Below the pieces are notes generated by a model. The model ran no database searches. It was not told where the DNA came from and worked only from the letters and a program-made list of their open reading frames with translations. A stretch of 64,000 nucleotides of DNA, taken from the IMG/VR virus record IMGVR_UViG_3300040801_002513, positions 1-64,000 of that record. One strand, written 5' to 3'. Both the position numbers and the translations under genes were made by a program. This DNA is from a virus. Of the stretch, positions 1-64,000 are shown one piece after another. Within the stretch, counting starts at the first letter, position 1, and every line of letters begins with the position of its first letter.

Positions 1-3000
1 TTTAGCTTTCTCAAACAGCTTCGCATTTTTCCAGCTTCTTTTATAGTGACTAAACCTTTACCTGCGTCTGTAAATATATCAAGTATAAATTTATTCCCTG
101 AGGTACTCAGTTCTTTAGCTAAACCCTCCACATCCATATTAGGGTCGTAGTTTCTATGGAGTTTACGTTTGTTTTTTAACAATATTTCAGAAGATAGCTC
201 TCCCATACTCTTAGGCATTATAGCTGCACCTAATCCGGCAGCTTTCTTCTCCTCAGCAGTAAGAACATTGATTTCTTTATGTTTAGCTCCAGCTACTATG
301 TCACCTAAAGTTGAAGGTTTTGTAGGTGTTACTGACACACCTTTTGATCCGAAACGAGTAGTTAGCTTTCGTCCAAAATGGTTTAAAAATAACTCCGCAA
401 GTTTAGCGGTCTGTACTTCTACCGACTCTCCCCTATTAGCAGTAATTTCATTCTGAACATCCGTGAGTTTTACTTTAGAAGCTCTACCCTTATAGTCTTC
501 AGATATACCCATAATACTCATTATGGTTTTATTAACCTCATCTAGGTCTCCAGCTTCTATTCTAGATACCCCAGGCCCATCTTTGGGTCGCACTAATTTC
601 TTAACCGCACTTGTAGCTGCTTGGGCTAATTTACCTGAAACCAATATCTGGTCTTCAAATGTACCTGCGGTGTGGCTTAGTTCAGCTAGTACATTATAAC
701 CATACCCTTCATTTTTATTCCCAAAACGGCCTGCTTGTATAACTCTGTCTTCAGACTCTGATCTTAGATTTGGAAATTCAGGCATTACAGAAGCTTGGCC
801 GAAATGCGCTTTATTGTACCCGTGGGCAGAAGAAACACCTCCTATATTACGGCCTGTTTGTTGGAACTGTGTACCAAAAGGAGATAGTTCTCTTAAGTTA
901 CCTGTGTACATAGGTAAAGTTCTTCCAGGAACATTTAATATATCATCTGCCGGACTAAGTTTACTGGCGTGAGACTCTGGTAAACCTAAACTTGATAACT
1001 GTGTAACATCGCCTACATTTAGTGATTTTAAACGTCCTTTATCTATAACGCTTGTATCATCTAGACCCTTTAAAGTAGCTACTTCATAAAATAAGTCATT
1101 TACTCTTCTATTAAACTCCGTAATAAAGGATTTCTTATTTTGGTCATTGAGATCAAATTTAAACTGCTCACTTGATATATCTTTATTAAATTTCTTTCTC
1201 TGACTATCGCTCAACAATTTGTTATCTGGGTCATTGCCTAGAGTGTAGGCACTAGAGTTATTAAATAAGGTTGTAACAGTACTACCTTGGTGCATACCAC
1301 GTCTAGGTGAACTAGGCTCTACTATAGGCATTAAACCTTCTAAGCCTGATATAGCTTTTTCAAAATTACCTATAGCCCCCGTAGATGTAGCAATGTTATT
1401 AACAATATCCGCTATTTTATCAGATACAGTTGTATTTATTATTTTATACATGTCTGTGAAATCTATTCTATCTGCAGAACGTACAACTTTAGTAGCAGAA
1501 ACATCTATAGCTGCCATTGCTTGTATAATCGTGTCTGCTGTAGCATCTGTAGCCGTAGCTGCTGCATTTAAGTGATTTAATAGCTTTTTAGCTTCATCTT
1601 CTGCTTTTAATTCTGTAGGTATTCTTCTTCCTGTAGGATTACCCTCTTTGTCTAATTCTGGCTTGGAAGTACCTTTAGTAATTCTTTGTCTTTCTATGCT
1701 TATAGGACCAATAGCACGTTTATATATAGCTTCGATTCTTTTTATAGGTACATCGCCAGTTTTTTCATCTGCAGAGGCTCCTTTAATAAGGTCCCTAGAC
1801 AATTGTTCATAAGTTTTTTTACTCAGTACAGGTGAGCCATCCTCGCCTGTACCAACAACCATACGACTATTTGGACTAGTGTTTGCTTTTATTGTTCTAA
1901 CAGCTTTAGCTAATTCTAGTATATCTGTATTTTTAAATTTTTCACGTACTTTTTCAGATGACTTATTGTTGCTTACATAGGCTTCAAAAGCAGACTCGTG
2001 GCCAGACATATACTTAGCTTGCTGCATAGTAGACCTTTGGCTCCCATGACTCGTTTCTATAACAGTGTCACCTCTAGGGGTTACTCTTGCTGCTGGTATA
2101 GCTATAGTACGTTTAACTTTAGCTAGCTCTGAGCTTATTTTATTGGCACCAGCAGAAAGTACGTAAATATGTTTCAACGAGTCTGTAGAAGCCTGTTCTA
2201 ATTCTTTAGCTATATTGGACGTACTTGCTTTAGGTATATCAGCTTGGTGTAACTTTGTCTGTAACTTAGGGCCTAAAGCGGCTAATAATTCTTTATTTAA
2301 ACCACCCATACCATTCTGTTTAACACTTTCTTTTAACCATTTAGCTATATCCTGAGTCAACGCTTGTTTGTTATCTGGGGTCTGCTTGGATAACTTTTTA
2401 GTGTACTCATCTAATAAAGCTGAAGGAGAAGCCTCTCGGACCCCTTTACCTAATATACTTTCAAGCTTTTTGACATCTACAATGTCCATTGTCCATTGTT
2501 TGCCTTGTTGCTTAAAGGCTCTATGGCTGCCCTTTTTTGCGTCGCCTCTTTCAACTATTTGCCAATCCTGGTAACGCTCTTCTATTGGTTTCCCGGTTTT
2601 TTTACTTATAATAGGATTACCTTTAGCATCTGTTTTATACTTAGGCTTAAAAGCTTCTTTAGCTTGGGTGTATATGGTAGATTGTAGCTCATCTAAAGAT
2701 CTAGCTAGCCGCTCCATATTATTATAAACTTTAGTCTCATATTCATTCTTTCCAGAAGCTCTGTCTTGATAAGTAGCTGTAGGTAAAATAACCTCTGGTT
2801 TATATATAATAGGTATAGTAGCAGCTTTACTTTTGAATTCTGCTGTACTTGTAGGAGGTGCCCCTGCGCTATCCTTACGTTGCCTAGTAAGCTCTTCAGT
2901 AGCAGCATTATTACTCTGAATAGCATTATTAAGCTCTTGAATAAGACTTTTTATTTGAGGGACTAACTGAAGAACTTCTTTTTTACTTGTACCTGCCATA

Positions 3001-4766
3001 CCAGAAGAATCTACGTCTTTAATTTCTAGCTTAGACAGTTTGTTGAAGAAATTATCTAATTTACCCTCAATAGGCTTAGTAATAATATCAGACCTAGGGT
3101 CTAAGTCTTTATTGGCAGCTTTTTTAGTAGTACGTGCCTCTTCTTTTCGGTCCATAACACTATGGAGAGAATTTAATCTTGCGTATAAAGAATTAATGGC
3201 CTGCTCTAAAGATTTTACTTCTTTAGTTAAATTATCCTTACCTCTGCTTGTTATCTGTGTTCCATTATGATCTTTACCAGAATCTAAAGATTGCTGCTTT
3301 TTAGTTAAAGAAGTTACCTTCTTTTCTATCTCTGCCCCTATAGACGCGCTTACCATGTCAAAATTACGCACTAACTTGGTTAATTTACTCTCTAATTCAA
3401 CAAGTGCAGAACTATCTATACCTAATTTTAGACCTTCTTTACCTTGTTTTTTTAACAGCGCTATACTATGAAGTATCTGCTCTACAGACTGGGAATCAAC
3501 ATCTATACCTAAAGTCATAAGCTGATCTTTAGATAGGTCACTGAGCTCTTTCTTTACTTTACCAGAGTCTAATTGTACCCCAATGGTAGTTGTTTGATCT
3601 TGTGTTATACCATCTAAAACTTGTTGTGCTTCCTTATCTCCTGTTACTTTTAAACGTACTTCTATTGTTTGGGCACCTTTTAGTAAATCTACTACACTGC
3701 GCAAGTCTTCTATACTTTTCTTTACATCTACAAGTTTAGGTAATTTAACTTCAGTTACAGAAACGTCTTGTACTTGTTTTGAAGTACTTCCTACAGTCTT
3801 TATAAGTTTATCTAATTCTGGGGAATTGTTAGTTGATTTCATGCTGGAAAGTTCAGACATGAAAGACTTAAGGACTTTAGTGAACTCTTGAATATTACCT
3901 TCTAGTTTAGAAGAATCAAAAGTGTTATTTATAGTAGCACCTTGAGAATTTTTATTATAAGAATTTACAGAAGTACTTAACAGAGATACTACTTTTGTCA
4001 ATAACTGTTTTACGTCGTTATCTGATTTTGTAGAAGCTTCTCTTACGTTTTTATTTAATGATGCATTTAATTTTTGAAGTTCTTTGGTTATTTCAGAAGA
4101 TATACCTAAATCACTTTGCTTGGATATACTCTTTACATTGCTGATGGTACCTTTAGCGGAAGAAACTTTATTAACTACTGCATTCAAAGCAGCAACCACT
4201 GCTTGCATATCAGAGTCTTTATTTTGTGATTTGACTGCCTCTAGTAGTTTAGGGAGTACTGACATATCCCTATTCAAAGCTGATAACTCTTTAACTACTT
4301 TAGACATATCTACTACTTGCTGGGTAGGAATAGCAGCAGCTATGTCACTCACCATACGTTTTACATTTATAGAACTTCCTTGGGCGGCGGCAGGGAGATT
4401 TTTAGCTAAACCTTCTTTTAATGCTTTAGTTATTGCGGCCTCTATATTTTTGGTATCTACTTTTACATCTGGTGAAGACGCACTATTAATGGCTTTCTCT
4501 AAAGACTTCCCTAGGTCACTAGCTAAAGTCTTAGTTGCCTTTTGAATATCAACTCCGCCATTTTTGGCCTTACTACGTGATACTCCATTACTTAAAGCCG
4601 AACTTATAGCCTTACTAATAGAATTTTCCATAGTTTTTAGGGATCTACTCAAAGCCTGTTCAATGGTCTTACTTATGGCAGATGTGTCCACTTGCTGAGC
4701 TTTAGTGGAGCCTAGGACTCTTGAGTCTTCTTTATTCTGAATAGTGATTTTATATTCGCCAGCCAA
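1..4766 (-). CDS. Tail tape measure-like protein (C-terminus beyond left edge)
   Basis: This is a very long open frame, about 1588 codons inside the window, that runs off the left edge. The start is a TTG at 4764-4766, preceded at good spacing by AGGGGG. No ATG fits this position. I checked the frame at several points and it reads as polar, Ala/Ser/Lys/Glu-rich, helical protein with many heptad-like stretches and no enzyme motif. Tape measure proteins set tail length and lie just after the tail tube and the assembly chaperones, which is the order seen here. More than 1588 residues would imply a tail of roughly 240 nm or longer (family rule of about 1.5 angstrom per residue, inferred). No transmembrane cluster was seen in the part I read. 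Another large virion protein is the main alternative. Confidence 0.72.
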   Translation of the reverse strand, partial: MAGEYKITIQNKEDSRVLGSTKAQQVDTSAISKTIEQALSRSLKTMENSISKAISSALSNGVSRSKAKNGGVDIQKATKTLASDLGKSLEKAINSASSPDVKVDTKNIEAAITKALKEGLAKNLPAAAQGSSINVKRMVSDIAAAIPTQQVVDMSKVVKELSALNRDMSVLPKLLEAVKSQNKDSDMQAVVAALNAVVNKVSSAKGTISNVKSISKQSDLGISSEITKELQKLNASLNKNVREASTKSDNDVKQLLTKVVSLLSTSVNSYNKNSQGATINNTFDSSKLEGNIQEFTKVLKSFMSELSSMKSTNNSPELDKLIKTVGSTSKQVQDVSVTEVKLPKLVDVKKSIEDLRSVVDLLKGAQTIEVRLKVTGDKEAQQVLDGITQDQTTTIGVQLDSGKVKKELSDLSKDQLMTLGIDVDSQSVEQILHSIALLKKQGKEGLKLGIDSSALVELESKLTKLVRNFDMVSASIGAEIEKKVTSLTKKQQSLDSGKDHNGTQITSRGKDNLTKEVKSLEQAINSLYARLNSLHSVMDRKEEARTTKKAANKDLDPRSDIITKPIEGKLDNFFNKLSKLEIKDVDSSGMAGTSKKEVLQLVPQIKSLIQELNNAIQSNNAATEELTRQRKDSAGAPPTSTAEFKSKAATIPIIYKPEVILPTATYQDRASGKNEYETKVYNNMERLARSLDELQSTIYTQAKEAFKPKYKTDAKGNPIISKKTGKPIEERYQDWQIVERGDAKKGSHRAFKQQGKQWTMDIVDVKKLESILGKGVREASPSALLDEYTKKLSKQTPDNKQALTQDIAKWLKESVKQNGMGGLNKELLAALGPKLQTKLHQADIPKASTSNIAKELEQASTDSLKHIYVLSAGANKISSELAKVKRTIAIPAARVTPRGDTVIETSHGSQRSTMQQAKYMSGHESAFEAYVSNNKSSEKVREKFKNTDILELAKAVRTIKANTSPNSRMVVGTGEDGSPVLSKKTYEQLSRDLIKGASADEKTGDVPIKRIEAIYKRAIGPISIERQRITKGTSKPELDKEGNPTGRRIPTELKAEDEAKKLLNHLNAAATATDATADTIIQAMAAIDVSATKVVRSADRIDFTDMYKIINTTVSDKIADIVNNIATSTGAIGNFEKAISGLEGLMPIVEPSSPRRGMHQGSTVTTLFNNSSAYTLGNDPDNKLLSDSQRKKFNKDISSEQFKFDLNDQNKKSFITEFNRRVNDLFYEVATLKGLDDTSVIDKGRLKSLNVGDVTQLSSLGLPESHASKLSPADDILNVPGRTLPMYTGNLRELSPFGTQFQQTGRNIGGVSSAHGYNKAHFGQASVMPEFPNLRSESEDRVIQAGRFGNKNEGYGYNVLAELSHTAGTFEDQILVSGKLAQAATSAVKKLVRPKDGPGVSRIEAGDLDEVNKTIMSIMGISEDYKGRASKVKLTDVQNEITANRGESVEVQTAKLAELFLNHFGRKLTTRFGSKGVSVTPTKPSTLGDIVAGAKHKEINVLTAEEKKAAGLGAAIMPKSMGELSSEILLKNKRKLHRNYDPNMDVEGLAKELSTSGNKFILDIFTDAGKGLVTIKEAGKMRSCLRKL

Positions 4767-4770
4767 TAGA

Positions 4771-5781
4771 TTATCCCCCTACGGTTCTTTTCTTAATGTC
4801 CGCCCTGTCTTTAACTTTTTGGGCTTCCTTGGGTTTATCATACGTAATATCTTGGTACAGTTCGTTAGACCTTGTTACAATGACCTCTTCTGAGTCAAAA
4901 GCTGATAAAGTTCCTTTGTGCTTTATTTTTCTCTCTTTATTTATAGAAGTTTCATTATTCATCTCATTGTAGTAATCTTCCATGAACTTATCTAAGAGTT
5001 CATCATCATTTATTACATTATCGGAGGGCCTATCATTGGGCATCATTGAGTAGATCTGGTCATAGTAGTTAGACCAATATACTAAATTAAGCTGGTCAAC
5101 ACTATAATCAACAGCGGGAATTCCTAATAAGGTGTCCGAAGTTTTCATACTATTATTATACCTTATTCTCCATAAGGTACTTCTAGCTATAAATCTTATT
5201 ACTGATATATCTATACCCCGTATAAAATTTACGTAAGCAGAAAGTATTTTAGTTTTTAAACTATCATCCTTCTCATGTATAAAATCTTCGTAAGTACTCC
5301 AGTACTTATTACCAGAACTGTCATAAGTACATTCGTAGCAATTAAAATTATTTACTTCTTCTTCCGCTTTAGTTTCAGCAGACATGTACAACTTTGAATA
5401 TTTTTTATAAAGCAGTGTAGATATTTGTTCGTTTAAATCTGTTATAATTTTTCTAATTCTTTCTTGATTAGCTTTTACTTTTAAAGTTTTTTTCAGAACA
5501 ACCTCTTGTGCTTTTACCTGAGATTGTAATTTAGCTACTTTATTAGTATCGTCTTCGCTAAATATCCCTCTTGCCAATATTATGTCTTCGAGATCTTTCT
5601 TAGGTAATAAGCCCTCAGCTAACGCTTTCTCAAAAGCTTCTTCGTAAATTAATTTAGACTTTACCTTAATCTCATTACTTGGGTGGTAAATATAAATAAA
5701 CTCATTTTTGAAGCGTAAAAAAGTTTTTCCAAGGGCTATCTTACTAATTACTAGATCTGTCTCTTCATAGGTCAATTCCAT
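4771..5781 (-). CDS. Putative tail assembly chaperone, second protein
   Basis: 336 residues, unrecognised by motif. It begins MELTYEETDLVISKI, has a coiled-coil-prone centre (about residues 80-130) and ends in a basic tail. Its job is inferred from position: between the major tail protein and the tape measure gene, where most tailed phages encode two tail assembly chaperones that coat the tape measure protein during tube assembly. It stops 4 bases before the tape measure start. The start codon has no clear Shine-Dalgarno sequence, and a strong hairpin lies 8 bases upstream, so its translation may depend on the preceding gene. Confidence 0.5.
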   Translation of the reverse strand: MELTYEETDLVISKIALGKTFLRFKNEFIYIYHPSNEIKVKSKLIYEEAFEKALAEGLLPKKDLEDIILARGIFSEDDTNKVAKLQSQVKAQEVVLKKTLKVKANQERIRKIITDLNEQISTLLYKKYSKLYMSAETKAEEEVNNFNCYECTYDSSGNKYWSTYEDFIHEKDDSLKTKILSAYVNFIRGIDISVIRFIARSTLWRIRYNNSMKTSDTLLGIPAVDYSVDQLNLVYWSNYYDQIYSMMPNDRPSDNVINDDELLDKFMEDYYNEMNNETSINKERKIKHKGTLSAFDSEEVIVTRSNELYQDITYDKPKEAQKVKDRADIKKRTVGG

Positions 5782-5789
5782 AGAAGTAA

Positions 5790-5815
5790 GGCGTGAGCAG
5801 TAGTCTGCCCACGCC
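5790..5815 (-). promoter_or_regulatory. Intergenic hairpin between the two chaperone candidates
   Basis: GGCGTG (5790-5795) pairs with CACGCC (5810-5815), and an inner CAG/CTG pairs as well. On the minus strand the hairpin ends 8 bases before the ATG of the downstream gene. That gene lacks a Shine-Dalgarno sequence, and there is no T-run. A role in translation coupling or re-initiation is inferred. Confidence 0.5.
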
Positions 5816-5825
5816 TAGCCCATTA

Positions 5826-6569
5826 TTAGTCAGTTTTCTTAGTATCTTTAGTTCTACGAGATGCCGGCTTTTTCTTAACTTCCAGGGCTTTTTCTTCAGC
5901 CTTTTCTTCTTCGACTTCTTTTGCCATATCTGCTATTTCTTTTATAACTTCTACAGAAGCTTCTGCTTCTAGCTCTTTCATAGCTTTAGCTTCGGGGGTA
6001 TTATCTAGGAAATCACTATCTAAACCTTGCAAGTACAACATGATTTCAAAACGTGCTTGCTGAGCTAAAGACTGTACCTTCTCTGTAAGATAAGTATTAT
6101 AGTCTGGCCATATATTTTTACCAAACTCATCTACTACTAATCTTGAGGTTAAGAACTCTAATCTGGCATCATCAGCCATCTGCTCGCAAGTATTACCTAG
6201 TGGGGCATTTAAACGTTGGTTCCATTGGAATAATTCTTCTCTAGCTACAGCCACTTGTACAGCTAGTTCTGCTTTCTCTTCAGAATTTTTTGCCTCTGAT
6301 AAAGCAGACACTTTAGCACCTAACTCAGAAGAAAGTTCATTAGACCGCTGTTCAAACTCTGGGCCTATGATACCTCGTCTCATTAGAATATCTGTCATCT
6401 CAGCTGTAGTTGTAATACCAGCAACCAGACTTTTGGTGTAGGACTTACTATACTCCCAGTCAGCCCCTCTGATATCTTCTGCGGTAGGAGAAACAATGTA
6501 GTAAGTTGTTTCTGTATTTGCATTAAAAAACGATCTTAAATCTTCTTTACTAAATTCTTTATTTTCCAT
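5826..6569 (-). CDS. Putative tail assembly chaperone, first protein
   Basis: 247 residues with a clear Shine-Dalgarno AAGGAG before the ATG. The sequence is helical and acidic, and the last 45 residues are Glu/Lys-rich (KAEEKALEVKKKPASRR). I see no catalytic motif. Its place directly downstream of the major tail protein and upstream of the second candidate and the tape measure gene fits a G-type tail assembly chaperone. There is no -1 slippery fusion to the next gene: the two frames are separated by 44 bases that include a hairpin. It could instead be an unrelated minor virion protein. Confidence 0.5.
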   Translation of the reverse strand: MENKEFSKEDLRSFFNANTETTYYIVSPTAEDIRGADWEYSKSYTKSLVAGITTTAEMTDILMRRGIIGPEFEQRSNELSSELGAKVSALSEAKNSEEKAELAVQVAVAREELFQWNQRLNAPLGNTCEQMADDARLEFLTSRLVVDEFGKNIWPDYNTYLTEKVQSLAQQARFEIMLYLQGLDSDFLDNTPEAKAMKELEAEASVEVIKEIADMAKEVEEEKAEEKALEVKKKPASRRTKDTKKTD

Positions 6570-6579
6570 ATCCAGCTCC

Positions 6580-6822
6580 TTATCTATTCTTAAATTCTAT
6601 GACATCTTCAGTTCTCTCTACGAGTTCAATCTCATAGTTACTTAATTCTGAAGCTATCGTCCTGATACAATCGTTGCCAACACGTAAGATCTTACCTCTA
6701 AGTACCGAAAATCGGTCCTTCTCTGAAACAGCTATTGATGTATAATCTAGTACTGATTCAAATAACTTAGTAACTTCTTTACGCATTACATCTTCCAAGT
6801 GCTTCCTTCCGGCTTCGTCCAT
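6580..6822 (-). CDS. Small protein of unknown function in tail cluster
   Basis: 80 residues, preceded by AAGGAGGAA at ideal spacing, so translation is likely. The sequence is mixed alpha/beta with no recognised motif. It is the first gene after the terminator that follows the major tail protein gene and lies 10 bases before the first chaperone candidate, so it is probably co-transcribed with the tail assembly genes. Confidence 0.6.
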   Translation of the reverse strand: MDEAGRKHLEDVMRKEVTKLFESVLDYTSIAVSEKDRFSVLRGKILRVGNDCIRTIASELSNYEIELVERTEDVIEFKNR

Positions 6823-6870
6823 AATTCCTCCTTAATCCTAGCCTTAATAAATATGTACCTTAAACCTACT

Positions 6871-6899
6871 ATTATATAGTCAGTTTATTCAGACAAAAA
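6871..6899 (-). promoter_or_regulatory. Candidate promoter restarting transcription of tail genes
   Basis: On the minus strand a TATAAT hexamer (6871-6876) lies about 50 bases before the 80-residue gene and directly after a terminator. The adjoining AATAAACTGACT (6878-6889) is a near copy of a 12-mer found three more times in the left arm. No convincing -35 box at 17 bases is visible, so this is tentative. Confidence 0.35.
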
Positions 6900-6936
6900 A
6901 AATGGTACTTACAGTGATAACACCATAAGTACCATT
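6893..6936 (-). terminator. Rho-independent terminator after the major tail gene
   Basis: Perfect 11-bp inverted repeat, AATGGTACTTA (6901-6911) with TAAGTACCATT (6926-6936), followed on the minus strand by a run of 8-9 T. It lies 29 bases past the stop of the major tail protein gene. This would separate the highly expressed tube gene from the chaperones and tape measure. Confidence 0.85.
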
Positions 6937-6964
6937 ATTACTATACAAACTTCAGTTAGAAATA

Positions 6965-8554
6965 TTAGCCAATTCTTCTAACTTTATTTCCGCTCGTAAG
7001 ATTACCAATAGAAATATCTCCTTTAACTGCGTAGAGATCATTAGTAGAACGGAAAGAGAAGGTCTGAGTTGCATTAGAACCCATATCCAAAGACATGCCT
7101 TCGTCTGTAATCTTAATATGCTCAACAATCATAGTCTTAAGAGCAACCTCTGTATCAGAAGCAGAGTATGTTCCCATAACACCGTCTAACCAGTAGTTCT
7201 GTCCAATAAGGTCAGAACCTGCAGCGATTACGCGGTTAGATCCTGTACCACCAGCTTCTTCATCTGTCTGAGCGTAGACTTTTACAACTAGTTTTAAATC
7301 TTCAGAACCCATCAAATCAGCAAGACCGATGTCGTCCAAAGTACCTGCGTCGAAATCTGCTAGCTTATCAGCAACCTTAGCCCAGTTTTCTAAGTCACCT
7401 GCTGTAGAGTCTACAGATACGGTTAAAGGTACAGGAAGAGTAAGAGGCCTATCATAAGGTGATAAGTGACCTAACTCCTGTAAAGGCTCACGTGTAAGGT
7501 CAGCAGAGATGGAAGTACTTGTCAATCTCCAAGCGATATCGAAAGAAGTATCTGTATCCGATATAATATGAACTTCAACCTGGCCTTGACGTAATGCACC
7601 CAACATGTCAGGTTTATTAACGTCGTCTAAAAGTGCAAAGTACTTATTAGAAGCACCTGACCCATAAGCATCGGCAGCGTAGATAACTTCAATGGAATCA
7701 CCCTCTAGTATAGCTGCCCCTGTAGGGAAGTATATAGTGTGAGCAGAACCAGTGTCATGATAAACAAAAGTATCTAAAGCAGCTGCGACACCAGCAACAA
7801 TTTCGATATTGGTCATCGTATTGTTAGCAACGTCATACCACGTAACAGCTGGTGCGCCAGCATCACTCTTTCTAAGGAAGCCAAGTCCAGTAGAAAGGGT
7901 AGCAATGTTAGCAGCAGCATCTAAGGTTAAGTCTACATCCCCGTCAGTGATATTCTGAGCAGTTAAAACATAGGAGTCTGAATTAACAAAACGTCCGTCA
8001 TTTAACAACCACATTTTGTTATCAGTTTCCATACCGTAATTCTCTGTAGCGTTAGCTCCAGAAGAATAACTGAACTCCAGGCTGTTAACATAGACCTTAT
8101 CCATGAAAAGTGTCTGGTCTATATTATCTGCCAAAGAACCTAGAGAACACTCCTCTTGTACAGGTGCCCATAAGGTAACTCCAGGAAGTGCTCCACAAGA
8201 AACAGCAAAGTCTGCAACGCCCACACCGTGCAGGTAAGTACCTGTAGCAGATAGTGAAGCATCAACTACTTGTAAATTAGCGTTTGTTCCTGACGCGGTT
8301 GCGTTCATAGCACGTCTTGCTGGTAGAACCTGAGCAAGAGTTGCCATTGTAGTTACATCACCAAAGTCATTAGTATTCAAAGTGACTGCGACAGAAGGTA
8401 CATCATCAACAACGTCGATAATGTCCAAGTGACCCAGTTCGAAAATATCTTCACTAGTAAAGGTAGTTGTACTACCTAGGGATTGTACTCTATAGAGTAA
8501 ATCTCCGTTGCACCACACACTTTGTGATGCGTAAATTATTCTATTTCTAGCCAT
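6965..8554 (-). CDS. Major tail (tube) protein candidate
   Basis: 529 residues, beta-rich with Thr/Val/Asp-rich strands and many Gly turns. The N-terminal part (about 20-60) contains FTSEDIFELGHLDIIDVVDD, and the C-terminal segment ATQTFSFRSTNDLYAVKGDI is the sort of strand pattern seen in tube proteins. A strong Shine-Dalgarno (AAGGAGATCA) and a perfect terminator after the gene suggest high expression. It sits between the connector genes and the chaperones and tape measure gene, the usual place for the tail tube protein. At 529 residues it is longer than typical tube proteins (150-350), so an inserted surface domain is likely. A sheath is possible but I see no sheath signature. Confidence 0.6.
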   Translation of the reverse strand: MARNRIIYASQSVWCNGDLLYRVQSLGSTTTFTSEDIFELGHLDIIDVVDDVPSVAVTLNTNDFGDVTTMATLAQVLPARRAMNATASGTNANLQVVDASLSATGTYLHGVGVADFAVSCGALPGVTLWAPVQEECSLGSLADNIDQTLFMDKVYVNSLEFSYSSGANATENYGMETDNKMWLLNDGRFVNSDSYVLTAQNITDGDVDLTLDAAANIATLSTGLGFLRKSDAGAPAVTWYDVANNTMTNIEIVAGVAAALDTFVYHDTGSAHTIYFPTGAAILEGDSIEVIYAADAYGSGASNKYFALLDDVNKPDMLGALRQGQVEVHIISDTDTSFDIAWRLTSTSISADLTREPLQELGHLSPYDRPLTLPVPLTVSVDSTAGDLENWAKVADKLADFDAGTLDDIGLADLMGSEDLKLVVKVYAQTDEEAGGTGSNRVIAAGSDLIGQNYWLDGVMGTYSASDTEVALKTMIVEHIKITDEGMSLDMGSNATQTFSFRSTNDLYAVKGDISIGNLTSGNKVRRIG

Positions 8555-8669
8555 AATTGATCTCCTTAATCAAAATTTATAAATTTCAAAAAATCAGGTT
8601 AGTTTTTTTTATTGGCCTTTTCCTTTCAATATACTCCAGGTTAGTTAATTATTAGATAACTTACAGGGT

Positions 8670-9530
8670 CTAACCTTCATAAGTTGTCATATCAAAAGTT
8701 ATCTTTGACCTATAAGCATTTAAATCGGATAAGGCGACCTCGTCTTTGCCTTTTGACATAACAATAGGTAGACTTACGTGCTTCGTTACAACGTTCTCAA
8801 ACCTCAAGTTACTTACACCGCTGACAGTAGTTCTTATAAAAAAATTATCTGTTTTATCATCAGTGTATCTTCTACCTCTAAAAGTACCATCGAAATCTAA
8901 AACTGTACCCTCAGGAAAATCATAATACGGACAACTCTTTTGATATAAACCATCGTGTAAAACTTCCGCTAAATCATTTCTTTCTGCAGTTGATGAAGCA
9001 AATATAATTAAAGATACTTTACGTTCAGTATATTTTCCTCCACCTAACTGAAATCCCTTTTTAACTGTACTATTTACATCTATTACTACTACTGGTGGTT
9101 TTGAAGCCGTTACAGCGCTCCATTCATCTACTAGACTAACGTAATGCCAATAGTAATCAATATAAGCAGGTTTTACATCTGGAGTAGTTATTATACGTCC
9201 AGTTATATAATCTACTATATAACTATTATCGTCGATGACTGTTAAATCCTCATCATATAGATATACTCTATCTCTTTGCTCTGTGGTACCAGATATAGTT
9301 GTACAAACTAAAGGTACTCCAGTAAGGTCGTCAAAATAAGCAAGGCCTCTACCATATTCAAAAGGATTAGGTTCCAAGTAAGTATCTATATCATATACAG
9401 CTTTTGAGTCCGAAGATAATGAAGTAGAGTATACCAAGTTGTCCTTCTCTTGAAACTCTATAAAATCTTTTAGTATTATATCCTTTAAGTACAGGTATAA
9501 GCTAGAGTCTTCTTTCCTTAGTCTATACAT
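8670..9530 (-). CDS. Tail terminator / neck-type virion protein
   Basis: 286 residues. The C-terminal half has the pattern of a tail-completion or terminator protein: a strand (PPVVVIDVNST), the glycine-rich KKGFQLGGGKYTERKVSLII, then a helix AERNDLAEVLHDGL. The start codon follows directly after the stop of the preceding gene (TAAATG), so the two are translationally coupled. Its position between connector genes and the major tail protein supports a role at the head-proximal end of the tail. Assigned by position and pattern only. Confidence 0.5.
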   Translation of the reverse strand: MYRLRKEDSSLYLYLKDIILKDFIEFQEKDNLVYSTSLSSDSKAVYDIDTYLEPNPFEYGRGLAYFDDLTGVPLVCTTISGTTEQRDRVYLYDEDLTVIDDNSYIVDYITGRIITTPDVKPAYIDYYWHYVSLVDEWSAVTASKPPVVVIDVNSTVKKGFQLGGGKYTERKVSLIIFASSTAERNDLAEVLHDGLYQKSCPYYDFPEGTVLDFDGTFRGRRYTDDKTDNFFIRTTVSGVSNLRFENVVTKHVSLPIVMSKGKDEVALSDLNAYRSKITFDMTTYEG

Positions 9531-10184
9531 TTAACGTATTCTCCTAGTAACTTCCTTTATAGAGCTGTCTATGGCTTTTTCTATTATAGTGTTCACGTTA
9601 TCCTCAAAAAAAGCAATCCCATCATCAAATAAATTTATAGGTGCTGAGTTAGAGAACGGGAATACTACCAACCTCTTACCTAAAATAGCTTCAACTATCT
9701 TATATAAAGTCCCCCTTGTATGTAGTAAATAAAAACGTAGTTCTCTAGGGGTGGAAGGGTCAAAAAATGGAGGTAAGTCCATTATAACTCTTTTTAGTTT
9801 ATCATCTATATCTTTTTTCGACTTAAGTACATCGTAGTCTTCTTGTGGTAATTCTAAGTATTTACCAGCTATACCATGAACTAATAACTCTACAAAACGT
9901 AATCTACCCGCAAAATTAAAAGTATCTTCAGTAGGTATACGTAGTAGTAAATCATCCTCTTCATCTATATAACTAAAATTCTCTAAAGCCTGTTTATACT
10001 CATCATAAAAATAAATTGGTTTAGCCAAACTATCTTTATCTGTAACTATATTAGATAAGTCTGTGTCGTAGGTGTCTAAATACACCTCTATAAGATCGGG
10101 TAAAAACTTAGAAAGACTTTTACTAGTATTTTTAGCAAAATTTCCTTCCAAGTCTCTACTTACTTGTTTACCTACCTTACCCAT
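9531..10184 (-). CDS. Putative tail completion / connector protein
   Basis: 217 residues, basic N-terminus (MGKVGKQVSRDLEGN) and a helical body. No catalytic motif is visible. It lies between the small exported Fn3-like gene and the tail terminator candidate and overlaps neither. The N-terminal basic helix and location resemble minor tail or head-tail joining proteins, but I do not recognise the family. Confidence 0.45.
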   Translation of the reverse strand: MGKVGKQVSRDLEGNFAKNTSKSLSKFLPDLIEVYLDTYDTDLSNIVTDKDSLAKPIYFYDEYKQALENFSYIDEEDDLLLRIPTEDTFNFAGRLRFVELLVHGIAGKYLELPQEDYDVLKSKKDIDDKLKRVIMDLPPFFDPSTPRELRFYLLHTRGTLYKIVEAILGKRLVVFPFSNSAPINLFDDGIAFFEDNVNTIIEKAIDSSIKEVTRRIR

Positions 10185-10190
10185 TACAAG

Positions 10191-10559
10191 TTAGTTAAAC
10201 TTTATAATTACAGTAGGGGTGGGTAGACCACCAGTTACAGGTTCTATGTACTCAAAAGGAAACTCTGCTGAACGTCCAGACTCTTCTGTAGCATTATAAG
10301 CAGATAATGTGAACACACTTCTACCGTTAGGAACCTCTAATATACCAGACCAGCTACGTGTTGTTGGATCTTCCATATCTACAGCCACTATTTCTGTGCC
10401 GTCTGGTAATTTATGGTACAATTTGAACCCCGCTGTTTCCATAGCCGAAGTACCATTGTAAGCAAAGTTTATGGTTACATTTACTGGGGCCGCTGAACTA
10501 TACGAAGCACAAGCTAAGATGAATAAACTTATTATGAACAAACTTAAGTTTTTAATCAT
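10191..10559 (-). CDS. Exported fibronectin-like small protein
   Basis: 122 residues. An N-terminal signal peptide (residues 1-24, hydrophobic LFIISLFILA followed by CASYSSAA) precedes a single beta-sandwich-like domain with the pattern 'INFAYNGTS...AGFKLYHK...FTLSAYN'. Cleavage after SSAA is likely. A lipobox (ILAC) is also possible. It resembles the two proteins at 41822-42187 and 42190-42645, forming a family of three. An exported protein inside a head-tail joining cluster is unusual. It may act in the host envelope, for example in superinfection exclusion (inference). Confidence 0.65.
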   Translation of the reverse strand: MIKNLSLFIISLFILACASYSSAAPVNVTINFAYNGTSAMETAGFKLYHKLPDGTEIVAVDMEDPTTRSWSGILEVPNGRSVFTLSAYNATEESGRSAEFPFEYIEPVTGGLPTPTVIIKFN

Positions 10560-10577
10560 TTTATTTCTCCTGCATTA

Positions 10578-11162
10578 TTAATAATCTTTTAATTGTTCTT
10601 CTCTATCTATACGTGGCTTCTCTGTGGTAAATGCTGTTACAATCATCAGAGATTTGTTGCCTAATCCACGTAATGTAGGTAGTTTTGATAGTTTACATTC
10701 TATCCCATCTACTCGTATAGAACTACAGTTTTTAAATACCTCAAAATACTTAGGATCTACTTTTAATTCTATTATCGTACTACCCTCTACGCCAGCTGCT
10801 GTATAAGTTAAATCAGAATTAGCGTCTGGTGCCCAAGTAATTTTACAGTCAATCCAAACCTTACGTACAGTTTCCAAGTAACCTTGTCCTTTACATACGG
10901 GACATCTTCCTCTAGAAAAGTATTTATACCTAAGACCTATACCTCCAGCATTAATATACTCTTGTTGCTTTTGTGTAGCCTCTTGGATAGTCCATTTACA
11001 CTCATTGGTACTGGTATCCGTAAGCTTATCATAATAACAATTAAAGCACTCATACTTAGCGGGTTGCTTAAAAACTTCTATGGGCCTACCAAGGTCTTTA
11101 ATTACACTGTTAATTCTTTTTTTGTAATTACGCTTGGTCTTATCACTTATTCTTTTTCTCAT
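10578..11162 (-). CDS. Zinc-ribbon head closure-like protein
   Basis: 194 residues. Basic N-terminus, then two Cys pairs: CFNC (about residue 39) and CPVCKGQG (about 87), a DnaJ-like CxxCxGxG zinc-ribbon half. The C-terminal part (SIRVDGIECKLSKLPTLRGL) is beta-rich and resembles head-closure knob proteins. It lies between an adaptor-like gene and the tail-completion genes, so a structural role at the head-tail junction is most likely. Assignment is by position and pattern. Confidence 0.45.
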   Translation of the reverse strand: MRKRISDKTKRNYKKRINSVIKDLGRPIEVFKQPAKYECFNCYYDKLTDTSTNECKWTIQEATQKQQEYINAGGIGLRYKYFSRGRCPVCKGQGYLETVRKVWIDCKITWAPDANSDLTYTAAGVEGSTIIELKVDPKYFEVFKNCSSIRVDGIECKLSKLPTLRGLGNKSLMIVTAFTTEKPRIDREEQLKDY

Positions 11163-11177
11163 AATAGTATACTCGAC

Positions 11178-12131
11178 TTAGTCGATTCTAACTCCACCGA
11201 TGCCCAGGAGTCTTACGGATTTTATAGCGTCATCTAATCTTTTACGTAACTTTGCTAACATCTTCTCCCTTTGATTCAGGCCGGGAGTAGGATTATAAGA
11301 ATCCCTATCGTCGTCAATTATTGCGCCATCCTCTGTTATAGCTTCCCAAGTTTCAGAACTTAATATATCATAGGCTGTTTGTAGCATATAAATCTCTGGT
11401 GTACAACTACTCTCACTCAAAGGCGTTGGTGGGAAACATGTGTCATATGCCTCCATAATTTGTCTATCACTATTCCTAAAAGTATAATACCACACATCTA
11501 CTGCGTACTCTACTCCAGATACTGTGGTAACCGTGGTATCTATAGCTTCATTAAATCTAAGATATCTATACCCATTAACCGACGGGTCTGTTATATTATT
11601 ATATTGTGTTCCATACATATTTATACTACAAGGCCAACCATGTTCATCAAACTCAAATACCCTACCATCTGGGTGAATATTAGACTCCGCTTCTTGCCCA
11701 AATTGTCTATTTAACTCTATTGGGTCTCCAGTATAAAGTCTTATCTTATTTATGATTCTTTGTTCTGAGGTACCATAATTAATTTCTGGTGGATACACAG
11801 GGTTATAAAAGAAACTACCTAATTCACCTTGTATGGGGTCTGACCAAGCACTTGAGGTAGACTCAGTCTCATTTACATATCTACTAATATACCAACTGTC
11901 AGTAGTACCGTCAGGATCTACATAGTAGTATTGTGTATAACTAGAGGATAATAAAACATCACTCACACCATCTCTATTATTTATCTGGTCTATACCTAAT
12001 ATAGTAGCATAATTATTAATATCTACCGTTGCTGTGGGAGTCCCTATACCGCTGTAACGTCTGACTTGTACCCTACTAAAAACCTGAAGTACATCAGTTA
12101 TATTATCTACTGTTATCGTTATATTTATCAT
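11178..12131 (-). CDS. Virion structural protein, adaptor-like
   Basis: 317 residues. The N-terminal 110 residues are beta-rich with Tyr/Ser/Thr repeats (VQVRRYSGIG, YYYVDPDGTTDSWYISRY) that look like a fibronectin-type or similar beta-sandwich. The C-terminal 200 contain the helical segment EIYMLQTAYDILSSETWEAI and a basic end (REKMLAKLRKRLDDAIKSVR), as in phage head-tail adaptor proteins. It stands between tail fibre genes and the closure-like gene. No enzyme motif was seen. Confidence 0.45.
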   Translation of the reverse strand: MINITITVDNITDVLQVFSRVQVRRYSGIGTPTATVDINNYATILGIDQINNRDGVSDVLLSSSYTQYYYVDPDGTTDSWYISRYVNETESTSSAWSDPIQGELGSFFYNPVYPPEINYGTSEQRIINKIRLYTGDPIELNRQFGQEAESNIHPDGRVFEFDEHGWPCSINMYGTQYNNITDPSVNGYRYLRFNEAIDTTVTTVSGVEYAVDVWYYTFRNSDRQIMEAYDTCFPPTPLSESSCTPEIYMLQTAYDILSSETWEAITEDGAIIDDDRDSYNPTPGLNQREKMLAKLRKRLDDAIKSVRLLGIGGVRID

Positions 12132-12223
12132 TTATATTTCCTATGTACTTTAATTTTATCTTTTATAGTAACTACTACTATAAGGAAGATAAATAATTAG
12201 TAGGGTATTCTTTCAAATTTAAC

Positions 12224-12730
12224 TTATACACCTATTTCTGCTATTCTAGTATTACGTTCGTACATCCTTGTCCTATATTCTGTAGCTATTGTAGCAGCTA
12301 TCAAAAGCGCATCTTCAAAACTTATATTCGCATGATTCACGTTATCTACATCCCAGAGAGTTACCGAGGTTTCCCCCTTATTTTGAGCCAGCGTTACCGC
12401 CCCACTTATAGCTGAAGCAGAACCATCACCACCAGTCCACAAAATACCGTTAACTTCTACTGGAGGATGCGTTAGATACTCGGATTTGATTTTATCAGTA
12501 AGTGCCTCCTGACGCTCACTAATTCCAAGTGGTGTTCTTTCCCACCCTCCAAGTGCTGTATATGTATAATGTCCTATTTTGAAGTCTGCTGGGAAAGGGA
12601 CTTCTATACTTTCAAAATCATTTGATGTAACGGAAGCATTATTAAAAAATGGCCCAAACAGCCCTTCTTCTGTTAATGTTAAATCACCTACATAACGTAC
12701 GATATTTGTGTCTTTTTCTACAATGATCAT
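12224..12730 (-). CDS. DUF4376-like tail fibre accessory protein
   Basis: 168 residues. The C-terminal half (about 80-168) has the DUF4376 layout: PVEVNGILWTGGDGSASAIS, then an Ala/Gly-rich strand, VTLWDVDNVNHANISFEDAL and a helix to the end. DUF4376 proteins accompany tail fibres in many phages, often as fibre assembly or fibre-tip components. It lies directly downstream (2 bases) of the receptor-binding candidate, consistent with that role. Confidence 0.6.
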   Translation of the reverse strand: MIIVEKDTNIVRYVGDLTLTEEGLFGPFFNNASVTSNDFESIEVPFPADFKIGHYTYTALGGWERTPLGISERQEALTDKIKSEYLTHPPVEVNGILWTGGDGSASAISGAVTLAQNKGETSVTLWDVDNVNHANISFEDALLIAATIATEYRTRMYERNTRIAEIGV

Positions 12731-12732
12731 AC

Positions 12733-14142
12733 TTATTCTCCAAATATCTGAAAAACTATATCACTTGAAATCATAGTAGCTGAAAGTATCTGTGATTCAC
12801 TAATAACGAACCCGCTAGGGTGGTGTCCTACCACCCCAGATGTGTTTAGCACTACAGGACTTTCAGCTAAAATAGTTGATTCCTCTATTTTTAACACAGC
12901 CCCTGTTAGATAATCAGAGCTAGAATCATCTTCATATAAAACAACAGCCCTATTATCACTTAATCTAAAAACGTTCATAAAGTCCGTATAGCCTATCTCA
13001 AACCTTACTTCTGCCCCTATAGATATGCTATTATCCATATTAATGTTTAAAACCCTAGCCTGTCCATATGGGTTTGCGTAAGTTATTACGCATTTATTCT
13101 CAGTTAAAGCCGTAATTGCTAAAAACCCTACACTTGGTCCTGTTACATTAGTTAATGGGCCTACGCTGATGGAATCATCAGAATTCCTAATTATTACTCT
13201 AGCTAAACAGTCACCAAGGTTATCAGAATCCGTAAAAAACGCGATAGCCTTATTCTCGGATAACCTTGCTGTTAAAGCATAGTTGGCTTTACTTGTGTAT
13301 ACGGAATATAGGCTACCGAAAGTGGGAATTGTAGAACTGTTTGGTACAGTTATTATTTGAGCTTGGAGACCCCCAGTAATGCCACTAACATGTAAAACTT
13401 TAGACTCTGTTGCGTCTGAAGTCATTAATTCCACACCAGCTTGAATACCCGTAAATAAATCATCGGTTTTATAAAAAGTGCCATAAGTTGTATTTGTAGG
13501 GTCTGGTGCAATAACCATGACATGAGATCTGTTATAACTCAAATGTTTATAAAGAAACAGCAATCTACCATCTCCTAAAAGGGTAGTGTGAAAGTTACCC
13601 CCAGATTGAGTAGCCTGAGGGTATACTCTATTCCCCAGGTAAACTTCTCCATTTGAGTAATCTACCCAAAGGCCGTTAAGGCGACCACTGGTACCATCCT
13701 CAAAAAGTACGTATGCACTATTTTCAGAGAGCTTAGCCATAGTAAACATCCCTGACGCATACGCATACACTTCCTTTGCCGCCCCTTTAACAGAAAAATC
13801 TAACTCTGCCTGTAAAAGAAGCCCTGAAGATCCTAATTGACCAGCCCAAACATTTGCATCCGTTGTATTATCTGTACAAACAAAAATTTCCCCAGAAACA
13901 GTGTTGAGGTAGGTCTTACCTGTAGATGGTGGGTTAATGTTATAATTAGGTTTTGTGGTTCCACTATAATCAAACGGAACCCCGCCATTCTGAATAGGCA
14001 GTACAGAATAAGTAGATACTCCATCCCCTATTCTAAAAGAGCGGTTTGTCGTATCAAAACAAAGTTGTCCATCAGGTATTACTGGGTTGGCTGTTGTCCA
14101 ATTAGCTGCTGTATCTCTACGCTGTCTTAATATACTAGCCAT
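12733..14142 (-). CDS. Receptor-binding tail protein: Mtd-type N-domain plus beta-propeller-like repeats
   Basis: 469 residues. Residues 1-50 match the N-terminal domain of phage major tropism determinants (RRDTAANWTTANPVIPDGQL ... RIGDG). From about residue 125 there are roughly seven repeats of 45-55 residues, each with a core like LSENxAxxLFxD followed by a strand. Examples are LSENSAYVLFEDG, LSENKAIAFFTDS, LTENKCVITYANP and LSDNRAVVLYEDD. Repeated four-strand blades suggest a beta-propeller, so carbohydrate or surface receptor binding is inferred. It overlaps the next fibre gene by one base (TAATG). Confidence 0.7.
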   Translation of the reverse strand: MASILRQRRDTAANWTTANPVIPDGQLCFDTTNRSFRIGDGVSTYSVLPIQNGGVPFDYSGTTKPNYNINPPSTGKTYLNTVSGEIFVCTDNTTDANVWAGQLGSSGLLLQAELDFSVKGAAKEVYAYASGMFTMAKLSENSAYVLFEDGTSGRLNGLWVDYSNGEVYLGNRVYPQATQSGGNFHTTLLGDGRLLFLYKHLSYNRSHVMVIAPDPTNTTYGTFYKTDDLFTGIQAGVELMTSDATESKVLHVSGITGGLQAQIITVPNSSTIPTFGSLYSVYTSKANYALTARLSENKAIAFFTDSDNLGDCLARVIIRNSDDSISVGPLTNVTGPSVGFLAITALTENKCVITYANPYGQARVLNINMDNSISIGAEVRFEIGYTDFMNVFRLSDNRAVVLYEDDSSSDYLTGAVLKIEESTILAESPVVLNTSGVVGHHPSGFVISESQILSATMISSDIVFQIFGE

Positions 14143-14672
14143 TATACCGCTCCTCCGCTTTCAAAATCAATATCCACTACAGAGTATACCGTAGCAGCCA
14201 TACCTCCATCCAAATCTCCGTAGGTAATATCACCCCCTCCCGTAGAGGTTGCGGATATAATAGGATTTGATGGATCAGTGTTATCTATACTTATATCAGT
14301 GCCCGCCACAACTGATTGTAGGTACTGTGAATGGGGGTCCGCAACGATGTTAATATGATCATACGCCCAATTACTTGATATAGGGTCAGAAGTTGCCCCA
14401 TTTACAGGGACATCATCTACATCTGATGCTGTAAGGCTCGCTTGTAAAACGCTAGCTATATATGCTTTTATAGATTGTTGGGTGGCAAGGGCATTAGCAG
14501 AATTAGAAATAAAACCGTCTTCATCTAGTATGGTAGCCCCAACTAAAGTGTTAGAAATCCCATTACCTATATATATTTTTTTAGTGTCGGTAGTATATCC
14601 CAACTCACCAAGAGCAAGAGTTGCTCCAGATAACTCAACTTCTGTACCTCTGCGTATTTTTATTTGTGCCAT
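14142..14672 (-). CDS. Tail fibre protein with Mtd-like N-terminal module
   Basis: 176 residues. The N-terminus (IKIRRGTEVEL...LALGELGYTTDTKKIYIGNG) is the fibre module that recurs in this cluster. The middle is Ser/Ala-rich and the C-terminal part is Gly/Asp-rich, ending DFESGGAV. The end resembles those of the two upstream genes (GG-small-F-V/I). Start chosen at the ATG behind AAAGGTATATT, giving no long N-terminal extension. Confidence 0.65.
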   Translation of the reverse strand: MAQIKIRRGTEVELSGATLALGELGYTTDTKKIYIGNGISNTLVGATILDEDGFISNSANALATQQSIKAYIASVLQASLTASDVDDVPVNGATSDPISSNWAYDHINIVADPHSQYLQSVVAGTDISIDNTDPSNPIISATSTGGGDITYGDLDGGMAATVYSVVDIDFESGGAV

Positions 14673-14703
14673 AATATACCTTTAGATATAAGTATTTAAT
14701 TAA

Positions 14704-15681
14704 CTACACAAAAGTGCCGCCATCGGCCACTAAAAGGTCGGCAGATATCTCCTGCCCAATAATAGACATATTTATGGATGCTGTCCCTGATACCGTTGTT
14801 GCTATATGTAGCCCTGAATACTCGGTGTTAGTTAGATGATAATATTCATCCTCAGTACCTCCCTGCTTACCACTTAAATTATTATGGGTTACGGTCGATC
14901 CAAATTTAACCCACGCAGTTCCGTTGTAAATATAAGCAGCGTCAATCGTCTCATTCCACGTATGCATACCTTCTGTAGGAACGGTCTCTATCCACGTAGC
15001 ACCTTCCCACTCATAGATATAATTAGCTGTTCCTGATATTGTGGTTGTTTCAGAAAATAACCCAGAAGCTGTGTTTATATATCTATCTCCAGAGGCAAGA
15101 GAAACTGGTTCCGAGGTTACTAGATTTAATTGATCTATTACTGAATCTTGAGGGTCAATGCCTGACACGATAGACGCTATTTCTGACCCAATCTTATCAG
15201 CAGACCACAAGTCAGTAGTAGCACTTCCAGAATCATTAATTTCTCTATGCTTACCAGCATCATTGATATGTGACCTGGCCTGAGATGCGGTTACCGTATT
15301 TGTAGTATCACTAATCTTATTTACATGGTTACTAGATAAATCAGTGTTTAATACACGACCATACGTAGTACCATCAGAAATACTATCTAAGTCATTAACT
15401 CCTGAACTTACATCTATCCAATTAGACCCGTCATCAATATATGTACCACCTGTGTCTGACGCATGAAATAGCCTACCAGAAACCCCAGCAGCTGGGCGGC
15501 TTGCAAAAGTAGCAACATACGCCTGTCCAATTAAATGTTTTGTGGAAGAAGTAGTTCCAGTACCTATATATACTTCTCCTGTGTCTGTAGTAAACCCTAA
15601 TTCACCAACGTCTAAATAATTACTGGAAGTTAGAGAGTTTAATTGCGCTAATGTTCCTCTTCTTATTTGTATTTTAGCCAT
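14704..15681 (-). CDS. Tail fibre protein with Mtd-like N-terminal module
   Basis: 325 residues. The N-terminus IQIRRGTLAQL...DVGELGFTTDTGEVYIGTG repeats the fibre module of the neighbouring gene. Later parts are rich in Gly/Ser/Thr with WxxTVP and WVKFGST segments typical of fibre shafts, and the protein ends DGGTFV. It is probably the paralogue or partner of the 176-residue fibre next door. Overall it is longer and has an inserted shaft domain (about 100-290). Confidence 0.65.
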   Translation of the reverse strand: MAKIQIRRGTLAQLNSLTSSNYLDVGELGFTTDTGEVYIGTGTTSSTKHLIGQAYVATFASRPAAGVSGRLFHASDTGGTYIDDGSNWIDVSSGVNDLDSISDGTTYGRVLNTDLSSNHVNKISDTTNTVTASQARSHINDAGKHREINDSGSATTDLWSADKIGSEIASIVSGIDPQDSVIDQLNLVTSEPVSLASGDRYINTASGLFSETTTISGTANYIYEWEGATWIETVPTEGMHTWNETIDAAYIYNGTAWVKFGSTVTHNNLSGKQGGTEDEYYHLTNTEYSGLHIATTVSGTASINMSIIGQEISADLLVADGGTFV

Positions 15682-15701
15682 TTAAGTACCTATTTTTTTT
15701 A

Positions 15702-15995
15702 TTATATGAAAGAGCCGCCATCTATATCCCCACTACTCCCTAATTTCTCCCAATTATTTATATCAGTATAATCCTTACCTTTTAATCTATAAACACCATT
15801 ATTAGCTTCTGTACCGTCATTATTAACAGATACGATCATCCCCACAAAAGAGTAATCCCCTCCATCGTTAGCCAACCACGTGGACTCTAGCAACAAGTCA
15901 GATTGGGTTTCTATCTTCTGTCTTGCGTCTAAAGGTCCTGCGACTTGTGGCTCAAAAGTAGCTGAATATGAGTTCGTGCCTTTAATTCTTACCAT
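15702..15995 (-). CDS. Small tail fibre/baseplate protein
   Basis: 97 residues when started at the ATG at 15995, which overlaps the stop of the preceding gene as TAATG. An upstream in-frame start would add five residues (MVCCI) and is less likely because it lies within the preceding gene. The sequence is beta-rich (MIVSVNNDGTEANNGVYRLKG) and ends DIDGGSFI, sharing the GG-x-F-hydrophobic end with the two fibre genes below it. A capping or trimer-tip role is inferred. Confidence 0.55.
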   Translation of the reverse strand: MVRIKGTNSYSATFEPQVAGPLDARQKIETQSDLLLESTWLANDGGDYSFVGMIVSVNNDGTEANNGVYRLKGKDYTDINNWEKLGSSGDIDGGSFI

Positions 15996-17128
15996 TATGC
16001 AACATACCACCTAGTTTGTCTGGAGCCAGTAGTTGGCCCATTATGAGTGTATCTTTTATAAGTTATTGTAGCCCCTTGTATAGTATGTTGTGTTTCAGAT
16101 ACAGTAAACGTATTTAAAGAATCAGATGCAGAGCCATTAATAATTTTCCACGCGCTGGCCGCAGTATCGTAAAATTCTACTTTAACTATATTCCCCCACG
16201 ATAACATTGGGTCATCAGGAAATTCTACAATTTGTTTATCATCGCCCTCTTCAGCTACAAAATCTATCTGGATCATGGACCCATTAGATTGCAGAGGTCT
16301 TTTGGATAATGTAAGTATATTAGATGTAGTCCCAAATACAGGAAGTACTCCTGTTATTATTTGTATATCCGTAGAGGTAGTCCCTGCGGGCAGCGGACTA
16401 CCGTAGTCATTATTATAGGAAGATTTTGGTTGTACTCCTCCATCATAAGAAACATTATTTGTCCATACCTGGCTATTCACTTGTACAACATAGTTATATA
16501 TACTTTGAGTGTTAGTTACTTGGTCTGTGTCTATTATTGTAGATAGGTTAGTACCTGTATAGTTGTATCTATTCGGTAAACCACTTCTATATGGGCTATC
16601 TGCGTTGTATTGTGGGGTAATACTTCCACGATTAAAATTGGTTGTAAACCGTATTGACGAGATAACCTCACCTACCTCCCTAAATCCAGTTGTAGATGCT
16701 GTAAATGAACTTGATGGAGAAGTTAATGCAGGGAATTTCTCTTGTCTAATAAGAGCATCCCACATTTCTGTCATAGTAGCTTCTACAAATGTGTCGGCTT
16801 CATTAATACCTCCTACGGTTCGTTCAGCCGTACCTGTATATAAACAACTAACCAAAGACTCCTCCCCAGAATCTGTAGATCCTGCTGCTCTAATAGTAGG
16901 TATTAAACTTACAAAAGACAAATTAGACTTTAATACTTCGGTCTCAGTCCTTAATCTAGGTGTTTTAAAAGAAGAGGTAGCGTTTAAATTAGTTAGTATC
17001 TCTTTACTTACTATACTACTACTACTACTTCCTGTAATAGACATGTCTGTATCATAAATAGGTACATAGCTGCTTACACCGCGACCTTCCTGAATATCAT
17101 CTTCTCCTAAACCTTTTAGTATTAGCAT
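15995..17128 (-). CDS. Putative tail fibre or spike protein
   Basis: 377 residues, beta-rich and Ser/Thr/Asn/Tyr-rich throughout, as for extracellular virion proteins. Segments such as NYVVQVNSQVWTNNVSYDGG and IVKVEFYDTAASAWKIINGS suggest beta-sandwich or prism folds. No enzymatic motif is visible. It is the first gene of the fibre block, coupled to the next gene by TAATG, and is preceded by GGAGAAGCT. Confidence 0.5.
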   Translation of the reverse strand: MLILKGLGEDDIQEGRGVSSYVPIYDTDMSITGSSSSSIVSKEILTNLNATSSFKTPRLRTETEVLKSNLSFVSLIPTIRAAGSTDSGEESLVSCLYTGTAERTVGGINEADTFVEATMTEMWDALIRQEKFPALTSPSSSFTASTTGFREVGEVISSIRFTTNFNRGSITPQYNADSPYRSGLPNRYNYTGTNLSTIIDTDQVTNTQSIYNYVVQVNSQVWTNNVSYDGGVQPKSSYNNDYGSPLPAGTTSTDIQIITGVLPVFGTTSNILTLSKRPLQSNGSMIQIDFVAEEGDDKQIVEFPDDPMLSWGNIVKVEFYDTAASAWKIINGSASDSLNTFTVSETQHTIQGATITYKRYTHNGPTTGSRQTRWYVA

Positions 17129-17138
17129 AGCTTCTCCA

Positions 17139-17291
17139 TTACACTACTAGCACGTTTAAAAATGTTTTCTTCTCCAGGTAGTCTGCTTCATAGCATAAGT
17201 TAAATACAGCTATATCTGTAGTAAGGTTATCCTTGTTGAATATTATCATATAAATAACTAGGCCGCCTATAGCTACATAAACTAGAGCCAT
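17139..17291 (-). CDS. Small membrane protein
   Basis: 50 residues (17139-17291), found by reading the gap by eye. A Shine-Dalgarno AAAGGA lies 9 bases before the ATG. The N-terminal segment LVYVAIGGLVIYMIIF is a transmembrane helix, followed by a polar tail ending in NVLVV. It stops 10 bases before the start of the fibre/spike gene. Function is unknown. Confidence 0.55.
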   Translation of the reverse strand: MALVYVAIGGLVIYMIIFNKDNLTTDIAVFNLCYEADYLEKKTFLNVLVV

Positions 17292-17367
17292 CTACTACTG
17301 TCCTTTATCTTTTCTACATATATTATATTAATGTACCCACCAAGTATACAATGTAAATATACACTAC

Positions 17368-17841
17368 TTACAAATGCATCCCCAACTCACCTATTCTTTT
17401 CTCTAAAATTCTACAAAGGGACTCTTTATTGGGCCGTGGCCTAGCTTCAACTAAGGCATATTTCAAAAGTTTAGAGTCCATTATTGTAGGTACGACATCT
17501 CTAGCTTTTCTTACTGGAAGATTTATAACGTCTTCTACGCTCATCTTACTGACTACGACTTCACCCCTCGTATTAGTCTCATAAATTTTATCTTTATGTA
17601 CTTCTTTAACTTTGGCGACTTCCGAGGTATAATCGGCATCTGTTTCTACTATAAGCCATTGGTCTTGTTTTCCTTTTAACTTAACTTCTTTAAGCCAGGC
17701 AATAAAATCCTCTTCTTTTATGTGGTGTTTCTTACCATACATACTATATAATGTATCTAAAGGAATTTGTTCTCCTGGTCTAACACTCATCTTAAAGATA
17801 TGCATGTACGAAGTCATTCTACTCTGTATATAACCTTTCAT
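17368..17841 (-). CDS. Conserved-looking phage protein of unknown function
   Basis: 157 residues, mixed charge. The start codon follows a Shine-Dalgarno AAGGAGTAC. The sequence (MKGYIQSRMTSYMHIF..., DFIAWLKEV, RPRPNKESLCRILEKRI) is helical with no known catalytic motif. It lies between a DUF1360-like membrane gene and the fibre block. It may be a structural or morphogenesis protein. I cannot assign it. Confidence 0.5.
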   Translation of the reverse strand: MKGYIQSRMTSYMHIFKMSVRPGEQIPLDTLYSMYGKKHHIKEEDFIAWLKEVKLKGKQDQWLIVETDADYTSEVAKVKEVHKDKIYETNTRGEVVVSKMSVEDVINLPVRKARDVVPTIMDSKLLKYALVEARPRPNKESLCRILEKRIGELGMHL

Positions 17842-17866
17842 TTTAGTACTCCTTGTCCAAAATTTA

Positions 17867-18184
17867 TTATAAATCGTGCCTTGTCCTATCTATAATGTTA
17901 TGCCATAAATTTGATAACCTGTGTAGGAGTAACCCAACAATAAACCAATCTATTGCTGGATGTACTATATGTAAGTTCAGTAAAACTATACCCACAAAAG
18001 TACCTACCCAAACAGACAAACAATATCCGCAGTCAACTAGAGAGTGAATAAAATTAAACACCTTATTTGACCGCCGATCAAAGAACCATTTACGTACAGG
18101 AGAAAATATCTCCGACTTAGCCAGTACCTCTACAAGTCCCTCTGTAATTATTACAGCTATTATAAATATTATTATATTACTCAT
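17867..18184 (-). CDS. DUF1360-like membrane protein
   Basis: 105 residues. Three hydrophobic segments (about 2-18, 55-73 and 78-95) and a Cys motif VDCGYCLSVWVG at about 50-61 match the small DUF1360 membrane family found in phages and in Bacillus. The family function is unknown. The start lies just after an AATAAACTAACT motif and a TATAAT string, and no Shine-Dalgarno is obvious, so the true start or leader is uncertain. Confidence 0.55.
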   Translation of the reverse strand: MSNIIIFIIAVIITEGLVEVLAKSEIFSPVRKWFFDRRSNKVFNFIHSLVDCGYCLSVWVGTFVGIVLLNLHIVHPAIDWFIVGLLLHRLSNLWHNIIDRTRHDL

Positions 18185-18267
18185 ATTATAAAGGAGTTAG
18201 TTTATTAAAATTTCATACAAGTTTCCTGTACGCATATCCTCAAATCATCTAGACATTGCGTACATGT

Positions 18268-19098
18268 TTAGTCCTTGCTCTTATTTAAGTAATTTTTACT
18301 TCTATAAACAGCGGCAAGTACAGCTAGGCCTGTTCCGAAGAGAATTAAGGTGCCTGGTTCAGGCCCAGCTGCTACTGGTCGTGGTGGTACTATTATTTTT
18401 GTGTTTGTTGAAAACGAATGGGAAATGTAAGGTATTTCTAGGAATATATTGGTGGTATGTGAGGGCCAAGTAATGTCTTCGCTATGACCAGGATCTATGA
18501 AAGCTACCTGAGGAAGGCCTCTATTTTCAGGAGGCGGCCCCGCAGAAGGTGATAACAGGATATCGTTACAGCAATATGTGCGTGCAGTATGTGTCCCATC
18601 AGTAATATAACCATCTCCCTTAGGTAATCTAATAGGTTTTGAGGTCTTTTTTATAACATCACCTTTTCTGTGGGAAACATATGCATATATTTCTTCGTTT
18701 TGCTGTCCTAATCTTGCGTTTTCCCAATCAAACCCTGAGTAATGGGCCAAAAGTACTTCGTCGTTTTGAATCGTTCTCAGGAAATCTTCCACTGAGGTAA
18801 TACTGTTTTTTGGGCACAGTCCCACCCACTCACCTGCTATCTCACTGCTGGCATCATTCACTTCCGTAATGTCTATAGTGTCCTGTTCTGGGGTTTTCTG
18901 ATCGCTTTTTGTCCCTGCACTTTCAACGTTAACGGGCGTCTTTGTAACCGGTTCTGGAGTTGGTATCCTAGATGGATTGATGAAATAATATATAAGTGGG
19001 AGCACCAAAATAATAGCTAGTATGACAACAGACATACATATAAATCTAAGTCTTTTAAAAATATTATAGTGCCTAGATTTATATTTTGTAATTTTCAT
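18268..19098 (-). CDS. PEP-CTERM anchored/sorted protein
   Basis: 276 residues. An N-terminal hydrophobic segment (about 20-41) after a basic start is a signal or signal-anchor. A Pro/Thr/Glu-rich linker follows, then a globular region (about 85-230) with RTYCCNDILLSP. The C-terminus (about 246-276) is a textbook PEP-CTERM signal: PEPGTLILFGTGLAVLAAVY then an RSK basic tail. PEP-CTERM proteins are cut and sorted by host exosortase in biofilm-forming Gram-negatives. A phage gene with this signal, beside the tail fibres, implies display or anchoring at the host envelope. It could be a recently captured host gene, since its start and Shine-Dalgarno are intact. Confidence 0.75.
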   Translation of the reverse strand: MKITKYKSRHYNIFKRLRFICMSVVILAIILVLPLIYYFINPSRIPTPEPVTKTPVNVESAGTKSDQKTPEQDTIDITEVNDASSEIAGEWVGLCPKNSITSVEDFLRTIQNDEVLLAHYSGFDWENARLGQQNEEIYAYVSHRKGDVIKKTSKPIRLPKGDGYITDGTHTARTYCCNDILLSPSAGPPPENRGLPQVAFIDPGHSEDITWPSHTTNIFLEIPYISHSFSTNTKIIVPPRPVAAGPEPGTLILFGTGLAVLAAVYRSKNYLNKSKD

Positions 19099-19144
19099 AA
19101 CTTAGCTCCTTAAGTATAAGTATAAGTATAAGTATATAATGTAA

Positions 19145-19176
19145 TAAAAACCCCAACAACTAAGTTGAATGGGGTT
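19145..19176 (-). terminator. Terminator after homing endonuclease gene
   Basis: AACCCC (19149-19154) pairs with GGGGTT (19171-19176), and an inner CAAC/GTTG extends the stem. On the minus strand it is followed by TTTTTATT. It lies 20 bases past the stop codon of the endonuclease gene. Confidence 0.75.
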
Positions 19177-19196
19177 CTATATAAGATATTAGAATT

Positions 19197-20600
19197 TTAT
19201 TTTAATGTATAAATATAAGTTCTGTGTCCACAATCCCATATTCTATCATAACCTTGAGCTTGTCGTAACTCCCACTCAGTCTTACCCGTTAAGCGTTCCT
19301 CAGCTGTTTTACGTAAAGAGAAGTTTCGATATCTCTTACCTGACTTGAAATAGTGTGGGGTGTATTTAGTAAAATTATCTAAAGTAAAACCTATAACTTC
19401 GTACACAGGGTTAAATATGTTACCATAACGCATATCACAATATGACTTGATATGGGTATAACCGTGAATAGACGCATACGCAGTCATACGTTTAAATAGC
19501 TTACCTACACCCCCAACTACAGACACACCAGGTAAAGTACAGAAGCGCTTAAGTTCTAAAGTAGTATCTGTAGAAGTATGCTTTCTACCAATTTCACCCA
19601 AGCTGCCTACACACACTAATTCATCTTGATAAAATAAACCATATCTAACCACTGCAGTAGAAGCTCCTTGTACATGGTTTTCTCTATAGAATGAGTTAGC
19701 TTCTTTAGATGTTAGTTCTCCTACAGTACATTTTCTAGCAAAAATACGCCTAATAGGTTGGCCTAGTGCTTGTCTTATACGAGAAAACACAACGTCTTTC
19801 TGGTTCAGTAGCTCATCTTCGAATATAGTAATAAGTCTTACACCTTTAGCAAAACACTGCTGCATTTTATTGTAGTGGTAATCCCTAGGTCTGCCTGAAG
19901 AGACCTCCCCATGCCAATATAAACCACATACCTCTATAGCCAGGCTATTGTCAGGGAAGTAAAAGTCTAACTCTTTAGGGCCTATAACAGATCGGTCATT
20001 ATACTCCACGGATAAGTTATTAAACTCTTCTTTTATAAATGCACGTACTAGTTGCTCCGGTTTAGATATATAGTTATTTTGTGAGTAACAAATAATACAA
20101 CGGTTATTATTATCCTTGAAATTATGGAAGGTGGTGGAGTATAAGTGCCCTTCTGGGCATAGAAGCACTAGCTCACTATAATGTGTAGTCTTGTATTTTT
20201 TTGCTGACACTAATTTATAGTTTTCTAGTTCAACTGTACTCTTTATTTCCTTTAATTTTTCACCCTGTTGCCTATACTTGTTTAATTTATTAGCCTTGGA
20301 CCTTAGGATAGATCGCCGCTTATCAACTACTTTTCTATTAGATCGCTTTCTTTGAATCTCACAATCTTCAGAACCACAATATTTTTTACTGGTATAATGA
20401 GTAGTAAACGTAACACCGCAAGATAAACAACTCCTGGAATATAGTTTAATATGTTTCTTTCTATTACGTTTCTTATCGTGTTCTTTTTGTGCTATTTTTA
20501 TAGCCTCATCTTTACAAAAAATACAAAACTTTTGTTTGGGGCTTGTAGGGGTGTATTCTGTATCACATAGTTCACACTGTTTAGCTTTATAAATTCTCAT
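19197..20600 (-). CDS. Free-standing Vsr-like (EDxHD-type) homing endonuclease
   Basis: 467 residues. The N-terminal 175 residues carry three Cys-rich zinc modules (CELC...CIFC, CLSC...CGSEDC, CPEGH...CIIC) and a basic stretch, suited to DNA binding. The centre (about 205-265) has the Vsr/PD-(D/E)XK fold pattern of I-Bth0305I-type homing nucleases: ELDFYFPDNSLAIEVCGLYW, HYNKMQQCF and LITIFEDEL. The C-terminal domain (about 300-440) is the GNAT-like module often attached to these enzymes. It is inserted between the major capsid gene and the PEP-CTERM gene, with terminators on both sides, as expected for a mobile gene that targets a conserved neighbour. Confidence 0.78.
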   Translation of the reverse strand: MRIYKAKQCELCDTEYTPTSPKQKFCIFCKDEAIKIAQKEHDKKRNRKKHIKLYSRSCLSCGVTFTTHYTSKKYCGSEDCEIQRKRSNRKVVDKRRSILRSKANKLNKYRQQGEKLKEIKSTVELENYKLVSAKKYKTTHYSELVLLCPEGHLYSTTFHNFKDNNNRCIICYSQNNYISKPEQLVRAFIKEEFNNLSVEYNDRSVIGPKELDFYFPDNSLAIEVCGLYWHGEVSSGRPRDYHYNKMQQCFAKGVRLITIFEDELLNQKDVVFSRIRQALGQPIRRIFARKCTVGELTSKEANSFYRENHVQGASTAVVRYGLFYQDELVCVGSLGEIGRKHTSTDTTLELKRFCTLPGVSVVGGVGKLFKRMTAYASIHGYTHIKSYCDMRYGNIFNPVYEVIGFTLDNFTKYTPHYFKSGKRYRNFSLRKTAEERLTGKTEWELRQAQGYDRIWDCGHRTYIYTLK

Positions 20601-20683
20601 AATTACCTCTATTTAAATGTTAATGTTCCTTACACTATACTATAGGTAGTTTATAAAAGCAAGACTTTTATGGGTACGAACAT

Positions 20684-20719
20684 AAAACCCCCAAGTAGCT
20701 AAACTACTTGGGGGTTTTT
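20684..20719 (-). terminator. Strong terminator after the major capsid gene
   Basis: Near-perfect stem AAACCCCCAAGTAG / CTACTTGGGGGTTT (20685-20698 with 20704-20717) with A-run and T-run flanks, so it can act on both strands. It lies about 40 bases past the capsid stop and insulates the homing endonuclease gene. Confidence 0.9.
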
Positions 20720-20758
20720 AACGTGTAATGCAGTACTATTATACTAGCTCAATATCTC

Positions 20759-21829
20759 TTACAGAGATCTATCAATAACACCAGTACCAATCATTCTACT
20801 GTCTAAACATGCGAATCCAATCTCTGCCCAACCAAAGAATCCCATTTTCTGAACTCTTAACAATGTTGGGTCATCATATGCTTCATACTCTTTACGTATA
20901 GGCATAACCAAAGAATCATTAGCAGTCATATCAAAACCATAAATCTGGGTCTCGCCTAAAGTACCTACGGTACCGTCAGCGTTAGTGATATTAGGATTGT
21001 CTAGGCTATACGCATTATAGTTATTAGATCCGTCAGCAAGGAATTTACCATACTCTGAAGTACTACCATTGATATTGTACATACCAGGAGCACCAAGATG
21101 TTGAACCTCATGAAGAGATACATTCCATATACTTCCCATACCAGCAGCTTGAAAAACTTCTCTACGGGTAATTGGGTCAATGTCTGTATCGGTCCATTCT
21201 CTAATGTCAGCAGCATCTTCTGGAGATACATAGAGGTCGGTCAAGGTACGTCCAGTACGCTTGAATCCTACCATCATTTTATTTACCAACTCTTTAGAGA
21301 GATAACCAGCACCAGTGGCTCCAGAAGCGATTTCATAAATTGGAGCAGGTCTTGAACCTAAAAGTCCTTTACCAGAGAAAGCAGAAGTAGCTGCAGGAAC
21401 GATTACTCGCCATCCACATTCTTCTTCATAGTTAGCTAAGTCTTTAGCTACTCTAACAGCTGTTCTCTGAGCAACGTCGATTCTTGAATCACGAGCATAA
21501 GTAATCTTCCAGTCTGCGGAAGCGTTGATTGTGAATGTAGGTACGTATACCTCTTCACCGATACCCTCGATGAAGTTCTGAGCAGCATAACCTAACCCAG
21601 GAAGAACCCATACTGGGATCTCGAAGTCTTCAGCTACTGGATATACAGCCTGAGCACCAGGAGCTAAACGTTCTACGTTAAAAAGCTGACGCATAATAGA
21701 CTCTAATTCTATTTTTTGTAGAATAGGTACTGTTATAGCAGCAGCAAAAGCCTTATAAGCAGCCATACCTTCTTCGGTAGTAATATCTGCTGTAGCGGCA
21801 AACAATTTTTGCATTTCATTGAGTTCCAT
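20759..21829 (-). CDS. Major capsid protein (HK97-fold)
   Basis: 356 residues. The order portal, protease, scaffold, small head protein, this gene is the canonical head module. The sequence has the long N-terminal helix (about 1-50) and the E-loop/P-domain style blocks (FTINASADWKITYARDSRID, ANYEEECGWRVIVPAA) expected of HK97-fold capsids, ending in FFGWAEIGFACLDSRMIGTG. A strong Shine-Dalgarno (AGGAGG) and a strong terminator indicate high expression. Because a separate scaffold gene is present, no N-terminal delta domain is expected. Confidence 0.82.
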   Translation of the reverse strand: MELNEMQKLFAATADITTEEGMAAYKAFAAAITVPILQKIELESIMRQLFNVERLAPGAQAVYPVAEDFEIPVWVLPGLGYAAQNFIEGIGEEVYVPTFTINASADWKITYARDSRIDVAQRTAVRVAKDLANYEEECGWRVIVPAATSAFSGKGLLGSRPAPIYEIASGATGAGYLSKELVNKMMVGFKRTGRTLTDLYVSPEDAADIREWTDTDIDPITRREVFQAAGMGSIWNVSLHEVQHLGAPGMYNINGSTSEYGKFLADGSNNYNAYSLDNPNITNADGTVGTLGETQIYGFDMTANDSLVMPIRKEYEAYDDPTLLRVQKMGFFGWAEIGFACLDSRMIGTGVIDRSL

Positions 21830-21893
21830 AAGAACCTCCTTATTTATTTAGTTATGGAAGGGCGGACAAGCCGCCCCTTAATCCATTCAATTA

Positions 21894-22514
21894 TTATACT
21901 ATTAACTTAACTCTGATTGGATACAGAGTGGTATTACCCATAGTAGCGGAGGCCTTAGCGGCGCTAACGCCTTTAAGAACTCTAGCAACAACAGTAGAAC
22001 TACATCTCTCACCATTAACATCAGTACCATCAGAAGATACAGTGGAGTTGGTCAACTTAGCTTCATCAGCAGCAGCAAACAAGCTCTGTCCTGGCTTAGG
22101 TTGGTCACCCGCATCACAAACTTTAGTAGTTGTGGTTTGTAAGGTGGTATAATGAACTGTGTCATAAATACCCAAGTGAGCTACACCTACAGGAACCTCA
22201 TCAGTACCTGAGATAGCACCGGTAGAGTCATATATAGGCTGAGCAATAGCATCGCTGGAACCTAAGTCACCAGGAAGCATCATACCTACTGGATGTACTG
22301 AATGATATCCAGTTTTAACTTTTTGTAAACAAAAACCAAAAGGGGCCTCAGTAACTCCGTGAGCCATCTTTTTAACTATAGAGTCATCAGCAGTAGGGTC
22401 AAGGTATACAACAGAACCTGCATACGCTACAACACTACCAGTACCAGTGGTAACTGCAGAACTTCCGTATTTGCAGAACTGGTTTTCAATTACAGGGTGT
22501 CTAGGAATAAACAT
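21894..22514 (-). CDS. Capsid decoration/head accessory protein
   Basis: 206 residues, Gly/Ser/Thr/Val-rich, beta-rich, with no helices long enough for a scaffold. A gene in this slot between scaffold and major capsid is commonly a decoration or head-stabilising protein made in the same amounts as the capsid. The strong Shine-Dalgarno (GAGGAGGATGA) fits that. The family is not recognised from sequence alone. Confidence 0.55.
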   Translation of the reverse strand: MFIPRHPVIENQFCKYGSSAVTTGTGSVVAYAGSVVYLDPTADDSIVKKMAHGVTEAPFGFCLQKVKTGYHSVHPVGMMLPGDLGSSDAIAQPIYDSTGAISGTDEVPVGVAHLGIYDTVHYTTLQTTTTKVCDAGDQPKPGQSLFAAADEAKLTNSTVSSDGTDVNGERCSSTVVARVLKGVSAAKASATMGNTTLYPIRVKLIV

Positions 22515-22531
22515 ATTTCATCCTCCTCAAT

Positions 22532-23221
22532 TTATTTATTTTTGATAGCGTCAGCCATAGCTTTTCCCAAGTCAGCATACTTTTTTGCTAAATCTTGAGA
22601 AGGTTGCGATTCCAAATTCAACGCGGCCTGTGCTGTTTTTCCAGGGTCTACATTTGCAGGAGGTGTAGTGTCATCAGTATCAACATCATCCTCGGCATCA
22701 GAAGCTTTTTCTTTCCCCTTTAAAGATTCTATTACTTGCGCTTTGATAGATACCAATTCTTCTTGGTAAGCCGCGAATTCTTCGTCAGACATTACCATAA
22801 CTTTGGCTTTCTGAACATCGGCAGCTTCTCTAACTACGCCAGCAGTACTTAACTCTGCCATACGCTTGTCAGCAGTAATCTCTTGTTTCATTGTAGACAA
22901 CTCAAGGGTCACTTTTTCTAATTCAGCTTCTACAGCTTCTTTAGCTTCTGTGAGGTCTTTAACTACTACTTCATGAGCTTCTACAGTTGCAGCTGTGTCA
23001 GCTGCGGCAGTTTCAATTTGTTCCTTAAGTTCAGCAACTTCTACATCTTTAGCTTCTACAGCTTCAACGCTAGCAGTTACTTGCTCAGTAAGGTCTTGAA
23101 TTTTATCTGCAGATGCCTGCAAGGCATCTTCGGTTCTCTGACGAATAGTCTCTTTTTCCTTACTAGCGAAAATAGCAGTGACTACGTCTTCCACCTGTTG
23201 TTTCAATTTGTCTTCCATCAT
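22532..23221 (-). CDS. Capsid scaffold protein
   Basis: 229 residues, Glu/Ala/Lys/Val-rich coiled coil from about 5 to 165 with very regular heptads (TASVEAVEAKDVEVAELKEQ), then an acidic Asp/Thr linker (EDDVDTDDTTPP) and a short C-terminal helix (QDLAKKYADLGKAMADAIKN) likely to dock on the capsid. This is the classic composition of a phage internal scaffold, and its position upstream of the capsid and downstream of the protease agrees. Confidence 0.8.
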   Translation of the reverse strand: MMEDKLKQQVEDVVTAIFASKEKETIRQRTEDALQASADKIQDLTEQVTASVEAVEAKDVEVAELKEQIETAAADTAATVEAHEVVVKDLTEAKEAVEAELEKVTLELSTMKQEITADKRMAELSTAGVVREAADVQKAKVMVMSDEEFAAYQEELVSIKAQVIESLKGKEKASDAEDDVDTDDTTPPANVDPGKTAQAALNLESQPSQDLAKKYADLGKAMADAIKNK

Positions 23222-23287
23222 TATATTCCTCCTAATTAAAAAGCAAACTTTAATTTATTTTATAACTAACCTAAATTTTACTAACTC

Positions 23288-24418
23288 CTATTCCTTTCCA
23301 ACATTTTTGGCCTGTTCCAAAAGTAACTCTATGTGTTCAACCAAATAAGTAATTTTTGAATCTTTATCTAAATCGTCCAACTTTTTAGCCACTATATTAT
23401 TTATTTGTGTAATACTGTAAACTTCACTTGCAGATACCCAAACCATATCTCCAGAGGTAAATCTTATGCATTCTGGGTCTGTTTGATCTCCATAAACAGG
23501 ACAAGACATATCGTATTTAGAGCACCACTGCTTTTTAATTACTTTAGAATCTTGGTCCTTAACTACAGAATCATTTAACTCGTTATGGTAAGACACACAA
23601 ATACCTACCGTAGTAGGGTCTTCCAAACTTGCATCTTCATTATCTATCTTACTGGAGGTTACTTTATTAGTGGCTTCATCTAGAGCGTCTTGATCTAATA
23701 TTATTTCAGTCACTTCGTCTTCATCAGATGCCGACTCAAATATAATAGATGGTGGATTTGCTGGATTCTTTACTATACCAACACCTGAGAAACATATACC
23801 CCTCAATACCCTAGCTACTTTACCTTCATCTATAATATTACCAGATTTCACAATCTTTGCAGCTTTTCCATATAGGTTCTCGTTAGATGTATCAAATCCC
23901 ATGAGCCTAGCTTCGTCTAATGTAAGTATAGTATTACCAACTAGAATATCGTAAGAAGTAAAATAAGCTTCCATAGAAACTTTCCATTCGCCATTTTTTA
24001 TTTCTTCAGCTACTTCTGGAAACCTTGTTTTATAAATAACGCTAGCAATTTCTATATGCATATCCTCAGCATCTAACTTAGCTATTTCTTGTTTGGTAAG
24101 CTCCTCCTTGTCAATCTTATTACCCGCATTATCCGTATACTCATGCCTGTAAATATGACCTATAATTTTATCCTCTTCATGTTCTATATCTACAGCTTTA
24201 CCAGACACTGTTTTGCTGGCTGATACTATCTCGCTACCTAAAAAATGAGCATCATTTAAATTTGTACCTGTACTAACAAACCTACTAGTAAAGTAGGCTA
24301 AGTCAGGTTGTCTGTCTTTTGCGTCAGGTAAATCTATGACGGAAGCAACTTCTTGACGTAAGTCAGTTGTTTCTTTTACAGACATTAACTCGGCGGTCAT
24401 GTAGAACTTATGCTTCAT
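23288..24418 (-). CDS. Prohead maturation protease
   Basis: 376 residues, started at the second of two adjacent ATGs because it gives the better spacing to AAGGAG. Residues about 70-200 have prohead-protease features: an active-site-like His in VDIEHEEDKIIGHIY, a Ser in WKVSMEAYFTSYD, and the closing GICFSGVGIVKNPANPPSII. The C-terminal third is acidic and may be an internal scaffold-like region. It overlaps the end of the portal gene by 11 bases, which is typical of this module. Confidence 0.68.
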   Translation of the reverse strand: MKHKFYMTAELMSVKETTDLRQEVASVIDLPDAKDRQPDLAYFTSRFVSTGTNLNDAHFLGSEIVSASKTVSGKAVDIEHEEDKIIGHIYRHEYTDNAGNKIDKEELTKQEIAKLDAEDMHIEIASVIYKTRFPEVAEEIKNGEWKVSMEAYFTSYDILVGNTILTLDEARLMGFDTSNENLYGKAAKIVKSGNIIDEGKVARVLRGICFSGVGIVKNPANPPSIIFESASDEDEVTEIILDQDALDEATNKVTSSKIDNEDASLEDPTTVGICVSYHNELNDSVVKDQDSKVIKKQWCSKYDMSCPVYGDQTDPECIRFTSGDMVWVSASEVYSITQINNIVAKKLDDLDKDSKITYLVEHIELLLEQAKNVGKE

Positions 24419-26204
24419 CATAGTCTCCTTGTTCTATTTTTGCTATTTCTTGAGTAATTAAGTCTCTCTCCTCTTTAGATAGGTGTATCAATATATCACT
24501 CAAAGAAGCGGCTTTCTTATTTACTTTATTATCTTGTAATTTACTTGGGTCTGTTTCTTGGGTCTTTTTCTTTGTAGTTCCCGTGGGTCTACCCTTAGAG
24601 GGGGTGCCTTTAGGGGCATTTTGTGTATCTTGGGTATCTACGCCGTTAGCTGATTGTTGAAATGGGCTACCCGTCAGTCCAAAAGTACCATCCAGAACCA
24701 GAGGTAATTCATTCTGCATATTACCTAACTCATTTTCAAAATCAAAGCCTAGACTTTCTAAAGCTGTCTCGTAAGAGAGCATTCTTCTATCTACCATAGA
24801 CGCTAGTACATTCTTATATAATATATCATCTCTTAGTATCCCATCATCCCAACGTACTTTTGGGAATCTTTCAAAACCCATAGCTTCTGCTATTTGGCGA
24901 TACTCGTTATATATCCACCTTGTTACCTGCTTTCTAGCGTATTCTATGTCTTCTCTAATCCCTCTTACAGCCCAAGCAACATCAGAAACGCTACCAGTGC
25001 CATCAATAAGCGCTCTTGTAACAGATAATCCCCCTGTAATATCATCATTAACTTGTGCATATTTCTCCTTACCTAAAATAGCTTCTATCTCTGGACTAAC
25101 TACCTTTTCAATCTTTAATGTATGATTCCACACAACATCAAAACTTTTACTAGGTGTATTAAATAGCTGAGCAACGGCCTCAAGTTCTTCTTGGGAAACT
25201 ACTGGAAACTCATCATTACCTATAGTAATCTTTAATATATAGTTAGAGATGCCATCTAACGTACTTAAATCAGCGTTACGTAGTGCTTGTTTATATTCAA
25301 TACTATCAAATACTCTTGAAGTTCTAGGGCGTGCATAACGCTCGTATGGCTGTTTTTTATATGTAATTATGTTTACTAATCTAGGGTCTAGTTGAAACTC
25401 TCCTCCTCCCTCTGCTGCTTTTTTTAATTCGGAAGGTAAAGATTTAATTAAAAGCTTCTCTTCCTCAGTTTGTTCACCAGAAGGTTTCTTCAATAGTTCC
25501 CCTAGTTCTGGGGGAGGTGTTAAACTAATAGCTACATTGTTAAACAATAAATTTCCCTGTACATTTACCAGTAAAGGATTTAATACAGTGTATCCTATAG
25601 GAAGGTGACCTTTAGACCATATCTTTTTTTTAGCCGCTGATACTTTACCTGTAGTTTTAGCTTTAGGTTTTTTACCTACAGGTACTATAGTAGATACCCT
25701 AGGTTCGTAATTAGCTATATATTTATATGTAGTAACGTTAGAAGTCTTAAACAAGTCTAAGTAAATCCAATCTAATACCTCTTCAAAATTAACATCGAAT
25801 GCCCAAGTGTCATAAAAATTCTTTATATCAGGATCATCTATGTCATTTTCAAAACCTTTGCTGGCTAAAGACGATAGTAAATTTATAACTGACCCTACTA
25901 TAGGTTCAGTGTAGTAGTACTTCATTACTCGTTCATACAGTTTCTTAGGGTCTTCCGAATACACGTCTTTAGCTTGAGCTAAATCGGCGTAAGAACGATT
26001 CATAGTGTCACGTGTTATAGTAGAAGACTTCTCTCTATATATACGAGGTACTATAGGGCTATCTAAAAATGCCAAAGACTTCTTGGTAGGCTCCACTAGA
26101 AATGTAGACGAACCACTCTTCTCATCTATTTCTATAGATTTTAGACCAATATCAGGATATCTTTCCTGTAACTCTGCGGTTATTTTACTTGCTGTATCTG
26201 TCAT
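24408..26204 (-). CDS. Portal protein
   Basis: 598 residues, directly downstream of the large terminase. It shows the helical stem-like segment and wing layout of phage portals: RVMKYYYTEPIVGSVINLLS near the start and a long mixed region to about 480. The tail is low complexity and Thr/Lys/Pro/Asp-rich (520-570). Portals form the dodecameric DNA channel at the capsid vertex. Context is decisive here. Confidence 0.78.
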   Translation of the reverse strand: MTDTASKITAELQERYPDIGLKSIEIDEKSGSSTFLVEPTKKSLAFLDSPIVPRIYREKSSTITRDTMNRSYADLAQAKDVYSEDPKKLYERVMKYYYTEPIVGSVINLLSSLASKGFENDIDDPDIKNFYDTWAFDVNFEEVLDWIYLDLFKTSNVTTYKYIANYEPRVSTIVPVGKKPKAKTTGKVSAAKKKIWSKGHLPIGYTVLNPLLVNVQGNLLFNNVAISLTPPPELGELLKKPSGEQTEEEKLLIKSLPSELKKAAEGGGEFQLDPRLVNIITYKKQPYERYARPRTSRVFDSIEYKQALRNADLSTLDGISNYILKITIGNDEFPVVSQEELEAVAQLFNTPSKSFDVVWNHTLKIEKVVSPEIEAILGKEKYAQVNDDITGGLSVTRALIDGTGSVSDVAWAVRGIREDIEYARKQVTRWIYNEYRQIAEAMGFERFPKVRWDDGILRDDILYKNVLASMVDRRMLSYETALESLGFDFENELGNMQNELPLVLDGTFGLTGSPFQQSANGVDTQDTQNAPKGTPSKGRPTGTTKKKTQETDPSKLQDNKVNKKAASLSDILIHLSKEERDLITQEIAKIEQGDYDEA

Positions 26205-26241
26205 ATTTTACCTACCTTAATGTTTATTTTATAGTAGTTAG

Positions 26242-29200
26242 TTAATTACGCCGTGTAAGTAACGCGTGTGGGCTTGTAACAGTACTTGTATTTGTACCTT
26301 GTGATGTCCTCCAGTTAGCTGCATCTTTTGACCTAACTAAACCACTACTACCATAAAGTATATTTTCTTCGTCATCTTCAAATTCGTGTTCTAAGGCCTT
26401 TACACCATACCCTGCTAAAATAAGAGCAGAGTAAATATCTTTATTCTGACCTTTCTTAGGTGTATCAAAATGTAAAGCTCCACTAGAAGTTTGTGTAACA
26501 ATAATATTAAGACACTGTTTCTTTAGTGTTTCCATTAACTCGTAAGCGTCTTGTTTAAGTTCTGAAGTTGTAGCAACTAAATTAGAAGGAAACAACAAAT
26601 GTTTATCTTCAAATAAAGAGAGTGTAGCAAAGTTAGCATCAGCTATCCAAGAAGTACTAAAAGTGGTTAGCTCTAAAATATGTCTTCCTTTTAGTTTTGC
26701 TTTATCTTTATCCCCTCTATTTATAATAGGTTCTGCTTCATTGTAACCTTCTTCCAATAAATCAGCTACTGCTTTACCGCCACCACCTCTATCCATGTAA
26801 ATACGTACAGTATTATAAGTTTTACACAAATCTTGTAATGCTACTGTTACATCTTGTGTAGTATTTCCATCTAACGCTAGTACACGTACTATTCTATTAG
26901 GTTTACCTAATTTTATTACTACTACACCACACTTAGCTTTACCTCCTTGGTTAGGGTCTATACCTATTATATAGTTCGCAGATTTGTCCCCTGATAGCTC
27001 TATATCAAAATTGCTACCATTGGTACAGTCCTCTAGTAAAGAGGCCTTAAAGAAGCCCTCAGAGTCGCTTACCATAGCAGCCATATATTCCATGTCAAAT
27101 TCGTGACTGGACATAACTCTACGAGAGTTTTCTACGTTCTTAGGATCTAAAAATCCCTCAGGTAAGAGGGTGTAAGGTATTTGAAATACTGCATGGTCTT
27201 TAGAACCTTCTTCTATCTGATTCCAATATTGTCTCATACGTTTATACATATGATTAAATTTGTAATACCCAGAAGAAGTACCTATCATCTTGTTTACAGT
27301 GTCTTCTTCGAAATCACTATCAGTAGCTAAACCTTCAGCTATTAGTCTCTTTTTACGTTCTAACTCCCGTACTTGTACCATAGGGTCTAATTTTGTAATA
27401 GACATAGGTGCTAGTACAGTCTCTATAATCTTTTGAGGTACTTGTGCAAACTCATCTACTAATATACAGTAAAAACGAGACCCTCTAATTTTAGCGCCAT
27501 CTGCGCCGATAGGTAAGGCCTCTATAAAGGCGTTATTATGCCCAGCTACTGATTTAAACTTTAAGTAACAGGTATCAGAACCTCTAATAGGTCTTTTCTC
27601 TGTAGCTTCTTTTAATATAGCTGATTTAGTGTATAACTTTTCTACTTCTGCAAATATCATCTTAGAGTTGTGGCTTATAAAACCACTACTAAAATAACAA
27701 GACTCATTATCTACCTCTATATCCATTGTAGGAGCAAAAAAGTGGTCCTTACTGGTAACCTTAACGAAGTGAAAGCCATCTTGTAGATATTGGTTATAGA
27801 GTGCTGGATGTGTGTTTACTAACGCTGCAGGTAGTCCCAAGTCTATAGCTAAACTACTTTCTCTTTCATTAAAATGGCTACTTACGTAGCCATCTAACAA
27901 CTCTTTTTTTCTTGTTAGTTTAAATAAACCTATTTCTCTAGATATTTCTAAATTTCTTCTGCCAGTAATCCTAACTTTGTACCCTGTATTACATACGGAG
28001 TATTTACCTCTATCTAAAAGTTTTCTTTTACCTGCTTTAGTACTTATACCACACTGAGCTACTATACCTATATTAAGTAGGCACGATTGTACTTCTTTAG
28101 CCAACTGTATAGAAGAAGTAGATAAGCTAATCTCACAATGTGTAGAACCATTCTTGTGTTGTTGTATATAACAACTACCGTCAGTGTCTAACAGGCCTTG
28201 TATGAAATTTACAAAACATTCCTTAGAAGATTTTTTAATTACGTCAGGTATCTTTTTGTCTAAAGCAGTAGTTTTTGTAAAACCGCACTGTAATAAATAA
28301 TTTACTAGCTTCTTACAATAGTAAGCTATTTGAGGTGTTCTATTTAGGGGTGTCCTGTCTGTGGGAGTTATATTGAAGTATTTCAATACCAATGCTTCAA
28401 AAGCCAGTAGTAAAGCCGCATCGGCACTTGTAAACATAACTCTATATTTTCTCCCAGAAGAGTCTATAGATATACAACCGTCACCTATTAAAAGGCCAAA
28501 TAAGTAAGCTAACTCAGGTGTAAGCTCTGTAGGTATATTACAGTCTTTAGTACGCCAGGCATGTTTAAAGGCGTAGTCAGGTAATATATTATCATTAGCA
28601 AAGTAATTAAATCCTTGTTTTATTAATACGTAGTCACCTATATTTAAGTCTGCCAGATCAACAAATTGTATCTTTGCAGTGATAGTATTTAATACCACTA
28701 TAGCGTGGTCTGCCGTACCTTGCAACTCAAAACCTTTAGTAGTTTTTATACCTATGCAGTCCCTATCAGGATTCAGCCACTTACTTAGTATTTTATTTTG
28801 GCTATATAAAGACTGTGTGTAGATTTCAGTATCTCCCTGTACTAAGTCATACATTGCGTCAGTAGAGGTAACCATACCTTTAGAAGTCCAAAAAGTGTCG
28901 TAAGTACTTGATTTCACTAGACTTTGTCTAAATGAAGGAGCAATTAGACCCGCTCTATACCCTGGATATAACAAACAAAGTAGTGTGGCTAGTAACCCTG
29001 ACATAAAAGTATTGTGGTTAATAAAGCCATTTGTCATGTAGTTAGGTTCTATATCCGATCCCATATCCATTTCAAAATCATAGCAGTCTCCCTGCCAATC
29101 TTCTATTGATACTACCGTATCAAAGTAATAATGGTACTTAAGGATATTTTCTATATTACTTATACTTTTACTTATACCATCTATTTTAAAATCACTATTA

Positions 29201-30507
29201 TTCACAGTATTATAAGATAACAAAAATCTATGTAGCTCGGAATAAGTCAACTCTTTTTTATTACCTGTTTTTATATTGAAGCTTGGTTTTTTATGTGTAT
29301 TATATAAAGTATTATAGTAGGCAGCTATAGCTTTACATATCTGTAAAATGTAAGGTATAGTATCTTTATTTACGTTAGTAGTTTTATTACTGAAGTAGGA
29401 GTCTAGAAGAGTTTGTTTTCTTTCTACTCTAAAACCTACTAATTCTTTAAATTTATAAGAATCTTCCGAGTACATATCTAGTAAATAAGCTTTACCAAAT
29501 ATAGATTTTGTTTTTTTAGTGCGTAATCTAGATACCATACCCAAGTTAAGTAACATCATCTGTACTTCTGAAAGAAGCTTCTTAGATACTGAACAACATG
29601 ATACACCACCAGTACTATTAGCAGTACCATCAGTGTCAAAATAGCCTTGTAAGAAGGCTATTTGCGCTTCTTTATTAGCTGTACGTATAGAGTATGGAAC
29701 AGCCTTATCATACGAAAGTACTCTAGGTATGTTATATTTATCAAAAAAGTAATTAAATGTATAAGAGAATCTAAATATATATACACAGTCACTTCGTTTA
29801 TCTACACGTATACTATACCCTATATTATTTCTACTACAATAACTAGCACAAAAAGCTATAATACTTTCGTCAGCAGAAGTGAGTGTTACAGGATTATTAC
29901 CACTATAACTACCATCACCTATGAGTAAACCTATTAGATATCCTGTGTCTATTGATACTTTGCTATTTCCAAAAGCATTCTGGGCCCTTTGGATACACAC
30001 CCTATCCCCAATTTTAAAATCAGCTAGTGTTTTATAAGTAAAATTACCTTCGATATCTATAGTGAGCAGAGGGTGATGATCACTACCTCTCTTAATCATA
30101 CCATTTTGGGTCTCTAACTGTTTACCTTTTATACCTTTCTCTAAACATAACTTCTTTATAGGTCTAAAACCTTCGGAGGTATATAAATCTTTACAGTAGT
30201 CTATTACTACATCTTCTCCGTCGCTTAAATATTTAGGTATACTGGGGAGTATTTCATGAAGATATACTAAACCTTCTCGATTAAAACTGGCCAACTCATA
30301 TATACTACTACTTTTTCCTGCACCCCTACCACATATAGCTAAAGTGTAAGGTTTGAACCACATAGCTTCAAACATTATACGTTGTATAGGAGCTAGATCT
30401 ACACCTAGTAACTCATAGGCAGCTATACAGGGATTATCTCTATAAAACTGTATAAGATCTGGACCTTGTTGTAGGACTATATCCATATTTTTGGTTAACT
30501 TACTCAA
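26242..30507 (-). CDS. terL: Terminase large subunit interrupted by two inteins
   Basis: 1421 residues, of which about 568 are terminase. The ATPase has its P-loop at GRGAGK (60-65) + T500, split by intein 1, and Walker B CILVDEF at about 1014-1020. The nuclease domain shows the acidic residues in IIGIDPNQGG (about 1180), VRIYMDRGGGG (about 1240) and NKDIYSALILAGYG (about 1357). TerL packages DNA into the prohead and cuts the concatemer. Intein 1 is residues 66-499 and intein 2 is residues 529-947. Both end in the standard HN, followed by Thr or Ser, so splicing is expected. The ATG overlaps the small-terminase stop by 4 bases. Confidence 0.93.
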   Translation of the reverse strand: MSKLTKNMDIVLQQGPDLIQFYRDNPCIAAYELLGVDLAPIQRIMFEAMWFKPYTLAICGRGAGKSSSIYELASFNREGLVYLHEILPSIPKYLSDGEDVVIDYCKDLYTSEGFRPIKKLCLEKGIKGKQLETQNGMIKRGSDHHPLLTIDIEGNFTYKTLADFKIGDRVCIQRAQNAFGNSKVSIDTGYLIGLLIGDGSYSGNNPVTLTSADESIIAFCASYCSRNNIGYSIRVDKRSDCVYIFRFSYTFNYFFDKYNIPRVLSYDKAVPYSIRTANKEAQIAFLQGYFDTDGTANSTGGVSCCSVSKKLLSEVQMMLLNLGMVSRLRTKKTKSIFGKAYLLDMYSEDSYKFKELVGFRVERKQTLLDSYFSNKTTNVNKDTIPYILQICKAIAAYYNTLYNTHKKPSFNIKTGNKKELTYSELHRFLLSYNTVNNSDFKIDGISKSISNIENILKYHYYFDTVVSIEDWQGDCYDFEMDMGSDIEPNYMTNGFINHNTFMSGLLATLLCLLYPGYRAGLIAPSFRQSLVKSSTYDTFWTSKGMVTSTDAMYDLVQGDTEIYTQSLYSQNKILSKWLNPDRDCIGIKTTKGFELQGTADHAIVVLNTITAKIQFVDLADLNIGDYVLIKQGFNYFANDNILPDYAFKHAWRTKDCNIPTELTPELAYLFGLLIGDGCISIDSSGRKYRVMFTSADAALLLAFEALVLKYFNITPTDRTPLNRTPQIAYYCKKLVNYLLQCGFTKTTALDKKIPDVIKKSSKECFVNFIQGLLDTDGSCYIQQHKNGSTHCEISLSTSSIQLAKEVQSCLLNIGIVAQCGISTKAGKRKLLDRGKYSVCNTGYKVRITGRRNLEISREIGLFKLTRKKELLDGYVSSHFNERESSLAIDLGLPAALVNTHPALYNQYLQDGFHFVKVTSKDHFFAPTMDIEVDNESCYFSSGFISHNSKMIFAEVEKLYTKSAILKEATEKRPIRGSDTCYLKFKSVAGHNNAFIEALPIGADGAKIRGSRFYCILVDEFAQVPQKIIETVLAPMSITKLDPMVQVRELERKKRLIAEGLATDSDFEEDTVNKMIGTSSGYYKFNHMYKRMRQYWNQIEEGSKDHAVFQIPYTLLPEGFLDPKNVENSRRVMSSHEFDMEYMAAMVSDSEGFFKASLLEDCTNGSNFDIELSGDKSANYIIGIDPNQGGKAKCGVVVIKLGKPNRIVRVLALDGNTTQDVTVALQDLCKTYNTVRIYMDRGGGGKAVADLLEEGYNEAEPIINRGDKDKAKLKGRHILELTTFSTSWIADANFATLSLFEDKHLLFPSNLVATTSELKQDAYELMETLKKQCLNIIVTQTSSGALHFDTPKKGQNKDIYSALILAGYGVKALEHEFEDDEENILYGSSGLVRSKDAANWRTSQGTNTSTVTSPHALLTRRN
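27667..28923 (-). mobile_element. Intein 2 in terL (LAGLIDADG type)
   Basis: Residues 529-947 of the TerL ORF (419 aa). It starts with Ser in FRQ|SLVKSS and ends GFISHN|S. Joining the flanks gives the continuous APSFRQSKMIFAEVE. Block B is HAIVVL-like (GTADHAIVVL). Two LAGLIDADG motifs are seen: YLFGLLIGDG (about 668-677) and IQGLLDTDG (about 769-777). So the intein also carries a homing endonuclease. Confidence 0.85.
29011..30312 (-). mobile_element. Intein 1 in terL at the ATPase P-loop
   Basis: Residues 66-499 of the TerL ORF (434 aa). Removing it restores GRGAGK-TF, a canonical Walker A, so the insertion lies between Lys and Thr of the P-loop. A one-residue shift (start at Ser67) is possible. 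The first residue is Ser and the end is GFINHN|T. Homing motifs GYLIGLLIGDG (189-199) and LQGYFDTDG (286-294) are present. The N-terminal splicing region is unusually long (SIYELASFNREGLVYLHEIL before the block-B-like DHHPLLTID). Confidence 0.85.
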
Positions 30508-31004
30508 TCTATATCATCCTTACTGCTATTAGCTTCTAGACTATCTAATAACTCATTCTGGCTAGCCTTCATATCTCTAGCCTTTTTTTCTAATTTAGCT
30601 TTCTTAGAATCATCAAAAGCTACTGCTAGGTCCACAATACTAAAGCCTTTAAACTCATTAGGGTCTATCCTATCTTTTCTTCTAGATGCCAAGTTATCTT
30701 TTATTTTATCACTCTGTTTACGTAGTTTTTCCATAGAATTTGAATAATTTAAATGACTATCCGCGTCATCTTTACTCTGTTTCATCAAACGTATTTCAAT
30801 GATCTTGTTAGTTACTAGTGTCATTATATCGTCTATATCTGAAGACGTTAAGTCGTCCTCATCAAAGTCTTTCAAGTATATATCAATTAAACTATGGTAT
30901 ATAACAATCTCGTCGTCATCAAACATATCCTTTATGGGGATTATATTTGTTAATAGCTCCCTAGGTTTAGGTGCTGCTTTAGGTCTTCCTACTGGTCTAG
31001 CCAT
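30504..31004 (-). CDS. Terminase small subunit candidate
   Basis: 166 residues from the ATG at 31004, which has AGGTG six bases upstream. A GTG nine bases earlier would add three residues. Begins MARPVGRPKAAPK, a basic AT-hook-like start, then acidic and helical segments with a central coiled coil (about 75-105) and a Lys-rich C-terminal helix. It overlaps TerL by 4 bases (ATGA), the normal TerS-TerL arrangement. The DNA-binding role is inferred from this and the basic start. Confidence 0.6.
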   Translation of the reverse strand: MARPVGRPKAAPKPRELLTNIIPIKDMFDDDEIVIYHSLIDIYLKDFDEDDLTSSDIDDIMTLVTNKIIEIRLMKQSKDDADSHLNYSNSMEKLRKQSDKIKDNLASRRKDRIDPNEFKGFSIVDLAVAFDDSKKAKLEKKARDMKASQNELLDSLEANSSKDDID

Positions 31005-31458
31005 CTTCAACACCTATGTGAAGTATGTTACATACTTCCGCAAAATTTAAACCTAAGTCTTCACATTGTTGCTTAAGCTCGCATATATCTTCTGGGTCAG
31101 ACATTCTATTGACTAGATGGGGGTTATCTTCCATACTTATATTGTACTCTATAGAGATTTCCCTAAATCTTTTGGAGTTTAATGAGCGTTCAGTATAAAT
31201 ATTATTTGTTTCATCAAATAAAGCACTTATCTTATCGAACCACTCCTTATTATCTATAGAACTATCAATCTCCTTTTGATATTCTTCATATAGTTCAGAA
31301 GATAATGGATACATATTCCTAAAATAAGAAATCAGCGTTCTCGAAATCTTCTCTTTTGTAGCTTCCGAATGACGCTGTCCTTTTTCAGAGTTACTTATAG
31401 CTTTTTTACTTTCAGCACTCAACTTAAAACCTAATGGCCGCCCCCTACCTTTATTCAT
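30997..31458 (-). CDS. NUMOD3-like DNA-binding protein without nuclease domain
   Basis: 153 residues. Residues 6-45 (GRPLGFKLSAESKKAISNSE, then KGQRHSEATKEKISRTLI) are two copies of the NUMOD3-type basic helix repeat found at the C-terminus of GIY-YIG and HNH homing endonucleases. The rest is helical and acidic with no GIY-YIG, HNH or LAGLIDADG motif. It overlaps both neighbours and may be a relic of a homing endonuclease turned terminase accessory factor, or a second small-terminase component. Confidence 0.55.
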   Translation of the reverse strand: MNKGRGRPLGFKLSAESKKAISNSEKGQRHSEATKEKISRTLISYFRNMYPLSSELYEEYQKEIDSSIDNKEWFDKISALFDETNNIYTERSLNSKRFREISIEYNISMEDNPHLVNRMSDPEDICELKQQCEDLGLNFAEVCNILHIGVEDG

Positions 31459-31780
31459 AGCTCTCCACCTCGATTACTTTAGCATATGTGTTACATTTCC
31501 TACATATAGCTCCTACACATGTGGTGGAAACGCTTATAGGAGCTTCGCAGTTCCCACATAATTTGATTACTTGGCGTTTAGCTTTTTTAGGTTTTGAGAA
31601 CTCAAAAGGTAGTTGTTTATATTTATCTGCATAAGCAGATTCTTTATGGATTCTTTTATTTAGATTATTTACTCCTTCAGTAGGTTCGAATCTTCTAGGA
31701 CTACCAGGAGGTAACTCGGAACTAATGGAAGTTTTATCCATATGTTTTTTAACATCATCTTTAAATACGCTATTAACCAT
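31451..31780 (-). CDS. Small zinc-ribbon protein
   Basis: 109 residues. The C-terminal half has a four-Cys zinc ribbon: CGNC (about 75) and CRKC (about 93). The N-terminal 65 residues are polar and probably disordered (ELPPGSPRRFEPTEG). Start and stop overlap both neighbours, so it is translated as part of the terminase operon. Function unknown. Confidence 0.6.
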   Translation of the reverse strand: MVNSVFKDDVKKHMDKTSISSELPPGSPRRFEPTEGVNNLNKRIHKESAYADKYKQLPFEFSKPKKAKRQVIKLCGNCEAPISVSTTCVGAICRKCNTYAKVIEVESYE

Positions 31781-32354
31781 CGAATCTATCCTCTTGTTTT
31801 ACTGTTAAAGTTTTCTTACTTGCTATGTAATCACTCAAATAAACACAAAGTTCTTCCGGGGTATATTGCGCTAAAGGTTTATTCCAAGGACTAATGCTCC
31901 AAGGACCATAATGATAACCAACACCATTACGTATTAAATTATAATCTTTTTCAGATAATATATGTGTATCTCTGTGTACTTCTTCGACTAACTTAGCGCC
32001 TAAATCTGGATGGTACTTCACAGTGTGTCCTGTACGTGTTATACCCTGCTTGCGTAAATCATGGATAATACAGGCGGCTATAATAGCGTCTCTATTAGTC
32101 TCACAACCTAGTCCTCTGGCTAAATCGTAAGCTACAGTAACAACTTTTTTTGTGTGTAATACTGTACCTACCGCGCAAAGTTCGTCTATAGGGTGATACT
32201 TACCGCTAGATGATGCTGGGCAGTCAACGAAGAAATACGAAGGTGCCATCATTAGGCATATCTCTGTGAATTCTCTTATAACTTCATCAAATATTAAATC
32301 TAGTTCCACTCTAAAAGTAGCTACCTTCTCTTCGGGGGTAATTCTTTTCGTCAT
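31773..32354 (-). CDS. HD-domain phosphohydrolase
   Basis: 193 residues from the ATG at 32354, with AGGAT upstream. The HD superfamily metal site is visible: His in YHPIDELCAVGTVLHTKKVV, the HD pair in ACIIHDLRKQG (about 120-130), and a later His/Asp region (KYHPDLGAKLVEEV, LSDYIASKKTL). HD enzymes hydrolyse nucleotides or phosphodiesters. In phages they are often dNMP/dNTP hydrolases or nucleotide-signal degraders. The substrate cannot be told from sequence. Confidence 0.75.
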   Translation of the reverse strand: MTKRITPEEKVATFRVELDLIFDEVIREFTEICLMMAPSYFFVDCPASSSGKYHPIDELCAVGTVLHTKKVVTVAYDLARGLGCETNRDAIIAACIIHDLRKQGITRTGHTVKYHPDLGAKLVEEVHRDTHILSEKDYNLIRNGVGYHYGPWSISPWNKPLAQYTPEELCVYLSDYIASKKTLTVKQEDRFDG

Positions 32355-32436
32355 AATTCTTATCCTCACATAAAGTTAATATTTATTAAATATAAATATT
32401 ATACTAACATAAACCTGCAAATAATGCAAGCTTTTT

Positions 32437-32667
32437 TTAATAAGGTGGTAAAGTAATATCTTCGCTATCTAGGTTTATAGGTGTGACTATAGCCTTATTA
32501 GAATTAGGATTATACCCTTGTTGAGGGAACGTATCTTGATGATACCTCCTCTGAGGATTGTTAAGGCTAGTGTCTAAAAATTTAGCCTTAACATCCTCGG
32601 AGTAAGGTTTCTTCTCCTGTACTGTAACGAATTTAGGAAATCTATACTCGTCCATACTTATAGGCAT
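32437..32667 (-). CDS. Small hypothetical protein
   Basis: 76 residues with AAGGAGCT Shine-Dalgarno. Pro/Asn/Gln-rich, likely disordered (DTFPQQGYNPNSNKAIVTPI), ending ITLPPY. No family recognised. It lies 10 bases after a 92-residue gene of the same operon. Confidence 0.5.
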   Translation of the reverse strand: MPISMDEYRFPKFVTVQEKKPYSEDVKAKFLDTSLNNPQRRYHQDTFPQQGYNPNSNKAIVTPINLDSEDITLPPY

Positions 32668-32677
32668 TTTAAGCTCC

Positions 32678-32956
32678 TTATAAGACTTCTGTACTTTCTA
32701 CGAATCTCTTCATAAATTCCTTAAACTCTGCTTTAGCCTCTACGGAAGCTTCTTCTTTCATACCAAAGTAGCCAATCATATCCATTACAAAATCTGGGGT
32801 CATATCACCTTCCCACTCGTAATTAATATTCATAAATTGGTCTTTGCCTTTCTTGATACCTATAGAGGCATAATTATAACCGTAAGTACTTTTATAAATA
32901 CTTACATTTACTATCTCGCCTGAGGTAAAATTTAATGCATACTTTTTGTCTGCCAT
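32678..32956 (-). CDS. Small hypothetical protein
   Basis: 92 residues from the ATG at 32956. An upstream ATG would add five residues, but it lies on top of the Shine-Dalgarno GGAGGAA, so the later start is preferred. Beta-rich first half (YALNFTSGEIVNVSIYKSTYG) and helical second half. Unrecognised. Confidence 0.55.
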   Translation of the reverse strand: MADKKYALNFTSGEIVNVSIYKSTYGYNYASIGIKKGKDQFMNINYEWEGDMTPDFVMDMIGYFGMKEEASVEAKAEFKEFMKRFVESTEVL

Positions 32957-32978
32957 TGGATATTCCTCCATATATTAA

Positions 32979-34388
32979 CTATTTTTTTAAAGTCTTTCTT
33001 TTTGTGTTAAATTCCAAGAAATCTTTTATTTTATCCCACTTTCTATTTAGATATATCTCTGGTGATAACCACTCAAATACGTCTACAGCTTTAAAATTAT
33101 ACCACCTCAACTCATATAAATCCGTATCTTTATGTTTATTTTTTATGCCTTTTATTGGTATAAAGTCATATATAAAATCTACAACTTCTTTACTACTTAA
33201 TATCATAATGCCTAGAGTTTTACCACTTGTATATATAGAACCGTCACCATCAATTAAGCCTACAGTCCATTGCTTTAAACATTCTACCTCATTACGTATG
33301 ATTGAGGGTATCTTCTCTTTAGTTGACTTTCTGGGTTGTAAATCCCAGTATTTTAAATTATGTATCACATAAGGATTATCACAAATAAAGTAATTAAATA
33401 AGGTTCCTGGTTTATAACCAGAAGAAAGCTTAGTGTATATCGGCTTACGTGAACCTAAGTAAACTTTAAATCCCTCTACTAGACTCCTATCAGTAGACCC
33501 AAAGTCTACAACATATCTTGTTGCTGAGTTCCCAGATCTTTTTATGCATCCGTCTGCAACAAGTAGGCCTGCGTAGTAGCTTGCTTCTTTTGTTGGTAGT
33601 AGAAAAGAGTCATTGTTTGTAGGGTATTTGACTCTTTTTATTGGTACCAATAACCTACTACACCACCATACAATCTTATCTCTACTACATCCGTGAGTGT
33701 CAGATATGTTGTTAGTGGTTAAGCCTTGTATATGTATGCTTTTGTACAAGTACTCCCTCAGGTCAGATTTGGTACTACAACCTAAAATATTAAACTTCAA
33801 CTTTTCTTTAATACATAAGTATTTTTCCCACCTACTGACAAGTGAAGATAACTTACCATCATTCATAATTGTCTTAGTGTCAAAATTAAACCAACTTAAT
33901 GACACTTCAGAGTCATGGTTTGATATATTAAAATTTCCAGGCCTTAGTACGTACCAACAATCTCCTGACACAGAATCTACATAAGCCTTTTCATCCTTAA
34001 ATCTCAAATCATCAATACAATAATTAGTTCCTTCTATTATTCTAGCTTTTAGTTGGTCAATATGCCAACTAGGTTTAAATTTTCTAATTAGGTCTGTACC
34101 TATGAACTGCATCAACTCTCTTATAGAATTGAAAATACTACTTTCTCTGGTGGAGAGTATGTCACTCTCAAGTATATCTAAACGTAAAGATAGTAACTCA
34201 TAAGAAATGGTGTACTTACTTAGCACATCCTTATTATTTTCAAGAAAACACCTATCTATACCTATAAGTTCACATATTAGATCTTTCAGCCCATCAGCAA
34301 ATTTTATTATCTCAAAACCATTGTTTATACATACATTTGCTAACTCGGATTTACCTGAACTCATTCTACCAGCTAAAGCTATAATCAT
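32979..34388 (-). CDS. dNMP kinase fused to a LAGLIDADG homing endonuclease
   Basis: 469 residues from the ATG at 34388, behind GGGAGAAGTA and overlapping the previous stop (TAATG). Residues 1-190 are a T4 gp1-like deoxynucleoside monophosphate kinase. They have P-loop GRMSSGKS (7-14), KPSWHIDQLKARI, and the ending ISNHDSEVSLSW with IMNDGKLSSLVSRW. Residues about 195-469 are a LAGLIDADG endonuclease: motif 1 YYAGLLVADG (about 271-280) and motif 2 WTVGLIDGDG (about 374-383), with a basic DNA-binding end. The fusion is in frame with no HN splice site, so this looks like a true fusion, not an intein. Which domain is active is not known. Confidence 0.82.
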   Translation of the reverse strand: MIIALAGRMSSGKSELANVCINNGFEIIKFADGLKDLICELIGIDRCFLENNKDVLSKYTISYELLSLRLDILESDILSTRESSIFNSIRELMQFIGTDLIRKFKPSWHIDQLKARIIEGTNYCIDDLRFKDEKAYVDSVSGDCWYVLRPGNFNISNHDSEVSLSWFNFDTKTIMNDGKLSSLVSRWEKYLCIKEKLKFNILGCSTKSDLREYLYKSIHIQGLTTNNISDTHGCSRDKIVWWCSRLLVPIKRVKYPTNNDSFLLPTKEASYYAGLLVADGCIKRSGNSATRYVVDFGSTDRSLVEGFKVYLGSRKPIYTKLSSGYKPGTLFNYFICDNPYVIHNLKYWDLQPRKSTKEKIPSIIRNEVECLKQWTVGLIDGDGSIYTSGKTLGIMILSSKEVVDFIYDFIPIKGIKNKHKDTDLYELRWYNFKAVDVFEWLSPEIYLNRKWDKIKDFLEFNTKRKTLKK

Positions 34389-34813
34389 TACTTCTCCCAA
34401 TCTGTTAAAATATCACTACTAAGAATAGCCATATGAATATTAATGTACTCTTCAAATATTATGTCTATCTTATCTAGTAATGCAAATGCGTCTAAAGATT
34501 TAGAGTTGTCTCTATCTATAATCGCCTTAAATGTATTTATTTTCTCTTCTAGTGTATCTGTAAGATGTAGAGCTTCATATATACTAACATTCGTATCATC
34601 TATATTAATGACTGTGCCTCTGTTTAGATCATCCAATAGAATGTCATGACTACGTATCTTACTTAATAATCCAAACTTCTCATTTATAGCTTTAGTATAT
34701 AAATCACCCTTTATTTCAGATGAAGATTTGCTAATAGCATTTATATATCTATCTATTATATCTAATTTAGTTTTAAGAAATTTACGTCTTAGAACTATTT
34801 CACTAACTAACAT
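34388..34813 (-). CDS. DIP1984-like helical protein
   Basis: 141 residues, helical. The pattern RRKFLKTKLDIIDRYI, then LLDDLNRGTVINID, then IYEALHLTDTLEEKI matches the DIP1984 family ('LL..LN..N..t....g.tl.eAL...d.l..ki'). Family function is not known to me. Started at ATG 34813, which overlaps the stop of the cold-shock gene, so the two are coupled. Confidence 0.55.
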   Translation of the reverse strand: MLVSEIVLRRKFLKTKLDIIDRYINAISKSSSEIKGDLYTKAINEKFGLLSKIRSHDILLDDLNRGTVINIDDTNVSIYEALHLTDTLEEKINTFKAIIDRDNSKSLDAFALLDKIDIIFEEYINIHMAILSSDILTDWEK

Positions 34814-35031
34814 CACACTAACTCTACGTCTACCGCTTGTATTCCTTTATCTGTATTTTTTAATACAAAAGATATAGGTTGTTTTGCTTTTAGTGTTTTA
34901 TAACCTTCCATGTTTATAACTGAATAGTGAATAAAATATTCTTCATCATTTGGGTCGTTATCTAGAACTGCAAACCCATAACCTCTATCGTTCGAAAACC
35001 ATCGGACTTTTCCTAAAACTCTCTCACTCAT
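34813..35031 (-). CDS. Cold-shock domain protein
   Basis: 72 residues, CspA family. Single-strand binding signature GKVRWFSNDRGYGFAV (RNP1-like) and EEYFIHYSVINMEGYKTL (RNP2-like), then QPISFVLKNTDKGIQA. Cold-shock proteins bind single-stranded RNA or DNA and act as RNA chaperones. Length and order are standard. It may help phage mRNAs, which are highly structured in this genome (inference). Confidence 0.85.
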   Translation of the reverse strand: MSERVLGKVRWFSNDRGYGFAVLDNDPNDEEYFIHYSVINMEGYKTLKAKQPISFVLKNTDKGIQAVDVELV

Positions 35032-35076
35032 AATAACTCCTATAATTTAAAATTCTTTGGTAACTAACCTGTAATA

Positions 35077-35490
35077 TTATTTTAATACCTTTATTTCGAA
35101 GTGAGGGAGGTCCATAAAAGTCTGATCATCAAGTTCATCATCACGGTCCCAATTACCTCCCCATCTTATAGTAATACCCAACATTGCGGCTACACCTTGT
35201 ACAAAACCTGCAAACTCATAAAACTTTTCTCTGTCATCCCATCTAATGTGGGGCTTGTTTTGGAAGTAAGGTACTACATCTACTCCCTCACTTGGAAAAG
35301 AGTTGTGTTTACTCTCTGGAAATTTTAATTTAGACCTACCACCATGGTAGGCATCATTTTGTTCCTTCTCTCCTCTATGTCCACAGATAACAGAACAGTC
35401 GTAGTATTTAACTACTTCTCTAAAAAGTTTTTGTAAATCTGCATGACACTGATTTAAGTTGTTCTCAGATCTTTTACCAAACTTTGCCAT
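35077..35490 (-). CDS. Endolysin, M15-type L-alanyl-D-glutamate peptidase
   Basis: 137 residues. Zinc peptidase motif of the M15C group: His/Asp in ESKHNSFPSEGVDVVPYF and the C-terminal His in FMDLPHFEIKVL. The conserved CGHRGEKEQNDAYHGGRS precedes it. No signal peptide, so export must use a holin. Release of progeny by cutting peptidoglycan is the expected role. A second wall hydrolase (53794-54222) lies in the other arm. Confidence 0.85.
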   Translation of the reverse strand: MAKFGKRSENNLNQCHADLQKLFREVVKYYDCSVICGHRGEKEQNDAYHGGRSKLKFPESKHNSFPSEGVDVVPYFQNKPHIRWDDREKFYEFAGFVQGVAAMLGITIRWGGNWDRDDELDDQTFMDLPHFEIKVLK

Positions 35491-35492
35491 TA

Positions 35493-35861
35493 TTAGTCTC
35501 CTGCCTTAGTATCTTTAGGTTTAGATTTAGTTGCTGGTTTATCTACAGCTTTTACGGCGTTAAATTCTTTAAGCTTAGCGTCTAAATCCATTATGATATT
35601 ATTACGTATCTCCAACTCTTCAGCATGAGCTGTTTCAAGCACTTCAATGATGTCTTCGTAGTTAGATATGTCAGCTTTATAATCTTCTATTTCCTGTAGT
35701 AGACTTTTGTATATAGGATCTTTAGCCCTTTTTACTGCTTTTTGTCTTTCGTGGGGAGATTTCATTATAAGAGGACGTCTTCTATCGTCTGCGTTCTTAT
35801 TATACGCCTGAGTTCCACCACCTAATACTTTCACTCCGTCACCTTCAATTTTAATACCCAT
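35493..35861 (-). CDS. Coiled-coil hypothetical protein
   Basis: 122 residues. N-terminal Gly/Asn/Arg-rich segment (ALL basic DDRRRPLIMKSPHERQKA) and a coiled coil at about 50-95 (LLQEIEDYKADISNYEDIIE), ending in a Lys/Ala/Thr-rich tail. It begins 2 bases after the endolysin start region in the same operon. No family recognised. Confidence 0.5.
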   Translation of the reverse strand: MGIKIEGDGVKVLGGGTQAYNKNADDRRRPLIMKSPHERQKAVKRAKDPIYKSLLQEIEDYKADISNYEDIIEVLETAHAEELEIRNNIIMDLDAKLKEFNAVKAVDKPATKSKPKDTKAGD

Positions 35862-35871
35862 TTAATTCTCC

Positions 35872-36441
35872 CTAAATAATTTTATCTACTAATCCATACT
35901 CTACTGCCTCTTCTGCCTCTAGCCAATGATCTCTACTCATATCCTTTTTAATCTTAGCTAAAGGTTTTCCAGTAAAGGCTACGTATTGTTTTGCCATCTT
36001 TTCATAAAGCTTCTTATATTTCTCTACTTGATTAAAAATATCATTAGCCTTACCTTGTGTTCCTCCAGAAAATTCGTGTATCATAACTTCTGCGTTAGGT
36101 AATATACATCTTTTACCTTTTGTACCTGCTGCTAGTATAAAACTACCCGCAGAACAACATTGGCCTATACCTACTGTGTGTATATCTGGCTTAACGAAGT
36201 TCATTACATCGAAGATACTATACATACTGGTAATAGACCCTCCAGGACTATTTACATAAATATAGATATCTTTATCTGGCTCTTGGGAATTAAGGTACAA
36301 TAATTGAGCTACTGTGTGATTTGCCATGGTGTCATTAAACTCACCTTGTATGTATATGATCCTATCTTTTAACAGTCTACTAAAAATTTCATAGCTCTTC
36401 TCTTTTTCATTATCACCTTCGATTACATATGATAAATTCAT
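35872..36441 (-). CDS. clpP: ClpP-like serine protease
   Basis: 189 residues. The ClpP fold and triad can be read: Ser in GQCCSAGSFILAAG, His in VMIHEFSGG and Asp in KKDMSRDHWLEAEEAVEYGL. PGGSITSMYSIFDVMNF is the oxyanion region. Length equals that of host ClpP without its propeptide. Phage ClpP-like enzymes can cleave scaffold or virion proteins or alter host proteolysis. The exact substrate is unknown. Shine-Dalgarno AGAGG is well placed. Confidence 0.85.
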   Translation of the reverse strand: MNLSYVIEGDNEKEKSYEIFSRLLKDRIIYIQGEFNDTMANHTVAQLLYLNSQEPDKDIYIYVNSPGGSITSMYSIFDVMNFVKPDIHTVGIGQCCSAGSFILAAGTKGKRCILPNAEVMIHEFSGGTQGKANDIFNQVEKYKKLYEKMAKQYVAFTGKPLAKIKKDMSRDHWLEAEEAVEYGLVDKII

Positions 36442-36511
36442 AATTATACCTCTTATTTTAAATTAAAATGCTACCAATTACTGTGGTATTATGTTACCTT
36501 AGTTAGTTTAT

Positions 36512-36796
36512 TTATAGTCTATCAAGTATACTACTATCTACAAATAAATTTTTAATACAACAAGTTTTTTCGTTACTTAAGAATTTGTTACAATCTAGCA
36601 CTATATGATCCAAATCAATGCATAATTTTGTACACGAAATATGTATAAAATCTTCCATAGTATCGTCAGAAAGATCCTCAGGCTCATCAAACTCATTGAG
36701 TACTGTTAAGCCTTCAGCACTGATATCTCTTATAACCCTATGTGTACAGTGTTTGCACAAAGAATTATTTATTAGATATTCTATGTCATTTTCCAT
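36512..36796 (-). CDS. Small Cys-rich hypothetical protein
   Basis: 94 residues with Cys at CKHCTH (about 14), SCTKLCIDL, DCNKF and KTCCIKN, suggesting a metal site. Acidic centre. The stop sits inside a copy of the AATAAACTAACT motif. Unrecognised. Confidence 0.5.
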   Translation of the reverse strand: MENDIEYLINNSLCKHCTHRVIRDISAEGLTVLNEFDEPEDLSDDTMEDFIHISCTKLCIDLDHIVLDCNKFLSNEKTCCIKNLFVDSSILDRL

Positions 36797-36799
36797 ATT

Positions 36800-37000
36800 T
36801 TATTTTGGTTTATGTGCTCTAGATACGGTTTCTGGAGTTTTATGCGTAGTTATTTTGTTCTGCTTACGCATACGCTTTATTTTACAATTAATAGAATCTA
36901 GGTCTCTACCTGGTAACATATCTATTAACTCGAATATAGTGCTCTCCTCATAGTTATCTATAAGTATTTTCTCTTCAGAGAAGGTCCATCTTTTTGCCAC
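36800..37000 (-). CDS. Myb/SANT-like helix-turn-helix protein
   Basis: 66 residues. RWTFSEEKILIDNYEESTIF then LIDMLPGRDLDSINCKIKRM matches the Myb/SANT-like three-helix fold (W/F spacing, 'GR...SI..K..RM'). Basic C-terminus. Such tiny phage proteins often bind DNA. The target is unknown. Four bases separate its stop from the next gene. Confidence 0.6.
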   Translation of the reverse strand: MAKRWTFSEEKILIDNYEESTIFELIDMLPGRDLDSINCKIKRMRKQNKITTHKTPETVSRAHKPK

Positions 37001-37040
37001 GGTACACCTCCAAAATTAATGTTGTTTACAGCTTAGGTCG

Positions 37041-37253
37041 TTATCCCTGTTTATTAACATCATCAATGTAATCCGTCATGGAAGTTCCGATATGTATTTC
37101 CTGAAGCAGATCTCTCATTATGTTTAATACGTCTGTATTACCAGTACCATTAGCTATAGCAGTGTCAATACTGTCTTCAATAGCGTCTTTTTTGTTCTTC
37201 CATTCTTTGGAAGGTTCTGTGTAAGAAAACAGATGTGATAACTTTAGTGTCAT
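37041..37253 (-). CDS. Small hypothetical protein
   Basis: 70 residues, mixed charge, with a helical centre (WKNKKDAIEDSIDTAIANG). Preceded by AAAGGACAC. Stands between the Myb-like gene and the PhoH gene, but a hairpin at 37287-37319 separates it from PhoH. Confidence 0.45.
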   Translation of the reverse strand: MTLKLSHLFSYTEPSKEWKNKKDAIEDSIDTAIANGTGNTDVLNIMRDLLQEIHIGTSMTDYIDDVNKQG

Positions 37254-37282
37254 AGTGTCCTTTAAGTGTTATTATTGTAATT

Positions 37283-37320
37283 ATGTAAACTATCCCCTTA
37301 CAATTTAAGAGGATAGTTTA
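37283..37320 (-). terminator. Hairpin downstream of the PhoH-like gene
   Basis: AAACTATCCCCTTA (37287-37300) pairs with TAAGAGGATAGTTT (37306-37319), about 13 pairs with one mismatch. The T-run on the minus strand is short and interrupted (TTTACATAATT), so efficiency as a terminator is uncertain. Confidence 0.55.
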
Positions 37321-37330
37321 TTACAGTGTA

Positions 37331-38605
37331 TCAGAAGGCTTTATCTTGAAGTTTTTCAGCTAATTCCAGTAAATTACTTCTGTAACTGTGTTTTAAATTT
37401 ACATACGCCATGGATTCATGAGGCATAGCGCGTAACAGTTTTAGTAATCCACTGTTACTTGGCTTTATAGAATAACTTTGAGCTAAGTCCCCCATTAAGA
37501 TTATACGTGATTCATCTGTAGCCCTTGACAATATCATACTCATGAGATCAATCGTACAGTATTGTACTTCGTCAACTAATAAGTAGTCGTCAAGTAAACT
37601 TAGTCCTTGTAAACTGTTGGCGTCTATAAGTTCAAAAAGCTTTTTGAAAATCTCTTCTTTTACAAAGTCGTACCCTTTGCCGTCTTTTTCTTGTAAATTA
37701 GTGTTACCAAATAAGAAGTAAACTGCACTCAAAAAACCCATTGCCCAAGAGGCCAGTTTTTCTTGCACACTTCCAGGTAAAAATCCTATTTCATACTTTC
37801 TGTCTATGCCAACTGGCGGGCGACTTATGAAAGTTTTTTTAAGATTATTAGCAATGGCGTAAGATGTACTTAAAAGTGTTTTACCTGAACCCCATTTACC
37901 TGTAATTAGTACATGAGGTGAATTTTCTAAAGCGTAGATAGCACATACTTGGTACAAGTCACGTGCTTTAACTGTCATCTTATCATTTTCAATTGACCTG
38001 TAAGTAGGTAAATTATCAATACGTTCTAGGATTGATTTAAGTGGATTATTGGCATAAACCATAGTTGACTTGCCTTCGGCTTCTATAAACGCAAAGAACC
38101 AACTATTTTTTACAAAAGGTTTGTCTCCAACTAAATAATCAAAGGCTTCGTGGTAACTAACATCTGTGTAGGCTTGCTGGTAGGTAAAACCTTCTGTTAT
38201 TTCTCGGGTAGTGGTATATAAATAAGGATTATAAATACCATTAGCTATATTACCGTATAATTTTGCAGGTACTTCTTTACTTTCAGATATAATACTCATT
38301 GATATATCTTTAGTGGCTATAGTAGCCCCAGTCTGTCTAGCTGCTTCTATTATAAGTTCATCATTGTTAGATAAGTCTGTAGTATTAACTACGAATTCTA
38401 TACTATCTGGATGTTTAGTTTGAAACTCTTTAATAGAAGATATAGCTGCTCTAGCTGAATAAGATAAGTCGGGATTATTCTTGTGTTTGTCTAACTCTTT
38501 TAATACTACTATAGACATTACTATTTTATCATAGTCTACCTTTAGTTTGAAAAGTATGTTAGGTTCATCTAGGAGCAAATTAGTATCAACAAGTATTTTT
38601 GTCAT
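37331..38605 (-). CDS. phoH: PhoH-like ATPase with N-terminal PIN domain
   Basis: 424 residues. N-terminal PIN nuclease-like domain: VDTNLLLDEPNILFKL, ELDKHKNNPDLS and DELIIEAARQTGATIATKD. C-terminal PhoH ATPase: Walker A GKWGSGKTLL (about 241), FISRPPVGIDRKYEIGFLPG, Walker B LLVDEVQY and the SYRSNLL motif. PIN-PhoH (PhoH2 type) proteins are RNA helicase/RNase enzymes. They are very common in phages, with unproven roles, perhaps RNA turnover. Confidence 0.88.
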   Translation of the reverse strand: MTKILVDTNLLLDEPNILFKLKVDYDKIVMSIVVLKELDKHKNNPDLSYSARAAISSIKEFQTKHPDSIEFVVNTTDLSNNDELIIEAARQTGATIATKDISMSIISESKEVPAKLYGNIANGIYNPYLYTTTREITEGFTYQQAYTDVSYHEAFDYLVGDKPFVKNSWFFAFIEAEGKSTMVYANNPLKSILERIDNLPTYRSIENDKMTVKARDLYQVCAIYALENSPHVLITGKWGSGKTLLSTSYAIANNLKKTFISRPPVGIDRKYEIGFLPGSVQEKLASWAMGFLSAVYFLFGNTNLQEKDGKGYDFVKEEIFKKLFELIDANSLQGLSLLDDYLLVDEVQYCTIDLMSMILSRATDESRIILMGDLAQSYSIKPSNSGLLKLLRAMPHESMAYVNLKHSYRSNLLELAEKLQDKAF

Positions 38606-38620
38606 TCTACCTCCGAAATT

Positions 38621-38654
38621 AAAAATCCCTAGAACGCATCAGCGAACTAGGGTT
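38621..38654 (-). terminator. Terminator upstream of PhoH, after a membrane-protein gene
   Basis: ATCCCTAG (38625-38632) pairs with CTAGGGTT (38647-38654), and GCGAA/TTCGC extends the stem. On the minus strand TTTTTAA follows. It separates the upstream membrane-protein gene from the PhoH gene. Confidence 0.75.
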
Positions 38655-39095
38655 TTATTGTAAGATTGAAAAAGGTTTTTTGTGAAACCATACGTATAAC
38701 CAACCTACTAAAAATACAGATATAGATGAGGTTATAATGACGTATAACTTCTGTACCATTGTAAATATAGATGATATATTAGGTATGTTGAAAGATCCAC
38801 TATCTAATATAATAAGGTCATACATGGATGCTTCTATTATAGTTAAGTCATGTATAACTACTATACCAAAACAAATCATTGTCACCATACATAGGGAAAC
38901 TAAAACACCTACCGGTATTTTTAAACCTTTCTCTATAAGAGAATCTTTAGCCATGTATAGTTTTGTAGTTATGGTAAGGGAGAATACTAAAGAGGCTATC
39001 CACCAAGCCATACCAGAACTCCACACCAGCTCTATTATATCAAAGTTGTTGTCTAATACGGTGTTTAATATAATGTCTTTAATCTCTACCACCAC
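38655..39095 (-). CDS. Multi-span membrane protein (holin candidate)
   Basis: 146 residues with four hydrophobic stretches, among them MAWWIASLVFSLTI and VGVLVSLCMVTMICFGIVVI, and the C-terminal VIITSSISVFLVGWLYVWFH. It overlaps the end of the next upstream gene (39079-39393) by 17 bases. A holin role is possible, since the endolysin lacks an export signal, but spacing to the endolysin is 3.5 kb. Confidence 0.6.
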   Translation of the reverse strand: MVVEIKDIILNTVLDNNFDIIELVWSSGMAWWIASLVFSLTITTKLYMAKDSLIEKGLKIPVGVLVSLCMVTMICFGIVVIHDLTIIEASMYDLIILDSGSFNIPNISSIFTMVQKLYVIITSSISVFLVGWLYVWFHKKPFSILQ

Positions 39096-39393
39096 TTAGA
39101 TTATTAATTATTAAGTTAGATAGTTGTTTAAAGTTAGAATGTAGAGTTTCATCTAAGCTGTCTATTTGTGTCTTTAGGTCGTCTATCTGTCCTGTCAAAT
39201 CTGTTATATCTGTTTCTTGTTTTTTGTCTTTCTCTGCGTATGTTTTAAAAAGATTCAAAGAATTAGTTTGTATAGTTTGTAATACTTTTATTCTTGAATC
39301 CATATGAAAATACAGGCCTGTCATGGACATCATGTAGATAATCACGACATAAAACATAAATTTCTCCATCCTTTCATTTAAGGCTGATACCAT
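39079..39393 (-). CDS. Single-span membrane protein with coiled coil
   Basis: 104 residues: one N-terminal transmembrane segment (FMFYVVIIYMMSMTGLYFH, about 12-30), then a charged coiled coil (about 58-90, TDITDLTGQIDDLKTQI). This is the layout of inner-membrane spanins (Rz-like) and of lysis regulators. It overlaps the multi-span gene, so a lysis pair is possible but unproven. Confidence 0.6.
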   Translation of the reverse strand: MVSALNERMEKFMFYVVIIYMMSMTGLYFHMDSRIKVLQTIQTNSLNLFKTYAEKDKKQETDITDLTGQIDDLKTQIDSLDETLHSNFKQLSNLIINNLSGGRD

Positions 39394-39500
39394 GACATGC
39401 CTCCCAAAATAGAAATTACTGGATTATAATAAACTACTAATTACTAGGTCTTATCCTATTAAGACCACTTACTATAGTAAAGGTTAGATAAACAATGTTT

Positions 39501-39710
39501 TTATACACCACACTCCTGAAAAGTTTGAGAACTTTCTCTAAATACAGCTATCTTACTGAAGTCTTCGCCACTAATTTTTATAACCGACATGTCGTAGATG
39601 AGTGTAGTTTTATTATCACAGGAACATACGTCTACATCACCTTCTACTGAAGCTTCTAAAATCTCATCACAGTTTAAACATCTAATTAAAGTTATCATAT
39701 TATTCTCCAT
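39501..39710 (-). CDS. Small zinc-binding protein (DUF7695-like)
   Basis: 69 residues. IRCLNCDEILEASVEG then VCSCDNKTTLIYD gives a CxxC...CxC metal site like the small DUF7695 proteins. No further domain. It overlaps the 121-residue gene upstream by 11 bases. Confidence 0.55.
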   Translation of the reverse strand: MENNMITLIRCLNCDEILEASVEGDVDVCSCDNKTTLIYDMSVIKISGEDFSKIAVFRESSQTFQECGV

Positions 39711-40065
39711 CCCCTAATAAAGCATAGGTAAGTAATTCTTTCATTGTAGATAGCTCTTCTTTAAAAGCATCCATATCCTCTGAGTTAGCTATAATAGCTC
39801 CGGCGGCCATGTCTAACATTGAACCTTCTTGATTTGACAAGGTCTCTAGCTCTATTTGTTTTTGAGTAATCATTGCTTTTTCCCAAAACTCCATAAACTG
39901 TTCCAAAAATACAACCGGATCAGCCATAGAAGTTAAATAGTCTTTAAACATTGTAAACACCATGGTGTCAATAAAATCATCAGCTATCTGTTTTGATGTA
40001 TTTGTCAATTTAGATATCTCATACATAAGTTTAGTATCAGCTGCACTAACTTTCTCCGAAGTCAT
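39700..40065 (-). CDS. Hypothetical helical protein
   Basis: 121 residues, helical and acidic (FIDTMVFTMFKDYLTSMADP), with Shine-Dalgarno AGGAGAATT. No motif recognised. First of a small operon next to the noncoding junction. Confidence 0.5.
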   Translation of the reverse strand: MTSEKVSAADTKLMYEISKLTNTSKQIADDFIDTMVFTMFKDYLTSMADPVVFLEQFMEFWEKAMITQKQIELETLSNQEGSMLDMAAGAIIANSEDMDAFKEELSTMKELLTYALLGDGE

Positions 40066-40080
40066 AGTAATTCTCCTAAT

Positions 40081-40353
40081 TTAATTGTGTGGATTGTAAA
40101 CAAAAGATTGTTTGTCAGAAACATTCTTTATCATGTTGCCTTCTAATATGCAACGATGATTACTATTTAATTTATTATATTTTATTATATCTGAGGTAAG
40201 GGTAACATTCATAATTATAGGGTCGCGGCCCATTAACATACTAATAAGGTTTCTACGAAACTCTAAAAAATCTTCTTCTGTTTCAAACAATGAGAAGTCT
40301 ACTTGATGTAGGTAATCTTGTAGTTGTTGTGTAGCTGGGATTAAGTTACTCAT
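40081..40353 (-). CDS. Hypothetical protein
   Basis: 90 residues, helical at the N-terminus (LQDYLHQVDFSLFETEEDFL) and beta-rich at the end. Preceded by AAGGAAATAC. Unrecognised. Confidence 0.5.
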   Translation of the reverse strand: MSNLIPATQQLQDYLHQVDFSLFETEEDFLEFRRNLISMLMGRDPIIMNVTLTSDIIKYNKLNSNHRCILEGNMIKNVSDKQSFVYNPHN

Positions 40354-40362
40354 AGTATTTCC

Positions 40363-40674
40363 TTATGTTCTAATTTTAATTGTTAAGTATATTATACTAG
40401 ATTTTAGGTAGTTTGTCAAGTACTTTATTAATTTTAGTTTGTATTTTACTAGGTGGATACGAGTAGTTATAGATGATATGTAATCAAGTAGTAATACTAG
40501 TACTGATGTATCATACCAGAGGAGGAGGGATTGAGTGTAGTTTTCCAGCCCTACATGTACAAAAAGAACGGATCTGTTGTGTACATTAGGACTGGAAGAA
40601 AGATATATCATACCGTCAGTATCGGTTATATCGTTCGTTGAGAGAATTAACATGCCCAGGTCTAACTTTACCAT
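40363..40674 (-). CDS. Doubtful small ORF at the edge of the noncoding junction
   Basis: 103 codons from an ATG without a Shine-Dalgarno. The first half reads like plausible protein (LDLGMLILSTNDITDTDGMI). The second half runs through TAGTACTAC-type repeats and becomes Leu/Tyr/Ile-rich. It may be a decayed gene or chance. Confidence 0.3.
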   Translation of the reverse strand: MVKLDLGMLILSTNDITDTDGMIYLSSSPNVHNRSVLFVHVGLENYTQSLLLWYDTSVLVLLLDYISSITTRIHLVKYKLKLIKYLTNYLKSSIIYLTIKIRT

Positions 40675-41821
40675 GCGAGAAAAAACCCTATCAAATCCTT
40701 TCTCTGTTCTCTCCCAGGCTAGTCAAGCTAGCTAGTACGGCAGGAACTTAATCCTATCTGGGTGGAAACTATTATTTTACTTAATTCAACTGCCCGCTCC
40801 AGGGCATACCCACTTAATTTCTTAAGCACCTACATGGGATGGATTACTAGGTAGGTTTAAATCTTAATACAAAATATAATATTAAGGATAGTTGTATACT
40901 GCTTATAACAAATTCATAACAAAAAGTCAACCCTTTTTTACATTTAATTTCATTTTTCTTACTTACCCTTCCTAGTTAGTTTATTCTACTAGCCTCTTCT
41001 AGATTTGAAGAGCCGAGACTTTCGACGGGCTTACACCCCTACTCTTCTAACGACCATAGGGGTAGGTTAGTCTCCTAGTAGGCCCACAAATAGGGACGCG
41101 GGCCAAAGTTAGTACTACTATAGACCATGAAGAGTACTAGGTTCTATAGTAGTAATAATAGTAGTACTAATAGAGTTTCTAAGTAAATCTTTGAAACAGA
41201 AATCGTAGACCTGTTAAGTACTACTAGAGTTTCTACCATTTGTTGAAACAGAGTAGTTATATAGAAAGAAGAGAGGGATCAAGGATAGGGGGGGGGACGT
41301 ACTAATATTATTACTACTATCAACAACGCTGCAACAAAGAAATCTAGCACCGTTATTAGTACTAATAGCCTGCCTACTACATAGGGGCAAATCTAGGACC
41401 TATTATTAGTAGTATAGTATTACTACTATAGTAGTTTACTCTTCAGTAGTTTAACACCATATAGAATGTATAAAACAACACCGGTGACAACAATTATGGG
41501 AATAGCTTTTAGTAGTATAATAATAGTACTAATATCTTCTTTAGATGGCTTTGCTCTTATCATATTATTACTCTAGGGTATATTAGTACTCTCTAGGTAC
41601 TATATTTATTACTACTATAGCCTATAGTACTCTAGGATACTAGTACTATATTTATTACTCTACTGTACTTTATTAGTACTCTAGCGGGTATATTAGTACT
41701 CTACTATAATTATTACTACTAATGGTCTTCTAAAATAGGGGTGGTACTAAGCTGTCTTGCTCAATTTGCTAACATGGTTTCTTGTCATAGATATTGTCTA
41801 TAGGATATGTTTTATGACATT
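40675..41821. other. Noncoding repeat-rich junction (origin/control candidate)
   Basis: About 1.15 kb with no convincing gene. It contains TATTAGTACTCT at 41581, 41671 and 41691, paired TACTATATTTATTACT strings (41599, 41644) and many TAGTAGTACTA variants. Two 54-bp-spaced copies of AGTACTA(A/C)TAGAGTTTCTA...TTGAAACAGA (41163 and 41217) each hold a GTTTC/GAAAC inverted repeat. A G9 run lies at 41283-41291. CCCAG/CTGGG and ACCCCT/AGGGGT hairpins lie at 40713-40762 and 41034-41066. It lies beside the strand-switch region. No tRNA was found here by eye. Confidence 0.6.
40728..40829 (-). CDS. Possible 33-residue ORF
   Basis: GTG start at 40829, reading LKKLSGYALERAVELSKIIV and then a short tail before a TAG. 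An amphipathic helix is possible. There is no Shine-Dalgarno, so this is weak. Confidence 0.25.
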   Translation of the reverse strand: MLKKLSGYALERAVELSKIIVSTQIGLSSCRTS

Positions 41822-42187
41822 TTATTTTATATCTGTTATATTTAATTTAATTATTATTGGTATTAAGGGAGAAGTAGGGTCTGTTGCTTCTTCTATAGTA
41901 AAAGTGTATGGGGGTGATTTAGGTCCTTCTGTTCCATCTACAAATGTGGCCGCCATAGTATAATTATGTGTTCCTGGTAAGGAGTTAAAAGCACAGTCGA
42001 AAGTATTTGTGTTTATGACTGTTGTTGTACATATTTCAATGTTGTTCTGGTACAATACGAATCCTTCTAGTTTGGGTACTTCTGGTGGGGTGTAAGCGTA
42101 TTCTATCTGTATCACCCTCTCATCTGCAGCCCCGGCAATTCCTAGTAGTAATAATAGTAGTAGAGGTATAAGTAGTAGCATTCGCAT
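41822..42187 (-). CDS. Exported fibronectin-like protein
   Basis: 121 residues. A very hydrophobic Leu-rich signal peptide (residues 1-20, ending GIAGAA) and one beta-sandwich-like domain: IQIEYAYTPPEVPKLEGFVL, a Cys pair (ICTTT, FDCAF), NYTMAATFVDGTEGPKS. Paralogue of 42190-42645 and of 10191-10559. Two neighbours 2 bases apart form a small operon at the strand switch. A role at the host surface is inferred. Confidence 0.65.
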   Translation of the reverse strand: MRMLLLIPLLLLLLLGIAGAADERVIQIEYAYTPPEVPKLEGFVLYQNNIEICTTTVINTNTFDCAFNSLPGTHNYTMAATFVDGTEGPKSPPYTFTIEEATDPTSPLIPIIIKLNITDIK

Positions 42188-42189
42188 AG

Positions 42190-42645
42190 TTATAGTCTCA
42201 ATAGTAGAGTTTTAATAGTAGGTGCCGCTTGGATACCTACAGTAACAATATCAGAGTAGTCACTCTCACAATAAGGGCTGCCATCTTCTCTGTATTTAGT
42301 TAATTCCTTTTCTGGAGTACATTCACCGTCTACGTAAGCTGTTAGTGCAAAACTGTATTCTTTATAGGGAGAAACTCCATCTATCTCAATATAGCCCCGG
42401 CCTTCCTCCACAGGATTAAATATCACTGCGTCTGGATTATGTGCTGTGGTTTTACTGACAGTCTTAGGCTTATTATTGTTAAGTCCTTCACAGTTAAAAG
42501 GTATTATTGGTGTAGTATTCTCTTTAAAATATAAGGTGTATCCTGTTAGTGGTTCTGGGTTCTGTTCCCAACTGAATTTTATCTTATATGCCTGGACATT
42601 AAATGCTAATAAAAGCATCGGTATCAAAAATGATATAAACTTCAT
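42190..42645 (-). CDS. Exported fibronectin-like protein
   Basis: 151 residues. Signal peptide (residues 1-18, FLIPMLLLAFNVQA) then a Fn3-like domain with KFSWEQNPEPLTGYTLYFKE, three Cys pairs (FNCEG, GECTPEK, YCESDY) and an Ile/Leu-rich end. The WxxNPEPxTGYxLY pattern is typical of Fn3 A-B strands. It may hold a disulfide. Shine-Dalgarno GGGGG precedes ATG by six bases. Confidence 0.65.
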   Translation of the reverse strand: MKFISFLIPMLLLAFNVQAYKIKFSWEQNPEPLTGYTLYFKENTTPIIPFNCEGLNNNKPKTVSKTTAHNPDAVIFNPVEEGRGYIEIDGVSPYKEYSFALTAYVDGECTPEKELTKYREDGSPYCESDYSDIVTVGIQAAPTIKTLLLRL

Positions 42646-42674
42646 TTAGGCCCCCAAAGTTAAATTTTATCTTT

Positions 42675-42683
42675 TGCTATACT
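42675..42683 (+). promoter_or_regulatory. Extended -10 candidate for the rightward arm
   Basis: TGCTATACT (42675-42683) is an extended -10 box. No good -35 is seen at 17 bases. It lies between the leftward Fn3 genes and the first rightward gene. Confidence 0.35.
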
Positions 42684-42821
42684 AGGGTTACTTAATAGTA
42701 ATGGTCGAAAGAGTAAAAAATACGATAATTTATAGCGAGTGGTACCCGATCTCTATATAGGGGGTAAATTCGCATTTTTGTTTATTATAGCCCCCTTTGC
42801 TGTATTGTTACTCTCTTAACA

Positions 42822-42939
42822 GCTAGTGGTACTTCTTAACGAAGTACAAAGAAGAGACATAAAAAGCATGTCTCTTATAGACAAAAACACCGTCTCAACT
42901 TCGAGACCCCCCCCCTCCCCTTCAACTTTGGAGAATATC
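42822..42939 (+). promoter_or_regulatory. First leader element of the right arm
   Basis: TAGTGGTAC (42824-42832), the constant core of the repeated leader, continues into a perfect hairpin GTACTTC/GAAGTAC (42829-42835 with 42841-42847). GGAG at 42930-42933 is the Shine-Dalgarno for the 42940 gene. Confidence 0.5.
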
Positions 42940-43242
42940 ATGAAATCTACCTACGTATCAGCATCACAAATTCATTGGGGCCACGACCTGTTTCAACTAG
43001 AGCCTGTTAGTTTCAACGAGGCTCTCGAGGACTACTATGAATCCATGAAGGGTCAGAGGATCAGGGCAAAGGCGTACCGCTTCAACGGTACTGGCCTTGC
43101 TGAGAAGTTAAATGAGTACTACCCAGAGGAGTTCAGAAGGACCTCTGCAGGTCTGTTACTGGCCTTCGTATATAAAGGCATCCCTATGGATGTCACTGTA
43201 GACGGTAGAGGCCAGTACTTCAGGCTTTGCGAGGATTATTAA
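42940..43242 (+). CDS. Small hypothetical protein
   Basis: 100 residues from the ATG at 42940. The frame extends 38 codons upstream, but the ATG right behind GGAGAATATC is preferred. Mixed charge, with WGHDLFQLEPVSFNEALEDY and a second half that reads RTSAGLLLAFVYKGIPMDVT. Unknown function. First gene of the right arm. Confidence 0.6.
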   Translation: MKSTYVSASQIHWGHDLFQLEPVSFNEALEDYYESMKGQRIRAKAYRFNGTGLAEKLNEYYPEEFRRTSAGLLLAFVYKGIPMDVTVDGRGQYFRLCEDY

Positions 43243-43248
43243 CCTTTC

Positions 43249-43341
43249 CTGTACCGCTGCCCTTCGGGGTAGTGGTACAGCTTTTTGAAGGAGCAACGGC
43301 CATGTGGGTCACCGCTCCATAACTCCAATCAGGAGATTGTT
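43249..43341 (+). promoter_or_regulatory. Leader repeat 1
   Basis: Hairpin 1 43249-43280 (CTGTACC/GGTACAG, TTCG loop), then CTTTTTGAAG. Hairpin 2 43291-43317 (GAGC/GCTC outside, AAC/ACC 3x3 internal loop, GGCC/GGTC inside). CTCC 43323-43326 can pair with the Shine-Dalgarno GGAG 43332-43335. Confidence 0.85.
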
Positions 43342-43674
43342 ATGAAAATCGAAATAGTTCAGTCCATTCATGGTATCGACGTTGTTAGCGTAGATGGTGT
43401 TAAGTCTTCCAAAGCTGTAGCCGAGATAGTTCTAGAGGCCGTCAGCCGTATAGAGACAGTTAGAGAGCACGAGGCTAACATAGCGCCACTTACACCCGAG
43501 GAGCAGTACGACCCATGTCAAGGCTGTAATGGCCTTGGCTGTGAGGCCATGTGTGCTGCTGAAGGTGGCGTTCCTGGCTCAGATATGGCCTGGGGCCCTG
43601 AAGACGGCAACTGCTGCCCATGCGGTGGTACCAGCTGTGACGGTACCTGTGGTAACAACAGGCCTCCGTTCTAA
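43342..43674 (+). CDS. Cys-rich small protein
   Basis: 110 residues. The N-terminal 55 form a plain alpha/beta region. The C-terminal part has clusters CQGCNGLGCEAMC and CCPCGGTSCDGTC (10 Cys in about 45 residues), a likely metal-binding or disulfide-rich tail. Unrecognised. Its leader holds the full two-hairpin element. Confidence 0.6.
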   Translation: MKIEIVQSIHGIDVVSVDGVKSSKAVAEIVLEAVSRIETVREHEANIAPLTPEEQYDPCQGCNGLGCEAMCAAEGGVPGSDMAWGPEDGNCCPCGGTSCDGTCGNNRPPF

Positions 43675-43681
43675 GCCTACA

Positions 43682-43774
43682 CTGTACCGCTGCCCTTCGG
43701 GGTAGTGGTACAGCTTTTTGAAGAGGCAACGCCCATTCGGGGCACCGCCTCACCTTCCTACTAAGGAGATCATC
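43682..43774 (+). promoter_or_regulatory. Leader repeat 2
   Basis: Hairpin 1 43682-43713 (identical arms and TTCG loop to repeat 1), then CTTTTTGAAG. Hairpin 2 43723-43751: GAGGC/GCCTC outside, AAC/ACC internal loop, GCCC/GGGC inside. Compared with repeat 1 both stems changed with pairing kept. Confidence 0.85.
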
Positions 43775-44029
43775 ATGGCAAATACACAAAGCGACCTTTT
43801 TTCCTATTTCTCTGACCTCTACAAAGAGGTTAATGGCTCTCGCCCTTACGGTGAGTTCTTCTCCAATCTGGATGATTGGGAGATTCAGGATTGGTGTATG
43901 CGGTTGGAGTGGCAGCTCCAAGAGGAGCAAGACCTCTGTGAATGGGCTGAGGCCCACATGGCAGAGGAGGTACGTTGGGACGCCATGCAAGCTGACCCGT
44001 CGCCCGACAAGTACGAGGCTTACTGTTAG
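43775..44029 (+). CDS. Small acidic hypothetical protein
   Basis: 84 residues, Trp- and Glu-rich (WEIQDWCMRLEWQLQEEQDL). Acidic early-type phage protein. Unrecognised. ATG behind AAGGAGATCATC. Confidence 0.55.
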   Translation: MANTQSDLFSYFSDLYKEVNGSRPYGEFFSNLDDWEIQDWCMRLEWQLQEEQDLCEWAEAHMAEEVRWDAMQADPSPDKYEAYC

Positions 44030-44036
44030 GCCTCAC

Positions 44037-44169
44037 CTGTACTGCTGCCCTTCGGGGTAGTGGTACAGCTTTTTGAAGGAGATACGGCCCAATGCGCAAT
44101 TCTGTGCATGGATGGGAGCTACACTGTCTCTATCACTCCACGGCCCCTCATAGGGCAAGGGAGAGCACC
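44037..44169 (+). promoter_or_regulatory. Leader repeat 3 (long variant)
   Basis: Hairpin 1 44037-44068, then CTTTTTGAAG. A long second structure: GAGATA...TGTCTC outer stem and ATGCGC/GTGCAT inner stem. Hairpin GCCC/GGGC (44143-44156) ends just before AAGGGAG. Compare repeat 5. Confidence 0.75.
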
Positions 44170-44472
44170 ATGGCAATATTATCCCTCATCGGTTGTTACC
44201 TCGTAGACGACGTTCTTGTTCCAGCTAAGGCTCAAGAGATAGGCAAAATCAGCTACTTTGTTGACACAGTAGATGATGTACCTAATGTGTCTATCGCAGT
44301 ACGTAAGCGCCATCAGCTTACTACAGCCAAAGGCTCCTCTGAACCTGTATCTATAGGTATCCCTACCCGCAAGGGTACACTCTACGCCTATAGGCAGAAC
44401 GGGTACTACATCGAAGTTCAGATGAAGAAAATGGTTGCCCATCTAACATTTCAAAAAGAGATGAAGAGGTAA
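44170..44472 (+). CDS. Small hypothetical protein
   Basis: 100 residues, beta-rich (MAILSLIGCYLVDDVLVPAK) with a basic C-terminus (FQKEMKR). ATG at 44170 behind GGGAGAGCACC. Function unknown. Confidence 0.5.
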   Translation: MAILSLIGCYLVDDVLVPAKAQEIGKISYFVDTVDDVPNVSIAVRKRHQLTTAKGSSEPVSIGIPTRKGTLYAYRQNGYYIEVQMKKMVAHLTFQKEMKR

Positions 44473-44479
44473 CTAATAG

Positions 44480-44575
44480 CTGTACCAGCTTCCATAGTGG
44501 TACAGCTTTTTGAAGGAGTCAGCAGCTTCGCTGGCTTCGCCCTAAATCCAGAGCCTACGGGCAAAGGAGCTTGTT
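44480..44575 (+). promoter_or_regulatory. Leader repeat 4
   Basis: Short hairpin 1 44480-44505 (CTGTACCA/TGGTACAG), then CTTTTTGAAG. Small hairpin GCC/GGC (44553-44562) followed by AAAGGAG. Confidence 0.75.
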
Positions 44576-44974
44576 ATGCTGAATATATACGTACGGCTGC
44601 CCTATAAAGGCTCCAGCCGGGTAGAAATGGAGCTGGTAGAATGTCATGGGGGGTTTAGATACTCCATGACATTTGACGTATACACCCAGGCATCACAGCT
44701 GTGTGAAATCAGCATCGCTGCGATGCCTAGAAAGAAGAGCTTCTTGGAATATTGCGAAGGGAGAAGTCCCTTCACAAACAAGGAGACAGCCAAGAGATCG
44801 CTGATCTTCTTCCAGGAGTGTCTGAATTTCTTGGAAGAAGAGTTTTCTGGTTGGATGGGGCATTGCAACCCATCTGATCCAAGGAGGCTTAGGATTTACT
44901 CCGCTTACCTCAGTAAAAGGGGTAAAGAAGGAATCAAAGTCAATGAGTATGGCACATTGACTTGGGAGCTGTAA
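44576..44974 (+). CDS. Hypothetical protein
   Basis: 132 residues. Beta-rich N-terminal half (MLNIYVRLPYKGSSRVEMEL) and a helical C-terminal half (IFFQECLNFLEEEFSGWMGH). No motif known. Shine-Dalgarno AAAGGAGCTTG. Confidence 0.5.
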   Translation: MLNIYVRLPYKGSSRVEMELVECHGGFRYSMTFDVYTQASQLCEISIAAMPRKKSFLEYCEGRSPFTNKETAKRSLIFFQECLNFLEEEFSGWMGHCNPSDPRRLRIYSAYLSKRGKEGIKVNEYGTLTWEL

Positions 44975-44980
44975 GCCTCA

Positions 44981-45111
44981 CTGTACCACTGCCCAGGTTG
45001 GGTAGTGGTACAGCTTTTTGAAGGAGGTAAGGCCCGGCCTGCAATTCAGCAGGTGGTTGGGAGCTACACTGCCTCTTCAACTCCAACGCTTTCGGGCAAA
45101 GGAGAGATACC
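44981..45111 (+). promoter_or_regulatory. Leader repeat 5 (long variant)
   Basis: Hairpin 1 44981-45013 with loop CAGG, then CTTTTTGAAG. The long structure matches that of repeat 3 but with GAGGTA...TGCCTC outside and CCTGC/GCAGG inside, so both stems covary. Ends GCT/GGC hairpin then AAAGGAG. Confidence 0.75.
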
Positions 45112-45453
45112 ATGGCAGATCTCAAACTCATCATCGCGGCTACAGCAGCTTTCCCAACAATCGAGTGGTCACATATCGACTGCTCAATGGGGGAAACGTT
45201 GGTAATCAGCCATCTGATGCCGATGAAATCAGCTGCTGGCTGGTACCTGGGTAGGGCTTGTGTTGAGGTTGATGACCCTCACAGCCCAAATCACATAAAC
45301 GTAGATTTTGGCTACGGGCCTTACTCCAGAGAAACGGGGTATTACCCAGATGAGGCCACTCTGCGTAAGGTACACGAGGCAGATATGTTACCTGTGAGAG
45401 ATTGCGTAGAGAATAACGCTCTCTACGACTCGGGTAGACTACCTAAGCCGTAA
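45112..45453 (+). CDS. Hypothetical protein
   Basis: 113 residues with several His/Cys (WSHIDCSMG) and a conserved-looking GYGPYSRETGYYPDEA. Possibly metal-binding. Not recognised. Confidence 0.5.
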   Translation: MADLKLIIAATAAFPTIEWSHIDCSMGETLVISHLMPMKSAAGWYLGRACVEVDDPHSPNHINVDFGYGPYSRETGYYPDEATLRKVHEADMLPVRDCVENNALYDSGRLPKP

Positions 45454-45459
45454 ACCTAA

Positions 45460-45549
45460 CTGTACCGCTGCCCTTCGGGGTAGTGGTACAGCTTTTTGAA
45501 GGCAGCGCCATATGGGCTACGCCATTAACCTTTTGTAAGGAGACTCACC
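45460..45549 (+). promoter_or_regulatory. Leader repeat 6
   Basis: Hairpin 1 45460-45491 (TTCG loop), then CTTTTTGAAG. Hairpin 2 45501-45523: GGC/GCC outside, AGC/TAC internal loop, GCC/GGC inside. CCTT...AAGG brackets the Shine-Dalgarno. Confidence 0.8.
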
Positions 45550-45870
45550 ATGAAAACTATCATCCACGCAACATTTACAATAGTATGTATACTCATAATA
45601 GTATTGGCCACCTTGGTTATATCCAATATACTGTCTAAGCCTGCTACCGATACTGCTAAGGTTATTCATGATGAGCCTATGTCAGCTTATCACGATATCC
45701 TCTGTATAGAGGAAGACGGCAGTGCTGAAACCTACAGCATCCCTGTTCCAGTATTCGAGGGATTCAGCGATGAGTTTGTAGAAGACTACCTTGAGTACGC
45801 AGGGCAGCAGTTCTGCGATAGCATAAAAAACAAGAGCCGGTACCTTCACGATGTAGGTGAAGACCGATAA
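45550..45870 (+). CDS. Membrane-anchored small protein
   Basis: 106 residues. One N-terminal transmembrane segment (FTIVCILIIVLATLVISNIL, about 9-28), then a periplasmic or cytoplasmic acidic domain (SIPVPVFEGFSDEFVEDYLE) with two Cys. Function unknown. Confidence 0.55.
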   Translation: MKTIIHATFTIVCILIIVLATLVISNILSKPATDTAKVIHDEPMSAYHDILCIEEDGSAETYSIPVPVFEGFSDEFVEDYLEYAGQQFCDSIKNKSRYLHDVGEDR

Positions 45871-45875
45871 CCCAT

Positions 45876-45973
45876 CTGTACCATTACTCCTGTGTGAGTA
45901 GTGGTACAGCTTTTTGAAGGCAATGCTCGTGTAGAAGCAGCGCCTCACTTTAACTCCAACTAAGGAGAATATC
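45876..45973 (+). promoter_or_regulatory. Leader repeat 7
   Basis: Hairpin 1 45876-45909 with an extended stem (CTGTACCATTACTC/GAGTAGTGGTACAG), then CTTTTTGAAG. Hairpin 2 45919-45944 (GGC/GCC, AAT/AGC loop, GCT/AGC). CTCC/GGAG can close on the Shine-Dalgarno. Confidence 0.85.
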
Positions 45974-46240
45974 ATGAGAAATATAGACAAAGTAGAGTTG
46001 AAATGCGCGTTAGATGCAATTTTAACAAAAAATAGGGAGATGTATCGAGCTGCTTGGCAGGAGAGCACCTCAGACGAACTGAGGAAGCAGTACAGCTCAT
46101 GGTGCAGAGCTAAAGAGGAAGAAATCGCCTCGACGTTAGAGGATTTTGCCATCTATACCGAAAGGGTTAGCCTCGGGGGGCTTACCCCTCAAGTATTAAT
46201 TGAGGGCAAGTCGATGTACCTAACAAAATTGTTTTATTAG
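45974..46240 (+). CDS. Small helical protein, paralogue of 50499-50762
   Basis: 88 residues, helical: MRNIDKVELKCALDAILTKN then WCRAKEEEIASTLEDFAI. About half identical to the 87-residue protein at 50499. The two also share leader and trailer sequences, showing a duplication. Ends in a different C-terminus (YLTKLFY). Function unknown. Confidence 0.6.
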   Translation: MRNIDKVELKCALDAILTKNREMYRAAWQESTSDELRKQYSSWCRAKEEEIASTLEDFAIYTERVSLGGLTPQVLIEGKSMYLTKLFY

Positions 46241-46271
46241 TTGCCGGCAAGGCAATTTCCATAGCACATTC

Positions 46272-46313
46272 GCACCACACCTGGCTTAGGCTAGGTGTGG
46301 TGCTTTCTTTTTT
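46272..46313 (+). terminator. Strong terminator after the 45974 gene
   Basis: GCACCACACCT (46272-46282) pairs with AGGTGTGGTGC (46293-46303), followed by TTTCTTTTTT. The same hairpin recurs after the paralogous gene at 50770-50801. Confidence 0.9.
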
Positions 46314-46367
46314 AAAAGCGCCCTGGGACTTCGTAAAGGAGTTCTTGAGTAACACAGTAGACCAAAT

Positions 46368-46435
46368 AGCAGTACAGCTTTTTGAAGTAATACCGCTTCA
46401 GTTTTGCCCCGACTAGAGGGGATTGCGAGGTACTC
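46368..46435 (+). promoter_or_regulatory. Leader repeat 8 (right arm only)
   Basis: TAGCAGTACAG then CTTTTTGAAG (46368-46387), no left arm. A GAAG/CTTC hairpin follows (46384-46399). The small ORF 46436 starts after GCGAGGTACTC. Confidence 0.45.
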
Positions 46436-46609
46436 ATGAAAGTACACACAGTTTTTACAGCGAAGAATAACCTCATCACCCAAATTGTCGCTGAGGGAAA
46501 CCCTGGCGTGCTGACTCTCCTTTGTCCCCACATACGATTCATTTCTCAAACTTTAATCAAAAAACTACTGCAGATAGTGGTACAACTTTTTGAACGGGCA
46601 CAGCCATAA
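46436..46609 (+). CDS. Possible small ORF in a 395-base gap
   Basis: 57 codons from ATG 46436 behind GCGAGG. It reads MKVHTVFTAKNNLITQIVAE then GNPG, and is cut by the next leader element near its end. Homologous position to the 32-residue ORF at 54480, which also ends with NPG. Weak. Around it: terminator copy, leader element 8 and the CCCCACATACGATTCATTTC repeat. Confidence 0.35.
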   Translation: MKVHTVFTAKNNLITQIVAEGNPGVLTLLCPHIRFISQTLIKKLLQIVVQLFERAQP

Positions 46610-46636
46610 GGCAAAGCCCACAATAGGAGATATACT
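46571..46636 (+). promoter_or_regulatory. Leader repeat 9 (right arm only)
   Basis: ATAGTGGTACAA then CTTTTTGAAC, without a left arm. Hairpin 2 46596-46619: GGGC/GCCC outside, ACA/AAA internal loop, GCC/GGC inside. This gene's Shine-Dalgarno is not in a hairpin. Confidence 0.7.
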
Positions 46637-46783
46637 ATGGAATGTGTTATATGCGGCAAAATCAACTGTGAAGAAAACCCTGGGTGTGAGGCAGCTAGCT
46701 CTCTGCTGGAGGACATCTACATGGATGAGTACTGTTGCTATACTTGCGGTCAAGAGTTTGATGACTGCACTTGCGAAGAATAA
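46637..46783 (+). CDS. Small zinc-ribbon protein
   Basis: 48 residues, found by reading. CVICGKINCEENPGC then YCCYTCGQEFDDCTC gives two CxxC-type pairs. Starts at ATG 46637 behind AGGAGATATACT. Metal-binding regulator is a fair guess; function unknown. Confidence 0.55.
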   Translation: MECVICGKINCEENPGCEAASSLLEDIYMDEYCCYTCGQEFDDCTCEE

Positions 46784-46789
46784 CCTTTA

Positions 46790-46885
46790 CTGTACCATTG
46801 CCCAAGTTGGGTAGTGGTACAGTTTATTGAAGGAGCAATGCCCATATGGGGCGCCGCTCTATAACTCCATATAAGGAGATTTACC
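46790..46885 (+). promoter_or_regulatory. Leader repeat 10
   Basis: Hairpin 1 46790-46822, then TTTATTGAAG (T-run broken). Hairpin 2 46833-46859: GAGC/GCTC, AAT/GCC loop, GCCC/GGGC. CTCC ATATAA GGAG hairpin on the Shine-Dalgarno. Confidence 0.85.
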
Positions 46886-47188
46886 ATGACTAAGCTTACT
46901 CTTGACCCAGCCATCATCGCCGCTTTCTCAGCTCACAGTATTGAGTTGGAACACCGCCCTGAGCTCAACGAGGGTCGCGGCCTATGGCAATACGATGACG
47001 GCCCTGACGGGGCAATCATTGAATTGTGGGTTGGCATCAATGGTACCGGTAATGTAGGTGTATTCGGCACCTATGATGCTGGTGATTTTGGCCAACAGTA
47101 CGGCCTGTCTAGCAACATGTCAGATTGGATAGAGAACTTCGCTCAATATCTGCCATTCATGGCCAAAGGTGAAGAATTCGATTGGTAA
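46886..47188 (+). CDS. Small acidic hypothetical protein
   Basis: 100 residues, acidic, Gly/Asp-rich centre (IELWVGINGTGNVGVFGTYD). Beta-rich. Unrecognised. Confidence 0.5.
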   Translation: MTKLTLDPAIIAAFSAHSIELEHRPELNEGRGLWQYDDGPDGAIIELWVGINGTGNVGVFGTYDAGDFGQQYGLSSNMSDWIENFAQYLPFMAKGEEFDW

Positions 47189-47196
47189 CCCTTACG

Positions 47197-47278
47197 CTGT
47201 ACCAGCTTCCTTAGTGGTACAGCTTTTTGAAGGCATAGCTCACAAAGAGCAGCGCCATAACTCCAATGGAGAGATATC
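47197..47278 (+). promoter_or_regulatory. Leader repeat 11
   Basis: Hairpin 1 47197-47222, then CTTTTTGAAG. Hairpin 2 47232-47256: GGC/GCC, ATA/AGC loop, GCTC/GAGC. CTCC AAT GGAG closes on the Shine-Dalgarno. Confidence 0.8.
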
Positions 47279-47611
47279 ATGTCCAATACACAGATTTTTA
47301 CAATAGCAGTAATGTCAGCAGCTAATGAAGTACGTGGTGCTGAAAAGAAAAGTGTTAAATACTTCTTAGGTGAACTGGTAGAAATTGGATGTTCATTCAC
47401 CAGATGTACAGACACATATTGTATAAGACTTTCTAGCTTCTTCAATAGTGAGGAAGAGGTGCAAAAAACTGAACTTATACCCCATATCGTGGTTGAACAA
47501 GGGCCATTAGTAATAGGTAAGGGTATTAAGTACTACCCATCAAAGAGCTGTATATCGCCTATCAACCAATGGGCCTTAGAAAAAAGGTTCAACAAGCGTA
47601 TAAAGAAATAA
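47279..47611 (+). CDS. Hypothetical protein
   Basis: 110 residues, basic C-terminus (EKRFNKRIKK), scattered Cys (CSFTRCTDTYC). Function unknown; a small DNA- or RNA-binding protein is possible. Confidence 0.5.
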   Translation: MSNTQIFTIAVMSAANEVRGAEKKSVKYFLGELVEIGCSFTRCTDTYCIRLSSFFNSEEEVQKTELIPHIVVEQGPLVIGKGIKYYPSKSCISPINQWALEKRFNKRIKK

Positions 47612-47620
47612 CCCATTACA

Positions 47621-47711
47621 CTGTACCAGCTTCCATAGTGGTACAGGGTTTTGAAGGAGCTTACATATCGTTGGCTCTAAAATCCAACGCCTACGGGCAA
47701 AGGAGTCTGTT
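47621..47711 (+). promoter_or_regulatory. Leader repeat 12
   Basis: Hairpin 1 47621-47646 (short loop), then GGTTTTGAAG (T-run altered, TTGAAG kept). Hairpin GCC/GGC (47689-47698) then AAAGGAG. Confidence 0.75.
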
Positions 47712-48206
47712 ATGATCACCATTAAACTCACCGGCCACTTACACGTTGGTAGTGCTACTGAGACCTCTTCTGATTGTGGTAACTGTGACGGTGCACGTTG
47801 CGAGGAATGCCACAAGCGTTGGGTCTTCGAGGGTACTACCTACTACAGTTACGAGGCTGCTTTGGAAGCAGAGGCTAAAAGCCTTTCTGCTTGGCAGGAC
47901 CTAGTACCTGGTGTAGAGATGCCTTCTGACCCACAATTCGCCCTCAATGCTGATGGAGAGTTAACAGCTCTCTGTTGGAGTTGGGAAGAGGGGGACCATC
48001 TGGTAGTTTGTAACCCAGATGCTCCAGCATACGAAGCAGTGTATGCTAAGGCCCTCAAAGCTACTGAGTTGTGGGTGAAATGTCCTTGTGTTGATAAAGC
48101 AGACCATTGCTACGCCAATGACTGTAGTATCATGGGATGCAATGACACACGCTGTCAATATGAGGTAAAACACCGTGGGCGTAAGGAGCGCAAATGGTAC
48201 ATGTAG
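47712..48206 (+). CDS. Cys-rich hypothetical protein
   Basis: 164 residues. CGNCDGARCEECHKRW (about 22-37) is a zinc-ribbon-like cluster, and a second Cys-rich end has CPCVDKADHCYANDCSIMGC. Basic C-terminus. Function unknown, probably metal-binding. Confidence 0.55.
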   Translation: MITIKLTGHLHVGSATETSSDCGNCDGARCEECHKRWVFEGTTYYSYEAALEAEAKSLSAWQDLVPGVEMPSDPQFALNADGELTALCWSWEEGDHLVVCNPDAPAYEAVYAKALKATELWVKCPCVDKADHCYANDCSIMGCNDTRCQYEVKHRGRKERKWYM

Positions 48207-48213
48207 TACAAAG

Positions 48214-48299
48214 ACAGGGCCAGCTTGTATAGTGGTCCTGTTTTTTGAAGGGCAAAGGCATAAGGCCACAGCCCATAACTCCAAATAAGGAGAATCACC
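48214..48299 (+). promoter_or_regulatory. Leader repeat 13 (compensated stem)
   Basis: Hairpin 1 48214-48241 is ACAGGGCCA/TGGTCCTGT: the usual GGTAC core is GGTCC here and the left arm changed with it. TTTTTTGAAG follows. Hairpin 2 48250-48274 is GGGC/GCCC with AAA/ACA loop. Confidence 0.85.
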
Positions 48300-48512
48300 A
48301 TGCGTAACCACAGCACCGATGTGCTGGCTAATAAAATCAATAGCGATTACGCTAATGCTGGTATTACACCAGAAGAACTTATTGAAGCTACTGAAGGCGC
48401 CTTTGATATCACTATCAGAGAAGACTACCTGGCCTTTCACATTGTAGAAGACAGCACCGTATATACTATATACATGTGGCGTAAAAACAACTACTGGAAT
48501 GTGAAGGCATAA
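48300..48512 (+). CDS. Small hypothetical protein
   Basis: 70 residues, acidic N-terminus, ending WRKNNYWNVKA. Followed after 18 bases by another gene without a hairpin element. Unrecognised. Confidence 0.5.
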   Translation: MRNHSTDVLANKINSDYANAGITPEELIEATEGAFDITIREDYLAFHIVEDSTVYTIYMWRKNNYWNVKA

Positions 48513-48530
48513 CATTAAAGGAGATTAGTC

Positions 48531-48731
48531 ATGGCAAAACACACTGTTGTTAGCAAAGCTGTAGCAGAAAAGATTTGTAGTAATGAAGGCCTCATCCTTA
48601 GCGATGTTGTTAAAGAAGCACAGCTCCTTAAAAGCGGTGCTAAGCTTAAATATCGCAAGCCTAGGTATTACATAGCTGGTTACGCCGAATCAGGTATTGA
48701 TGTAGAAACCACACTCTCGAATGTAGTATAA
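48531..48731 (+). CDS. Small basic hypothetical protein
   Basis: 66 residues, Lys/Ser-rich helix (SKAVAEKICSNEGLILSDVV), Tyr-rich basic segment. Shine-Dalgarno AAAGGAGATTAG. In operon with the preceding gene. Confidence 0.5.
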   Translation: MAKHTVVSKAVAEKICSNEGLILSDVVKEAQLLKSGAKLKYRKPRYYIAGYAESGIDVETTLSNVV

Positions 48732-48737
48732 TATCCA

Positions 48738-48828
48738 CTGTACCACTGCCCAAGTTGGGTAGTGGTACATTGTTTTGAAGCAGCGCCATATGGGCAACGC
48801 TCACCCTAACCTCCAATTGGAGATTGTT
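48738..48828 (+). promoter_or_regulatory. Leader repeat 14
   Basis: Hairpin 1 48738-48769, then TTGTTTTGAAG. Hairpin 2 48779-48801: AGC/GCT, AGC/AAC loop, GCC/GGC. CTCC AATT GGAG hairpin holds the Shine-Dalgarno. Confidence 0.8.
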
Positions 48829-49116
48829 ATGAAAACAGTGCGCTTTTGTAATACCTGCAGCTCAACTGAGCTAACGAGAATGGAAGTAGATGGGTTCTTC
48901 TCCTCAACAGTATGTGTTACTTGCGGGAGTGCTGATATTGCCTCCCGTGAAGAGCCTGAATGGTTTGACCTATCTAACTGGTCAGACCTGCCAAAGGGCT
49001 TGACTATAAATTCTCAAGGGTTTGTGGAAGACCCTTGGGGTAATGAGCTATTCAAACTACGTAAAGGCGATACTGTCTATTCTGTGACAGACCGTCTTAA
49101 CTCAGATATGGAATAG
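48829..49116 (+). CDS. Zinc-ribbon hypothetical protein
   Basis: 95 residues. FCNTCSSTELTRMEVDGFFS and VCVTCGSADIAS give a CxxC...CxxC ribbon. C-terminal half plain. Function unknown. Confidence 0.6.
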   Translation: MKTVRFCNTCSSTELTRMEVDGFFSSTVCVTCGSADIASREEPEWFDLSNWSDLPKGLTINSQGFVEDPWGNELFKLRKGDTVYSVTDRLNSDME

Positions 49117-49122
49117 CCTCTT

Positions 49123-49216
49123 CTGTACCATTGTCTAGTTTAGGCAGTGGTACAGCTTTTTGAAGGAGCAGCGCCATATAGGCATCGCTCTATAACTCCA
49201 GCTAAGGAGAATCACA
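49123..49216 (+). promoter_or_regulatory. Leader repeat 15
   Basis: Hairpin 1 49123-49155, stem GTCTA/TAGGC by wobble, then CTTTTTGAAG. Hairpin 2 49166-49190: GAGC/GCTC, AGC/ATC loop, GCC/GGC. CTCC/GGAG on the Shine-Dalgarno. Confidence 0.85.
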
Positions 49217-50389
49217 ATGTCTTTATCTACAATTGAAGTGGAAGGCGGCAAAGTTGTTGTCAAAATTGGAGAATCTGACCCTTATATTATTGACTATAGG
49301 CCTAAATTCTCCCTACTTGAGGTGGTAAGTAAGTTCTGCCCAGCAACTGTACGTTTGTTCGACAAACACAGCATGTACAAAGATGCTGGCGATATGCTTG
49401 GTGTATCTGTAAAAATGTTTACCAAGATGCTCAATGGTGCCATGCACAGAGCTTATATCGCACCACACTATGACCTTATAAAAAGATTTGGATACTTCAA
49501 AGGATTCCTTAATGGAGACTTAGTACAAAAGGTAAGGATGAACCGTAAGTATATAGAGAACTTCATAGCAGATAACTGTAGCAATACAGCTGCTTTCGGC
49601 CTCTTATATGACAGCCCCAAAGAGGCTAAAACCAAACTTGGTAAAGGTTTGTGGAAAAAACTGTGTAATAATAGCGCTACAAGAAATGATAACATAGTTA
49701 AATTAGTTATCCTTTCTTGTCAGTATGAGACAGATGATATAGCATTTGCTCAAACCATACCATCTACACTATTACTGTTGAAAGACATCATGTTTCTCCA
49801 CGATTTAAACAGCACAATAATGCAGGACTTTGTAAAGAGTGTAAAAAAGCCGTTGTATAAGGTAGAAGAATCTCATATAACAAAGTTGCGTAGTACCTGG
49901 TATGACTGTAAAAGACTTATGGAAAATGAAGGTCTAGAGTTTAATCCTAACTGGAGTATCAAACGTGTCACAGAAGAACATGACGCTGCTATTACCAGAA
50001 ACAATAGGAAAAAATACTCAGATGAAGAGTTCGACTACTGCAACCAGCTGCCTAATACCGTAACTAAGGGCGATTTCACTGCGACCTTAGTTCGTACACC
50101 CCTCGCACTATACACAATTGGTGTGAGAGAACACCACTGTGTTGCTATGTACAGTGGTTTGTGTAAATCTGGGCAATACATAGTGTATGAGATAACAGGC
50201 CTAACTACGGAAGTTAGTATACTAGGCTTTGGGGGTGATAACCACACTCAGCACTACCATGCGTGCAATGAGTTAGTAACCAATCCCAACCTTAAAGACT
50301 TCGGAATATACGTAGAAAAGCATATAAGGTCAGTATTCACCTTTAAAGAACTTAGTACCTTTTATGCCGGACCGGTTATAGACCTATAA
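49217..50389 (+). CDS. PcfJ-like protein
   Basis: 390 residues. The C-terminal third has the PcfJ-like core: LVRTPLALYTIGVREHHCVA (the EG...HCV pattern), then SGQYIVYEITGLTTEVSI, then a Gln/His-rich end. PcfJ proteins occur in conjugative plasmids, mobile elements and phages. Function is unknown. It is the largest gene in this part of the arm. Confidence 0.65.
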   Translation: MSLSTIEVEGGKVVVKIGESDPYIIDYRPKFSLLEVVSKFCPATVRLFDKHSMYKDAGDMLGVSVKMFTKMLNGAMHRAYIAPHYDLIKRFGYFKGFLNGDLVQKVRMNRKYIENFIADNCSNTAAFGLLYDSPKEAKTKLGKGLWKKLCNNSATRNDNIVKLVILSCQYETDDIAFAQTIPSTLLLLKDIMFLHDLNSTIMQDFVKSVKKPLYKVEESHITKLRSTWYDCKRLMENEGLEFNPNWSIKRVTEEHDAAITRNNRKKYSDEEFDYCNQLPNTVTKGDFTATLVRTPLALYTIGVREHHCVAMYSGLCKSGQYIVYEITGLTTEVSILGFGGDNHTQHYHACNELVTNPNLKDFGIYVEKHIRSVFTFKELSTFYAGPVIDL

Positions 50390-50400
50390 GCTGTTGAAAA

Positions 50401-50498
50401 CTGTACCATTACTCCTGTGTGAGTAGTGGTACAGTTTTTTGAAGGCAATGCTCATGTAGAAGCAGCGCCTCACTTTAACTCCAGCTAAGGAAAATATC
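50401..50498 (+). promoter_or_regulatory. Leader repeat 16
   Basis: Hairpin 1 50401-50434 (as repeat 7), then TTTTTTGAAG. Hairpin 2 50444-50469: GGC/GCC, AAT/AGC loop, GCT/AGC. Nearly identical to repeat 7 because of a gene duplication. Confidence 0.85.
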
Positions 50499-50762
50499 AT
50501 GAGAAATACAGACAAAGTAGAACTGCGCACAAAATTGGACTCAGTTTTAACTGAAAACAGAGACCGTTATATAGTCTCTTGGAAAAACAGCCCATCTGCC
50601 GCACTCAGACAGCAGTACAGAAAGTGGTGCATAGCTCAGGAGAAGGAAGTTGCCTCTACCTTAGAAGAATTCGGTATTACTACCGATAGAGTTAGCCTCA
50701 GCGGACTTTACCCACAAGTATTAATTGCTGACAAGGCGATTTCCCTAGCACAATTGATGTAG
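50499..50762 (+). CDS. Small helical protein, paralogue of 45974-46240
   Basis: 87 residues, helical (MRNTDKVELRTKLDSVLTEN, EKEVASTLEEFGI). About half identical to 45974-46240; the shared terminator and leader show segmental duplication about 4.5 kb apart. Function unknown. Confidence 0.6.
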   Translation: MRNTDKVELRTKLDSVLTENRDRYIVSWKNSPSAALRQQYRKWCIAQEKEVASTLEEFGITTDRVSLSGLYPQVLIADKAISLAQLM

Positions 50763-50769
50763 CACATTC

Positions 50770-50811
50770 GCACCACACCTGGCTTAGGCTAGGTGTGGTG
50801 CTATCTTTATT
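50770..50811 (+). terminator. Strong terminator, copy of the one at 46272
   Basis: GCACCACACCT (50770-50780) pairs with AGGTGTGGTGC (50791-50801), followed by TATCTTTATT. Confidence 0.85.
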
Positions 50812-50861
50812 AAAAGCGCCCTGTATTTTCATATGTAAGTACAGGGTATTACAAAGGCTAA

Positions 50862-50938
50862 CAGTACCAATTACCTTCACAGGTTATACGCTAGTGGTAC
50901 AACCTCTTGAAGTTAAACAATCAACTTAGGAGGTACAG
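50862..50938 (+). promoter_or_regulatory. Leader repeat 17 (weak)
   Basis: GTACCA (50864-50869) and TAGTGGTAC (50892-50900) with a long loop, then AACCTCTTGAAG. The T-run is broken but TTGAAG is intact. AGGAGGT lies before a possible GTG. Confidence 0.5.
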
Positions 50939-51073
50939 GTGTTCCAGCTAAAAAACAACAACTCCGCAATTCTATTAACAACCTACAGCAGCACAAACAC
51001 GGCTTTACGGGGGACGAGACCCTGCCGCCCATCAGCTCTTATGCCGTCTCATGCTTTTCATTTCTGCACTTAA
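50939..51073 (+). CDS. Possible 44-residue ORF
   Basis: GTG at 50939 behind TAGGAGGTACAG. Reads VFQLKNNNSAILLTTYSSTN and ends FHFCT just before the next TAGTGGTAC element. Short, and the composition is not convincing. Fills part of a 398-base gap. Confidence 0.3.
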   Translation: MFQLKNNNSAILLTTYSSTNTALRGTRPCRPSALMPSHAFHFCT

Positions 51074-51160
51074 TAGTGGTACAACTTTTTGAAGGAGCAC
51101 AATGGGTGCTTCGCAGTACAATCACGGCCCACTTCCGGGCAAAGATTTAAGGAGAATACC
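51071..51160 (+). promoter_or_regulatory. Leader repeat 18 (right arm only)
   Basis: AATAGTGGTACAA then CTTTTTGAAG with no left arm. Hairpin GCCC/GGGC (51127-51140) then AAAG; Shine-Dalgarno AAGGAGAATACC. Confidence 0.7.
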
Positions 51161-51772
51161 ATGAATTTAGCTATCGTTATCGGAAACCTAGGTGAAACCC
51201 CAGTAGTTCGTAAAACTGCCGCTGGTATGTCAGTTACTACATTCTCTCTGGCCACCACTGAGCGTTGGAAAAAGGACGGGGTTAAGCAGGAGAAAACCAC
51301 TTGGCACAAGATTCAGGCCTGGGGTACTAACGCAGATAATTGCGCCGCGTACCTGTCCAAAGGATCAAAGCTGCAGGTCACTGGCCGTATGGAAATCCAG
51401 CCTTGGACTGACCAGCAAGGTATTAAGAGAAATCCCACCATCATCGTGATGAGTGAGATGGAGATGTTAGGCGATCCTGGACATAGGAACGAGTCTAACA
51501 ATAGTACTCCTGCTCAAAATACTGCGACAACCAACTCTGCTTGTAAATTCACCTATAAGCAGATGAAAGACGGTGGTTGGACCGATGAGCAACTACTGGC
51601 TGACCCCCAGTATGCGCACTTGGTACCGAAGAAAGCCGCACCTCCTGCCCCACCAAAACCTCCTGTGGCGCAAAACAATCCGCCATCTCCACCCACACCT
51701 ATATCTGTGGCACCTCCTCAGGGTTGTGCCAGTTCTCAGGGTTTCGTGCCTGACGAGGACTATGGAGTGTAA
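51161..51772 (+). CDS. ssb: Single-stranded DNA-binding protein with GWT module
   Basis: 203 residues. OB-fold N-terminal domain (1-105): MNLAIVIGNLGETPVVRKTA, TTWHKIQAWG and KLQVTGRMEIQPW match bacterial SSB. Residues 130-156 are FTYKQMKDGGWTDEQLLADP, YAHLVP. A Pro-rich linker (PAPPKPPVAQ) leads to an acidic end (VPDEDYGV). The ATG follows AAGGAGAATACC. The GWT module also occurs in 58581 and 60244, which suggests a shared partner. Its expected role is coating ssDNA in replication. Confidence 0.88.
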   Translation: MNLAIVIGNLGETPVVRKTAAGMSVTTFSLATTERWKKDGVKQEKTTWHKIQAWGTNADNCAAYLSKGSKLQVTGRMEIQPWTDQQGIKRNPTIIVMSEMEMLGDPGHRNESNNSTPAQNTATTNSACKFTYKQMKDGGWTDEQLLADPQYAHLVPKKAAPPAPPKPPVAQNNPPSPPTPISVAPPQGCASSQGFVPDEDYGV

Positions 51773-51779
51773 CATTAAC

Positions 51780-51870
51780 TCAGTACCCGCTTGTATAGGG
51801 GTACTGATTTTTTGAAGTCAACTGTAGTATTACTCAAATCAAAGCCTAATAAAGGGCAAAGGAGATTACA
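51780..51870 (+). promoter_or_regulatory. Leader repeat 19 (compensated stem)
   Basis: Hairpin 1 51780-51808 reads CAGTACCC/GGGGTACTG: TGG became GGG and CCA became CCC. TTTTTTGAAG follows. Hairpin GCC/GGC (51844-51857) then AAAGGAG. Confidence 0.8.
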
Positions 51871-52443
51871 ATGCATTATGACATCAAAAATCATTCTATC
51901 GTAGTTAGCACATTCGAAGGTAAAATAGTGACCTTAGATCTGCATCACTACAATGAGATCAAACTCAGTTATGACAAAAAAGTTGGTAAAGTTATTATGG
52001 ATTTAGTGGAACCTGTAAAATCTAGGTTCATTATGGATATGTATCCAGAAGTTCCTAAGAAAGAAGTACCTGTAATGCCTACAGCTAAAACTGTAAAAGA
52101 ACCTACAACTGGTGAACGTTGTAAAATAATGCCACAACCAACTAAAAAAAGAACAATCAGTAGACGTGCTACTACTACATATTCTAAACCGATGAAGAAA
52201 ATGTCGGTACAAAGTATAAGTACACTATACCTACTGTACAAAAAAGGAGAACCTGTACAAAAACTATCCAGAAAATACGATATAAAAGTAAACACAATAT
52301 ACAGTTGGGTATCCACTATAACTCGTGTACTATCTGGAGCACCTGTAGAAAAAGTGCATAAAAAACTGCAGCAAACAGCGGTCTATATAAAAAGCCAGGG
52401 GCTATCTGAAGGGTGTACGGTGAAACACTCCCAGGCCGCCTAA
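51871..52443 (+). CDS. HTH-containing hypothetical protein
   Basis: 190 residues. Residues about 110-150 (KMSVQSISTLYLLYKKGEPV, QKLSRKYDIKVNTIYSWVST) form a homeodomain-like helix-turn-helix with recognition helix KVNTIYSWV. N-terminal half is beta-rich and basic. Probable DNA-binding regulator. Target unknown. Confidence 0.6.
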   Translation: MHYDIKNHSIVVSTFEGKIVTLDLHHYNEIKLSYDKKVGKVIMDLVEPVKSRFIMDMYPEVPKKEVPVMPTAKTVKEPTTGERCKIMPQPTKKRTISRRATTTYSKPMKKMSVQSISTLYLLYKKGEPVQKLSRKYDIKVNTIYSWVSTITRVLSGAPVEKVHKKLQQTAVYIKSQGLSEGCTVKHSQAA

Positions 52444-52449
52444 ACAAAT

Positions 52450-52540
52450 ACAGTACCATTGCACTTCGGTGTAGTGGTACTGTTTTTTGAAGCAATGCTG
52501 CTTTACAATTCAGCGCTCATTTTGAGCAAAGGAGAACACA
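52450..52540 (+). promoter_or_regulatory. Leader repeat 20
   Basis: Hairpin 1 52450-52482: ACAGTACCATTGCAC/GTGTAGTGGTACTGT with TTCG loop, then TTTTTTGAAG. Second hairpin GCTG/CAGC. GCTC/GAGC (52515-52527) then AAAGGAG. Repeat 22 is a near copy of its lower half. Confidence 0.85.
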
Positions 52541-52801
52541 ATGTCAAAACTCATTAACTTTACCTGCGAAGAATGTGAGAAAACAGGACTAACAGAAGCT
52601 GATGGACTTGAAATGGAGTCAGGTTTTGTATGCACCGATTGCCTGTACGCCACTTCTACACCGGTTACAGAAGACTATTTGGAAGACCCCACACAAGAGG
52701 GCCATGATACTGAATCTAGAGTATCGTATACAGTACTTACAACGATAGTAACTGTGCTCATGTACTTCAGCACTTTAATCATTAAACATTGGAGAAAATA
52801 A
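52541..52801 (+). CDS. Zinc-ribbon membrane protein
   Basis: 86 residues. CEECEKTGLTEADGLEMESG and VCTDCLY form a CxxC...CxxC ribbon. A C-terminal transmembrane segment (VLTTIVTVLMYFSTLIIKHW). Stop overlaps the next ATG (TAATG). Zinc ribbon plus membrane anchor suggests a membrane-located binder. Confidence 0.6.
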   Translation: MSKLINFTCEECEKTGLTEADGLEMESGFVCTDCLYATSTPVTEDYLEDPTQEGHDTESRVSYTVLTTIVTVLMYFSTLIIKHWRK

Positions 52802-53250
52802 TGATTACAGAAATTAAAAAAGATATATTATCTGATATAGACCCAGAACAGCCTACTGTAATTATCCATGGCTGTAACTGTTTCCATACAATGGGTACTG
52901 GTGTGGCTAAAAGCCTAAAAGAAGCCTACCCACAGGTATACAAAGCTGACGTAGCGTACAAGCCTAAAGGAGACAAAAGAAAGTTGGGTCTCCATAGTAT
53001 GGCAAAAATAAACGATAACCTTTATGTGCTCAATTGCTATACTCAATACAGATATGGCAAAGAAGGTGTATTTGCAGACTACGAAGCAATAGAGAAATGC
53101 CTGAAGTATATAGGCAAAAATCTATCACCTCTCTACACAATCCGCACCAGCAAAATAGGTTGCGGTAATGCAGGAGGAGATTGGAAGAAAGTCAAAGCTT
53201 TGATAAAGACACACCTGTCAAAGTTTGACGTATATGTATATTACATTTAA
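52801..53250 (+). CDS. Macro domain protein (ADP-ribose-binding/hydrolase type)
   Basis: 149 residues from ATG 52801 behind GGAGAAAAT. Macro signature: TVIIHGCNCFHTMGTGVAKS, YPQVYKADVAY and KIGCGNAGGDW, as in phage ADP-ribose-1''-phosphate processing enzymes. Macro domains bind ADP-ribose and some remove it from protein or DNA. In a phage this suggests reversal of host ADP-ribosylation defences such as DarT (inference). It is coupled to the membrane zinc protein. Confidence 0.85.
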   Translation: MITEIKKDILSDIDPEQPTVIIHGCNCFHTMGTGVAKSLKEAYPQVYKADVAYKPKGDKRKLGLHSMAKINDNLYVLNCYTQYRYGKEGVFADYEAIEKCLKYIGKNLSPLYTIRTSKIGCGNAGGDWKKVKALIKTHLSKFDVYVYYI

Positions 53251-53279
53251 TTAAACGTCCTCGGACAAAGGAAAGCAAC

Positions 53280-53504
53280 ATGGACTGGCAAAAACCTAAT
53301 ATTAAAAGGCTTGTAGCTAAAACTCAAATCGCTGCTAACAAACAAGTTGCAGAAGAACGCCTCATTGAAATGCAGTCAGAACCAAAATATGTCTACGGAT
53401 ATATGATAGGCTTCGATATGGACAATGAGTACTCCGTAGTAGGAATGTACGACTACGGTAACGCTCCAGCAGGAGACCATAAAGAAGTTTTCGTTTGCAC
53501 ATAA
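53280..53504 (+). CDS. Small hypothetical protein
   Basis: 74 residues; helical, then YGYMIGFDMDNEYSVVGMYD. Follows the macro gene by 29 bases with a GTC/GAC mini-hairpin before AAAGGAAAG. Function unknown. Confidence 0.5.
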   Translation: MDWQKPNIKRLVAKTQIAANKQVAEERLIEMQSEPKYVYGYMIGFDMDNEYSVVGMYDYGNAPAGDHKEVFVCT

Positions 53505-53540
53505 ATTCAAAGCCCTCGAAAGGGGGCAAAGGAGCACACC

Positions 53541-53789
53541 ATGGCACTTACATGTCTTAACTGTGGAAATGCAGGAGTACTTTGTAACTGTACTGATGAA
53601 AGCGAGATGTATGAAGATGTTGAAACATTTCACATTTACATATGGCCCGATGATACCTGGGTACTGGCTGAAGACTACGATGAACAAGAATACAGCTTCA
53701 TGTCAGATGACTTTGCTATCGAAGAACTCGGCGGCGACTGGACCGAGGAAGATATTGAAACCTTTGTAATCAATTTCAACAAAAGATAA
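53541..53789 (+). CDS. Small acidic zinc-ribbon-start protein
   Basis: 82 residues. CLNCGNAGVLCNC at the start (metal site), then a strongly acidic region rich in Asp/Glu/Trp. Ends in a basic tail. A DNA mimic role is possible, only from the acidity. Confidence 0.5.
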   Translation: MALTCLNCGNAGVLCNCTDESEMYEDVETFHIYIWPDDTWVLAEDYDEQEYSFMSDDFAIEELGGDWTEEDIETFVINFNKR

Positions 53790-53793
53790 CTCC

Positions 53794-54222
53794 ATGGATA
53801 TAATGGAAGCTTTACTCTGGCTGTGCCTTAATATATACCACGAGGCACGGTCAGATGACAGATTGGGGCAATTAGCAGTTGCTCATGTGACACTGAATAG
53901 AGCTGAGTTACGGGGCCTCACAGTAAGAGAGGTCGTCCTACAGCCCGCACAATTTAGTTGGGTTGACAAAGTAGACATCATGCCTAAAGAGCACAATACA
54001 ATGCTAGAAATTGCCAACGTAGCTAAAACAGCATTTAGTGGTAAGGATATTACGGGAGGAGCAACACATTACCATCATGTGTCAATCCAACCACATTGGG
54101 CCGATAAGATGGAATACATAACCACATTCGGCTCACACAAGTTTTACAAGAAGTACAAAGTAAAAGTATTAACCGCAGGTAATTTCAAATCAAAGCCTAA
54201 CAAGGCAAGGAGAAAATCATGA
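53794..54222 (+). CDS. SleB-type cell wall hydrolase
   Basis: 142 residues. Hydrolase_2 (SleB) pattern: LWLCLNIYHEARSDDRLGQL with the catalytic Glu in YHEAR, AVAHVTLNRAELRG, GATHYHHVSIQPHWA. A muramidase-like lytic enzyme is expected. No signal peptide. A second lytic enzyme beside the M15 endolysin, in the opposite arm. Confidence 0.78.
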   Translation: MDIMEALLWLCLNIYHEARSDDRLGQLAVAHVTLNRAELRGLTVREVVLQPAQFSWVDKVDIMPKEHNTMLEIANVAKTAFSGKDITGGATHYHHVSIQPHWADKMEYITTFGSHKFYKKYKVKVLTAGNFKSKPNKARRKS

Positions 54223-54380
54223 TCTATAAAATTATCAATGGTGTTGTATGTAGACCAACTTCCCAACAAGAAGCAATCCTAAAATCTCGAATTAGAAAAG
54301 AATACAACAAATATCCAACAGAGCAAAAACGAGTAAGAGCTGATGAAAAAATAGCACCACCAAAAGTAGCTTACTGCTAG
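54219..54380 (+). CDS. Small basic protein overlapping the hydrolase
   Basis: 53 residues (54219-54380), overlapping the hydrolase stop as ATGA. Lys/Arg-rich helix (ILKSRIRKEYNKYPTEQKRV), ending KVAYC. GCC/GGC hairpin then AAGGAG precedes it. Basic, perhaps nucleic-acid binding. Confidence 0.55.
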   Translation: MIYKIINGVVCRPTSQQEAILKSRIRKEYNKYPTEQKRVRADEKIAPPKVAYC

Positions 54381-54390
54381 CACTATTAAT

Positions 54391-54479
54391 ACAACCACCT
54401 CTGATAACTTAGGGGTGGTGGTATTATTTTTTGAAGTAATAAAGCTTCACAGCCACTTTTGGCATAGGAGAATTCACTT
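54391..54479 (+). promoter_or_regulatory. Leader repeat 21
   Basis: Hairpin 1 54394-54419 (ACCACCTCT/AGGGGTGGT), then GTATTATTTTTTGAAG. A GAAG/CTTC mini-hairpin follows, as in repeat 8. Confidence 0.7.
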
Positions 54480-54578
54480 ATGGGCATTATACCTAAACCT
54501 ATTTGTTCATTTCCAACAGAATACAAAGTGATAATACCGCAAAAGTTTAACCAAATCTGGAACCCTGGGAATATATAG
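54480..54578 (+). CDS. Possible 32-residue ORF
   Basis: 32 residues, MGIIPKPICSFPTEYKVIIP, then NQIWNPGNI. Shine-Dalgarno AGGAGAATTC. Homologous in setting and partly in sequence to 46436 (NPG ending). A third small ORF of this class is at 50939. Confidence 0.45.
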   Translation: MGIIPKPICSFPTEYKVIIPQKFNQIWNPGNI

Positions 54579-54660
54579 CGCTTTTGTCCCCGCATACGAT
54601 TCATTTCTCCAATTTAAAGCAAATACTAATAACACAAACTCAAAGACAGCGCCACAAACA

Positions 54661-54729
54661 GTAGTGGTACTGTTTTTTGAAGCAATGCTGCTTTACAATT
54701 CAGCGCTCATTTGAGCAAGGGGACTCATC
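54661..54729 (+). promoter_or_regulatory. Leader repeat 22 (right arm only)
   Basis: GTAGTGGTACTG then TTTTTTGAAG with no left arm. Lower half nearly identical to repeat 20: GCTG/CAGC and GCTC/GAGC (54705-54716) then AAGGGGAC. Confidence 0.75.
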
Positions 54730-54933
54730 ATGGAAACAAACAGTAGAGACATTGTACCAACAGAAATAGAAATTAAGCTGCAAAAATACGATTGGCTGAA
54801 AGTAGAAGAAAAGGAGGAGAAAGCAGAAGTACTAACGATAGGCTGTACAAATGGCATGATTACAGTAGCAAAAGGACAAATTATGGATTTCTTAAACTTG
54901 ATCGAATGCCCATTGTATGAACTGATACCTTAA
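54730..54933 (+). CDS. Small hypothetical protein
   Basis: 67 residues, Lys/Glu-rich (IKLQKYDWLKVEEKEEKAEV). Unrecognised. Followed by a lipid/TM gene. Confidence 0.5.
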   Translation: METNSRDIVPTEIEIKLQKYDWLKVEEKEEKAEVLTIGCTNGMITVAKGQIMDFLNLIECPLYELIP

Positions 54934-54951
54934 CAAAACGGGGGAGAGAAA

Positions 54952-55176
54952 ATGAAAGTCTTAAACCTATTATTAGTATTAACATTCTTATCACTAATGT
55001 TCTACATGTGTACTACAACAATAGAACGCTACAAACAAGAAAAAGAAATCCCAATACAACCAATAACAGAAGACGAATGCTGGGCAAAAGGAGGACATTG
55101 GATATTCAACGGAGATATGGACCAATATGGTACTGACCAAAGTAGTTTTACATGCGTAATAATAGAGGAAGAATAA
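54952..55176 (+). CDS. Exported or membrane small protein
   Basis: 74 residues. N-terminal hydrophobic helix (LLLVLTFLSLMFYMCTTT) and a polar periplasmic segment with two Cys (DECWAKGG, FTCVIIEEE), which could form a disulfide. Preceded by GGGGGAGAGAAA. Confidence 0.55.
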   Translation: MKVLNLLLVLTFLSLMFYMCTTTIERYKQEKEIPIQPITEDECWAKGGHWIFNGDMDQYGTDQSSFTCVIIEEE

Positions 55177-55177
55177 A

Positions 55178-55354
55178 ATGATTACAAAAGACACTAAGAA
55201 AACACTACGACGACGAATAACAGATAAACTATGCAAAGACGAGAAATTTCTAAATGAAATGATTGGTGCTGCAATAGAAATAGGAGGTATAAAACACACA
55301 GACATACTAAACACAAAAGACATAAGAAAAATATTAGGCTTACCAACAATATGA
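55178..55354 (+). CDS. Small basic protein
   Basis: 58 residues, Lys/Arg/Thr-rich helix (MITKDTKKTLRRRITDKLCK). Starts 2 bases after the preceding stop. Nucleic-acid binding is possible. Confidence 0.5.
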   Translation: MITKDTKKTLRRRITDKLCKDEKFLNEMIGAAIEIGGIKHTDILNTKDIRKILGLPTI

Positions 55355-55359
55355 ATTAT

Positions 55360-55396
55360 AAGACTGCCTCAGTGCATAACACTGGGGTGGTCTTTC
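55360..55396 (+). terminator. Terminator-like hairpin
   Basis: AAGAC..CCTCAGTG pairs with CACTGGGG..GTCTT (one wobble), followed by TTC. The end of a gene group. Confidence 0.6.
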
Positions 55397-55455
55397 AGCA
55401 TTTAAAAGCCCCTGTCACTCCGAGCGATAGTCAGTGGTAATGTCTTGCGTCTGAT

Positions 55456-55550
55456 TGGGGATGGGGATGGGGAATGGGGTAGTAGTGGTACTATTTTTTG
55501 AAGTTAATCGCAGTCAAATAAGTAGTACAACCTAACTAAAGGAGAACACC
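55456..55550 (+). promoter_or_regulatory. Leader repeat 23 with G-quadruplex tract
   Basis: Four G4 runs (GGGG AT GGGG AT GGGG AAT GGGG, 55457-55479) lie directly before TAGTAGTGGTACTA and TTTTTTGAAG. No hairpin left arm. Then AAAGGAGAACACC before the ATG. Confidence 0.7.
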
Positions 55551-56015
55551 ATGAACAACGCAAAAACAGCTAACAAGGTAATAAAAACAGCACTAATGGC
55601 TGCCACACTGTTGATGACAACAACCCTGCCATACTCAAACGCACTTGCCGCTGAAGGACTTTCATATGAGAGGATAGAATGCTTCTTCTATGACACACCT
55701 ATAGAACTAGCAGTAATGATGCCAGCAACCTTCACACAAGAACAAAGAGAGGTAGAATCAGCACGAGTATGTAACTCTATCAAACTCACTAGAATGAACA
55801 GGGCTACCCTATTAACCACAGATGCCGTTTGTGATACAGACATGAACTGTGAGTACTGGGATAGATACCACAAAAATGGCATAGAAAAAATATTTGTTGC
55901 ATATGATGATGATGTAACAAGAACACTTGTAGTAATGTGTAAAGACATCTTTGAACTTCAATTCACTGATGACCCGAGCGAGCTTAAAACAATTTGTGAA
56001 GAAGCAAAGAAATAA
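55551..56015 (+). CDS. Exported protein
   Basis: 154 residues. Signal peptide (1-34, LMAATLLMTTTLPYSNALAA) and a mature domain with 6-7 Cys (ECFFYD, VCNSI, VCDTDMNCEYW, VMCKD, TICEEAKK), likely disulfide-bonded. Function unknown. Confidence 0.65.
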   Translation: MNNAKTANKVIKTALMAATLLMTTTLPYSNALAAEGLSYERIECFFYDTPIELAVMMPATFTQEQREVESARVCNSIKLTRMNRATLLTTDAVCDTDMNCEYWDRYHKNGIEKIFVAYDDDVTRTLVVMCKDIFELQFTDDPSELKTICEEAKK

Positions 56016-56052
56016 TCATGAACCCAACAACCAAATAAACAAAGGAGCTAAC

Positions 56053-56577
56053 ATGAAGAACATTATCTTATTAATAATTGCCATAGTACTTGGAATCTCA
56101 ACAACCGTAGCAGCTGCGCCAAAATACTATGGAGGCCCAGCACCTACACTGATTGAACTGTATGACATCACAGAAGACGGCATCAGGCTTAAATTCAAAA
56201 ACGATAGCGCATTCTATGACTACACAAAAAGAGCCTACGGTGAAGAAGTAATAGCAGAAATCACCAAACTGGCAGAAGAAGGATTCGGTTTATACCAATA
56301 CCTACTTACACTAAAAGAACAGAGAAAAGACGCACTAAGAAACCTTGACAACCTGTGTGGAGATGTATGGTGCGAAGGACCTTACGACTATAGCTTTCAA
56401 AATATTAAATGTAGCTATGGAAAATGCACACTATACTATACAGAACTCTCCGAACCACCAAAAACTGGAGTATGTATAATCAATGGAGCCACACTAGAAG
56501 ATTTTGATGATGACATGCAAGATGGGGAAGTAATAGCAAACCAAATATTTGATTACTTCTACGGATTAAGATTTTAA
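56053..56577 (+). CDS. Exported protein
   Basis: 174 residues from ATG 56053 behind AAAGGAGCTAAC. Signal peptide (1-22, IILLIIAIVLGISTTVAAAP), then an acidic domain with four Cys (NLCGDVWCEG, IKCSYGKCTLYY). A second, Cys-poor half contains EEGFGLYQYLLTLKEQ. Unrecognised. Confidence 0.6.
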   Translation: MKNIILLIIAIVLGISTTVAAAPKYYGGPAPTLIELYDITEDGIRLKFKNDSAFYDYTKRAYGEEVIAEITKLAEEGFGLYQYLLTLKEQRKDALRNLDNLCGDVWCEGPYDYSFQNIKCSYGKCTLYYTELSEPPKTGVCIINGATLEDFDDDMQDGEVIANQIFDYFYGLRF

Positions 56578-56590
56578 TAACGAGGTAAAT

Positions 56591-56944
56591 ATGCTAAACA
56601 GAAGAGACCTGATAAAAGCTGCAACAGCATCTCTAATGATAAACACTGGATTAATAACAACGTTTGTCAAAATGCTGCCAGCAGAAGAAGCTAAACATCC
56701 ACAAAAGGGCAAACTTGTCTATAAAAACTATGGATATGATAACCCTAAAACTGGGGTATGCTGCTACGCCTATAATACTGTAGGTTTCAGCGTACACTTT
56801 AAATCTGGTATTAAACGCTATTGGTATGCTAGATCGGTATTTGGAGATGATAACATAAACGAGTTAATCAGACGTGCAGAATCAAAGCATGGACTAAACT
56901 CCTATATTAATCATCTTCGTACATGGCCGCGACCTACAAAGTAA
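56591..56944 (+). CDS. Tat-exported protein
   Basis: 117 residues. N-terminus MLNRRDLIKAATASLMINTG is a textbook twin-arginine signal (RRDLIK then an Ala/Leu h-region), so folded export via the host Tat system is expected. The mature part has VCCYAYNTVGFSVHFKSGIK and a short basic end. No enzyme family recognised. Confidence 0.65.
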   Translation: MLNRRDLIKAATASLMINTGLITTFVKMLPAEEAKHPQKGKLVYKNYGYDNPKTGVCCYAYNTVGFSVHFKSGIKRYWYARSVFGDDNINELIRRAESKHGLNSYINHLRTWPRPTK

Positions 56945-56960
56945 AATAAACAAAAAACTG

Positions 56961-57040
56961 GTACTGCTACCCCATAACAAGGGGTAGTGGTACAAATTTT
57001 TTGAAGATAATTAAGATTAAAATTTAATTGGAGGCAAACC
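56961..57040 (+). promoter_or_regulatory. Leader repeat 24
   Basis: Hairpin 1 56961-56993: GTACTGCTACCCC/GGGGTAGTGGTAC, then AAATTTTTTGAAG (one base longer spacing). Shine-Dalgarno TGGAGGCAAACC. Confidence 0.75.
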
Positions 57041-57820
57041 ATGGTAAAACTATGGACAGCTCAGTACCGATATCCTGGACCATACAGATTGGATATCACC
57101 GTAAAAGGTCAAGACCCAATAGGTAAATTATTTGCACCTACTTGGGACATGGTAAACAAGTATAAACAAAACCATAATGAAGAAGAGTACATGGACTTGT
57201 ACAAAGGTATGATGTACGATAGTCAGCTTCACAACCCACAAATATGGAACGACTTACTCCGCCGTGACTATCTAGTTCTAGTTTGCTTCTGTAAATATGG
57301 AAACTTCTGCCATAGACACCTACTGGTAGCCGAACTAATTAAGAAAGGCGTTGCTTACCACGGTGAAATAGTAGACTTCACGCAATGGGAAAAGAAACCT
57401 GACTCAATAACAAGTTTCAAAGGCGCCTACAGTTGGTTGTCTAATTTCTACCCAACTCCAATAACTTATCAAAATATCACATATGCTAGCGTAGAACACA
57501 TGTATCAAGCATGGAAACGTCCGGCAGAAGATAGAGCAGCCTACGCAACTATTGACAAGCCTAAAAATGCAGCTAAAGGATTAAATCCAGCAGGCTGGCA
57601 CACAGGTATAAAGCAAGCAATAATGTTAGAAGCATTAAAGCTTAAATTCCAACACCGTGATCTAAGAGAAAAACTTTTAGCAACAAAAGATATAGAATTA
57701 ATAGAAGGTAACCAATGGCATGATAACTACTGGGGAAACTGTACATGTTACAAATGTATAACAATCCATGGTGAAAACATGCTAGGCAAAATGCTAATGA
57801 AACTAAGGGACACACTATGA
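57041..57820 (+). CDS. DUF488-NADAR fusion
   Basis: 259 residues. N-terminal DUF488-like domain (1-120): LDITVKGQDPIGKLFAPTWD, then LVLVCFCKYGNFCHRHLLVA, where the CHR motif is typical. C-terminal NADAR/YbiA domain (about 127-259): YSWLSNFYPTPITYQNITYA, VEHMYQAWK, KLKFQHRDLREKLLATKD and EGNQWHDNYWG. NADAR proteins are glycosidases acting on ADP-ribose-type substrates; some reverse DarT DNA ADP-ribosylation. Paired with the macro protein this suggests counter-defence. Overlap of ATGA with a tiny downstream ORF was seen but not called. Confidence 0.85.
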   Translation: MVKLWTAQYRYPGPYRLDITVKGQDPIGKLFAPTWDMVNKYKQNHNEEEYMDLYKGMMYDSQLHNPQIWNDLLRRDYLVLVCFCKYGNFCHRHLLVAELIKKGVAYHGEIVDFTQWEKKPDSITSFKGAYSWLSNFYPTPITYQNITYASVEHMYQAWKRPAEDRAAYATIDKPKNAAKGLNPAGWHTGIKQAIMLEALKLKFQHRDLREKLLATKDIELIEGNQWHDNYWGNCTCYKCITIHGENMLGKMLMKLRDTL

Positions 57821-57934
57821 GCACCGACAAAAAGGTCACAACCATAATAATCATCGTAAATGGAAATAAATCCTAGATGGGAGGCCAACAACACATGCTT
57901 CTCAAAAACTCTACAAAACAGCGGAGATATTAAA

Positions 57935-58483
57935 ATGATTCCACTAAAATACGCAGGTATTGGATCAAGAACAACACCACCAAATATTCTGCACACAATG
58001 ACCCGAATCGCAATACTGCTCGCCCACACTGGAATAGAGTGTAGCACAGGAGCTGCCATTGGTGCCGACCAAGCATTTGGCAATGGCGCCATAGCAGGTG
58101 GTGGCAAACTACACATAGCATTACCGTGGGATAACTACGAACTGGCATGGCAAAACTCCCTAAAAGGACAAGTAACCAAAACAGTACTTAATCCAGAATT
58201 TCACGTAGAAGCAATGCAATCGGTCAAAGAATTCCACCCAAAATGGAAAGACATATCTCAAGGTGCCTACAAGCTACACGCAAGAAACTTCCTAATAATA
58301 CAAGGATGCGCATTCATAATCTGCTGGACGCCTAATGGCGCAGTCAAAGGTGGAACAGGACAAGCCATTAGAATAGCAGAAAAAACAGGTATAAACGTAT
58401 GGAACCTTGGGGATAAGAAAACACTGGACTACTTCCTGGCCGATATAGAAAAACGGATAAACGAGATACCTGAAGGATTCTAA
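57935..58483 (+). CDS. SLOG/DprA-like Rossmann protein
   Basis: 182 residues from ATG 57935 behind GGAGATATTAAA. SLOG superfamily (LOG/DprA-like nucleotide-ligand) pattern: YAGIGSRTTPPNILHTMTRI, ECSTGAAIGADQAFGNGAIA, LPWDNYELAW and WTPNGAVKGGTGQAIRIAEK (the PGGxGT-like motif). Such proteins bind or cleave nucleotide-derived signals. Near NADAR and the macro domain it may act on NAD- or ADP-ribose-derived molecules (inference). Confidence 0.75.
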   Translation: MIPLKYAGIGSRTTPPNILHTMTRIAILLAHTGIECSTGAAIGADQAFGNGAIAGGGKLHIALPWDNYELAWQNSLKGQVTKTVLNPEFHVEAMQSVKEFHPKWKDISQGAYKLHARNFLIIQGCAFIICWTPNGAVKGGTGQAIRIAEKTGINVWNLGDKKTLDYFLADIEKRINEIPEGF

Positions 58484-58502
58484 AATCATTAATAAACACA
58501 AA

Positions 58503-58580
58503 GACCGCTACCAACAATGGGGGTAGTGGTCCGGGTGTTTGAGGCCCGTTAATAAGAAATCTTTACTACAGGAGAAACAC
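58503..58580 (+). promoter_or_regulatory. Leader repeat 25 (compensated stem)
   Basis: Hairpin 1 58503-58530: GACCGCTACC/GGTAGTGGTC (core GGTCC), then GGGTGTTTGAGG. Here the T-run is lost. Confidence 0.6.
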
Positions 58581-60113
58581 ATGCAACAAGAATTCATACC
58601 AATCAACCAGCTCATGGAGTCCGGAATCGACCTTGTGAGCCCACACTTGCGTTGGTTGCTTAGACACGCAATAATAGAACATTGTGGTGACAAAGCAATC
58701 AATCTCATTTCGTACTGCAAAGACATACCAAGAGATAAAAACGGCAATGCTATATGGGGAGAAACATTTGCACCATGCAAAAGCATAGCCATAAATCTAG
58801 AAGCCCACTTCGACCACTGTATCACACAGGTACAAGACGAAGATAAAATGTGTACTTCACTACGAACTATTCTCATACGTGAACTACTTGATACAGCAAT
58901 TCATGAAGCCCATCATCTTAAAGCCTCTTTCACTTCTGGAGACTTCAGCAATTCCAAACTAGAAGAAGATACGGCTAAAAAAGAAGCTTGGGAAAAATCA
59001 TGGATGGCGGCAAAATACTGGGACACAGAAGTAACAGTATTTGGGTCTGTACTAGATCCTCTGCTTAAAGACTTCTTTGAAAGTATAAAAGCAGATACCA
59101 TAGAAAAACCCATAATGTGGAAAGATTTACAAGTCTACATGTGGGAAAATAACCTAGCATTCTACAACCCTGACAAGGAGCAAGAATGCAAAATGCGTGA
59201 AGCCTTCGAAACAATGGCTGGCGACGATGACCCATGGATTGATGAACCAAAAATGTTCATGGTTAGTACAATAGAACAAGCTTCCTCAACACTGGCTGAT
59301 AAAGACAACAAATCTGAAGAATACGAAGAAATACCAAAAGCCTCAGACAACTCAGAAGAATTCGTGCCTCCAGATACAGAACCTGAAATTATTAATGAAC
59401 CAGTAAAAGAATTTACATACGAACAAATGATACAAGCAGGATGGACTAACAAAACTCTAGCAACAAATCCTGTTTATGCTCATCTAATTCCACCAACACC
59501 ACCGACACCACCGGCACCACCGGCACCACCAGCACCACCAGCACCACCAGCACCACCAGCACCACCTGTAACCAAATCAGAACCAACAACAACCACACAA
59601 GCTTTACAAAATGGGGTTATCAACGTACAACAGATACAAAAGACAGTTGAAAATGTTATGCGTGTATTATTTGTACACGTTATGACTAAATGTGGCTTAA
59701 CAAACCAAGGAACATACAATAACCCAACTGCAGTACTAGAACCAATAAACATATCAAACATTCCAGGCGCATCAGAACTAATGAGTCATATGGATACAGC
59801 TGACGCCAATGGAGTATACGCTGGAAATCAACCATGCAACGGATTCATAAAAGGTCTGGTATCCAAACAAGACCTACCAATGTACAGATTCTACTTAAAC
59901 ATCGGTGGAAACTTGTACAGAAGAACATTAATACCCCAAAATCCTAACAAGTTAAACTCTAACCAAGAACTCACCAAATGGGCACAAGAAGCACGTGAAG
60001 GTGCAAAAATTATGATGCTCCTCGAAGACGGAAAAGGTCCACGAGCACATATCAAACTTGATGCCGGACAAACACTTGGACAGGAAGAGTTCAAAATCTG
60101 GGATAATAAATAA
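58581..60113 (+). CDS. HExxH protein with GWT module and proline-rich linker
   Basis: 510 residues from ATG 58581 behind AGGAGAAACAC. Residues 102-114 carry LLDTAIHEAHHLK, a HExxH zincin motif (108-112), with a Glu/Trp-rich helix beyond. Residues 278-301 are the GWT module (FTYEQMIQAGWTNKTLATNP), followed by about 26 residues of Pro with PPA repeats (304-329). The C-terminal domain (about 335-510) resembles an OB-like or structural region (RFYLNIGGNLYRRTLIPQNP). Its GWT module is shared with SSB (51161) and the 60244 protein. A zinc peptidase acting at replication forks is one guess; not proven. Confidence 0.65.
   Translation: MQQEFIPINQLMESGIDLVSPHLRWLLRHAIIEHCGDKAINLISYCKDIPRDKNGNAIWGETFAPCKSIAINLEAHFDHCITQVQDEDKMCTSLRTILIRELLDTAIHEAHHLKASFTSGDFSNSKLEEDTAKKEAWEKSWMAAKYWDTEVTVFGSVLDPLLKDFFESIKADTIEKPIMWKDLQVYMWENNLAFYNPDKEQECKMREAFETMAGDDDPWIDEPKMFMVSTIEQASSTLADKDNKSEEYEEIPKASDNSEEFVPPDTEPEIINEPVKEFTYEQMIQAGWTNKTLATNPVYAHLIPPTPPTPPAPPAPPAPPAPPAPPAPPVTKSEPTTTTQALQNGVINVQQIQKTVENVMRVLFVHVMTKCGLTNQGTYNNPTAVLEPINISNIPGASELMSHMDTADANGVYAGNQPCNGFIKGLVSKQDLPMYRFYLNIGGNLYRRTLIPQNPNKLNSNQELTKWAQEAREGAKIMMLLEDGKGPRAHIKLDAGQTLGQEEFKIWDNK
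59490..59568 (+). repeat. CCACCAGCA-type tandem repeat
   Basis: Nine-base units (CCACCAGCA or CCACCGGCA) repeated about eight times encode PAPPAPPAPP. Likely to vary in length between strains by slippage, and in frame. Confidence 0.85.
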
Positions 60114-60130
60114 AACCTTAACAAATCCTA

Positions 60131-60243
60131 CATCGGGGAGTGGGGAGTAGTGGTACTGCTCCTTGATGGAGGTTAGAAAACAATCTACCTTATTTTACAG
60201 CCTCTCTTTGGGGCATTTACTAAAGTTAAAAGGAGAATTACCA
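60131..60243 (+). promoter_or_regulatory. Leader repeat 26 (G-rich, no left arm)
   Basis: GGGGAGTGGGGAGTAGTGGTACTG then CTCCTTGATGG: two G4 runs precede the core and the T-run is absent. AAAGGAGAATTACC before the ATG. Confidence 0.55.
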
Positions 60244-61206
60244 ATGGCAAACCAAAGTTCGTTCCACCAAAACGTTGTAAATGTACGAGCCGCAGGTTCT
60301 AAAGACCAGTCTACAGGACTTGTACTAGGCGGAATTTACTTCCCAGAACACATAACAAAAGAAGGAAAACAAGTATCAGCACATTGGGAAGGTCAATTCT
60401 TCATCAATCAGCTGGGTTGGACAGATGCAGAAGGCGTATTCCATGAGCCTAAAAACATTCCTATTCGAATCACAGCATGGAATGGTAAAAACGCAGCAGC
60501 AGGAAAAGGATTAGCAGATGTATTTGCTAAATGTGTATCAGTTGGTAAAGAATTGTCCGCCGCTCTTCGCATAGACTACTACATGAAAACTCTCTATATC
60601 AACAACGTTGCGCAGACAGACCACCTCGGACAGCCAATAAAAATACCTGCTTACGGTTGGCTAATCAAAAGCGACTTGCAGTGGGGTGCAGACTCATCGA
60701 ACGTAATAGCACAAGAGATTGCTAACTGGCAAGGAGTTCCAAACTTCTACAGCCGTCCACCACAATGGAACACACAAGGCACAGCTGACAATGAAGCATG
60801 GAAACTAGTTGTAACCCAACGAATGGCAACAATATATCAGGGAGAAAGCACTTACGGATACGCACGAGTAATGATTCCTGAAGGTGCTCAAATAGTTAAC
60901 CAAGCAAAACAACCGTTAAGAGGAAAAGTTGAAACACCTCCACAAACATTCCAAGGACAACAACCAACAATGCCAGGAATGTCACCAACAGGTATGACAG
61001 TACCTCCACCTCCTGCCGCAGTACCTCCACCACCAGCACCACCTGCACTAACGTATCAACAACTCATAGGTGCAGGATGGACAGACGAACAAATTCGCAA
61101 CAGTCAATACGCAAACCTAGCACAATCACAAGGACAGCCTCCAACAAGCGCAGCAACAGGAATGGCGCCTGGAGCAACTCCACTAAGTAATCCAGCAGGT
61201 ATATAA
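60244..61206 (+). CDS. Putative ssDNA-binding protein with GWT module
   Basis: 320 residues from ATG 60244. N-terminal 230 are a basic/aromatic beta-rich domain (ITAWNGKNAAAGKGLADVFA, KELSAALRIDYYMKTLYINN) resembling OB-fold DNA-binding proteins. A Pro-rich segment, then LTYQQLIGAGWTDEQIRNSQ (269-288), the GWT module, and a Pro/Thr/Gly tail. Its copy of the module ties it to SSB and the HExxH protein. No SSB signature read with certainty. Confidence 0.6.
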   Translation: MANQSSFHQNVVNVRAAGSKDQSTGLVLGGIYFPEHITKEGKQVSAHWEGQFFINQLGWTDAEGVFHEPKNIPIRITAWNGKNAAAGKGLADVFAKCVSVGKELSAALRIDYYMKTLYINNVAQTDHLGQPIKIPAYGWLIKSDLQWGADSSNVIAQEIANWQGVPNFYSRPPQWNTQGTADNEAWKLVVTQRMATIYQGESTYGYARVMIPEGAQIVNQAKQPLRGKVETPPQTFQGQQPTMPGMSPTGMTVPPPPAAVPPPPAPPALTYQQLIGAGWTDEQIRNSQYANLAQSQGQPPTSAATGMAPGATPLSNPAGI

Positions 61207-61238
61207 CCAACTAACATCCTCATCTCTACTAATAAAAA

Positions 61239-61368
61239 TGGGGATGGGGATGGGGATGGGGAATAGTGGTACTGCTTTGTGAATAAAAAATTAGCTAGAA
61301 TGTATCTGGCTTAGATGTAAAAACAAACACGCCTAAAATGGGCAAAAAACAACACAAGGAGATTTAAA
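61239..61368 (+). promoter_or_regulatory. Leader repeat 27 with perfect G-quadruplex tract
   Basis: Four G4 runs spaced by AT (GGGGATGGGGATGGGGATGGGG, about 61241-61262) precede AATAGTGGTACTG. No left arm. AAGGAGATTTAAA lies before the ATG. Confidence 0.75.
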
Positions 61369-61707
61369 ATGAAAAAGATTATCGCCGCTATCGCAATCGC
61401 TCTCTGTATGGCCGCCTCTTCAGCTTCTGCAATCGACGTTAACACCGCTACTGCCGAAGAACTCGACGCATCTCCACTCATGAGAATGGGAAAAGTCACT
61501 TCAATGAAAACAGTTGCAGAACGTGACCTGAACGGACCATTCAAAGACGCAAATGATTTGATGACTCGCGTACCAGGAATCGGAAAAATGTTCATCACCA
61601 ACAATGCCGCAGAACTCCAATTCTCAAATGTAGAAACCGCACCCAAAGTAACGCCAGCAGCAACAACAACCGCACCTGCAGCAACTGCAACACCTGCCGC
61701 ACAATAA
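61369..61707 (+). CDS. Exported ComEA-like helix-hairpin-helix protein
   Basis: 112 residues. Signal peptide (1-22, IAAIAIALCMAASSASA). Mature region IDVNTATAEELDASPLMRMG and PFKDANDLMTRVPGIGKMFI match the ComEA HhH DNA-binding domain. Ala/Thr/Pro-rich tail. ComEA proteins bind dsDNA in the periplasm. A phage copy might act on incoming DNA or on competing elements (inference). Confidence 0.75.
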   Translation: MKKIIAAIAIALCMAASSASAIDVNTATAEELDASPLMRMGKVTSMKTVAERDLNGPFKDANDLMTRVPGIGKMFITNNAAELQFSNVETAPKVTPAATTTAPAATATPAAQ

Positions 61708-61723
61708 ACAATCCTGATCTAAC

Positions 61724-61752
61724 CGTTACCACCGCTTGCATAGGGTGGTAAC
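61724..61752 (+). promoter_or_regulatory. Leader repeat 28 (hairpin only)
   Basis: GTTACCACC/GGTGGTAAC perfect hairpin (61724-61751) then ATAACTTTTTAC. The GGTAC core has become GGTAAC. Confidence 0.6.
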
Positions 61753-61818
61753 ATAACTTTTTACAAATACCAAATTACTAAATCACTACCATTAACTATT
61801 ACTACAAGGATATACTAA

Positions 61819-61908
61819 ATGCAAGACATCGTACAACAATCCAAAAGAGAGAAACCATATGAAAACCACAACTACCAGCAAACTAATCAATATCAGATTA
61901 AAACTTAA
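61819..61908 (+). CDS. Possible small ORF
   Basis: 29 residues, Gln/Tyr/Asn-rich (MQDIVQQSKREKPYENHNYQ), Shine-Dalgarno AAGGATATAC. Overlaps the start of the 61859 gene in another frame. A leader peptide is possible. Confidence 0.3.
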   Translation: MQDIVQQSKREKPYENHNYQQTNQYQIKT

Positions 61909-62062
61909 AAACATTAACACAACTAACCACATAAAAACTAAACCTCAACTCTGTCCACATTGTCTAGCAGAACTGATTCGTTTCTCAGATGATTGGACAC
62001 CACCTATATGTGAAAACCCTGTATGCCCTTTAAACAACTACACACCAAAAGGCCACTCATAA
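61859..62062 (+). CDS. Small zinc-ribbon protein
   Basis: 67 residues, basic N-terminus then CPHCLAELIRFSDDW and ICENPVCPLNN (CxxC...CxxxxC). Stop overlaps next ATG (TAATG). Metal-binding, function unknown. Confidence 0.5.
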   Translation: MKTTTTSKLINIRLKLKNINTTNHIKTKPQLCPHCLAELIRFSDDWTPPICENPVCPLNNYTPKGHS

Positions 62063-62424
62063 TGAACAAACTACTAATTCTTACATGCGTTATAATAGCA
62101 ATAGCTTCAAAATCATATGGGGCTGGCTTGGGAGGAACTGTGTATGTACCTAACCTACATGCTAAATGCTTAAGTACCCATCAAAAATGCATATTAGAAT
62201 GTGCATCAGATCCAGAAAGTACATGTACTAATGAAAGCATAAATGAAAAAGCAAAAACTTGCGCAGAAGCATGTATAGAAGAGTATGTAGCATGTGAAGA
62301 ACTGCTAGACAAGTTAAAATGCATGAACAGCTATGTACCAGTAAAACCAAGAAACACCAAAGTAGATGTAGAAGCTATATTCAAAAGAATCGAGGAGGAA
62401 AATAAACACTATGAAGACGGTTAA
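62062..62424 (+). CDS. Exported Cys-motif protein A
   Basis: 120 residues. Signal peptide (1-18, LLILTCVIIAIASKSYG). Mature core KCLSTHQKCILECASD ... TCAEACIEEYVACEEL has Cx6Cx3C ... Cx3Cx6C, the same spacing as in the next gene. Acidic tail. Overlaps both neighbours. Likely disulfide-bonded periplasmic protein. Confidence 0.65.
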   Translation: MNKLLILTCVIIAIASKSYGAGLGGTVYVPNLHAKCLSTHQKCILECASDPESTCTNESINEKAKTCAEACIEEYVACEELLDKLKCMNSYVPVKPRNTKVDVEAIFKRIEEENKHYEDG

Positions 62425-62680
62425 AAATATATTAGCAGTAGTATTCTTGCTAATAGTACTATTTAGAGTAAGCTTAAGCTTCGGAAGTCAGCAACAAGCT
62501 GAACTGTATGCAGAATGTGGGCGAATTCAAAATAGCTGTCAATCACAGTGCGTACATATAGAGTTAATAAACCAACAAAACCCAAAAGGAGTTATAGCCT
62601 GTAATCCAAAAAACAACAGAATATCTCAATGTAAAAATATCTGTTATACCAACTACATAAGATGCAGAGGAGGTAGATAA
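62411..62680 (+). CDS. Exported Cys-motif protein B
   Basis: 89 residues. Signal peptide (1-25, ILAVVFLLIVLFRVSLSFGS). Core ECGRIQNSCQSQC ... QCKNICYTNYIRC with Cx6Cx3C ... Cx3Cx6C spacing, matching protein A. Overlaps gene A by 14 bases. Confidence 0.65.
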   Translation: MKTVKNILAVVFLLIVLFRVSLSFGSQQQAELYAECGRIQNSCQSQCVHIELINQQNPKGVIACNPKNNRISQCKNICYTNYIRCRGGR

Positions 62681-62689
62681 GGAGAATCT

Positions 62690-63295
62690 ATGACAAAGAA
62701 AAAAAAGATAAGTATAATACTAGCTATGATAGGCACATCATTCGTTGCAGGTATGTTTAAAGTAGAATCACCACTAACAGATGATAGGAGGAAAATAATA
62801 AGACTAGTAGTAAAACATCCAGATATATTTAGATACGCAGAAATAAGAAGAAACTTCATGGTTAAAACCTTAAAAACCTGCGATGATCTAAATGAGAGTA
62901 ACTTCAAAAAATATGACTTTGGTGACACACTACTATCTTCAAAAAATGGTTGTATAGACAAAGTAATACATACAATCAGACAAGGTGTAGTAAATACATC
63001 AACATTAGACACCAACACAGGATATGCTTCACTGTACATAGGTAATACTTCTAATAGTTTTCAAATAAACTCAGTAGGAGAAGAACTAAAAGGAGCAGAA
63101 GCACAAACATACATGAACAATATTGAAAAACTACTTAGAGCTATACCAAAAAATGTACCTGATAAAGCTACTCTAAAAGTATTAAATATTGCATCAGTTG
63201 CATACTTTGATGACTTCGCAAATATCAAATATGTAAAAGACTATCAAGCAGAAAAACTTGCTGAAGAGGGAATACCATATAGAGGACAATTCTAA
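62690..63295 (+). CDS. Membrane-anchored hypothetical protein
   Basis: 201 residues. N-terminal hydrophobic segment after basic residues (KKKKISIILAMIGTSFVAGM), then a mixed periplasmic region with two Cys. Follows the Cys-motif genes by 9 bases. Function unknown. Confidence 0.55.
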   Translation: MTKKKKISIILAMIGTSFVAGMFKVESPLTDDRRKIIRLVVKHPDIFRYAEIRRNFMVKTLKTCDDLNESNFKKYDFGDTLLSSKNGCIDKVIHTIRQGVVNTSTLDTNTGYASLYIGNTSNSFQINSVGEELKGAEAQTYMNNIEKLLRAIPKNVPDKATLKVLNIASVAYFDDFANIKYVKDYQAEKLAEEGIPYRGQF

Positions 63296-63307
63296 ATCCC
63301 AACTAAG

Positions 63308-63341
63308 CCAAGCATCTAGACTAGAAATACTAGATGCTTGG
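63308..63341 (+). terminator. Strong hairpin after the 62690 gene
   Basis: CCAAGCATCTAG (63308-63319) pairs with CTAGATGCTTGG. No T-run follows (GAGTTGGGG). Likely terminator or stability element. Confidence 0.6.
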
Positions 63342-63404
63342 GAGTTGGGGATTTGGATAGTGGTATCAGGCTATTTTTTTCCAAAGGCATACAGAAGCAA
63401 TCCG

Positions 63405-63440
63405 AATGAGTGTATTCTGGACTTGGGGAGTAGTGGTACT
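63405..63440 (+). promoter_or_regulatory. Last TAGTGGTAC element
   Basis: TTGGGGAGTAGTGGTACTGGGAAGTG (63421 onward) keeps the core after a G-rich tract but lacks TTGAAG. A partial copy with TAGTGGTATC is at 63358. Confidence 0.4.
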
Positions 63441-63517
63441 GGGAAGTGAGGTTATGGAGTCTTGGGAATTGAGTTCTTCTCTAACAATATAGATAAAAAG
63501 AAAACTAAAGAGGAAGC

Positions 63518-63640
63518 ATGGAAACTACTGCTACAGAAGACATTACAAACTACTTGATAAAGAACTACTCTATTAGAGGTAAAAGAACTATTTTTATTAC
63601 TAGAGGTACAAAATTTATTTGCCAGGAAGACTCATCCTAG
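63518..63640 (+). CDS. Small hypothetical protein
   Basis: 40 residues, METTATEDITNYLIKNYSIR then basic/aromatic end. Shine-Dalgarno AAAGAGGAAGC. Only small ORF in the 63.3-63.8 kb gap; otherwise the gap is A-rich. Confidence 0.5.
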   Translation: METTATEDITNYLIKNYSIRGKRTIFITRGTKFICQEDSS

Positions 63641-63797
63641 TGTTACAGTCTAAAACACAAAGACTAGGCGATTTGCTTGCTATTGGACCGGGAGCGGTTT
63701 TCATTTCTGCAACTATTTTGGAAACGATGAAAATAAAAATAAATTTTAAACTGGGGAGGTTAGTTAATTAAACAAAAATTTTCACCCTGAGAGATAA

Positions 63798-64000
63798 TTA
63801 AATAATCTCTGTGGCAGACATTATATCTTTGGGAAGCATCTGGGGTGGGGTTGTTTCTAGCAATTTTTCACGGATCTGTTTTGTCATGTTAAACATTTGT
63901 ACATTAGGTAAATTATCTTTAGTTAAGGCTGTAAGTTGTATAGCGTTACCATGCTTTTTGATAAATTCAAATGCAACTGCTCTTGGGAGTTTTCCAACCG
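63798..64000 (-). CDS. C-terminal part of a minus-strand gene (start beyond right edge)
   Basis: At least 67 residues; in-frame end reads PRAVAFEFIKKHGNAIQLTA ... NMTKQIREKLLETTP and ends SATEII. Helical, mixed charge, no motif. The stop sits within a hairpin AGAGAT/ATCTCT (63792-63811). Marks the start of the next leftward gene block. Confidence 0.55.
   Translation of the reverse strand, partial: VGKLPRAVAFEFIKKHGNAIQLTALTKDNLPNVQMFNMTKQIREKLLETTPPQMLPKDIMSATEII

Follow-up and report, generated by a model that had tools for sequence, protein, structure and literature searches.

A repeated intergenic element as a candidate composite terminator and promoter for a phage-encoded RNA polymerase

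Introduction

Virion-polymerase promoters of phage N4 need a short hairpin in single-stranded DNA, and the PeSLs of T4-like phages, reportedly treated by Arbiol 2010 and Comeau 2014, use host sigma-70-type early promoters. PMC4503421 describes PeSLs as composite conserved promoter-terminator motifs. In the jumbo phages phiKZ and AR9, early operons are preceded by a conserved motif, some 10 nt long and located near -10, that was derived from sequence alone and later proven to be the early promoter (PMC7598289). Thermus phage P23-45 has a two-barrel polymerase fused N-terminally to its tape-measure protein and a strongly conserved motif preceding its early genes; a second, free-standing polymerase and a conserved termination motif have also been reported, and the published text makes no mention of a promoter overlapping a terminator hairpin (PMC10770324). 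In the literature that we found, tape-measure-fused virion polymerases have been worked out for this one Thermus phage group (PMC10770324).

Here we analyse a stretch of 64,000 nucleotides from an IMG/VR virus record (IMGVR_UViG_3300040801_002513), called the window throughout, whose DNA gave no match to any phage record and whose terminase and PhoH have only distant matches of mixed kinds. The elements in its right arm resemble PeSLs in that a small stem-loop and a putative early promoter are repeated between accessory genes of a large phage, a conserved unit with variable cargo, and 20 of 29 copies have a stem, a T-run and a downstream core, the promoter half being putative. Unlike PeSLs, they have no sigma-70 promoter, and one of the two stem arms consists of the promoter-like 9-mer. 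As in P23-45, a conserved motif stands before presumed early genes in the window and in relatives G003/G005, G006, G008 and G032, whereas distant fusion-bearing relatives do not have the same motif; relatives, G005 among them, also share the polymerase-tape-measure fusion, of which the window carries only the N-terminal part. The P23-45 motif is AT-rich (PMC10770324), unlike the TAGTGGTAC element, and phiKZ and AR9, which likewise have a short conserved motif ahead of early genes, differ in their AT-rich motifs and in virion polymerases split into several subunits (PMC7598289). An N4-type arrangement would share with our reading an injected polymerase and a hairpin near the start site, but we reject an N4-type hairpin promoter here, with 9 of 29 copies lacking a stable stem on the core and a polymerase of the two-barrel type.

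Results

A conserved 9-mer and GA precede the right-arm genes of the window (Table 1). With degenerate copies allowed, TAGTGGTAC-N8-GA occurs 29 times at sites 42824-63431, always on the right-arm coding strand, and 20 of these sites have a pairing left arm while nine do not, a recount close to the approximate figures of the earlier note (about 29 copies, about 21 with a left arm and about 8 without). The 9-mer, at one mismatch or fewer, is present in 25 of the 27 right-arm intergenic regions and only three times in right-arm coding sequence, and the pattern TAGTGGTACN{5,20}TTGAAG has 18 exact matches, all on the plus strand, against 0.01 expected from shuffles. TTGAAG had been taken as the key invariant, which it is not: degenerate copies vary there, ending in TTGAAC, TTGAGG, TTGATG, GTGAAT, ACGAAG or GTGAGG, and the constant parts are instead TAGTGGTAC and GA, 8-9 nt apart (8 in most window copies, 9 in most hairpin copies of relatives). 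A scan match at 63941 looks spurious and was left out of the 29. Between the conserved elements, the gene cargo is variable.

Table 1. Positions in the window of the motif copies and of the candidate polymerase fragment
Feature	Coordinates	Strand	Remarks
N-terminal 1,588 aa of giant ORF	3..4766	-	cut by record end; candidate polymerase reading the sites
Degenerate junction copy GAGTGGTACCCG	42737..42745	+	upstream of first right-arm gene; not among the 29
Junction copy without left arm	42824..42844	+	ahead of first right-arm gene
Composite copy	43249..43290	+	hairpin, core 43270, GAAG
Composite copy	43682..43723	+	hairpin, core 43703
Composite copy	44037..44078	+	hairpin, core 44058
Composite copy	44479..44515	+	short-stem hairpin, core 44495
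Composite copy	44981..45023	+	hairpin, core 45003
Composite copy	45460..45501	+	hairpin, core 45481
Composite copy	45876..45919	+	hairpin, core 45899
Copy without left arm	46367..46387	+	after separate terminator 46272
Copy without left arm	46575..46595	+	
Composite copy	46790..46832	+	hairpin, core 46812
Composite copy	47196..47232	+	short-stem hairpin, core 47212
Composite copy	47621..47656	+	short-stem hairpin, core 47636
Composite copy	48214..48250	+	short-stem hairpin, core 48230 = TAGTGGTCC, left arm compensates
Composite copy	48739..48780	+	hairpin, core 48760
Composite copy	49123..49165	+	hairpin, core 49145 = CAGTGGTAC
Composite copy	50401..50444	+	hairpin, core 50424
Copy without left arm	50892..50912	+	after separate terminator 50770
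Copy without left arm	51074..51094	+	upstream of SSB-like gene
Composite copy	51780..51817	+	short-stem hairpin, core 51796 = TAGGGGTAC, compensated
Composite copy	52450..52492	+	hairpin, core 52472
Composite copy	54387..54436	+	divergent hairpin, core 54416 = TGGTGGTAT, compensated
Copy with imperfect left arm	54646..54682	+	core 54662
Copy without left arm	55457..55503	+	G-run tract, core 55483
Composite copy	56961..57006	+	hairpin, core 56985, spacer 9
Composite copy	58503..58544	+	hairpin, core 58524 = TAGTGGTCC
Copy without left arm	60134..60168	+	G-run tract, core 60148
Copy without left arm	61240..61284	+	G-run tract, core 61264
Weakest copy, without left arm	63424..63451	+	G-run, core 63431

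The hairpins follow the gene ends. Nineteen of the 20 hairpin copies sit 22-40 nt past a co-directional stop codon, and nearly all copies at that distance have a left arm that pairs with the 9-mer as a terminator-type stem. A G+C-rich stem running directly into a T-run, as expected of an intrinsic terminator, is found in most hairpin copies and in none of the nine without a left arm. Two classes of stem were mixed when RNAalifold was applied to a MAFFT alignment, so pairing was judged from a per-stem table, in which the stems contain compensatory pairs and the left arm drifts freely but the right arm, formed by the 9-mer, does not. Terminator-like sites number 31 against 16.4 in shuffles, with these elements making up 11 of the best 13; the two best are the separate terminators at 46272 and 50770, which are real, as had been claimed. 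In most copies the T-run is flanked by hairpins on both sides; for the majority of 44 copies, the second hairpin begins with nucleotide +1 or +4 of the presumed transcript. A search of Rfam gave no family match, its three matches all falling below the gathering score and at chance level.

All nine copies without a left arm retain the 9-mer and GA. Those at the divergent junction have nothing to terminate, as no same-strand gene precedes them. At this junction, the 9-mer of the window and G006 copies is not part of a stable stem and G003 has tandem copies; in an alignment, the degenerate window copy at 42737 corresponds to the leading member of the tandem junction copies in G003 and G006. Because the 9-mer and GA persist without a hairpin, even where there is nothing upstream to terminate, a promoter-type site is the most likely reading, and the earlier note's proposal of a recognised site with a role beyond termination is supported. 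The cores at 60148 and 61264, which lie close after stop codons yet have no hairpin, count against a composite reading.

Searches for kin with a right-arm protein and with PhoH yielded none, and the portal protein gave relatives. When related phages were checked for the motif, as had been suggested, the array recurred in G003 (the same phage as G005), G006, G008 and G032. Among viral contigs, an exact-motif scan returned no match, and a looser scan returned G003, G006 and G008 along with singletons that look like chance. No repeated element of this kind came out of a motif search in the arms of three distant fused-polymerase relatives (G011, G022 and G026), whose promoters may be less repetitive.

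In relatives (G005 included), a two-barrel RNA polymerase and a tape-measure protein are encoded together in giant ORFs of 5,600-8,700 aa, with the tape-measure domain following the polymerase region within the same ORF. This polymerase region is related to stand-alone phage polymerases, and its DxDGD is invariant in 26 sequences; the catalytic part is not covered by the window's record and has been seen in relatives only, and the window's giant ORF matches that of G005 at 60% over the start of the polymerase region. The G006 and G008 fragments do not extend to the polymerase region. Of two AlphaFold polymerase models, the first was poor (pLDDT 44) and the second moderate (pLDDT 70, pTM 0.44), and the second had no significant fold match in the PDB. 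Profile comparison detected no similarity to P23-45 gp96, and a search of the isolate collection detected no relative of the fused family. The T7-type polymerase profile PF00940 matched nothing in 32 records, a result of little weight given that it missed the controls as well. G032, a motif-bearing genome of 228 kb, resembles P23-45 in encoding a free-standing second polymerase as well, on the same strand as its right arm; none was found in the window's record, which is incomplete.

Discussion

We propose, with a probability of roughly 0.7, that each copy is a composite terminator and promoter for a phage-encoded RNA polymerase, most likely the giant tape-measure-fused one. The sequences themselves provide the motif and its context, the compensated pairing, the conservation in relatives and the polymerase-tape-measure fusion of those relatives. 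The promoter would consist of TAGTGGTAC, a mostly T-rich spacer of 8-9 nt, and a start at the next GA. Where a site directly follows a same-strand gene, a complementary left arm would pair with TAGTGGTAC, the right arm, to form a terminator-type hairpin that ends in the T-run, so that transcription would halt and resume within about 10 nt, making each small early gene its own unit, and the new transcript would open with a 5'-proximal hairpin. The hairpin should not be taken as an argument opposed to a promoter, because in most copies the terminator-type stem includes the proposed promoter sequence. By analogy with P23-45, the reading polymerase, apparently a tail component that forms the N-terminal portion of the giant tape-measure protein, would be injected with the DNA. 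We infer where transcripts start, that they terminate at these sites in the cell, that the polymerase is packaged and injected, and which polymerase reads the sites. A more specific version, which we offer tentatively and consider rather unlikely, is a stationary relay: with the injected tape-measure protein as its tether and the DNA threading past, the polymerase would end a transcript at the hairpin and, no more than about 10 nt on, begin the next from the same 9-mer, such that the promoter core is the terminator arm and early genes are read singly.

Composite promoter-terminators and virion-polymerase promoters are each known; what looks new is to find the two together, the promoter core forming one arm of the stem. 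Promoter core and terminator arm would apparently be a single sequence, and the gene cargo between conserved units varies as in T4-like phages, with a different polymerase. Our analysis reveals a large family of tape-measure-fused polymerases in uncultured big phages, one lineage of which gains a concrete candidate promoter and terminator. If the reading is true, it gives this type of tail-injected polymerase a defined and testable control site.

The composite sites could instead be read by a free-standing second polymerase made after infection, such as that of G032. We regard this as possible but doubtful, an estimate that overlaps with that for the main reading. Such an enzyme is encoded by a motif-bearing genome on the right-arm strand, and many early genes of P23-45 use the second polymerase (PMC10770324). 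However, the small variable genes arrayed next to the junction look like a region that is expressed first, and in P23-45 it is the fused enzyme that serves pre-early genes (PMC10770324); the window's own record, albeit incomplete, has no second polymerase.

It is improbable that the elements are RNA-processing sites, at which long polycistronic transcripts would be cleaved in the stretch that separates the two hairpins, either within the T-run or at GAAG, with the 9-mer as RNA recognition sequence and each mRNA keeping a 3' and a 5' hairpin. The flanking of the T-run by hairpins fits this idea, and the 9-mer would be present in every transcript. Yet at the divergent junction there would be no transcript to cut, because there is no upstream gene on that strand; the upstream hairpin is absent in nine copies, and no other promoter-like signal is enriched that could make long transcripts. 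Our preference for a promoter over processing thus rests on the anatomy of the site. Ordinary intrinsic terminators, alike through duplication and recombination and with no promoter, are very improbable: they would account for the strong stems and T-runs, and one cassette in the array is indeed duplicated, but not for a 9-mer and GA that outlast the left arm, for a right arm that does not drift freely as the left does, or for junction copies with nothing to terminate.

A host sigma-factor promoter is hardly credible: TTGAAG as a -35 resembles TTGACA and TGGTAC...GA as a sigma-54 site recalls TGGCAC, but -10 matches at the right distance downstream of TTGAAG (2.29 of 6) are no better than in shuffled sequence (2.69), sigma-70-like sites, with -35 and -10 hexamers spaced 15-19 nt apart, are not enriched in the right arm (37 against 40.6 expected), and GG-N10-GC occurs in 0 of 27 copies.

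Cores without a left arm often follow a G-run tract, for example GGGGATGGGGATGGGG, and GGGG lies within 30 nt of 15 of 35 no-hairpin matches, against a background of 5%.

A repeated element in the right arm

We consider it most likely that the repeated element of the right arm is a composite terminator-promoter for a phage-encoded RNA polymerase, and we favor the polymerase fused to the tape-measure protein. The record, from an uncultured virus, spans 66,317 bases, of which the window covers 64 kb; left-arm genes (portal, large terminase with intein-like insertions, PhoH) lie on the minus strand, and right-arm genes lie on the plus strand, beginning near 42.9 kb. The anatomy and conservation of the element are directly visible. 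TAGTGGTAC plus TTGAAG has 18 exact matches against 0.01 expected; counting degenerate copies raises the number of sites to 29, of which 20 have a left arm able to pair and 9 lack one (an extra scan match at 63941 looks spurious and stands apart). These numbers agree with an earlier note that counted about 29 copies, about 21 with a left arm and 8 without. The note took TTGAAG to be constant; instead, the constant parts are TAGTGGTAC and GA, spaced by 8 or 9 nt. With at most one mismatch, the 9-mer is present in 25 of 27 right-arm intergenic regions, and occurs only 3 times in right-arm coding sequence.

Nearly all hairpin copies (19/20) lie 22-40 nt downstream of a same-strand stop codon, the sole exception being the copy at 54662, whose stem is imperfect, and most are 56-110 nt from the next start. 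Their stems have folding energies of around -11 to -27 kcal/mol and continue into the T-run. In 33 stems compared among three phages, the left arm varies with pairing retained (G or A facing T, C or T facing G), and compensatory changes occur at position 8 (A to C with partner U to G, 5 stems) and position 10 (U-A to A-U, 9 stems). Because the left arm tracks right-arm changes and pairing is kept, the stem is under selection, and the right arm is under an additional constraint that the left arm lacks.

Promoter, processing site or terminator

The leader starts at the first G past the T-run. Across 44 copies in four phages, most leaders carry a hairpin of their own, beginning at +1 (GAAGC...GCTTC) or +4 (GAAGGAGC...GCTCC), with a mean z of -1.7. 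This position is consistent with a transcript 5' end at the first G, and also with an RNA-processing site at which RNA is cut there. RNA processing leaves the junction copies unexplained. At the divergent junction the gene upstream lies on the opposite strand. The window copy here lacks a left arm; G003 and G006, two related phages, each have a tandem pair 66-67 bp apart, and of these four copies three form no stable fold and one (G003 12138) forms a fold involving only 3 core bases; and the relative G032 also has a junction copy. With the preceding gene on the other strand, these copies have no role for a terminator or processing site, and do have one for a promoter.

In the nine window copies that lack the left arm, TAGTGGTAC is almost intact throughout and GA is retained in 9/9, which shows the extra constraint on the right arm. 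They bear out the earlier argument that a pure terminator would not survive without its left arm, and we reject a pure terminator, which leaves them unexplained. Two, at 46367 and 50892, are preceded by strong terminators separate from the element (46272 and 50770), both correctly recognized before. The copies at 60148 and 61264 are exceptions, close behind a stop codon with GGGG tracts where the arm would be; such tracts are enriched upstream of no-hairpin matches (15/35 versus a 5% background), and GGGGATGGGGATGGGG-type tracts are possible G-quadruplexes. We also reject a sigma-70 promoter, as there is no -10 and sigma-70-like sites are not enriched, and a sigma-54 promoter, whose required spacing is found in 0/27 copies.

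The candidate polymerase

We infer from sequence that transcription would begin at the element, and that the polymerase reading it would most likely be the fused one, probably injected. In the relative G005, the counterpart of the window's giant ORF is at least 5,650 aa long and contains a region with FEDQ, GSKG and DxDGD, followed in the same frame by a tape-measure domain (PF10145, E 1.8e-27; PHROG tape measure, E 5e-80). The part in the window holds the FEDQ and GSKG portion only, at 60% identity to G005, and the open frames of further relatives extend to 7,500-8,700 aa. Such ORFs, in which a two-barrel RNA polymerase region is linked to a tape-measure protein, occur at 42 loci among viral contigs; none was detected in phage isolates. 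In DxDGD, all three D residues and the G are unchanged across 26 sequences, and a profile of this region matches a stand-alone phage polymerase family (probability 95.7, E 8.6e-9), one member of which is matched by PF00562. Structure prediction was moderate and the PDB search not significant, with RNA polymerase largest subunits making up 19 of 34 PDB matches. A search of 50,697 phage records found nothing related to the fused polymerase. G032 has a second, predicted free-standing polymerase (plus strand, 23.3-26.6 kb), about 45% identical to that of G026; both relatives also have the fused one.

There is precedent for such arrangements. The tape-measure-fused virion polymerase of Thermus phage P23-45 transcribes pre-early genes from conserved AT-rich promoters, the motif is present in relatives with the fusion and absent from those without, and P23-45 also possesses a conserved termination motif along with a second polymerase (PMC10770324). 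In jumbo phages that carry virion polymerases, a conserved motif of ~10 nt lies near -10 upstream of early operons (PMC7598289), and T4-like phages contain composite promoter-terminator units known as PeSLs (cited in PMC4503421).

Relatives and other features

A search with the portal gave 80 related loci. The motif does recur in related phages, where the earlier note proposed to look: as an array in G003 and G006, as a single copy at the edge of G008, and in G032. G003 and G005 are one phage (17.9 kb overlap, 99.99% identical). Few right-arm genes are common to the window, G003 and G006, so conservation extends to the element but not to much of its cargo. The motif was not found in distant relatives with polymerase regions 35-40% identical, for some of which the homologous early region was not certainly sampled; this fits specificity changing along with the enzyme, without proving it.

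Coordinates of features in the window and in DNA stretches from relatives (L-numbers)
Feature	Location	Strand	Remark
Giant ORF start	window 3-4766	minus	cut by record end
Giant polymerase-tape-measure ORFs	window 3-4766; L099:1-16950; L162-L203	minus (window, L099)	5,600-8,700 aa in relatives
Free-standing single-polypeptide RNA polymerases	L208:3334-6588 (G032); L118:427-3342 (G026)	plus	DFDGD
Large terminase, dNMP kinase-endonuclease and free HNH/homing endonuclease ORFs	window 26242-30507, 32979-34400, 19197-20600	minus
GGGGATGGGGATGGGG-type tracts	window 55457-55483, 61240-61264; also L095, L096, L205		directly 5' of TAGTGGTAC cores without hairpin arm
Duplicated cassette	window 45876-46325, 50401-50823		element, leader, gene, strong terminator
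TAGTACTA-like repeats	window 40700-41750		non-coding, between the two arms
Similar repeat tracts in G030 and G026	L156 near 2600; L157 near 18600
Three right-arm proteins	window 51161-51772, 58581-60113, 60244-61206	plus	one SSB-like

The copies of the duplicated cassette begin exactly at the element, and their genes share 56% protein identity. The TAGTACTA-like stretch is possibly an origin or genome-end region. The large terminase ORF (1,421 aa) has insertions of helicase/endonuclease (intein-like) type. The three tabulated right-arm proteins have in common a short motif at the C-terminus (GWT[DN]...P.YAHL type), preceded by Pro/Ala-rich stretches.
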